Below are positions 1 to 32,300 of a DNA stretch of 32,300 nucleotides, in pieces. The DNA lies in assembly GCA_027623015.1 (NCBI GenBank), contig JAQBVR010000014.1:1-32300 (forward strand), given 5' to 3'. The stretch is from a bacterium. GTDB lineage: Bacteria; Patescibacteriota; Gracilibacteria; Peribacterales; Peribacteraceae. Both the position numbers and the translations under genes were made by a program. Each line of letters begins with the position of its first letter. Within the stretch, counting starts at the first letter, position 1. The notes below the pieces were generated by a model. It searched no databases, was not told the DNA's origin, and worked only from the letters and a program-made list of their open reading frames with translations.

Positions 1-1
1 A

Positions 2-223
2 ATTGGGAGAACAAATTCTGCTATAGGATTTACACTAGAAGGTAACGTAGATGGCGCACAAGAGGATCGGGTGCAATCCGTACTTGAAGGAGTCCAAAAG
101 ACTATTCGCAAAAGCTTACGAGAAGGTCAATTTGTTCAAAGAAATGTAATATTTGAATATTTTAAGCCTGGTAATGAAGGGGATACAATAATCAGTCAAA
201 GCCGGGATCAAATGACCGCATAG
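2..223 (+). CDS. C-terminal fragment of hypothetical protein (truncated by window start)
   Basis: Open frame 2 reads IGRTNSAIGFTLEGNVDG...SQSRDQMTA then TAG at 221-223; no start in the window. Confidence 0.5.
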   Translation: MGRTNSAIGFTLEGNVDGAQEDRVQSVLEGVQKTIRKSLREGQFVQRNVIFEYFKPGNEGDTIISQSRDQMTA

Positions 224-309
224 GAACTATTAAAACTATCAATAATAGTTGCATAATATCTATTATTTAGTACAGTTTATAACCCTATGTCTAGGGATAC
301 CTATTCTTC

Positions 310-1428
310 ATGTCATCCGACACACGAGATAACACAGGCCCAGACTCAGAGGAAACGCTAGTAAGGCAAATAGAAGGAATAATTGAAGGTGATACAACTG
401 ACAACTCTGATGGTTTGAGTGCCCATGATTTAAAGTTTGCATTGGATATAGCACTGCGAATGAGGAAAAGTCGAGAATCAAAATTAGTGGTTGAGCAATT
501 ACAGCAAGGAGCTACTCTCAGGTTAAGAATCCCTCTCTCAGAGATACAAACAAGGGTATTGACTCCCCGTGTTTATCTTAGATGGCCAGTCGTATTGGCT
601 GCGTTGCATAATGGACACCTCATTGGTAAACAAGTTGTTGAAAATGCAGTACAGTACGCCGAAGATGGCAATGCAAAAGCACGTCTAACACTACAGCAAC
701 ATGCTGTACATGCGAATAAATATGGGTATTTTCTCTTTCGATACGATGCAAAAACAATAGATTACCGTCTTCGAGCAGAATACAGTGGAGAAAACTTTCC
801 TCAAGCTACGCCAAAATTTGTAGTAAGCGCATCTGATGCATTGCATCCAGATTCACAACATGAATTGCACAAGAAGTCAGTCTGTTCTGCAGATTGTCAG
901 CTACATCTACCAAAACCAAAAGCCAATGCACCAACCATATTAGACTTACCAGATGCGTCTCGAGGAGATGAAGTAACTGATGTATCTTGGCTACAAAGAG
1001 CAACTGATGAACCTCAAGGTATTGCTCTGGTAGAAGATATACAGTGTAGAAAAGACATGACACAGTTTGGTTTATCATCAAAGGCTATGGATGCAGGACT
1101 GTTGCACGTACGTGAGAAGGTCAATCCTCTGCGTCCTGAGTTTCCTGTCACAGATGTAGCTGCAGCCATAGCTTCTATAAAAGGAATAGTTATGAAAGAT
1201 GGACGCAAAGTTTTTTTTGGCTCGAAAGAAATGCCAGATATTACTCCTATAGGGAACGGAAGAAGTATGTATACCTTTGAGCATTTCAATAGTGAAAATT
1301 GTGAATCGTTCCTGCCAGTTTATACTCTGAGAGGTCGTGAGTACCCTGTGGTACTTCCAGACGATACAAAAAACGAGCACTATAAACTCATTGTGGATTG
1401 GTTTGTCAAATCTGCACGACTCAAGTAG
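310..1428 (+). CDS. hypothetical protein, 372 aa
   Basis: Long ORF; stop overlaps the stop of the convergent rel-like gene by 8 nt; no family recognised. Confidence 0.75.
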   Translation: MSSDTRDNTGPDSEETLVRQIEGIIEGDTTDNSDGLSAHDLKFALDIALRMRKSRESKLVVEQLQQGATLRLRIPLSEIQTRVLTPRVYLRWPVVLAALHNGHLIGKQVVENAVQYAEDGNAKARLTLQQHAVHANKYGYFLFRYDAKTIDYRLRAEYSGENFPQATPKFVVSASDALHPDSQHELHKKSVCSADCQLHLPKPKANAPTILDLPDASRGDEVTDVSWLQRATDEPQGIALVEDIQCRKDMTQFGLSSKAMDAGLLHVREKVNPLRPEFPVTDVAAAIASIKGIVMKDGRKVFFGSKEMPDITPIGNGRSMYTFEHFNSENCESFLPVYTLRGREYPVVLPDDTKNEHYKLIVDWFVKSARLK

Positions 1429-4177
1429 CCTTTCGCCTCTTCTCTTCTTGAATATTCCACCACACGAGCGAGACAAATACAGGGAGTATGGCAATGGGTG
1501 AGATAGATCTTGTAAAAATTATTTCTCCTACAGCAGCAAATAGGCACACAAGAAGAAGCTGTGCATACAGTTGGTGAGACTCAATTTGTCGTACAAGTAT
1601 GTAGAAAAGTGTGTAGGGCAGGAACACAAATGTGAGAATAAAGGCGATGATCGTCGAAATTTCTGCTGGTGTTAGCAGTGTATGGTACATATTTGGTACG
1701 TATATAAGTGCTGGGATCAACGATAGGCAGGACAGACAGAACAGGAAGGCAGGGTAGCGGGCCTGAATCATGCCCTCTTGTTCTTGGTACCTGCGGCCTA
1801 CTTCGGAGTACCAGCCAAAGGAGAGTCCACTACCAAGTCCGAAGAGCAATGCTATCGCTGGTGTGTTGTATAGTTTCATCATAAATGCGCTCGTTAGCAG
1901 AGAGACACACATCATGATGATCTCGTTTGTGTATGAGTCTTTTGAAAAGATGCGTCGCAGCATGGGTACGATGACCGTTCCTATAACAATGAAAATGATG
2001 TACTGAACAGGGGAGAGGTACTGCAGGCTGTAGTACGAGAGTGCTCCAGTGAGAAAGAATGCTATTCCAGAGAGGAATAGCGATGTGCGGCGGATGTCCA
2101 GTGCCTTATACTTTCGCTTAGAGGTAATGACTTGGTGAACGTATAGCAAGGACGCAGCGATAAAGAATGTGAAGTATCGTAGGAATATCAACTCCTCTGG
2201 TTTCGCGATATTGATAAGAATCTGATGTGCAAATACTGGGTCCATACCCCATAGTACGATAAGAAGTAGAAACATCAGTCTATGGTGAAAAGACGCTCTT
2301 TTTGGGTGGACAGAGATATCTGTTGCTCCTGCTTTTTGCAATCTCTGTACAATCAACTTTTGCTCAGTGGAGCTCAATGGAAAGCCAAGGGAGATGTTCC
2401 CATGAAAGAGTTGCCGTGGTCGGAATCTTACATTCTTTAAAGTGATGCCCATTTCTTTATAGACGCCTATTACTTGCGCAACAATATCAGCATCATCGAT
2501 CTGCATGGTAAAATGGACGATACAATCCACTCTGGATGGCACATTCTGCTCTGTAGCTATAGGTTCGAACAATACAGAAAACATATGCTCTGGCTTGATA
2601 TAACCATTTGCTATAGCAATAAATGCGTCGTTTAATGTGCGATAGCCTTGAGATGCTAGCTGATCGCTAAACTTCTCATTGTCGTACTCTTCTAGAAAAC
2701 CTTTGTTTTGTTCCGTCATGATGTCCTGCAGTAAGTCTTTTCCGATTGTGAGCTTCTTTTTCTTCGATGTCGTAGAGAGTGCACTCCGTATAACTGCAGT
2801 AGCGAGTCCAGTATTTACCCATTCGAGCCATTGTCGATCAATCATCTCACTTTTTGCAAATGTAACATCTAAAGACACCCCATTGCGCAGTGGTGTATGT
2901 AGGGCTACTTCTTCTCCATTTATGCGAATAGATTTTGTAAACTGTGCATGATTGCGAAAGCAGAAAAAAACACCATCAAGAGCAGTTGATCCTTCTGGAA
3001 GCATCTCTGTGTGATCATTCATACCATGAACGATGATAGAATCCCCCAAGATATCGCTCTGCAAACTTTCCCAAAAGTCATCACTACGGTCTTCAGTATC
3101 CTCTGTGAGAGACTTGATATGATCAGCCCAAGGAAGGTAGTCAAATACCCCAGATGCCTCACTGTCAAAGCAAGAAACCGTGATACCATATTTGTGGTAT
3201 TCCTGCATTGCCTCTGTTCGGATTTTACAACGCACACGAGTCCCATCTTCGAGGATGACAGTGGTATGGACGCCACGGTATCCATTCATCATTGGAGAGT
3301 TGATGTAGTCTTGAAACGACAAATGTTCACGTTGCCATATCTGATGCAGGGCACCAAGGACTTGGTAGCAATCATTGATCTCTGAACAGATAAATGTAGC
3401 AGTAAGTGCTGCAACACCCGTGATGCCTTTGTCGCCACTTTCCATACTGATGCGAAGCTTCTGCCAACTCTTTATCTCTTGAACACAGTCAACATGAGTT
3501 TTACCTAGAACATCTTGGAGGTGTTTACACATCTTCCGGATGATCTTCTCCGATTGTTTTTCGTTCTCTATGCGTAGCTCGGAAAGCTCTTCAAATACGC
3601 CCGGTTCGAGAACAGAAAGGCAAAGTGCCTCCATTTCGTCACGTAGATTGTTCATGGCAAGTCGATCGGCGATCTTCACAAACACATCCATCGTCTCCTG
3701 TGCAAATGTCTTCTGCCGTTCTGGCTTCATAAATTCCACAGTCTGCATGTTGTGCAGGCGGTCTACAAGCTTGATCACCATGATGCGTACATCTTGCTTC
3801 ATGAGTCTGAAGATCTTTCGTAGTGTTTCTATTTGATCATCGAGTGTTGGTCTCCCCTCAAGGTCCTCTCTGTAGATTTTGGTAACACCATCGATCAACG
3901 CAGAAACTTGGCCATTAAATGCATCATCGATCTCTAGGAGCGTTAGATCAGTATCTTCTACGGTATCATGCAAGAGAGCTGCTATCAGTGTATCCGCATC
4001 TGCCCCCATGTCTGCCAGTATATGGGCAACAGCTATAGGATGCGTAAAATATGGCTCCCCAGACTTCCTATTTTGACATTTGTGGGCTTCTGTGCCCATC
4101 TCAAATGCTTTGTTGATGCGTTTCTGGTCCTTAGCGGACAGATGGGAAATATGTGATTTAAACTCTTTCCACTGCAT
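1421..4177 (-). CDS. RelA/SpoT-homolog (HD hydrolase, degenerate synthetase, TGS, ACT) fused to a C-terminal EamA/DMT-like multi-TM domain, 918 aa
   Basis: RKSGEPYFTHP, LLHDTVEDTD and DRLHNMQT (HD hydrolase motifs); NGYRGVHTTV...KIRTEAMQEY (synthetase-like); LPEGSTALDGVFF (TGS-like); ACT-like segment; then about 285 aa of hydrophobic helices with EamA-like pattern, one uninterrupted frame. Confidence 0.85.
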   Translation of the reverse strand: MQWKEFKSHISHLSAKDQKRINKAFEMGTEAHKCQNRKSGEPYFTHPIAVAHILADMGADADTLIAALLHDTVEDTDLTLLEIDDAFNGQVSALIDGVTKIYREDLEGRPTLDDQIETLRKIFRLMKQDVRIMVIKLVDRLHNMQTVEFMKPERQKTFAQETMDVFVKIADRLAMNNLRDEMEALCLSVLEPGVFEELSELRIENEKQSEKIIRKMCKHLQDVLGKTHVDCVQEIKSWQKLRISMESGDKGITGVAALTATFICSEINDCYQVLGALHQIWQREHLSFQDYINSPMMNGYRGVHTTVILEDGTRVRCKIRTEAMQEYHKYGITVSCFDSEASGVFDYLPWADHIKSLTEDTEDRSDDFWESLQSDILGDSIIVHGMNDHTEMLPEGSTALDGVFFCFRNHAQFTKSIRINGEEVALHTPLRNGVSLDVTFAKSEMIDRQWLEWVNTGLATAVIRSALSTTSKKKKLTIGKDLLQDIMTEQNKGFLEEYDNEKFSDQLASQGYRTLNDAFIAIANGYIKPEHMFSVLFEPIATEQNVPSRVDCIVHFTMQIDDADIVAQVIGVYKEMGITLKNVRFRPRQLFHGNISLGFPLSSTEQKLIVQRLQKAGATDISVHPKRASFHHRLMFLLLIVLWGMDPVFAHQILINIAKPEELIFLRYFTFFIAASLLYVHQVITSKRKYKALDIRRTSLFLSGIAFFLTGALSYYSLQYLSPVQYIIFIVIGTVIVPMLRRIFSKDSYTNEIIMMCVSLLTSAFMMKLYNTPAIALLFGLGSGLSFGWYSEVGRRYQEQEGMIQARYPAFLFCLSCLSLIPALIYVPNMYHTLLTPAEISTIIAFILTFVFLPYTLFYILVRQIESHQLYAQLLLVCLFAAVGEIIFTRSISPIAILPVFVSLVWWNIQEEKRRKAT

Positions 4178-4241
4178 AATTAATGATAACTATACTCTAC
4201 TTTCTGGCTTTGTGAAGGGGAATTTGGCACTTGGGAGGTCT

Positions 4242-4721
4242 TTAAGAAAGTACTGAAAGTATGTAAAATTTCACATTTGCAAAGATTTCCGTAGAAGTGT
4301 CGAGTGCTTCTATCTCCGTCTTTGAAAACCATTGCATCGCATCTGCTTCGTTTGTATCTAGGATAATATCCTGAGATTCATCAAGTGGACGTGCAAGGTA
4401 GAGAAAGTCCATGTGTTGATGTGCTGTTTCGCCGCGCTCCTGAGAAGCAGGGATATTTTCAAGCAGAAGTGCGATTGGCTTTTTGAGCATACATCCCTCT
4501 GCGGGATTCTCTTCAAAGAGATTCTCTTGAGCATCGCCAACGATCTCTACATCTAGTCCTGTTTCTTCTTTGCATTCTCGCTTCGCGGTATCTGCTGGAG
4601 TTTCATTGTCATCGACATGCCCTCCAGGTGGCATCCATCGTTCAAGTCGTTTGTGCCACATCAGGAGTGTTCGCTGTTTACTATCGACGATAAATGCTGT
4701 GGCTGTGAAATGCTTCTTCAT
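4242..4721 (-). CDS. NUDIX hydrolase
   Basis: Nudix box GGHVDDNETPADTAKRECKEETGL; start set at MKKHFTATAF instead of the upstream ORF start, which reads through repeat sequence. Confidence 0.88.
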   Translation of the reverse strand: MKKHFTATAFIVDSKQRTLLMWHKRLERWMPPGGHVDDNETPADTAKRECKEETGLDVEIVGDAQENLFEENPAEGCMLKKPIALLLENIPASQERGETAHQHMDFLYLARPLDESQDIILDTNEADAMQWFSKTEIEALDTSTEIFANVKFYILSVLS

Positions 4722-4819
4722 GATGATGCAGAGGAAACAAAAGATGCAGAGTACTCTTGCGTATGCTATAGTACATTTCTTCTGCATCTTCTGCATCTTC
4801 TGATTCTCCCCCTAGGTAT

Positions 4820-5389
4820 ATGGTTCTCATCAATGACAATTCATCGGCATTAGACATCGGAGATCACATGCCCGCCTTCAGTTTGCCTGCAACAGACGGT
4901 ATGACTGTTGATTCACACATGATCAAAGACCCAGTTATTGCTGTCGTTTTCACATGTAATCATTGCCCATACGCACAGGCATACGAAGAACGACTTGTAG
5001 AGTTGGCAGAACATTTCGATGAACTTGGTGTTCAGTTTGTATTGATAAATAGTAATGACGCAAATAACTTTCCAGAGGACTCCTTCGACATGATGATCAT
5101 CAAACATGACGAGCAGGGGTATCCATTCCCGTACTGCTATGACGAGTCTCAAGAAGTTGCAGTAGAATTTGGTGCTTTGTGTACGCCCCATTGTTTTGTG
5201 TTTGATCGCGATCGCACTCTGAAGTACAAAGGACGGATCGATAACAACTGGCAAGATGTCGCAGCAGTAACCGAACACAATCTTCGCGATGCCCTAGATG
5301 CACTTGTGTTAGACCTTGAGCCACCAGTGCATGAGGTCAACGCTATTGGTTGTTCGATCAAGTGGCGTGATTCACAGCTAGTCCATTAA
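4820..5389 (+). CDS. thioredoxin-family / AhpC-TSA-like redoxin
   Basis: MPAFSLPATDG...VVFTCNHCPYAQAYEERL (CxxC) and CTPHCFVFDRDRTLKYKGRIDN. Confidence 0.88.
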   Translation: MVLINDNSSALDIGDHMPAFSLPATDGMTVDSHMIKDPVIAVVFTCNHCPYAQAYEERLVELAEHFDELGVQFVLINSNDANNFPEDSFDMMIIKHDEQGYPFPYCYDESQEVAVEFGALCTPHCFVFDRDRTLKYKGRIDNNWQDVAAVTEHNLRDALDALVLDLEPPVHEVNAIGCSIKWRDSQLVH

Positions 5390-5393
5390 TTTG

Positions 5394-5444
5394 TTGAATT
5401 GCTGCATTGTTACAGTGCTAAACTGTTAAATTGTTCGCAGAGCG
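5394..5444. repeat. left arm of 8-bp-period inverted repeat flanking the four-helix-bundle gene
   Basis: Octamers aattgctg/cattgtta/cagtgcta/aactgtta/aattgttc followed by gcagagcg; 5428-5444 is a 17-nt perfect reverse complement of 5894-5910. Confidence 0.85.
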
Positions 5445-5477
5445 CGTGTGAAGTTTGATGATATATAATCATAGTAA

Positions 5478-5819
5478 TTACTTTTGTAGTTTTCTTTCAG
5501 TGAATTTTGATAGTGAATGTATTTCTCTTGGTAACTTTTTGAGTTCTGTAAGCATGTGGTCATATTGAGAGGTTGACAGCAGTTTTCTACGATGCGCTTT
5601 TTCATTCCAATCTAATGCCTCAAGAGTTGAAGCATATGCATAATTATAAAATTTGATCTTGTCTTTTTTTGTCTTTCTTCCAAAGCCTTCTGCAATATTT
5701 ACTGATATTGAATCTACTGATCTCACATATTGGTCTCCAATAGTCTTCTTTGCAAAAACATCCCAATTCTTAACAATGTTCCACATCTCATTCGAGATAT
5801 GGAATGCCACTGTGATCAT
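5478..5819 (-). CDS. four-helix bundle protein (23S rRNA intervening-sequence protein family)
   Basis: Sequence pattern ...DQYVRSVDSISVNIAEGFGRKTKKDKIKFYNYAYASTLEALDWNEKAHRR, characteristic of TIGR02436/IVP-type proteins. Confidence 0.87.
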   Translation of the reverse strand: MITVAFHISNEMWNIVKNWDVFAKKTIGDQYVRSVDSISVNIAEGFGRKTKKDKIKFYNYAYASTLEALDWNEKAHRRKLLSTSQYDHMLTELKKLPREIHSLSKFTERKLQK

Positions 5820-5893
5820 TGAGCTGAAGAAATTTTTTCTGAGGCATAATTAAAGATTTAGAATGAAGAGAAGTATCATGCCATCTGCTTATA

Positions 5894-5940
5894 CGCTCTG
5901 CGAACAATTTAGCAATATAACAATTTAGCAATCTAATAGT
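5894..5940. repeat. right arm of 8-bp-period inverted repeat flanking the four-helix-bundle gene
   Basis: Reverse complement reads gattgcta/aattgtta/tattgcta/aattgttc/gcagagcg. Confidence 0.85.
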
Positions 5941-6933
5941 TTAAGAGGCCGAACTAGAAGACTTAGGTTCAATATTCAAGATCATCACCTCAGGCCACGC
6001 AAAGAGTCGTGCGCGCAGTGCAGCTTCTCCAACTCCTCGTGTCAGTGCAAGTATAGAGCCGTTATCAAGTTCAAATATTCCTTGATCAAACGAAGGTCCG
6101 ATAGTCGTTGGAAGACTACTCAATGATCCTACATGCGGTAAGCGAATTTGCCCACCATGTGTATGACCTGCAACGATCAAGTCTGCATCGCTGCTTTGTT
6201 GCTCCTTGATGATGTCCGGATTATGGGAGAGTAAAATAGTTGGAAGATCTAACATACCAGTCATAGCCGCTGAAAGGTCGCTATCCCCACTCCAGAGGTC
6301 GTCGATTCCTACTAGATTGATGTTTTCGGCTCCCAACGATATGATAGTATATTCATTACGCAGTACCTGTATATCTAGTGCCTCAAGAGCGTCGGCGACA
6401 TCATCTCCTTTGTCGAGGAACTGTATCTTTTGACGCAGTATATTGCGCTTGTGCCCTCTATCATGATTCCCCAGTACGGCAAATACACCTGCAGATGCAC
6501 GAATATTGCCGAGAGGAGCAAGGTGAGAGAGGTCAGAACGTTCATCTTCTATCAAGTCTCCTGCGATCAAAACGATGTCTGGTAATGCTTGATTGATCTT
6601 ATCTACAATGCGCGAGAGGAATACCTCTCCTTTGTATGGACCTATGTGTGTATCGGAGATGACGACAATCTTTATCGATTCTTCTATAGGTAGATGCACA
6701 GTGTGCTCAGTGGTTACTATCATCTGTGGCTCCACAAAGGATCCATAGATGGTTAGACTGAAACCGATAAGCCCAATCAATCCAATAAAGACTACACCAA
6801 TTATCACAGATTTGTGTGCAGTACGGTTTCGACTCCACCAGAGCCAAGATGTAAGCATCATACAGAAGCCGATACTGATGAGTAGGAGGATGGCCAGATC
6901 CCACCAAAATATAGAAGGACGCAATAAGAACAT
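5941..6933 (-). CDS. membrane-anchored calcineurin-like metallophosphoesterase
   Basis: N-terminal TM helices, then VVISDTHIGPYKG, IAGDLIED, VLGNHDRG and VAGHTHGGQIRLP. Confidence 0.9.
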   Translation of the reverse strand: MFLLRPSIFWWDLAILLLISIGFCMMLTSWLWWSRNRTAHKSVIIGVVFIGLIGLIGFSLTIYGSFVEPQMIVTTEHTVHLPIEESIKIVVISDTHIGPYKGEVFLSRIVDKINQALPDIVLIAGDLIEDERSDLSHLAPLGNIRASAGVFAVLGNHDRGHKRNILRQKIQFLDKGDDVADALEALDIQVLRNEYTIISLGAENINLVGIDDLWSGDSDLSAAMTGMLDLPTILLSHNPDIIKEQQSSDADLIVAGHTHGGQIRLPHVGSLSSLPTTIGPSFDQGIFELDNGSILALTRGVGEAALRARLFAWPEVMILNIEPKSSSSAS

Positions 6934-6958
6934 ATGTGCATTGTAGCAATGTTCTCAG

Positions 6959-6993
6959 AATTCTTAATTCTAAATTCTCAATTTTAATTTACA
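6959..6993. repeat. single-arm heptamer tandem array (AATTCTN-like x5)
   Basis: aattctt|aattcta|aattctc|aatttta|atttaca, ending immediately before the ATG at 6994. Confidence 0.65.
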
Positions 6994-8625
6994 ATGAGTT
7001 CAATGTCCCTACGAAAAATATCATCAAAGCACCTAAATACTATATTAGTACTATGGAACTATTTGGCTGCGACACTTGTTATTACGCTGCTTTTTAGTGC
7101 AGTGGTGCCGTTTCATATGGATGAAGTTATAGCGTATCTATGGATTCGCTGTTACGACTACCCAGGCAATTTCGTGACACCAAATGACGACTGTACAGGG
7201 TTTTGGAGTATGAACGTACTTGGCACAGGTATCATCTTACCGCTTCGTGTATATTTCTACGCAGGAGCTATACCGTCATTGTTTTATTATCCTATCTATT
7301 TCATCTGGAAGAGCTACCTTTCTGCAAGGTGGCTTGGTGTGCTGTGGATACTCGCACAGTCTTATTGTATTCAACAGCTCTTTCGCATCCCGATGAAGCG
7401 GGTATTCATCGCACTTATACTCTTCTTACCCTACGTCTTTCAGCATATCGTCGATACAGGACCTGTGGGGTTACAGATAACAGGGGTATTTGTCATACTG
7501 TGGCTTACAAAGAAATGGGCACAGACACCTAAGCTCCTGTATCCAGTTTTTATTGCACTCATTGTGTTTATTTCCATCTGGACGAAGCTTACCTACGGAT
7601 GGATGATCCCTGGTATAATAGTTCTTCAGGCATTACTTCTGTTTGAAGAGCGGGATCATTTGAAAAAGATGGATACAGAGTATCTCCTCAACCAAGTGTA
7701 TCTAAGTGTCATCATCTGTACGGTCTGCACTGCAACTCTGCTCTTTTCTACAGAGGTAAACAACCCTACGCAGATGCCGCTTCTTGATCAGTTGTTTACA
7801 CAGTCAGGCAAAAGCTATTCGTTTGTGAGTATGGTAAACGATGTTCAGACATTGCCTGCACTGCACATATTGTTCAATCCCTTGGAGACAGCAAACCGAA
7901 TATATGAGATAAGGCCAGCAGGAGCATTGGCATATTTCTACAGTTTCCTTGTCTATGGATCTTTACCTTTTATTCTCTTTGCACTCTGGTGTGGAAAACG
8001 AATTTCTAGCGTAGCCTTACTGCGGTCGAGTGTAGGGTATGGCATTTTTCTGATGACTTTCTTCTTCATCGCAAAAAACCGTGAAGTCTGGACTATGCAT
8101 CATACCGTTCTTGCATTGCCATTCTTCGTCTTCGCTATAGCAGCGCTCTTTGCAGGTATCAAATGGAACCAAAGGCTGCGTCTCGCAACTTCATGCGTAG
8201 CAACGCTATTTATAGCACTCAATCTTTACTTCTTCCTCGTGATGATCTCCCAGCCAGTATTGAGCGAAGCCGACCCCTCTCGTCATACCATCAATCAGAT
8301 CCTCGCAGATAAACGCCTTGCGCAGCGCTATCTGTATATCAGTATCGACAGAGGGATGTACTTCTTGCAAGCTATGTATGGACACCCGGATCAGCGAAAT
8401 ATTTTTCGAGAGCCTCTCAAGTACCAGTGGCAAGTCGATGAGATCAAGACCGCTCTCTATGCAGATAACCGCAAGGCATTATTCATCTATGACACCAAGG
8501 TTCAGCTCACAGATCTAGACTATGTGCGAGAGCATTTTGATGTGGTTCGTTGTAGGGCTATTCCTGAGAATGCTGTCTGGCAGGTTCTCCTCGAAGCTGA
8601 TGAGGAGGGGAATACGTGTTTATAA
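6994..8625 (+). CDS. polytopic membrane protein, possibly GT-C-fold glycosyltransferase
   Basis: Many TM segments; early FHMDEVIAYLW acidic motif after TM1, as in GT-C/GT39-type proteins. Confidence 0.6.
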   Translation: MSSMSLRKISSKHLNTILVLWNYLAATLVITLLFSAVVPFHMDEVIAYLWIRCYDYPGNFVTPNDDCTGFWSMNVLGTGIILPLRVYFYAGAIPSLFYYPIYFIWKSYLSARWLGVLWILAQSYCIQQLFRIPMKRVFIALILFLPYVFQHIVDTGPVGLQITGVFVILWLTKKWAQTPKLLYPVFIALIVFISIWTKLTYGWMIPGIIVLQALLLFEERDHLKKMDTEYLLNQVYLSVIICTVCTATLLFSTEVNNPTQMPLLDQLFTQSGKSYSFVSMVNDVQTLPALHILFNPLETANRIYEIRPAGALAYFYSFLVYGSLPFILFALWCGKRISSVALLRSSVGYGIFLMTFFFIAKNREVWTMHHTVLALPFFVFAIAALFAGIKWNQRLRLATSCVATLFIALNLYFFLVMISQPVLSEADPSRHTINQILADKRLAQRYLYISIDRGMYFLQAMYGHPDQRNIFREPLKYQWQVDEIKTALYADNRKALFIYDTKVQLTDLDYVREHFDVVRCRAIPENAVWQVLLEADEEGNTCL

Positions 8626-8692
8626 ATCCCAAAACACAAATCCCAAAAGAGGTGCGAGGTTTTGAGATTTGGAGCTTGGGATTTGGGATTTT
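8624..8692. repeat. 7-bp-period inverted repeat between convergent stop codons
   Basis: Left aaatccc|aaaacac|aaatccc|aaaagag; right (reverse complement) aaatccc|aaatccc|aagctcc|aaatctc|aaaacc. Confidence 0.9.
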
Positions 8693-8699
8693 AAGAGCG

Positions 8700-11612
8700 T
8701 TATTTCTTCTTCTGTTTCTTAAACATCTCACCAAGGTATTCACCTGTGTAGCTACCTTTTGTCTTTGCTACTTCTTCTGGTGTGCCTTTAGCGATGATCT
8801 TTCCACCGCCACTTCCACCGTCTGGCCCAAGGTCTATGACGTAGTCGACAGATTTGATGATATCGAGGTTATGTTCTATCACTAAGACAGTATTGCCCTT
8901 CTCAACTAAGCGCTGAAGTACTTCAAGAAGCTTCTGGATGTCATCAAAGTGCAGACCAGTTGTAGGCTCATCGAGGATGTAGAAGGTTTTACCTGTTGCG
9001 CGGCGCATGAGTTCTGTCGCTAGCTTGATGCGTTGTGCCTCTCCACCAGAGAGCGTCGTAGCACTTTGGCCAAGGTGGATGTAGGCAAGACCAACATCAA
9101 AGAGTGTCTCTAATTTCTTTTTGAGTGCGGGGATAGCAGTGAAGAACTCCAAAGACTCACGTACAGTCATATTGAGAATATCTGCGATCGTCTTTCCTTT
9201 ATGTGTAACCTCAAGCGTCTCGCGGTTGTAGCGCTGACCTTTGCACGTCTCACACGTCACGTAGACATCTGGTAGGAAGTGCATCTCGATTCGTTTCAGA
9301 CCATCTCCTTCACACTCCTCACAGCGACCACCCTTTACGTTGAAGCTAAAACGACCTGGCTTGTAGCCACGAAGTTTGGATTCTGGAATCCCTGCAAAGA
9401 GGTCGCGGATATCTGTAAATATACCTGTGTATGTTGCAGGATTACTGCGTGGCGTACGACCAATAGCAGACTGGTCGATGACGATAGCTTTGTCGAGTTC
9501 GCCTAGGCCTGTTATAGATTGTACATTTTGCGGACGAGCTTTTGCTTTGTTGAGCACATGGAGAAGTTCTGGTCCGAGTATTCCATGGATCAAGCTCGAC
9601 TTTCCAGAGCCCGATACACCTGTGATGCCGATCAGACACCCCAGAGGGATTTTGACGTCGACGTGCTGTAAGTTATGGTGATGTGCATCGGTGATAGTGA
9701 TGTACTTTCCGTTTCCTTTACGCCTCTTTTCTGGGATCTCTATAAATTTCTTTCCACTTAAGTATTGTCCAGTCACAGAGTTTTTATTTGCAACCAACTC
9801 TTCTGGTGTTCCTTGTGCTATAACTTCACCACCATATTTACCTGCACCAGGGCCAATCTCAAGGAGGTAGTCTGCAGTTTGGATAGTCTCTTCGTCATGC
9901 TCCACAACGATCACTGTATTTCCGAGATCACGTAGTTTCGTCATTGTAGAGATGAGTCGTGCGTTGTCTCTTTGGTGGAGACCGATGCTTGGCTCATCGA
10001 GAACGTAGAGAACTCCTTGGAGAGCAGAGCCTATTTGTGTCGCAAGACGTATTCGCTGAGCTTCACCGCCAGAGAGTGTTGCCGCACTACGCGAGAGAGT
10101 CAGGTAGGTCAGTCCGACATTCTCAAGGAATGTAAGCCGAGAGATCACTTCCAGTAAGACTTTTTTTACTATCGTAAAGTCATACGCACTGAGGGGCGCG
10201 ATTGTAGACGAAGTTATCCATTCTTTTTCACGGTGCTCTGGTGGTACAAGAGCGACGAAGAATGATTTGGCCTCGTTGATACTCATCTCCGTACCATCGA
10301 CGATGTTAGAGTCACCGACAGTGACACCAAGGATTTCACGCTTAAGTCTGCGTCCGTTGCAGCTTATACAAGAAAGTTCTTCCATATACCCTTCTATCTG
10401 ACTTCGCACGTAGCTACTATCTGTTTCACGATGTCGTCGTTCAAGGTTTGGAACCACTCCTTCATATTTTGTTTCGTATGTGCCATCAAAACTAGCGGAT
10501 TCATAATCCACCATCAGTTTTTTGTCGTACCCATTGAGGATGATGTCCTTATGCTCATCCGATAGTTTTTGCCACGGTATTTGCATACTAAATCCTACTT
10601 CTTCAGAGAGCGTTTCGAGAATCTTTACCATGAAACCCATACGGCTTGCAGATGTTGTCCAAGGATGGATGGCACCTTCTGCCAAGGAGAGCTTAGAGTT
10701 TGGGATGAGTGTTGGTTCATCAATACGAAGAATAGTGCCAAGTCCATGACAGCTTTCACAGGCGCCATGTGGAGAGTTGAATGAAAAACTGCGTGGCTCG
10801 ATACGGGGGATGTCGATCTCTGGATGATTTGGACAGGAAAAATCTTCACAAAACCGTGCCTCCTCATTTGTATCTGCATCGACAACTATCATAGATCCTT
10901 CCCCTTTTTTCAGACAGAGTTCAACAGAGTCTGCTAGCCGAGATCTGTTTGGATTTGACATATTTTCTTTAATTTCAAGGTCGCGCACCACCATACGGTC
11001 GACGATGATTGCGATGGTGTGGTGTTGTTTAGGATCGAGTTTGATATCCTCATCCACAGTGACTATTTGACCATCTATGCGCATACGTACAAATCCTTCT
11101 CTGCGTATCGCATCCAGAATCTTGATGTGCTCACCTTTGCGTCCATCGACGATAGGAGCGAGGAGAAATACCTTTTTACCTTCTTCCATACTTGCGATAG
11201 TATCGACGATCTTACTCGATGGTTGTTTTTGGAGTTGCTCATTACACTCGGGGCAGTGTACCTTGCCCACCTTAGCCCACAGTAGTCGCATATAGTCATA
11301 GATTTCTGTCGTTGTTCCAACAGTAGAACGAGGATTTCGCGGTGCTGTTTTTTGGTCTATGGAGATGGCAGGACTCAATCCCTCTATGCTTTCAACATCT
11401 GGCTTCTCCATCTGCGATATAAATTGTCGTGCATATGCAGAAAGACTTTCCACATACCGCCGTTGCCCTTCTGCAAATATCGTATCAAATGCGAGAGAGG
11501 ACTTTCCAGATCCTGAAAGACCAGTAATGACAGTAAGTTTATTACGTGGGATCTCGACGTTGATATTTTTAAGATTGTGCATCTTTGCACCCTTTACAAT
11601 GATTTTATCCAT
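8700..11612 (-). CDS. uvrA: excinuclease ABC subunit A
   Basis: Two ABC ATPase modules, [53 protein letters not shown], zinc-binding CxxC motifs, 970 aa. Confidence 0.98.
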
Positions 11613-11730
11613 AATTATGAGATATGTAAAAAACGCCCGCAGTCGTTGTGCCGCGTAGCAGAACGCTAGCTTAGCTACAAAACAGGCTCTTGTCTAGGGT
11701 AAAGGCTAAGTTTGGATAAATTACCAATGT

Positions 11731-11834
11731 GTTCCTAGTTCCTAGTTGCTCGTTGCTGGTTCCTTATAATACACATTCTTCAAAATACGCAAAAAAAGAA
11801 GCAAACTAGGAACAAGGAACTAGGAACAAGCAAC
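11731..11834. repeat. 7-bp-period inverted repeat in uvrA/ribE divergent region
   Basis: Left gttccta|gttccta|gttgctc|gttgctg|gttcctt (11731-11765); right (reverse complement) gttgctt|gttccta|gttcctt|gttccta|gtttgctt (11799-11834). Confidence 0.92.
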
Positions 11835-11855
11835 TCTACGCAGTAGAATAGCTCC

Positions 11856-12437
11856 GTGTTCACAGGAATCATCGAATCAATGGCTTCCGTTAAAGATCGT
11901 ACAGATACGCAACTTATCGTAGGGCGTCCAGCTCATTTCGACGATATCCGTATCGGTTCAAGCATCGCAGTATCTGGTGTATGTCTCTCTATTGTTGATT
12001 TTTCGGATGCACATATGACATTTGATGTCATCGATGAAACTTGGTCTCGGTCAAACTTTGTCTCCCTTCAAGAGGGAGACAAAGTAAATCTTGAGCGTGC
12101 CATGAAAGCAAGTGATCGACTTGAAGGGCACATTGTCCAAGGTCACTGTGAAGTTTCAGCAGAAATCTGCAATCGAAGTAGTGACGGTATAGATGTGGTC
12201 TTGCCCGAGGACCTTCTTCCATTTGTTGTCGTAAAAGGTTCCATCACACTCGACGGCGTATCGCTTACCGTTGCAGCGCTCAAAGGAGATATTTGTTCCG
12301 TTGCCCTTATTCCACTCACACTTGAGCGCACTACACTTGGTATACGAAGAGAAGGGGAGTGTGTAAATGTAGAGACGGACATTCTTATACGCCACGCAAA
12401 AAAAATAGCTCACTGTTCACCTGCACATGCGCACTGA
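11856..12437 (+). CDS. ribE: riboflavin synthase alpha chain
   Basis: MFTGIIES start motif (GTG start), duplicated lumazine-binding domains. Confidence 0.93.
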   Translation: MFTGIIESMASVKDRTDTQLIVGRPAHFDDIRIGSSIAVSGVCLSIVDFSDAHMTFDVIDETWSRSNFVSLQEGDKVNLERAMKASDRLEGHIVQGHCEVSAEICNRSSDGIDVVLPEDLLPFVVVKGSITLDGVSLTVAALKGDICSVALIPLTLERTTLGIRREGECVNVETDILIRHAKKIAHCSPAHAH

Positions 12438-12903
12438 TACACCTCCTCTCGTACGAGATTACATCAATCCTAACTGGAAGATTGGCATCGTCACATCGTC
12501 GTTTTACAAAGAGGAGATAGACAGCTTGGCAGAAGGTGCTATAGACGAGCTTTTAAAAGCTGGTATTGTACAATTACATTGTAAACGATATGACGTTCCA
12601 GGCTCATTTGAGATTCCGCTTATTGGTTCAGCTCTAGCCAAAAAAGGCGAAGTGGATGCACTCATCGGTCTCGGTATAATTGTTGAAGGGCAGACGCAAC
12701 ATGCACGTCTTCTTGCAGAGCAAACTGCACGAGGAATTATGGATGTGCAGCTACAGTATGGTATACCTTTTGCTTTTGAAGTTCTGTATGTAGATGCGCT
12801 AACAGATGCGCAAAATAGATGTTCAGGCTCTGGAAATAAAGGTAAAGAAGCAGCTAGTGCAGTCTTGCACGCTCTTGCCACAATCGAGCATATCAATTCA
12901 TGA
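12427..12903 (+). CDS. ribH: 6,7-dimethyl-8-ribityllumazine synthase
   Basis: IGIVTSSFYKEEI, VPGSFEIPL and ALIGLGIIVEGQTQH; overlaps ribE by 11 nt. Confidence 0.93.
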   Translation: MRTDTPPLVRDYINPNWKIGIVTSSFYKEEIDSLAEGAIDELLKAGIVQLHCKRYDVPGSFEIPLIGSALAKKGEVDALIGLGIIVEGQTQHARLLAEQTARGIMDVQLQYGIPFAFEVLYVDALTDAQNRCSGSGNKGKEAASAVLHALATIEHINS

Positions 12904-12961
12904 AACCTTGCACATCTGGGGCGTATCGCGGTAGCATATGCGGTAACCCTCCCAAAGATCT

Positions 12962-14359
12962 ATGGTTCAACGTACTTGGTATAGTTTGCCTCTCGGCCTT
13001 CTGCTCATTGCAGGAGTTGCACATGCGTCTATTTATTCAGACGTACCAGACGGACATATGTACCAAGACCCAGTAGAAACCCTCTCAAAAACTGGAGTAA
13101 TAGGAGGTAATCCAGATGGTACATTTGCACCAGATCGCGCTGTGAACAGAGCAGAACTTCTAAAGATGCTTTACCTTGCAAAAGGAAAAACGCCAGACCA
13201 AAGTAGTGTCCGATGTTTTCAAGACGTCCCACCCAATGCATGGTTTGAAAAGTATGTTTGCGATGCCGCTGTAAATCGTTACGTCAATGGATACCCAGAT
13301 GGTAGCTTCAAGCCAGGACAGGAAGTGAACCGTGTCGAAGCGATCAAGATGATCACCAATATCTTTGGCATCGAAGTTGCAGAGATCTCCGACTCCGATC
13401 GTGATGTCATCAATTTTGTCGATGTCTCTACATCTGCTTGGTATACCAAGTACTTGTATGCTGCATTTTCGAAACATATGCTTCCCATAGTAGGACAGGA
13501 GGGACCACGGTTTTATCCTGATGAACCACTTCTTCGTGGTGAGTCAGCTGCATACATTTACAACGGACTCAATGTGGAACTCCTCCAAGCGCGAGCGGAG
13601 GCAAATTCATCTAGTAGTAGTGACGAGGAAGAAGAAAGCTCTTCATCAACGGAATCAGAAGAAGAGTCTAGTAGCTCAGCAACAGCTGCAAGTAGTGCGA
13701 AGTCCAGTGTGCCAACAGGCCAAAAGACAAGTGATGTCAAAGTCAGCTTCCCATTTGATAAGAGTGGTAAGTTCGACAAAAAGAGGCCATATCTCTACAC
13801 ATTTACTCTCGACTCTGCGACAACAGCATTTACAGAAGTAGAGCTCGGTACTGCAGGGACCGTAACATGTCGTTTATACCTGCTGAAAGAAAACGGCTTC
13901 TCCGATGAGTATTACCTTGGTCAACAAGAGGGTAAGAAGTGCTACCTTCACGCATCACTCAATAGAGGGAATTACCAGTTACAACTTCAGCCTTCTGTAG
14001 CAGATGCAACATTTACGGTACGTTCTGTAATAAAAGAAGGAGATGGTAACGATGGATTTAGAGATGCTATCCGCATCTACGAAAACCAATCTTCCAACTA
14101 TACACTTGGTGTTAACGACATCACTGACTGGTTTAAATTTGTGATGACTGCGGAGTCTCTGATGACACTCGATCTTACCAATAGTGCAGATCTGGATTGT
14201 CTCGTCTACCCAATGTCCGATGTAGATCTTTATGGATTTACAAGCCCTGAGTGCAACAAAAGCTACTTGTACCCCGAAGGTACATATTTTGTCGCTGTGC
14301 ACCGAAAGATTGCCTCAAAATCTGTCCAAAAGAGCTATAGCATCTTGCTGCGCCGCTAG
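12962..14359 (+). CDS. SLH-domain surface protein with Ser/Glu linker
   Basis: Signal peptide, SLH repeats (YSDVPDGHMYQDPVETLSKTGVIGGNPDGTFAPDRAVNRAELLKML...), SSSSDEEEESSSSTESEEESSSS linker, beta-rich C-terminus. Confidence 0.88.
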   Translation: MVQRTWYSLPLGLLLIAGVAHASIYSDVPDGHMYQDPVETLSKTGVIGGNPDGTFAPDRAVNRAELLKMLYLAKGKTPDQSSVRCFQDVPPNAWFEKYVCDAAVNRYVNGYPDGSFKPGQEVNRVEAIKMITNIFGIEVAEISDSDRDVINFVDVSTSAWYTKYLYAAFSKHMLPIVGQEGPRFYPDEPLLRGESAAYIYNGLNVELLQARAEANSSSSSDEEEESSSSTESEEESSSSATAASSAKSSVPTGQKTSDVKVSFPFDKSGKFDKKRPYLYTFTLDSATTAFTEVELGTAGTVTCRLYLLKENGFSDEYYLGQQEGKKCYLHASLNRGNYQLQLQPSVADATFTVRSVIKEGDGNDGFRDAIRIYENQSSNYTLGVNDITDWFKFVMTAESLMTLDLTNSADLDCLVYPMSDVDLYGFTSPECNKSYLYPEGTYFVAVHRKIASKSVQKSYSILLRR

Positions 14360-14370
14360 AACATCTTAAT

Positions 14371-14457
14371 AGAGAAATAAGGGACTGGAAGTATTGATAC
14401 CAAGAAAGGTTTTTTTGAGTAGAACTCTCTTATTACACTTATTTCCCTTATTTCTCT
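14371..14457. repeat. 9-bp-period inverted repeat upstream of ribBA
   Basis: agagaaataaggga (14371-14384) pairs with tcccttatttctct (14444-14457); right arm nonamers tattacact|tatttccct|tatttctct. Confidence 0.85.
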
Positions 14458-14492
14458 TCATAAATAGGACCTCATCATCCATAATCAATTCA

Positions 14493-15704
14493 ATGAACAA
14501 GCTTTCAACAATCAAACAGGCAATAGACCAGCTCCAATCCGGAGGACTTGTCATCGTTATCGATGACGAGGGACGAGAGAACGAAGGAGATCTTGTCATA
14601 GCAGCAGAGTATATTTCTGAAGAGAAGATGGCATTTATCATCCGTCAAACTGGTGGCGTTGTCTGTCTTTCACTAAGCAATGCAATTGCTGACCAACTCG
14701 ACTTACCACCGATGGTACGTACAAATACTTCGCAGCATAAAACATCGTTTACAGAGAGCATAGAGGCGTCTGTAAATGTAACGACGGGTATTTCTGCTCA
14801 TGACAGAGCGCAAACTATTCTAGCAGCCATCAACTGTGCTGCAGCACCAGAGGATTTGTGTCGCCCCGGACATGTATTTCCACTACGTGCAAAAGATGGT
14901 GGTGTTCTCATTCGAGCAGGTCATACAGAGGCATCAGTTGACCTATGTATACTTGCAGGACTGCGTGCAGGTGCTGTTATCTCTGAGCTGATGCATGAAG
15001 ACGGTACGATGATGCGACTACCTGCACTACAAGAGTTTGCAACTTTGCACGAGATTCCCATCGTTTCTATTGCAGATTTGATCGCTTATAGACATCAGAA
15101 AGAAAGTTTTATACGACGCGAAGCTGAAACTATTCTTGAAACAAAAACAGGGCAGTGGCGAATGATTGTCTATAAAGATACAACATCCGATGCAGAACAT
15201 GTTGCCCTTATTAAAGGAGTTATCGACCCTATGATACCGACACTTGTTCGTGTGCATTCCGAGTGCCTCACAGGGGATGCATTTGGCTCTGTACATTGTG
15301 ACTGTGGTGGGCAGCTCGATGCAGCTATGCAGAAGATCGCAAAAGAGGATATGGGTGTCGTCGTCTATATGAAGCAAGAGGGGAGAGGGATTGGCCTTAC
15401 GAATAAAGTAAAAGCCTATGAGCTACAGCGAACAGAGGGTGTAGATACCGTAGAAGCGAATACTCGGCTTGGCTTACCCTCAGATCTACGAACCTATGGC
15501 ATAGGGGCACAAATCCTGAAAGACGTTGGAGTAGGCAATATCCGTATGTTGACAAATAATCCTAAGAAGATCGTTGGTCTCGATGGATATGGACTGCACA
15601 TTGTAGAACAAGTACGTCTCGAGCAGTCAGAGCTTTCAAAAAAGCAACGCACCTACTTGCAAACAAAAAAAGAAAAGATGGGACACTGGTTGGAAAATGT
15701 ATAA
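14493..15704 (+). CDS. ribBA: bifunctional 3,4-dihydroxy-2-butanone-4-phosphate synthase / GTP cyclohydrolase II
   Basis: DDEGRENEGDLVIAAE; VRVHSECLTGDAFGSVHCDCGGQL; YMKQEGRGIGL; start set at MNKLSTIKQA. Confidence 0.95.
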   Translation: MNKLSTIKQAIDQLQSGGLVIVIDDEGRENEGDLVIAAEYISEEKMAFIIRQTGGVVCLSLSNAIADQLDLPPMVRTNTSQHKTSFTESIEASVNVTTGISAHDRAQTILAAINCAAAPEDLCRPGHVFPLRAKDGGVLIRAGHTEASVDLCILAGLRAGAVISELMHEDGTMMRLPALQEFATLHEIPIVSIADLIAYRHQKESFIRREAETILETKTGQWRMIVYKDTTSDAEHVALIKGVIDPMIPTLVRVHSECLTGDAFGSVHCDCGGQLDAAMQKIAKEDMGVVVYMKQEGRGIGLTNKVKAYELQRTEGVDTVEANTRLGLPSDLRTYGIGAQILKDVGVGNIRMLTNNPKKIVGLDGYGLHIVEQVRLEQSELSKKQRTYLQTKKEKMGHWLENV

Positions 15705-15711
15705 TGACGAA

Positions 15712-15802
15712 ATTCAAAAAAACAAAAAACTAAAAAAAACAAAAATTTAGTGGTGACTCTCATCGCTTTTGAAGTTTGGAATTTGTGATTTGTAATTTAA
15801 TT
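15712..15802. repeat. 7-bp-period array with weak A-rich opposing arm, downstream of ribBA
   Basis: Right side tttgaag|tttggaa|tttgtga|tttgtaa|tttaatt (15768-15802); left side A-rich attcaaa/acaaa-type words. Confidence 0.6.
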
Positions 15803-15803
15803 A

Positions 15804-15888
15804 GTGTATATAAAAAATAATACATGTATATACAAATAAAGTGTATATAAGAAGTTATACAAAACCTCATGTATATCAAAAGTTATAC
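15804..15888. repeat. TGTATATA / AGTTATAC repeat cluster
   Basis: gtgtatata 15804, atgtatata 15824, gtgtatata 15841, atgtatatc 15869; agttatac 15853 and 15881 (28-bp spacing). Confidence 0.6.
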
Positions 15889-15907
15889 ATATATATAATG
15901 TATTACG

Positions 15908-15934
15908 AAAAAAACCAAAAAAAACCAAAAAAAA
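15908..15934. promoter_or_regulatory. three A-tracts phased at about 10 bp (predicted bent DNA)
   Basis: gaaaaaaaccaaaaaaaaccaaaaaaaacg upstream of the H1-like gene. Confidence 0.55.
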
Positions 15935-16152
15935 CGTGTAGAAAATTGACGGGTAAAATCATGCAAAAAACACACTGCTTTACACGTACTTTTACGCTTT
16001 GTATAAACAAAAACACAGTAGTTCACTCTAAAAGTGCATAACACACTAAAACATAATTGTATTTTTACGCTTCGCAAAAGCCCTTTTCGTTTGTGTAAAG
16101 ACCCGTAAAATTACATTCAATCCTTTCCTTTTATTTATTCCACCCTTGTTAT

Positions 16153-16338
16153 ATGGCTGTACGTAAGAAAAAAGCTGTAAAGCGCACTCCTGCTAAGCGC
16201 AAGACTGTAAAGAAGGCAGCTCGCAAGCCAGCTGCTCGTAAGACAGTAAAGCGCAAGCCAGCTGCGAAGAAGAAGACAACTGCTAAGAAGGCAGTTCGCA
16301 AGCCTGCAAAGCGTAAGGCTGCAAAAAGGAGGAAATAA
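16153..16338 (+). CDS. histone H1-like Lys/Ala/Arg-rich DNA-binding protein
   Basis: MAVRKKKAVKRTPAKRKTVKKAARKPAARKTVKRKPAAKKK...; low-complexity basic 61 aa. Confidence 0.8.
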   Translation: MAVRKKKAVKRTPAKRKTVKKAARKPAARKTVKRKPAAKKKTTAKKAVRKPAKRKAAKRRK

Positions 16339-16364
16339 TTCATCCCTCTTACTGTCTAGGCTTG

Positions 16365-16395
16365 AAAAGCACCTTCCGCTCGCGGAGGGTGTTTT
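16365..16395. terminator. bidirectional rho-independent terminator
   Basis: aaaagcaccttccgctcgcggagggtgtttt, between convergent H1-like and TrpR-like genes. Confidence 0.9.
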
Positions 16396-16411
16396 CATAG
16401 CTATATATTTC

Positions 16412-16693
16412 TTACTTCTTTAGTCGGTCGAGAAGCATGCGAAAACCACCTTTGCCGTACTGAAGAGCTCGAGAACCTCTTGTGATCTTGCTTATACTCA
16501 GATGCAGTTTTTCTGCTATGTCTCTTTGTGGAAGACCACTGTCTAGCTCTTGTATCAGTTGCCAGCGCTCTGCTAGAGAGTCCAACTCCTTCGGCGTAAG
16601 CATATCTTCGAGAAACTTCTCAGCCTCTTCGGGATTGTGGATACTTGCAAATAGCGTATAGAGCTCCCTGTAGTGTTTCTGAGGAATTTTCAT
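16412..16693 (-). CDS. TrpR/YerC/YecD-family DNA-binding protein
   Basis: FLEDMLTPKELDSLAERWQLIQELDSGLPQRDIAEKLHLSISKITRGSRAL. Confidence 0.9.
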   Translation of the reverse strand: MKIPQKHYRELYTLFASIHNPEEAEKFLEDMLTPKELDSLAERWQLIQELDSGLPQRDIAEKLHLSISKITRGSRALQYGKGGFRMLLDRLKK

Positions 16694-16727
16694 AGAGTTC
16701 TTTTACTATACCTGTTGACGAGCCGAA

Positions 16728-17231
16728 GTGCAAGGTGTACCGTTACAGCGTTACATGATTACAGCAGCTTCAGAGGTTGGCTTGCAGACTATAGACGATA
16801 CACCTGTATTGTCAGATGAAGATGTCATAGGTCCAGATGGTCGCAAGGCAAAGCTCTATGTGCACTATCATGGAGTATTACCAGAAGGTGCCATATCACC
16901 AGATACGAACATGGCTACTATTACGACGAGCGAGCATCGAGCAAAGTTTATCTCCGCTATTGATACGGTTGATAATCCATTTGCCATAGACGATATGCAC
17001 TCATTACGAGAGGTGGAAACAAGCCTAGAGGCGAAGGGAGTACCTAAAGATATTCGTGTTCAGATTCTTAGAGCGCTAGAAAGAGACACCTTTGCGAGCA
17101 AGTTTGACATCATTCGTGATGCAACAAGAGGAAATTTCTCTGCTGTGGTATCTCAAATAGGCCCAGACCCTCGAACAGTACAGCGTGAAAAACAAGTGGC
17201 AAAAGAGGAGACTAATACTAGAGGATGGTAG
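16728..17231 (+). CDS. hypothetical protein
   Basis: ORF 167 aa; start may be 16755 (MITAASEV). Confidence 0.55.
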   Translation: MQGVPLQRYMITAASEVGLQTIDDTPVLSDEDVIGPDGRKAKLYVHYHGVLPEGAISPDTNMATITTSEHRAKFISAIDTVDNPFAIDDMHSLREVETSLEAKGVPKDIRVQILRALERDTFASKFDIIRDATRGNFSAVVSQIGPDPRTVQREKQVAKEETNTRGW

Positions 17232-17271
17232 ATATGGTTTGATGGGCTCTTCGACTTCACTGTGTTTCGCT

Positions 17272-17593
17272 CCAGCCGTCGCCTCTAGGCTATCAGTCGC
17301 GGCGAGACCGCATATCGACGGATGGCCGGCAGGCAGAGTCATTCGACTCTACTGATTACTAGTGGTTTACCATGAGCGAGGCCCCAGAGGGCCGAGTCGA
17401 ATGGTGCCCGCGGTAGGACTCGAACCTACAACCCCCGGTTCCGAAGACCGGTGCTCTATCCAATTGAGCCACGCGGGCGAGTATTTGAATGATAATCTAG
17501 AACCGAACACCGCACATCTTTTTTTATGCTTTCCTGACCTCCGTCAGGAAATACCCAGTTGCCTGTCCACCATAGCCCAGAGGCGACGGCTGG
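17272..17593. repeat. 22-nt inverted repeat flanking tRNA-Arg (17272-17293 / 17572-17593)
   Basis: ccagccgtcgcctctaggctat against atagcccagaggcgacggctgg, 21/22 complementary. Confidence 0.85.
17402..17478 (-). tRNA. tRNA-Arg (anticodon TCG), CCA encoded
   Basis: gcccgcg...ccggt-cttcgga-accgg...ggttcgagtcc...cgcgggcacca cloverleaf on the minus strand. Confidence 0.95.
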
Positions 17594-17647
17594 AGGCGAA
17601 GGTGGAAGCCATGCGGGCAGGTAACCCAATCATAGCTGATTGAAGGT

Positions 17648-17673
17648 TAGCCCAGCAATTTATTGCTGGGCTA
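17648..17673. terminator. strong hairpin upstream of 17744 ORF
   Basis: tagcccagcaa-ttta-ttgctgggcta, perfect 11-bp stem. Confidence 0.6.
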
Positions 17674-17743
17674 TTTAGGTAATCAGAAGCAATGTATTGC
17701 TGTTTGTAATATGAGAAATAAAGAATTACGGTATAATCCCCAC

Positions 17744-18127
17744 ATGCCTCTCAAAGACGACAAAGACGAGTTTATCTCCCAAAGTAACCAAGATGCTCTC
17801 AAAAGCCGAAATCAGGTAAAAGAGGAGAAGTTGAAGGAAAAATCTGCACGCAAAGGCAAGCTCAGTGAACTGCAACGAAATTTACTGATGCAGCAAGTTA
17901 GTGAGGGTGCAGATATAAATGCTGCTCATGCTGATGAAGAAACCAAGAAGCTAAAGCAAAGACAGGAAGAGAGTGATGACACAGAAACTTTTGGTCGTAA
18001 GTCTGCAGATGATATGAAGCTAGACGCTCAAGCACAAATCGATGCAGATACCCTCATCGCTTTAGAAGCTCTCGATGAAGAAGAAAAACGCGAATCCGAA
18101 CAAGAATATCATGATGATGCTGCGTAG
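17744..18127 (+). CDS. small highly charged hypothetical protein
   Basis: MPLKDDKDEFISQSNQDALKSR...; tataat upstream at about 17731; end overlaps next gene. Confidence 0.65.
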   Translation: MPLKDDKDEFISQSNQDALKSRNQVKEEKLKEKSARKGKLSELQRNLLMQQVSEGADINAAHADEETKKLKQRQEESDDTETFGRKSADDMKLDAQAQIDADTLIALEALDEEEKRESEQEYHDDAA

Positions 18128-20474
18128 TATCTCACTATTGTTGGCACTAGGATTTTCGGTATCTGCGCATGCTGCGTTCTTCGACATCAACTCCAGTCCT
18201 TACCGCACTGCCATAGAAGCCCTAGAAAACAGTGACATTATCGAAGGGTATGCAGATGGATCTTTTCGCCCTCAAGCCCTCGTCAATCGTGCAGAATTTA
18301 CGAAACTTGTTGTCTATACACTTGGACCAGAGACTGCACCTGGTTGGATAGAAGACCCATGTGACTTCATGGCTTATACAGACACAGAATGTTCTCAGTA
18401 CAAACCAGAACAACTATTTCCAGATGTGCCTGTAGATATGTGGGAAGGAAAGCTCAATCGTATTCTTGGCATAGCGAAGTCTAAAGGGTACGTGCAGGGA
18501 AACCCCGATGGCTCATTTGCACCTGCACGTTCTGTAAACTTTGCCGAAGCTGCGAAGATTATCACGAAAGCACTTGGATACAGTCCATATGCATCTATCC
18601 CATGGTATGAAGAGTATATCGATGAGATGTATGCGATCAATGCAGTCCCACCTACAGTGCGCACTGCAGATCAATTTCTTACTCGTGAGGAGATCTCGGA
18701 GATACTCTTTCGCATCCTCGTAGATCCCGTAAGAACATCATCGAGTTCTACTCCACAGCGCACTGGAGGGGGTATATTTGACCAAAAAGACCCTGCACGC
18801 TGTGGAGATGGTATTCTCGATTCTTGGGAACAGTGTGATGATGGAAACAAAGAGAATGACGATGGGTGCAGTAGTATTTGTATAGTTGTAGATCAACCTA
18901 CTCGTCATGGATCATTAAGGATTGATCAACGCCCACTCGGTACATTAACTACAGCAAAGGGAGCGAATGACATCGTCCTCCTCTCCTTCAATGCAGTCGC
19001 TGGAAGACAGAATATGTTCCTCAATGTTGTGAAGTTTAAGACAGACACGGGGTCGTTCGACAGTGCGACCAATTACCGACTCTACTACGACCAATCTGGA
19101 GATGGAAATCCAAACACCAGAGCAGATTCAGCTGTGCCGCAGGGGGACTTCCTTACATTTGCGAATCTGAGTATTCCTGTACGAGAAGGGGAGTACACAG
19201 CCGTTGAGCTTCGTGCTGACATCCCAAATAGTGGTACATTGAACAACTTTAGTGTTCAACTAGCGACATCACTCTCAGACTTCATAGAAGGGACAGATGC
19301 AGTCGATGGAGAAGATGTAACGGGCATCAAAACAGATAATGCTGACTGCACACAAGTCTCGATCTGCTGGATCGCGGTGTATACTCAAACGTCTAGAATG
19401 ATCACACTAGGAACAGTGGGAAGTTTGTACGTGTCCAAAGACTCCAGCGGCATCTCTAGTCATCAGCTTCTGCTAGGAGAGAAGAGTCAGGATGTGCTTC
19501 GACTCGAGTTCTTCGCTCAAGATGAAGACATCGAAGTGACAAAAGTGGGCATCGGAGGGGGGACGAGTAGTATTGATCATCTCGAACTGTATTACGAAGG
19601 TGCGAGCTCATCGTTTGCGACTGCTCGTCAGTCTACTTGTACGACAGTAGCCTCTGGACTTTTCTGTGCAGATACAGCGTTCATCGTCAAAAAAAATGAT
19701 ACTGTAGACGTCATCGTTCGTACTGTAGTCAAAAGTGATGCTAGTGGTGGAACAAGTGGTGAGACAGTGACTTTTGTCCTTTCTGCAGCAATTGCTGGAA
19801 ACGTGGCAGTGGAGGCACGCGGCGCAAGTTCGCAAGTTGAGCTTATCCAAAACGACGGAGACTCCACAGCTGCAGGGGAAGTCTTCATCGGTAGGAGTAA
19901 TGCAGGAAGTAACAACGCGATAGAAGGCCCCACACACGACCTTGTCGGAGCAAAGTTTGCATCCATCTCTAACAGTCACATCGACGGAGATGACAGCCCC
20001 GTGCCATCTGGTCTTTCTACTATTGGGCAATTTACATTTCGAGCTGAACAAAACAGTAATAGCATGCTCGGCAACAATGCCATCAACTTCCGTACGCTTG
20101 TGTTTAAGATCTCTGCGACAAACATATCATTTGTCGATGGATCTATCGGCATCTTCAATCCGAGTAATAGTGGAACAGTGCACAGTTGCAGCAATAGTGG
20201 GACGACAGGAAACATCACTGTTACGTGTAGCAGTCTGACATCTAGCGTGATCGCCACAGGTATCTCCGAAGGAGACAGCCTAGAGATAGCGGTGCAAGGC
20301 AACATCTCAGACCCTCAAGTTAGCAATGGCAACAGTGTGCTTCAGGTACAGCTCAGTAGCCTCGGTAGTAGAAGTAGCCTTGGTACGATCGTTTGGGATG
20401 ATGACGTTTTCCCATTTGAGTGGGTGGATCTGGGTGTTTCGAAGGTAAGTTCTACGTTGTACAGGTCGAATTAA
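18111..20474 (+). CDS. SLH-domain surface protein with Cys-rich DUF4215-like repeat
   Basis: Signal peptide MMMLRSISLLLALGFSVSAHA (start among 18111/18114/18117), SLH repeats, CGDGILDSWEQCDDGNKENDDGCSSIC, long beta-rich region. Confidence 0.85.
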   Translation: MMMLRSISLLLALGFSVSAHAAFFDINSSPYRTAIEALENSDIIEGYADGSFRPQALVNRAEFTKLVVYTLGPETAPGWIEDPCDFMAYTDTECSQYKPEQLFPDVPVDMWEGKLNRILGIAKSKGYVQGNPDGSFAPARSVNFAEAAKIITKALGYSPYASIPWYEEYIDEMYAINAVPPTVRTADQFLTREEISEILFRILVDPVRTSSSSTPQRTGGGIFDQKDPARCGDGILDSWEQCDDGNKENDDGCSSICIVVDQPTRHGSLRIDQRPLGTLTTAKGANDIVLLSFNAVAGRQNMFLNVVKFKTDTGSFDSATNYRLYYDQSGDGNPNTRADSAVPQGDFLTFANLSIPVREGEYTAVELRADIPNSGTLNNFSVQLATSLSDFIEGTDAVDGEDVTGIKTDNADCTQVSICWIAVYTQTSRMITLGTVGSLYVSKDSSGISSHQLLLGEKSQDVLRLEFFAQDEDIEVTKVGIGGGTSSIDHLELYYEGASSSFATARQSTCTTVASGLFCADTAFIVKKNDTVDVIVRTVVKSDASGGTSGETVTFVLSAAIAGNVAVEARGASSQVELIQNDGDSTAAGEVFIGRSNAGSNNAIEGPTHDLVGAKFASISNSHIDGDDSPVPSGLSTIGQFTFRAEQNSNSMLGNNAINFRTLVFKISATNISFVDGSIGIFNPSNSGTVHSCSNSGTTGNITVTCSSLTSSVIATGISEGDSLEIAVQGNISDPQVSNGNSVLQVQLSSLGSRSSLGTIVWDDDVFPFEWVDLGVSKVSSTLYRSN

Positions 20475-20580
20475 GGTTGGTCGTTACTCGTTACTCGTTA
20501 CTCGTTTTACATATGTACACAGGCAATTATTTTAGGTAGTAGTATAATAAACCAGTAACTAGTAACTAGTAACGCGTAAC
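20475..20580. repeat. 7-bp-period inverted repeat between convergent stop codons
   Basis: Left gttactc x3 plus gtttta; right (reverse complement) gttacgc|gttacta|gttacta|gttactg|gttta. Confidence 0.93.
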
Positions 20581-20587
20581 AAAAAGG

Positions 20588-21307
20588 TTAGCCTCCAAGC
20601 AGCCCCCCCAAGATTCCTTTTCCTTGGCTTCTTGTGCGTTCGCGGAGGAATGGGTTGAGTGACTCAGCAAATGTGCGCAAATTTCGTGTCTGCATGTAGA
20701 TAGTCCCTGGTCCTTCAAAGGCGCAGACGAGACCTTCACCCGTTGTAACCATCTGTAGCATGCCTTTGCCTGCCGCTCGTAGGTCATACTTGATGGAGGA
20801 CGGGAAGGCGACGATGTGTCCGTTGTCCACGATGAATGTCTCACCCTGCGCAAGTGTCTTTTTGATGATCCCTCCAAAACTAGAGATAAACATCTTTCCC
20901 GTTCCTTTTACTTTGATCATGAAGATACCTTCACCACTGACAAACCCTTTCCATCCAGAGAAGTGTGCATCACTCTCGACTCCTACTTCGGACGCCAAAT
21001 ATGAACCACCTTGGACGATGTATTCTTCATTGTTCAACGCCAACACCTCTACGTCTCCAACAGAGCGAGGTGCGAGGTAGACTTCGCTATTGTCCTGTTT
21101 TGCTTTGATGGTAGTGACAAAGAAGCTTTCACTTGTGAGTACTGTCCTCTTGATAGCCTTCCATGCTCCACCCTGCATCTTTCCCTCTATCTCTGCGGTG
21201 TCGTCCATAGCGAGCATCGCACCGGTCTCGGTGCGGATAGCTTCACCAGTATTCAACACACACTTCAGAGCACTATAGCTGGGTCGGAGGAGGATCTCAG
21301 TAGTCAT
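20588..21307 (-). CDS. AIM24 / TIGR00266-family protein
   Basis: LLRPSYSALKCVLNTGEAIRTETGAMLAMD...FISSFGGIIKKTLAQGETFIVDNGHIVAF. Confidence 0.88.
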   Translation of the reverse strand: MTTEILLRPSYSALKCVLNTGEAIRTETGAMLAMDDTAEIEGKMQGGAWKAIKRTVLTSESFFVTTIKAKQDNSEVYLAPRSVGDVEVLALNNEEYIVQGGSYLASEVGVESDAHFSGWKGFVSGEGIFMIKVKGTGKMFISSFGGIIKKTLAQGETFIVDNGHIVAFPSSIKYDLRAAGKGMLQMVTTGEGLVCAFEGPGTIYMQTRNLRTFAESLNPFLRERTRSQGKGILGGLLGG

Positions 21308-21362
21308 AGCAATAATGTAACGCATATTGTAGGGGATGCATAGGACTTCTATTTCTCTCAGC

Positions 21363-21384
21363 ACCCCTCCCTTTAGGGAGGGGT
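21363..21384. other. perfect 10-bp-stem hairpin in divergent intergenic region
   Basis: acccctccctttagggaggggt. Confidence 0.7.
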
Positions 21385-21435
21385 ACCATGTCTATTTTTA
21401 TGTTGAGATGAGGCCAACCATGTAAACTCAAAATA

Positions 21436-22020
21436 ATGACCGACTACAAAGAGATCCTTGGCGCCCTGAGTGTATTACTAGCACTCTCTGCGTATACGTT
21501 GTACATACGAGACATCTTCGTCCACAACACCAAGCCGCATGCATTTTCGTGGATTGTGTGGGCAGTACTCGGTGGCATCGCATTTGCAGCACAGCAGTGG
21601 GGAGATGCAGGTGCAGGTTCTTGGGTCACATTTACAGACATGTTCCTCTGCACGTTGATCTTCGTGATAGCACTGTGGAGAGGGGAGAAGGGCTACATGC
21701 AGTTTGACTGGATCACTCTTGCACTTGCAGGAGTCGCTCTCATCCTTTGGAAGCTCACAGAGACACCCACAGCCTCTGTCATCCTCATCGCATTTGCAGA
21801 CTTCCTTGGGTTCCTTCCCACATATCGCAAGAGCTTCCATAAGCCATGGGAGGAGTCTATGAGTATGTATGTCCTGAGCACCTGCAAATATACCCTGGCA
21901 CTTCTAGCAGTAAGCTCGTATTCCATAGCTAGCGCTCTTTACGTAGGTGCGCTCATTCCCATGAATATCGTGTTAGTTGGGATTATTGTTGTGCGGAGGA
22001 GTCAGCTCAAAAAAATATAG
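21436..22020 (+). CDS. hypothetical multi-TM membrane protein
   Basis: MTDYKEILGALSVLLALSAYTLYIRDIF..., hydrophobic helices throughout. Confidence 0.75.
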   Translation: MTDYKEILGALSVLLALSAYTLYIRDIFVHNTKPHAFSWIVWAVLGGIAFAAQQWGDAGAGSWVTFTDMFLCTLIFVIALWRGEKGYMQFDWITLALAGVALILWKLTETPTASVILIAFADFLGFLPTYRKSFHKPWEESMSMYVLSTCKYTLALLAVSSYSIASALYVGALIPMNIVLVGIIVVRRSQLKKI

Positions 22021-22128
22021 CAGTGGCTGAAGAGAGTCTACTACGTAGACTTTGGCCTGCCAACCGAAGACAGCAGGAGCAGCGAAGATTTATAATGTAA
22101 GCCCGCCTACGCCAAGGCTTCGGCGGAC

Positions 22129-22145
22129 AACCTGCTGCGCAGGTT
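22129..22145 (-). terminator. hairpin abutting tRNA-Gln 3' end
   Basis: aacctgc-tgc-gcaggtt, perfect 7-bp stem. Confidence 0.5.
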
Positions 22146-22218
22146 GGCTGGGGAGGAGGGACTCGAACCCCCGATGACGGGACCAGAACCCGTTGCCTTA
22201 CCACTTGGCTACTCCCCA
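22145..22218 (-). tRNA. tRNA-Gln (anticodon CTG), CCA encoded
   Basis: tggggag...acggg-ttctggt-cccgt...ggttcgagtcc...ctccccagcca cloverleaf on the minus strand. Confidence 0.95.
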
Positions 22219-22403
22219 ATATGACTGAGATTTCACGAGATTGAACAGCATTCGTCCACTTGCCTGCCCGTCCGAAGCCCGATGGCGTAGGCGGGGCTAC
22301 TCCCCATGAAGTGGGGAAATGATATGAGAATGTCCCCATGGACACCAATCTTTTTTCTATTTTGTAGCAACAGAGCTCCATATTAGGCTAGACTGCGCTT
22401 ACT

Positions 22404-23474
22404 ATGGACGCACCAACCAAGAAATTCCTCTTCGATCTGCTCTCTACTCCAAGCCCTACAGGGTTTGAGCATAACGGACAACGTGTCTGGGCAGACTACA
22501 TCCGCCCTTTTGCAGATACTGTCCAAAACGATGCTTATGGCAACGTCTGGGCTACTATCGAAGGTACAGAGAAGGGCAAAAGCCTCATGTTCGAGGCTCA
22601 CGCAGACGAGATCGGCTACATGGTGAAATATGTCTCCAAAGATGGATTCCTCTCTGTAAGCTCCATAGGAGGAAGTGACGTGGCTACTGCTAGAGGCAGA
22701 TGGGTGACGTTCTTCGGAGATAAAGGTGAGGTACAAGGAATCATCGGAAACACTGCCATCCACATTCGAGACCGCAAAGACGGAGACAAAGCTCCAGAGG
22801 TGCATGATCTCTTTGTAGACATCGGTGCGAAGAGTGACAAGGACGTAGAGAAGATGGGCATCCGTGTCGGACACCCTGGAGTGTATACAGATACCGTAAA
22901 AGATCTTGGCAAGAACTGCATCGCAGGTCGTGCAATGGATAACCGCATTGGTGGATTCATTCTTACACAAGTTTTGAAGAACCTTGCAAAAACAAAACCA
23001 AAGTGGACTATTCATTTTGTAAACGCAGTACAAGAAGAGATCGGCGGACATGGTGCGAAGATGATCTCACATCGGCTCAATCCTTCGGCTGCTCTTGTCT
23101 TCGATGTGTGTCATTCCACAGACACTCCGGGCATCAAGCATGCACAGCACAGCCAGATAAATATGAACGAAGGCCCTACAGTGACACATGGTTCCTGTAA
23201 CCACCCTGCTGTTGTGCAGAGACTCATCGATACGGCAAAGAAAGAAAAGATTGGTATCCAGCATGAAGCCACGTCTCGTTACAGTGGCACAGACACAGAC
23301 CAGATCTTCCACATTCAAGAGGGGATACCAAGCGCACTTGTGTCTATCCCATTGCGTTACATGCACAGCGTTGTAGAGATGATCGACCTACGTGATGTCG
23401 ACAAAGCTATAAAGCTTCTCACAGGATTTGCGAAGTCACTTGCACCGAAGGATGAGTTTTCCGTGAAGATCTAA
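22404..23474 (+). CDS. M42-family metallopeptidase (glutamyl aminopeptidase/endoglucanase M type)
   Basis: LLSTPSPTGFE, EAHADEIGYMV, AMDNRIGGFIL, VQEEIGGHGA and PLRYMHSVVEMIDLRD. Confidence 0.93.
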   Translation: MDAPTKKFLFDLLSTPSPTGFEHNGQRVWADYIRPFADTVQNDAYGNVWATIEGTEKGKSLMFEAHADEIGYMVKYVSKDGFLSVSSIGGSDVATARGRWVTFFGDKGEVQGIIGNTAIHIRDRKDGDKAPEVHDLFVDIGAKSDKDVEKMGIRVGHPGVYTDTVKDLGKNCIAGRAMDNRIGGFILTQVLKNLAKTKPKWTIHFVNAVQEEIGGHGAKMISHRLNPSAALVFDVCHSTDTPGIKHAQHSQINMNEGPTVTHGSCNHPAVVQRLIDTAKKEKIGIQHEATSRYSGTDTDQIFHIQEGIPSALVSIPLRYMHSVVEMIDLRDVDKAIKLLTGFAKSLAPKDEFSVKI

Positions 23475-23475
23475 A

Positions 23476-23748
23476 CTAATTCATACTCATTCCTCGTGGC
23501 CCTTGTTGTATGAATAGCATCTCTGCAAACTCTTCTCGTAGTTCTGCAATTCCACGAAGCATAGACTGTTCAATTATCCATGTCATATCTGCTACTTGGT
23601 CGGGATCTGAAAATCTCTCACGAATCTCTGCCATTTCTCCGTACGAATCAGCCTGTAACTCTGCGATCAGCGCATGCATCTCTGCATGTGGATTATTCTC
23701 TAGGGATGAGCCATCACCGCCACCGAATATAGCATCAAGTTTTTGCAT
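23476..23748 (-). CDS. hypothetical protein, 90 aa
   Basis: ORF tightly abutting convergent M42 gene. Confidence 0.5.
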   Translation of the reverse strand: MQKLDAIFGGGDGSSLENNPHAEMHALIAELQADSYGEMAEIRERFSDPDQVADMTWIIEQSMLRGIAELREEFAEMLFIQQGPRGMSMN

Positions 23749-23853
23749 GGACAGAGTGTGAAGATGGCCGACAGTATAGGCAAATATGTGGATTGGGCAA
23801 GTCTGTACTGTTCCTGTTATGTGCTTCTATAAGCCAAAAAAACGGGGTATATA

Positions 23854-25485
23854 TCACACTGCTGCATATTTATTGTGAGCATCTAGGAGAGGAAGCTTTC
23901 CATCAATAACGCACATATCGTGTACTCTTTGAACAGCTCGAGTAGCATCTTCTCTATTGATCCCGTAGATCATTGCGTTGTCTCCTCGACTAATGGATAC
24001 GATATTCACCGGAGCACCTGCAAGGGTGATGGCAAGAGAGGCGCGTGTATTTTCTCCGATGCCAGAAAGATTATTCCCGATGCAGTAGATAAGCGTGTCA
24101 TCCGTAAATCGTTCGATGCTGATATCGCGAAACTTTTCATCAAGAAATGTTTCGAAGTCATCAAGTACACCATCAAAATTAGGAACAATATCAGTATTGA
24201 GTACATCGTTACCAAAGGTAATGGTGTAGGTCACAGCACTCGGTGGTGTTAGGTCGATGGAAATATTTCGTTCAGCAAACCACGGTACAATCTTGGCGAT
24301 AAATCCTGGACCAAGCATCTCTTCTGATCGGATCAAGATAGAAGTCGGTATACTTTTCGTTGCAACGATCTCTATGCCATTTGGCTCTGTGGGTGCATTG
24401 CCAATAAGTGTAGAGTTTTCTGCAAGATTTTCTTCTATAGGATTACAGACGACAAGGGGAATGTCATTACGTTTGCCGATATTGAGTGACGGTGCTTGCA
24501 CCGCGCCACCATCTGCACCTGCATGATAATCAAACAGTTCCATGGCAGCGTTGTATGTGAGGTACCGCACGACGCGTGTATTTTGAATCTTGTTTGGGTC
24601 ACCACTTCGTATGGGGTGATCTCCTTCTATAACACAGACAACTTTGTGACCCATATTTTGCACAGTGGCTGAAACTATTAGTGCAGTTGTTTCGGTGTAT
24701 CCTCTCTCCCAGCCCACTCCTGACCGGTATCCCCCAAGTACAACGGTATTAGTATCTCCAGCGAGAACATCTTCTAATTGAGACCTTGTATGATGCTCTA
24801 TGCGATCAATCGTTTGATCTCGGTTGTCTCGTGCATCTTCTGGTCCAAAAGCAAATGCACTTTCGGCTAAGCCATCATTCGAAATCATTGTAGGGGCTAA
24901 GCCTCTATTCCGTAGATACACGTTGTAGATCTCGGCTGCCATATCTTCCGCCATCCCAGTGATGGAGTAATAGGTGTCTTTTGTTTTTACGAGCCAGTCG
25001 TTTCCGATGCGCACAAGGTCATCTGGGGAACATCGGTTGATGATCCTGCGAATCGTTTCCGTGTGATATCGCACCATGCCATCCATTTGTGCGTGGGTAA
25101 TGCCTTTTTCTGTAATCTTCTCATCTGCAGCTACTTCTGTACCTACCAATCCTAATGTGAAGCGCTCAATCCGTGTTATGAGATCGTGTGCTTTGCCTTT
25201 ATTTCCTTCCCTGAGGGCGCTTCCTAGAGCAATCAGGTGAGAAGTCGTATTGAACCCTGCCTTCTCGTTGCCATCTGTATCGAAGTCGTGCACATCTGGA
25301 TGGCGCAGCTCGTCATACTCTTTCCCTCCACGTATAGCAGACGTTACAATAATCTGCTTACCCTCCTCTGCTATATCTGCATTTTGCTTTAGTCGACCTG
25401 CAGCTGTGCCGCCGATCTTGCGTACACGCCAGTCAGCGTCTTTGATAGCGTCGAGTCCTGTGCGGGTGGGTCCTGAGTTGTTCAT
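23854..25485 (-). CDS. aspartokinase-like protein (amino acid kinase fold + ACT) with degenerate catalytic motifs
   Basis: RKIGGTAAGRL (cf. KFGGTS), VVLGGYRSGVGWERGYTETTALIVSATVQNMGHKVVCVIEGDHPIRSGDPNKIQNTRVVRYLTYNAAMEL, C-terminal ACT-like repeats. Confidence 0.75.
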   Translation of the reverse strand: MNNSGPTRTGLDAIKDADWRVRKIGGTAAGRLKQNADIAEEGKQIIVTSAIRGGKEYDELRHPDVHDFDTDGNEKAGFNTTSHLIALGSALREGNKGKAHDLITRIERFTLGLVGTEVAADEKITEKGITHAQMDGMVRYHTETIRRIINRCSPDDLVRIGNDWLVKTKDTYYSITGMAEDMAAEIYNVYLRNRGLAPTMISNDGLAESAFAFGPEDARDNRDQTIDRIEHHTRSQLEDVLAGDTNTVVLGGYRSGVGWERGYTETTALIVSATVQNMGHKVVCVIEGDHPIRSGDPNKIQNTRVVRYLTYNAAMELFDYHAGADGGAVQAPSLNIGKRNDIPLVVCNPIEENLAENSTLIGNAPTEPNGIEIVATKSIPTSILIRSEEMLGPGFIAKIVPWFAERNISIDLTPPSAVTYTITFGNDVLNTDIVPNFDGVLDDFETFLDEKFRDISIERFTDDTLIYCIGNNLSGIGENTRASLAITLAGAPVNIVSISRGDNAMIYGINREDATRAVQRVHDMCVIDGKLPLLDAHNKYAAV

Positions 25486-25512
25486 GATAGTAAGGAATAT
25501 GAGTTAAAGAAA

Positions 25513-25536
25513 ACCCCTTCTTTTGGAAGGGGCTGT
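25513..25536 (-). terminator. rho-independent terminator, minus strand
   Basis: ccccttc-ttttg-gaagggg flanked by the T-run on the minus strand (ggggttttcttt). Confidence 0.75.
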
Positions 25537-25660
25537 TTCAAATTTTGAGGTTATAGCAGCTCTACCTTCCCATGAGGGGGGTCTTCTTCATCTGCTTAGT
25601 CTTAGTGGCGAAGTGGCGCATCGGGCTTACTGTAGGGCATAAATTAGAAAAGTCAAATTT

Positions 25661-25978
25661 CTATGCCCACATTCTTTTACCATTGGCGAGGATGCGAGGG
25701 TGGCCACTTTTAATTCCATCTTCTGACTCCAGTATTTCTACAGATCGACCATGTGTATCTACAGCAATGCCATGGATCATGCAATACTCAGGAGGTTTTT
25801 CGGTTAAGCCTTACATAGGTGCAATCCATTCAGCTTCATCAAAAGCATTGATAGTTGCTGGATCAAATATACGATGTACACGCATGTGTTGAAATGGCTG
25901 AAATCGAGGGTCTAAATCACTTGCTAAAGTTTTACATGCTGTAGTTTCAGGCATAGGTGTTCTTTCAGTGGTAGACAT
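25661..25978 (-). pseudogene. small ORF interrupted by in-frame TAA (positions 25811-25813)
   Basis: MSTTERTPMPETTACK...DEAEWIAPM*GLTEKPPEYCMIHGIAVDTHGRSVEILESEDGIKSGHPRILANGKRMWA*, same frame across the stop. Confidence 0.5.
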
Positions 25979-26032
25979 AGTATAAATTGGAAATACTGAA
26001 TAAAAAATGTATACAAACTTTTGGGAGAAAGC

Positions 26033-26062
26033 AAAAAATCTCCTCACTTCTTGGATGAGGAG
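26033..26062 (-). terminator. rho-independent terminator, minus strand
   Basis: ctcctca-cttcttgga-tgaggag with T-run on the minus-strand 3' side (aaaaaa on plus). Confidence 0.75.
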
Positions 26063-26208
26063 CTCGTATCTATCTAATTTTATACACGCAGCTGCCCTTC
26101 CGCCGTAAGGAGGAGTCTTTCGACTGTGTTCAGGAGAGCCTTGAACTGGTGTGTCATATAATTCACGAGAATATTGTACAACTACAGACTGGTTTGTCAA
26201 TAGACCAC

Positions 26209-27162
26209 CTAATTTCTACTCGCAATATACGCAGATCCATACCTTCTTTGTGTTGCTGTCGGTAGATCAGATTCACTATGGACAAGGTGCTGAAGCTGTA
26301 ATGCAGCAGCAGAAAACCAGTTTTCGTACTTGGGTCGTACATAGTGAGATATGCCTACAACGGGGATGATCTCCATCTCTACTTGGCCATCTTCATAGTT
26401 CATATATCGTTCTACAAATCCATGAAGTGATCCATGCCAAAGATATGCATTGTGAGCATTGTCTACGATGAGATGTGTATGGTCATCGAGTCGAACATGT
26501 GAAAACTGATGCCATGGTTCACGAAAGCGATTATCTGGGTCTTTTGGCCAAATAGAGATGATACTACTGGGGATGTTGTGTTGGTTAAACATCTGGTTTG
26601 CATCTTCTCCATGGTCATTACAGTCGATAGCGTCATCATCCATTGTAGAAGCATCATTTGGAGACATGCGATAGGTTACAGCCCATTCGACAGAAGAACT
26701 GATATTACCATAAACACGACCTGTAGCTTCTATTGGATCTTCTAAAATTTCAGAACCAAAGTTTCCAAGTTCACTTGCAGCTACTTGTGTCATTTCGCTT
26801 ATTTGCATTACATCTTTGCGTTGCTTGGGAGCGGAGATAGGCATCATGATAAAACGGAGATCTTGAACCTGAATCTTTGGATAATGGTACCGCACAATAC
26901 GAATGATATTTTCTATTGAATAGTCTTGTCCGATATTTCTTGCGATGACTTTTTCTTGTGCATCTTGCTCTAGAGGTTTCGAAAGTTCACTTCCAGTTGC
27001 AGTCAATGCTGTGACTGCAGCAATGATGTTTACTATCATGTTATTTACATAAGAGCCGCGCTTGTTCTGCTCAGGTTTCTTTGGGGCAGATGGGGGAGAG
27101 TGCAGTCTGCGCATTAGACACATCGTACTGTGAAGTAGATTGCACTCGCAAGGAACTTCCAC
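26209..27162 (-). CDS. hypothetical protein, possible transglutaminase-like Cys/His/Asp protein
   Basis: AIDCNDHGEDANQMFNQHNI...WHQFSHVRLDDHTHLIVDN; start uncertain (MIVNIIAAV possible). Confidence 0.5.
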   Translation of the reverse strand: MEVPCECNLLHSTMCLMRRLHSPPSAPKKPEQNKRGSYVNNMIVNIIAAVTALTATGSELSKPLEQDAQEKVIARNIGQDYSIENIIRIVRYHYPKIQVQDLRFIMMPISAPKQRKDVMQISEMTQVAASELGNFGSEILEDPIEATGRVYGNISSSVEWAVTYRMSPNDASTMDDDAIDCNDHGEDANQMFNQHNIPSSIISIWPKDPDNRFREPWHQFSHVRLDDHTHLIVDNAHNAYLWHGSLHGFVERYMNYEDGQVEMEIIPVVGISHYVRPKYENWFSAAALQLQHLVHSESDLPTATQRRYGSAYIASRN

Positions 27163-27177
27163 TTGCCTAGTTCTGCT

Positions 27178-28206
27178 TTACCACGAGAGAGATCCTTCAA
27201 ACTGCACCGACTTCTCACCATCTGTTACTGCGCCAATGCTAAAGCTTTCGTGGCCTTTGTCTTTCAAATGTTTCATCACATCATCGACTGCATCGGGTGA
27301 TACGACAATTGCGATACCCACTCCCATGTTGAATGTTTTCATCATCTCAGCGTCTTCTACTGAACCCGCTTCGCGGATCGTATGAAAGACAGGAGGCATC
27401 TGCATCTTGCTCAGATCTACCACAGCATTTTTATCTGCAGGGAGGATGCGGTTAAGGTTTCCTTGTACACCACCACCGGTGATGTGTGCCATGCCATGGA
27501 CAGCGTCGTTTCCAAAGAGTCCTTTGAGCGCATGGTAGTAGCATGTGTGTGGCCGCATAATAGCTTCGAGGAATGTCACACCCGCACACTCACTTGTTTG
27601 CAGACTGGGGTCCTTGTCCATAAGGGAACGGACAAGAGTGTAGCCATTGGTATGAAGTCCGTTCGATGCGACTGCGATGATCTGGTCACCAGATTGGATC
27701 TTCGATCCGTCGATGATCTTCGATTTCTCCACGACTCCTACGACGCTTGCGGCGAGAGCGTATACACCAGGTTCAAGTACTCCCGGCTGCTCTGTTGTCT
27801 CTCCACCAGTCAGAACACAGTCTTGCTCTTTGCATGCATCGGCAAATCCTTTGACGATCTCTGTCACTACAGACTTCTCCATCTTTCCACAGATGATGAG
27901 GTCTTGTGTGTACTGCGGAGTCGCACCCATCACAGCGATGTCATCTATAAGGTGGTTGATCGTATCGAAACAGATCGATCGGACAAAGCCATGGTCGAAG
28001 GCAAGCTTCTGTTTTGAACCTGGCTCTTCGGTCTTGAGTACGAGGATGGGGTGTTCATATCCAGGAAACTTTCCATCTACAAGTGAGGCAAATGCGCCCA
28101 AGGTATTGAGTACACGCGGGTCTCCACTATCGATGCTTTCGCTCATGGAACGCTTGGCATCATCTGCTGCATCTATATCTACTCCTGCGTCTTTGTATGT
28201 GGTCAT
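27178..28206 (-). CDS. purM: phosphoribosylformylglycinamidine cyclo-ligase
   Basis: YKDAGVDIDAAD, DDIAVMGATP, VLTGGETTEQPGV, SNGLHTNGYTLVR and HITGGGVQGNLNRILP. Confidence 0.96.
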   Translation of the reverse strand: MTTYKDAGVDIDAADDAKRSMSESIDSGDPRVLNTLGAFASLVDGKFPGYEHPILVLKTEEPGSKQKLAFDHGFVRSICFDTINHLIDDIAVMGATPQYTQDLIICGKMEKSVVTEIVKGFADACKEQDCVLTGGETTEQPGVLEPGVYALAASVVGVVEKSKIIDGSKIQSGDQIIAVASNGLHTNGYTLVRSLMDKDPSLQTSECAGVTFLEAIMRPHTCYYHALKGLFGNDAVHGMAHITGGGVQGNLNRILPADKNAVVDLSKMQMPPVFHTIREAGSVEDAEMMKTFNMGVGIAIVVSPDAVDDVMKHLKDKGHESFSIGAVTDGEKSVQFEGSLSW

Positions 28207-28240
28207 GACTCAATGCTAACATCTGAGTTACTTATTGTGT

Positions 28241-28326
28241 AAGGGAAATAAGGGAAATAAGTGTAATAATAGAAATAAGAGACTCCCTTATTCCCCTTAT
28301 TTCTTTTATTCCTCTTATTTCCTTTG
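28241..28326. repeat. 9-bp-period inverted repeat in purM/28359 divergent region
   Basis: aagggaaat|aagggaaat|aagtgtaat|aatagaaat|aagaga then tcccttatt|ccccttatt|tcttttatt|cctcttatt|tccttt, almost no loop. Confidence 0.93.
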
Positions 28327-28358
28327 GTCTAGAAAGCCAGAGGCTTAATCATTACACT

Positions 28359-28865
28359 GTGACTATGAAAACTTCGAATCGCACATTTCAGATAACTCTA
28401 CTCCTCCTCGCAGTTGCGGATGGATCGCTGGGATACCTGTTTCTTTTTGATCCTGCGACTATCAGTAGGATCTATGGAGGAGCCCCTTTGGATAACATGC
28501 ATCTCTACCTCAGTGTAGGGTTAGGGTGTTTGCTTATTACGTTTGCCATTGGTGCCTTGTTCGCATTCTTTCGACCTATTCAGAATGCAGCCATAGCTAT
28601 TCTCCTTATACTTTCGCACTTCTCTCTCTTCATCGCAGATGTCGTTGCCCTTGCACGGAATCAGATGGTTGCTACAGACCTACTTCCAGAGATGGGCTAT
28701 TACCTTACTATTTCTTTATTATTAATTAGGTTTTACCCGTCGAAGATTGAATCGAAGGATCTAGAAGACCAAAAAGATCCAGAGGAACCAAAGGAAAGAG
28801 ACATATCTTCCTTGCCATCCACATCTTCTGAGTCCTCTGCATCCTCCAGTTCTACGACTGAGTAG
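28359..28865 (+). CDS. hypothetical membrane protein with Ser-rich tail
   Basis: Four predicted TM segments; C-term SSLPSTSSESSASSSSTTE. Confidence 0.7.
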   Translation: MTMKTSNRTFQITLLLLAVADGSLGYLFLFDPATISRIYGGAPLDNMHLYLSVGLGCLLITFAIGALFAFFRPIQNAAIAILLILSHFSLFIADVVALARNQMVATDLLPEMGYYLTISLLLIRFYPSKIESKDLEDQKDPEEPKERDISSLPSTSSESSASSSSTTE

Positions 28866-29631
28866 CTACGATCTTGATCCTCTTTCCTCCTTCAGTATCT
28901 AGAGACGCCTTTTCGAGGGGGATCCTTCTGTCTTCTTTAGAGAATTCTTTTTCTACTGTATTGATCTGACCATCGGAAGAGTCTAGAACAAGTTTTCCAT
29001 TATTGAGCACGAGGGTGCGAGTTTGGAGTTGATCTACGATGCTCATGTCATGTGTAGCTAGAACGACGGTAGTACCATTTTTATTGATGAGTTGCAGAAG
29101 ATTGATCATCATGGCAGATTCCTCTGCATCGAGGTTACCGGTAGGTTCATCTGCGAGAAGGATCATAGGGTTATGCACGATAGCTCTTGCGATAGCAGTG
29201 CGCGCCTTCTCTCCTGCAGAGAGTGCACTCGTCATCGTCTTTGCTTTGCGTAGCAAGCCAAGGTCAGACAGTACAGCTTCTACGCGTTTAGAGATCATCT
29301 TCTGTGGGATGCCGCATACCTCTAGTGGAAAGGCTACATTTTCGGCAACAGTTTGGTTCCAGAGCAGTTTGTAGTCTTGGAAGACGACACCCACGCGCCT
29401 GCGAAAGAGTTGCAGTGCTGTGGGTGGTAAGCTTCTTAGTTCAACACCATCAATGATGATCTTTCCACTAGTTGCTTCTTCAGCACCGATAAGTAGATGT
29501 AAGATTGTAGATTTGCCAGAACCACTTGGCCCAGTAATACAGACAAGTTCTTTCGGGTGTATATCAAAGCTGATGTCTTCTAGGACTGAATCACCCTTTA
29601 TCACCTTGCCGACGGATTCCAAGGTTATCAT
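28852..29631 (-). CDS. ftsE: ABC ATPase, FtsE-like
   Basis: ITGPSGSGKSTILHLLIG, VVFQDYKLLWNQTVAENVAFPLEVCG, LLADEPTGNLD; start set at MITLESVGKV. Confidence 0.8.
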   Translation of the reverse strand: MITLESVGKVIKGDSVLEDISFDIHPKELVCITGPSGSGKSTILHLLIGAEEATSGKIIIDGVELRSLPPTALQLFRRRVGVVFQDYKLLWNQTVAENVAFPLEVCGIPQKMISKRVEAVLSDLGLLRKAKTMTSALSAGEKARTAIARAIVHNPMILLADEPTGNLDAEESAMMINLLQLINKNGTTVVLATHDMSIVDQLQTRTLVLNNGKLVLDSSDGQINTVEKEFSKEDRRIPLEKASLDTEGGKRIKIVATQS

Positions 29632-29674
29632 GCCTTTTATTATACTTAAATATGTGCAAGTGTCACTCTTCAAA

Positions 29675-29745
29675 GTTCTAGGTTGTATGTTGAAAGTTGT
29701 ATGTTATGTATTGAGACCTAAAAATTACAACGTATAACTTACAAC
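29675..29745. repeat. 7-bp-period inverted repeat overlapping rlmE 3' end
   Basis: gttctag|gttgtat|gttgaaa|gttgtat|gttatgt|attgaga then ttacaac|gtataac|ttacaac. Confidence 0.85.
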
Positions 29746-30329
29746 TGTTTAGATAGTATAACGTATACTTCTGAACTCCTATCCCGACTTGCAGTTGCGA
29801 TAGCCACGTGCACGTATTGCCAGTTGAGCTTCAGTTCGCGGAGAAATTCATCAAAGTCAGAACCGCGGAGTACTTTCATCACACATGTTCCACCACTTTT
29901 AAGGTGAACCTCAGCTATGTCTACGACTGACTGAGAGAGTTCGATTGACTTCCATTGGTCAACATCTTTTATGCCACTGGTTGCAGGTGCAAGGTCTGAG
30001 ATGATGAGGTCGAATTTCAAAATCTTTTCTGTGGCCAAGATCTTTTCTATAGCATCAATATCAGTAATATCTTCTTTATATAGTGTTACTCCTTCGATGG
30101 GTTCGATATTCTGAAGGTCGATACCGATAATCCTACAGCGCTTATACTGATCTGCAACGTACTGCAGCCAGCTTCCAGGGGCAGCACCAAGATCTAAAAC
30201 AGTCATGCCATTTTTGAGAAGCCGATACTTTTGGTCAAGCTCAGCAAGCTTATACACACTACGAGCACGGAAGCCTTCCTCGGCTGCACGCCGGGACCAT
30301 TTATCGTTGGGGGTGTATCGTTGTGGCAT
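29739..30329 (-). CDS. rlmE: 23S rRNA (uridine-2'-O-)-methyltransferase RlmE/FtsJ
   Basis: GFRARSVYKLAELDQKYRLLKNGMTVLDLGAAPGSWLQY, ISDLAPATSG, FDEFL. Confidence 0.94.
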   Translation of the reverse strand: MPQRYTPNDKWSRRAAEEGFRARSVYKLAELDQKYRLLKNGMTVLDLGAAPGSWLQYVADQYKRCRIIGIDLQNIEPIEGVTLYKEDITDIDAIEKILATEKILKFDLIISDLAPATSGIKDVDQWKSIELSQSVVDIAEVHLKSGGTCVMKVLRGSDFDEFLRELKLNWQYVHVAIATASRDRSSEVYVILSKQL

Positions 30330-31003
30330 CAGAGTAAGGGGGTTTTTTTAGGTATTCCTACTTCACGTGGGTACTTCTTTCCGATCTTCCCGCGTTTGCT
30401 CAGTACAAGGATCTGTCGCTTGCCCCAGTCTCCAGGAAGTTCGTATTCATATCCTTTCTCAAGGGTACAACTAAGTTCAGCCCTAGCGAGTAAGCTGTCT
30501 TTGAGTTCTTGGTCGATGGTCATGCTCTTCCAGCAGAGGATATGCCCTCTCATCTTCACAAGAGGAGATGCATACTCTAGTAGCGTATTGAGTGGAGCGA
30601 CTGCTCGAGCAGTGACGACATCAAACTGTTCGCGAAATGCGGAGTCTCTCCCTATGTCTTCCAGTCGACCAGAGAGCAACTGAATATTCTGTATATCCAT
30701 CGCATCACAGATCCGACCTATTGCATCGATCTTCTTTTGTGTGGAATCAATTCCCGTGAATTTCGTCTCTGGCATAAGCAGCGCAAGAGGGAGCAGCGGG
30801 AAACCTCCACCAGTCCCGATGTCTGCGATATTCTTTGCACCTGCAAACAGCTCCAGATCTATCGCTGCAACACTATCGAGCACGTTGCCCACCCAACAGT
30901 TCTCTTCTGTACGAAATGCAGAGAGGTTCAGTTTTGCATTCTCTTCGAGAAAGCATGTACAGAGTTCATGGAGCCGCTTTTCGAGGTCGGGTGAAATTGT
31001 CAT
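30329..31003 (-). CDS. rsmG: 16S rRNA (guanine-527-N7)-methyltransferase
   Basis: KLNLSAFRTEENCWVGNVLDSVA, DIGTGGGFPLLPLAL, VTARAVAPL, KKYPREVGIPKKTPL. Confidence 0.94.
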   Translation of the reverse strand: MTISPDLEKRLHELCTCFLEENAKLNLSAFRTEENCWVGNVLDSVAAIDLELFAGAKNIADIGTGGGFPLLPLALLMPETKFTGIDSTQKKIDAIGRICDAMDIQNIQLLSGRLEDIGRDSAFREQFDVVTARAVAPLNTLLEYASPLVKMRGHILCWKSMTIDQELKDSLLARAELSCTLEKGYEYELPGDWGKRQILVLSKRGKIGKKYPREVGIPKKTPLL

Positions 31004-31049
31004 TTGACCTATACTATAGACCTTTAGGATACTTTTTTTGAATCAATCG

Positions 31050-31168
31050 AAGAGAAATAAGTGAAACGAAGTGGAATAAGGGAATTTTAAATAGATATGT
31101 ACAAACGCCATTGAAATTCTATGCAGGGAATTCTTTTATTTCCCTTATTTCTTTTATTGCCCTATCTA
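31050..31168. repeat. 9-bp-period inverted repeat in rsmG/pyrE divergent region
   Basis: Left aagagaaat|aagtgaaac|gaagtggaat|aagggaatt; right (reverse complement) agggcaat|aaaagaaat|aagggaaat|aaaagaatt. Confidence 0.85.
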
Positions 31169-31218
31169 ATCAGTTCATTTTCTTTGCAATTAGTAATGTC
31201 CAGATTTACCATAGAGCT

Positions 31219-31848
31219 ATGCCACACGGAAAAAGAATCGCAGAACTACTCATAGACATAGGAGCAGTAAAGCTCTCCATAGATCCTCCTTTTACGTGGG
31301 CAAGTGGCATCAAGTCTCCCATCTACTGTGACAATCGCATGATTTACAGTCATCCAGTTGCGAGAAACTTCGTGGTAGATGCCCTTGCAGATCGCATACG
31401 AAGCCTTCATATAGAGCCTGACTTTATAGCAGGAACAGCTACAGCAGCGATAGGCTGGGCTGCCTTGGTGGCAGATCGTATGGATCTTCCATTTGTGTAT
31501 GTCCGATCGAAGCCAAAAGACCATGGTGCAAAGAAGATGGTAGAAGGGGACTTACCCAAAGGAAAAGACGTCGTAGTCGTCGAAGATCTCATCTCTACAG
31601 GAGGTAGCTCCATCCATACCGTAAATGCTTTACGAGAAGAATGTGATGCAAATGTCTCCGATGTTGTGTCTATCTTCACCTACGAGATGCTCTCAAGTGT
31701 CGAAAAGGCTCAGGAGGCACGCGTAAAGTTTCACTCAGTCGCTACATTTGGCACATTGCTTGAAGTAGCTGTAGAGCAGGGGAGGATGAGCATGGACGAT
31801 ATGGCAAACGTAGCCAAATTCTCCAATGACCCAAAGAATTGGGCATAA
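31219..31848 (+). CDS. pyrE: orotate phosphoribosyltransferase
   Basis: GIKSPIYCDNRMIYSHP, FVYVRSKPKDHG, VVVVEDLISTGGSS; start set at MPHGKRIAEL. Confidence 0.93.
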   Translation: MPHGKRIAELLIDIGAVKLSIDPPFTWASGIKSPIYCDNRMIYSHPVARNFVVDALADRIRSLHIEPDFIAGTATAAIGWAALVADRMDLPFVYVRSKPKDHGAKKMVEGDLPKGKDVVVVEDLISTGGSSIHTVNALREECDANVSDVVSIFTYEMLSSVEKAQEARVKFHSVATFGTLLEVAVEQGRMSMDDMANVAKFSNDPKNWA

Positions 31849-32132
31849 ATGTCATATTAGATCCATTTCAAAGTTCAGCGGGGGGTGAATCAGTGTATCC
31901 GGCTTGTATTGCAGGAATCGTCAACCAGTATGTATTGCGCGTAGGAGGAGAAAAGCCACATCGACTCAGTTTATCGCAGCAAGCTGAGGTCACAACACGA
32001 ATTCAAGAGATGCTGAGAGGTAGGCCGCATTATGCATTTATTGCACAGTATATTGCCACTACAGAAGTAGACCGAGCAGAACAATCTAATGCGCACAATA
32101 GTTCAAGAAGCCAATTACGCATCGCTTCGTAA
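31839..32132 (+). CDS. hypothetical protein (TTG start in ORF track; start uncertain)
   Basis: 97 aa ORF overlapping pyrE stop. Confidence 0.45.
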   Translation: MGINVILDPFQSSAGGESVYPACIAGIVNQYVLRVGGEKPHRLSLSQQAEVTTRIQEMLRGRPHYAFIAQYIATTEVDRAEQSNAHNSSRSQLRIAS

Positions 32133-32148
32133 CATTCTCCTTTTTACT

Positions 32149-32300
32149 ATGCCTACATTTTTAGAAACGTTAAATCGAGACAAAACAGACGGACCAGTGT
32201 TTAAGGCTTATGTAGAGCATATACATGAAGAACAGCTAGAAAACAGTCCTCAAAGGGAATCCTTTGCTCAAATTACAGTAAGGATTGCAGAGGAGCTTCG
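32149..32300 (+). CDS. N-terminal fragment of hypothetical protein (truncated by window end)
   Basis: MPTFLETLNRDKTDGPVFKAYVEHIHEEQLENSPQRESFAQITVRIAEELR open to window end. Confidence 0.5.
   Translation, partial: MPTFLETLNRDKTDGPVFKAYVEHIHEEQLENSPQRESFAQITVRIAEEL

Follow-up and report, generated by a model that had tools for sequence, protein, structure and literature searches.

Cutting by RNase III has been demonstrated for the intervening sequences (IVS) of rRNA. Those of Coxiella are ~428-444 nt in length, the sporadic distribution of IVS suggests horizontal transfer, and the solved IVP protein from Xanthomonas is a homopentamer (PMC4990558). Heptamer repeats such as GGGAATC and GGGGA(C/T)T occur as inverted pairs in Xanthomonas and Nostoc, where their origin was described as unknown and where Rehm et al. 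found them to be generally without link to mobile elements (PMC4692102), while the TAACTGA repeats of Beggiatoaceae are suspected of horizontal transmission with no known mechanism (PMC4679880).

The element considered here was found in a 32,300-nucleotide stretch of the genome of a bacterium of the Peribacteraceae (the window), and has in common with the 23S rRNA IVS of Coxiella and Leptospira that include an S23p reading frame (PMC4990558) both the gene family and complementary stem-forming ends, the S23p/PF05635 gene lying within those ends as in an IVS. Unlike the rRNA IVS, it is located outside 16S and 23S rRNA genes, at gene borders, its ends consist of tandem 7-, 8- or 9-bp arrays, and gene-less copies are numerous. 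An Rfam search of the window returned two tRNAs only and no rRNA, the hairpins matching no Rfam family.

Word arrays in the window and its genome

The original prediction listed about eleven intergenic gaps in which short tandem units usually face their reverse complements; ten of the eleven loci were as described and one (15712-15802) proved weak. The relevant features are as follows.

4729-4802: 9-bp hairpin, CAGAAGATG, lying in a divergent gap and enclosing a promoter-like loop (fold z -4.5)
5391-5435: 8-bp word array at the left end of the IVP element (TRF period 8), inverted partner of 5903-5944
5478-5819, minus strand: PF05635 gene (23S_rRNA_IVP, four-helix bundle; Pfam E 1.4e-20) within the 8-bp hairpin
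5903-5944: 8-bp word array, AACAATTTAGCAATAT, at the right end of the IVP element, inverted with respect to its left partner (period 16 in TRF, score 61)
6959-6989: single-arm 7-bp array, AATTCTN (TRF)
8624-8692: AAATCCC hairpin, of a genome-wide family also with an AAGCNCC unit (fold z -2.0)
11731-11834: GTTCCTN hairpin (fold z -5.5)
14371-14458: 9-bp AAATAAGNG hairpin, the loop resembling a shared ~48-bp core (fold z -3.7)
15712-15802: weak 7-bp arrays with an A-rich left arm, doubtful (fold z -1.1; 28 of 200 shuffles fold as well)
20475-20580: GTTACTN hairpin, its word also found in the arms of the contig C37 IVP element (fold z -2.7)
28240-28325: 9-bp AAATAAGNG hairpin, its word type also found in the arms of the contig C17 IVP element (fold z -3.4)
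29669-29745: GTTGTAN hairpin (fold z -2.3)
31048-31168: 9-bp hairpin of the AAATAAGNG type (fold z -1.9)

The gap at 5394-5940 had been taken for a hairpin with a plain loop; it encloses instead the PF05635 gene, and its left array starts 2 bp past the stop codon that closes gene 4820-5389. Of the nine window hairpins that were folded, eight gave z values of -1.9 or below, the full range being -1.1 to -5.5. Nor does each locus have a different word, as had been supposed: words recur in families, and one type is common to the loci at 14371, 28241 and 31050.

When the window was joined with 79 further stretches (1.1 Mb, 715 gaps), a genome-wide scan at a tandem autocorrelation of at least 11 detected period-7 arrays in 101 gaps and period-9 arrays in 46, with period 8 nearly missing (4 gaps) and each remaining period from 4 to 12 present in no more than 3 gaps. 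The figures after dinucleotide shuffling were 0, 0 and 1, confirming the predicted dispersed class as real; 8-bp units are rare in this genome. An inverted partner scoring at least 14 was recorded for 96 of 200 intergenic arrays, compared with 5 for a reversed-sequence control. Genome-wide the words group into about ten families, including AAATCCC (16 arrays), the AAATAAG-G types (~30) and AACGAGT (10), and within arrays the units are homogenised and variable in length. No arrays were found in 50 kb of E. coli K-12, and a control search of that species gave no PF05635 match.

The IVP gene and its flanking arrays

Seven PF05635 genes are present in the window's genome, that at 5478-5819 being one. 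Inverted arrays (arm score at least 14) flank 92 of 96 IVP loci from the genome's class, as against 252 of 949 random places, the respective median arm scores being 23 and 12. Of 80 IVP loci from many phyla, 67 lie between inverted arrays and 68 have periodic arms; the respective counts for 148 windows shifted along these loci were 7 and 4. Cyanobacterial plasmid loci are likewise enclosed, in 13 cases of 14. Flanking units at IVP loci are 7, 8 or 9 bp long.

Period 9 can be placed on the IVP tree with 3 changes as opposed to 22.4 when shuffled (0/500), and all period labels together need 24 as opposed to 48.2 (0/200); the 9-bp cases fall, with a single exception, into one clade, and period-7 and period-9 IVPs coexist within one genome. 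The match between arm words climbs from 0.47 to 0.77 with IVP identity (permutation 0/200). Unit length follows IVP lineage while the words drift with IVP distance, and this tie between unit length and gene lineage is why the arrays retain their form.

Gene-less arrays could be compared in the same manner. In the window's genome, 74 of 183 such arrays with period 7 and 39 of 81 with period 9 matched the arms of its own IVPs, compared with 7 of 183 and 0 of 81 for the arms of another genome. Equivalent data from 800 kb of a second genome (G027) gave 22 of 42 with period 7 and 11 of 19 with period 8, compared with 0 of 42 and 0 of 19, and none of 35 period-9 arrays matched G027 IVP arms. The words found in gene-less arrays are those of IVPs resident in the same genome.

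Empty sites and competing origins

The empty sites available for comparison are those of cyanobacterial plasmids, not of the window's own species, and close plasmid relatives have sites with neither gene nor arrays. Between Trichormus and N. linckia (blastn, 98.4% identity) the insert is 423 bp with a duplication of GTAAT; a filled and empty pair in Nostoc has the target duplication TTCTA, and element sites in Calothrix and Aulosira are likewise empty in relatives. The cleanest junctions exhibit 5-bp target duplications, and at several others the duplication is imperfect or absent. Plasmid IVP elements sit between protein genes, and the gene lies between cas6 and cas4 in two cases (Anabaena sp. 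90, P. galeata), a placement that suggests insertion rather than function. A gene-less plasmid hairpin is also polymorphic, being present in L340 and L346 but not in L341, L343 or L345.

Layout, lineage-linked units and empty sites with 5-bp duplications therefore point, with a probability of roughly 0.8, to a small (~420 bp) mobile element, a relative of the rRNA intervening sequences, that has the word arrays as its inverted terminal repeats, PF05635 (IVP/S23p) as its sole gene and the gene-less hairpins as derivatives. The original prediction of a dispersed class distinct from terminators and REP elements was upheld, but its proposal that a word is copied and complemented at each site is wrong or unneeded, since at cyanobacterial plasmid sites the arrays arrive with the element and empty sites have neither.

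An unlikely alternative is that the arrays have a separate origin, such as polymerase slippage, and that IVP elements simply prefer to insert into hairpin loops, much as rRNA IVS replace the tips of 23S helices. Many hairpins enclose no gene, one arm set surrounds two different loops in L340 and L346, and two relatives (G006 and G007) carry arrays with no IVP detected, so that arrays can do without a resident IVP, unless one has been lost or was left out of the assembly; against this, the empty sites are devoid of arrays, unit length tracks IVP clade and not genome, words track IVP relatedness, and a period-8 vocabulary occurs where a period-8 IVP resides.

It is less probable still that these are simple-sequence repeats formed by replication slippage and quasi-palindrome template switching with no element involved, their length of 7 deriving from contacts made by DNA polymerase, as in an explanation that PMC4679880 and PMC4692102 cite. 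Such an origin would suit the length variation and homogenised units within arrays, and those arrays that are single-armed or in genes, but is at odds with the occurrence of periods 7 and 9, not 8, in one genome and 7 and 8 in another, with the coupling to one gene family, and with the precise insertions. Slippage may nevertheless adjust copy number after insertion.

That the hairpins are host transcription terminators or other regulatory structures is very improbable. Most fold stably, and about half of the arrays with a stop codon as the nearest gene end lie within 10 bp of it; however, as originally predicted, the layout recurs irrespective of gene orientation (26, 28 and 28% of convergent, tandem and divergent gaps of at least 80 bp), so that arrays are not confined to transcript 3' ends, and they often enclose a gene and differ in presence between closely related plasmids. 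Least credible is a REP/BIME identity with a RAYT (Y1) transposase as the mover; REP/BIME elements were also discounted in the original prediction, for although intergenic hairpin families do match the flanks of a resident gene, no Y1_Tnp or RAYT was found in the genome, and the units form arrays of constant layout but changing word.

Some arrays are single-armed or within genes, those in genes mostly having no partner arm. Their in-place overwriting of coding sequence was considered and set aside: alignment with solved homologues (IscS, SOD, MurG, CysS, MurD) suggested little or no length change, but comparison with relatives showed both gains (+8 residues in a UppS-like protein, +9 in another) and losses. 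In-gene arrays would accordingly just occupy length-variable loops. A role for a reverse transcriptase or diversity-generating retroelement was rejected, there being none in the genome and its presence among relatives not tracking IVP.

Proposed mechanism and relation to known systems

Each end of the mobile element would comprise ~3-5 tandem units of the 7, 8 or 9 bp typical of its IVP lineage, with the word free to drift, and gene-less hairpins would be non-autonomous copies or remnants that have their ends in common with an IVP element now or formerly resident. An IVP ring may bind the repeated units of the folded ends, its geometry setting their spacing, and may recruit a host nuclease or polymerase to bring movement about. 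By analogy with rRNA intervening sequences, RNase III would cut transcripts within the hairpin, which could make insertion beside genes tolerable. IVP itself may move the element or set unit length; to our knowledge it has no catalytic activity and is not a known transposase, and neither a reverse transcriptase nor a Y1 transposase was found in the window's genome. A bolder proposal, to which we would give somewhat less than an even chance, is that a non-enzymatic ring protein serves as a ruler that fixes 7-, 8- or 9-bp spacing rather than sequence, writing and homogenising arrays in trans genome-wide, housekeeping genes included, and that bacterial heptamer repeats and rRNA intervening sequences both derive from it, thereby defining a new class of mobile element.

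REP/BIME elements with their RAYT, and MITEs, resemble the present family in having gene-less inverted-repeat copies that match the flanks of a resident gene, and MITEs likewise duplicate their target; the differences are that no known transposase is present here and that the ends are variable word arrays. A short gene-less inverted-repeat element with presence/absence polymorphism, as expected of MITEs, was found on plasmids, not in the window's species, and the candidate parent, the resident IVP, shares the ends of the gene-less copies but is not a known transposase. A bAvd profile, representing the Avd proteins of diversity-generating retroelements, matches one IVP below the cut-off, but unlike those systems the window's genome has no reverse transcriptase.

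The TAACTGA repeats (PMC4679880) are, like the present arrays, dispersed intergenic heptamer direct repeats, but as described consist of one word, mostly single-armed and near start codons. A further likeness is to the heptamers of Xanthomonas and Nostoc (PMC4692102) and the STRR repeats of cyanobacteria, which share 7-bp units, a preference for ~4 units, inverted pairs of fixed orientation, and a position close behind the upstream gene. The 7-bp arrays reported here resemble those heptamers in being dispersed in gaps, often as inverted pairs, and the 9-bp and 8-bp classes go beyond them. The predicted novelty is to that extent reduced, heptamer inverted pairs being already known, although no Rfam family matched and no earlier description of an IVP word-array element was found in the open-access literature (open-licence PubMed Central). 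The Xanthomonas and Nostoc repeats were described as G-quadruplex or simple-sequence repeats, without a link to a gene or to mobility, whereas the words AAATTGC, GTTACTN and AAATAAGAG are devoid of the G-tracts (no GGG) that a quadruplex requires. IVP arms in Xanthomonadaceae carry GGGACCS/GGGGATC words, and the IVP element may explain the hitherto unexplained heptamers of Xanthomonas and Nostoc. By tying the arrays to a single gene family, widespread but functionally uncharacterised, the present reading offers a concrete and testable account of where the 7-letter repeats so abundant in many bacterial genomes come from, points to a likely role for PF05635, and would make the rRNA intervening sequences a special case of a broader element.

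Word families and hairpins of the genome

The window corresponds to contig C28 in a genome of 1,099,175 bp and 46 contigs, the sequence being joined from 79 stretches plus the window; a hexamer model called 972 genes, and 715 gaps were analysed. Tandem autocorrelation was detected in 101 gaps at period 7, 46 at period 9 and 4 at period 8, with at most three gaps at every other period between 4 and 12, and the word arrays of the original prediction withstood one dinucleotide shuffle per gap, which returned 0, 0 and 1, respectively. Complementary partners (score at least 14, no more than 700 bp away) were found for 96 of 200 intergenic arrays, against 5 in a reversed-sequence control. In the 88 hairpins the loop had a median length of 24 bp, and one polarity was favoured, the left arm being rich in G in 64 and in C in 22; many 7-bp arrays were 31 bp long, slightly more than four units. 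Arrays occurred at equal frequency in convergent, tandem and divergent gaps (of at least 80 bp).

The claim of a different word at every locus had to be abandoned, words recurring as families: AAATCCC, GTTACTN, GTTGCGN, GTTGTAN, AAATTGC, ACTCCCN and the 9-mer AAATAAGNG, where N is variable. Several AAATCCC hairpins had an AAGCACC unit in common, and about half of 19 loops examined in 9-mer hairpins resembled a core of ~48 bp, TTTGGAAGTATTGAT...ATGCAGAGAA, in either orientation; the hairpins sharing it form a subfamily of gene-less elements. The arrays represent families of dispersed elements rather than separate inventions.

Examples of the ~48-bp core (C, contigs of the same genome):
C5:3885-3933
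C2:40141-40188
C4:6325-6374
window 14385-14428

Outside the described hairpins, window positions 15905-15935 hold a AAAAAAACCA x2.8 tandem repeat adjoining AT-rich sequence in which TGTATATAA-like words recur.

About 35 period-7 arrays also lay in frame inside housekeeping genes of this genome (MurG, MurD, IscS, UvrC, CysS and others, named from homology), in loops of variable length, encoding peptides such as TRNPQPATRN and NPKPKTQNPK. The partner arm was mostly absent. These arrays suggest that an arm on its own can insert or expand at other places.

Examples of in-gene 7-bp arrays:
C30:7307-7344
C38:15675-15706
C6:8280-8309

Association with IVP genes

The arrays are best explained as the ends of a small mobile element whose only gene encodes the PF05635 four-helix-bundle protein (IVP), the gene-less hairpins being derivatives. 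One such gene lies in the window:

5391-5435 and 5903-5944, 8-bp arms enclosing an open reading frame
5478-5819, minus strand, the enclosed reading frame, matching PF05635 (23S_rRNA_IVP, E = 1.4e-20)

Clear inverted arrays surrounded five of the seven PF05635 genes in the genome (GTTACTC, GTTGCGG, AATAAGRGG, AAATTGC-like and the window's 8-mer), with weak 9-bp arms at one and none at the other. Across the genome's class (97 IVP loci, 96 testable), inverted arms scoring at least 14 were present at 92 of 96 loci compared with 252 of 949 random places; among the 92, the best lag was 7 in 43, 9 in 27 and 8 in 13. A separate scan of GTDB genomes, using one IVP subfamily, yielded 80 loci from taxa including Xanthomonas, Pseudoxanthomonas, Thiobacillus, Clostridia, Treponema, Bacteroidetes, Acidobacteria, Planctomycetes and Patescibacteria; arms scoring at least 15 occurred at 67, and periodic arms at 68, against 7 and 4 of 148 windows shifted 900 bp at the same loci, and the best period in this subfamily was 7 in 51, 8 in 14 and 9 in none. 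On cyanobacterial plasmids, 13 of 14 IVP loci had inverted arms with best period 7, one weakly periodic. Some IVP arms (loci L149, L154 and L157) were 6-bp and telomere-like (TTAGGG, GGGTTG), and AACCCT arrays were frequent in a relative's genome, G027, which had 27 period-6 arrays in 800 kb.

In the window's genome, arrays lying apart from IVP genes matched the arms of its own IVPs: 74 of 183 at period 7 and 39 of 81 at period 9, against 7 of 183 and 0 of 81 for G027 arms. Over the same 800 kb of G027, its own arms were matched by 22 of 42 period-7 and 11 of 19 period-8 gene-less arrays, the other genome's arms by none; at period 9, 0 of 35 matched its own arms. Xanthomonad genomes with GGGACCS/GGGGATC arms gave ~190 to 360 GGGNNYS x3-GGG matches (overlapping matches counted) against 0 to 51 in the reversed control. 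No 7- or 8-bp arrays were found in ~110 kb from four relatives without a detected IVP gene, and 50 kb of sequence from E. coli K-12 likewise had no arrays, a PF05635 control search having found nothing in that species; two other relatives without a detected IVP do carry some arrays, perhaps relics. These word matches indicate that gene-less arrays belong to IVPs resident in the same genome.

Inheritance and mobility

In a tree of 144 IVP proteins, with few columns and many unresolved forks, 23 of 24 period-9 IVPs fell within one clade, the branch of which was supported. Period 9 required 3 changes, against 22.4 on average after shuffling (0 of 500 shuffles as low), and all periods jointly 24 (shuffled 48.2; 0 of 200 as low), periods 7 and 8 often interchanging. 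Unit length thus follows IVP lineage; with IVPs of period 7 and of period 9 both present in a single genome, it is no host trait. Arm-word similarity between genomes rose with IVP identity, from a mean of 0.47 (<30%) to 0.63 (60-70%) and 0.77 (>70%, eight pairs only); none of 200 permutations exceeded this correlation. Since words and unit length both track IVP lineage, the arms are passed on together with the gene, their word drifting meanwhile.

Among otherwise closely related cyanobacterial plasmids, a given site could be filled in one and empty in another, both IVP gene and arrays being absent from empty sites. Between Trichormus ATCC 29413 and Nostoc linckia plasmids (98.4% identity), the filled site of the former read AAAAAGTAAT[insert]GTAATTAACAAAT and the empty one of the latter AAAAAGTAATTAACAAAT; the insert measured 423 bp, and the 5 bp GTAAT were duplicated at the stop codon of the upstream gene; Nostoc ATCC 53789 plasmids a and c differed by a 413-bp insert with duplication TTCTA. 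Further filled and empty pairs, with less clean flank alignments, came from the integrase site of Calothrix, a site in Aulosira and a second Nostoc-cluster gap. The element has heritable ends and inserts at gene borders, the cleanest pairs displaying a short target duplication.

One plasmid site held a gene-less hairpin in Brasilonema and a truncated gene in Nostoc C052; in another gap a gene-less hairpin was polymorphic, being absent from some plasmids. In the first gap, plasmid loci L340 and L346 shared site and arms but had wholly unlike loops, as though the cargo enclosed by the arms had been swapped or one site struck by two elements. At L324 and L326, inserted IVP elements separated cas6 from cas4 in type I-D CRISPR operons, insertions which may account for the listing of 23S rRNA IVP with CRISPR adaptation modules (PMC10910872). 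In Dolichospermum (L349, 440-700), a cas6-cas4 gap without IVP had a different long hairpin, GTAGGTTGGGTT...AACCCAACCTAC.

Candidate mechanism and known systems

Structures of PF05635 proteins have been solved (2gsc, from Xanthomonas campestris, and 2rld). A pentameric IVP ring might bind evenly spaced units, which would explain why unit length is fixed and the word free. In the predicted stem of 20475-20580, single mismatches recurred periodically at the variable position of GTTACTN, a pattern consistent with recognition by spacing, not full sequence. A host nuclease or polymerase may carry out the chemistry, slippage likely keeps units within an array homogeneous, and RNase III could trim the transcripts, by likeness to rRNA (PMC4990558).

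Heptamer repeats have already been described, and left unexplained (PMC4692102, PMC6344855, PMC4679880); no paper joining them to PF05635 or intervening sequences (IVS) was found among open-licence PubMed Central papers. In rRNA genes, IVS carrying S23p have been recognized as parasitic elements (PMC4990558), whereas the elements described here insert at gene borders.
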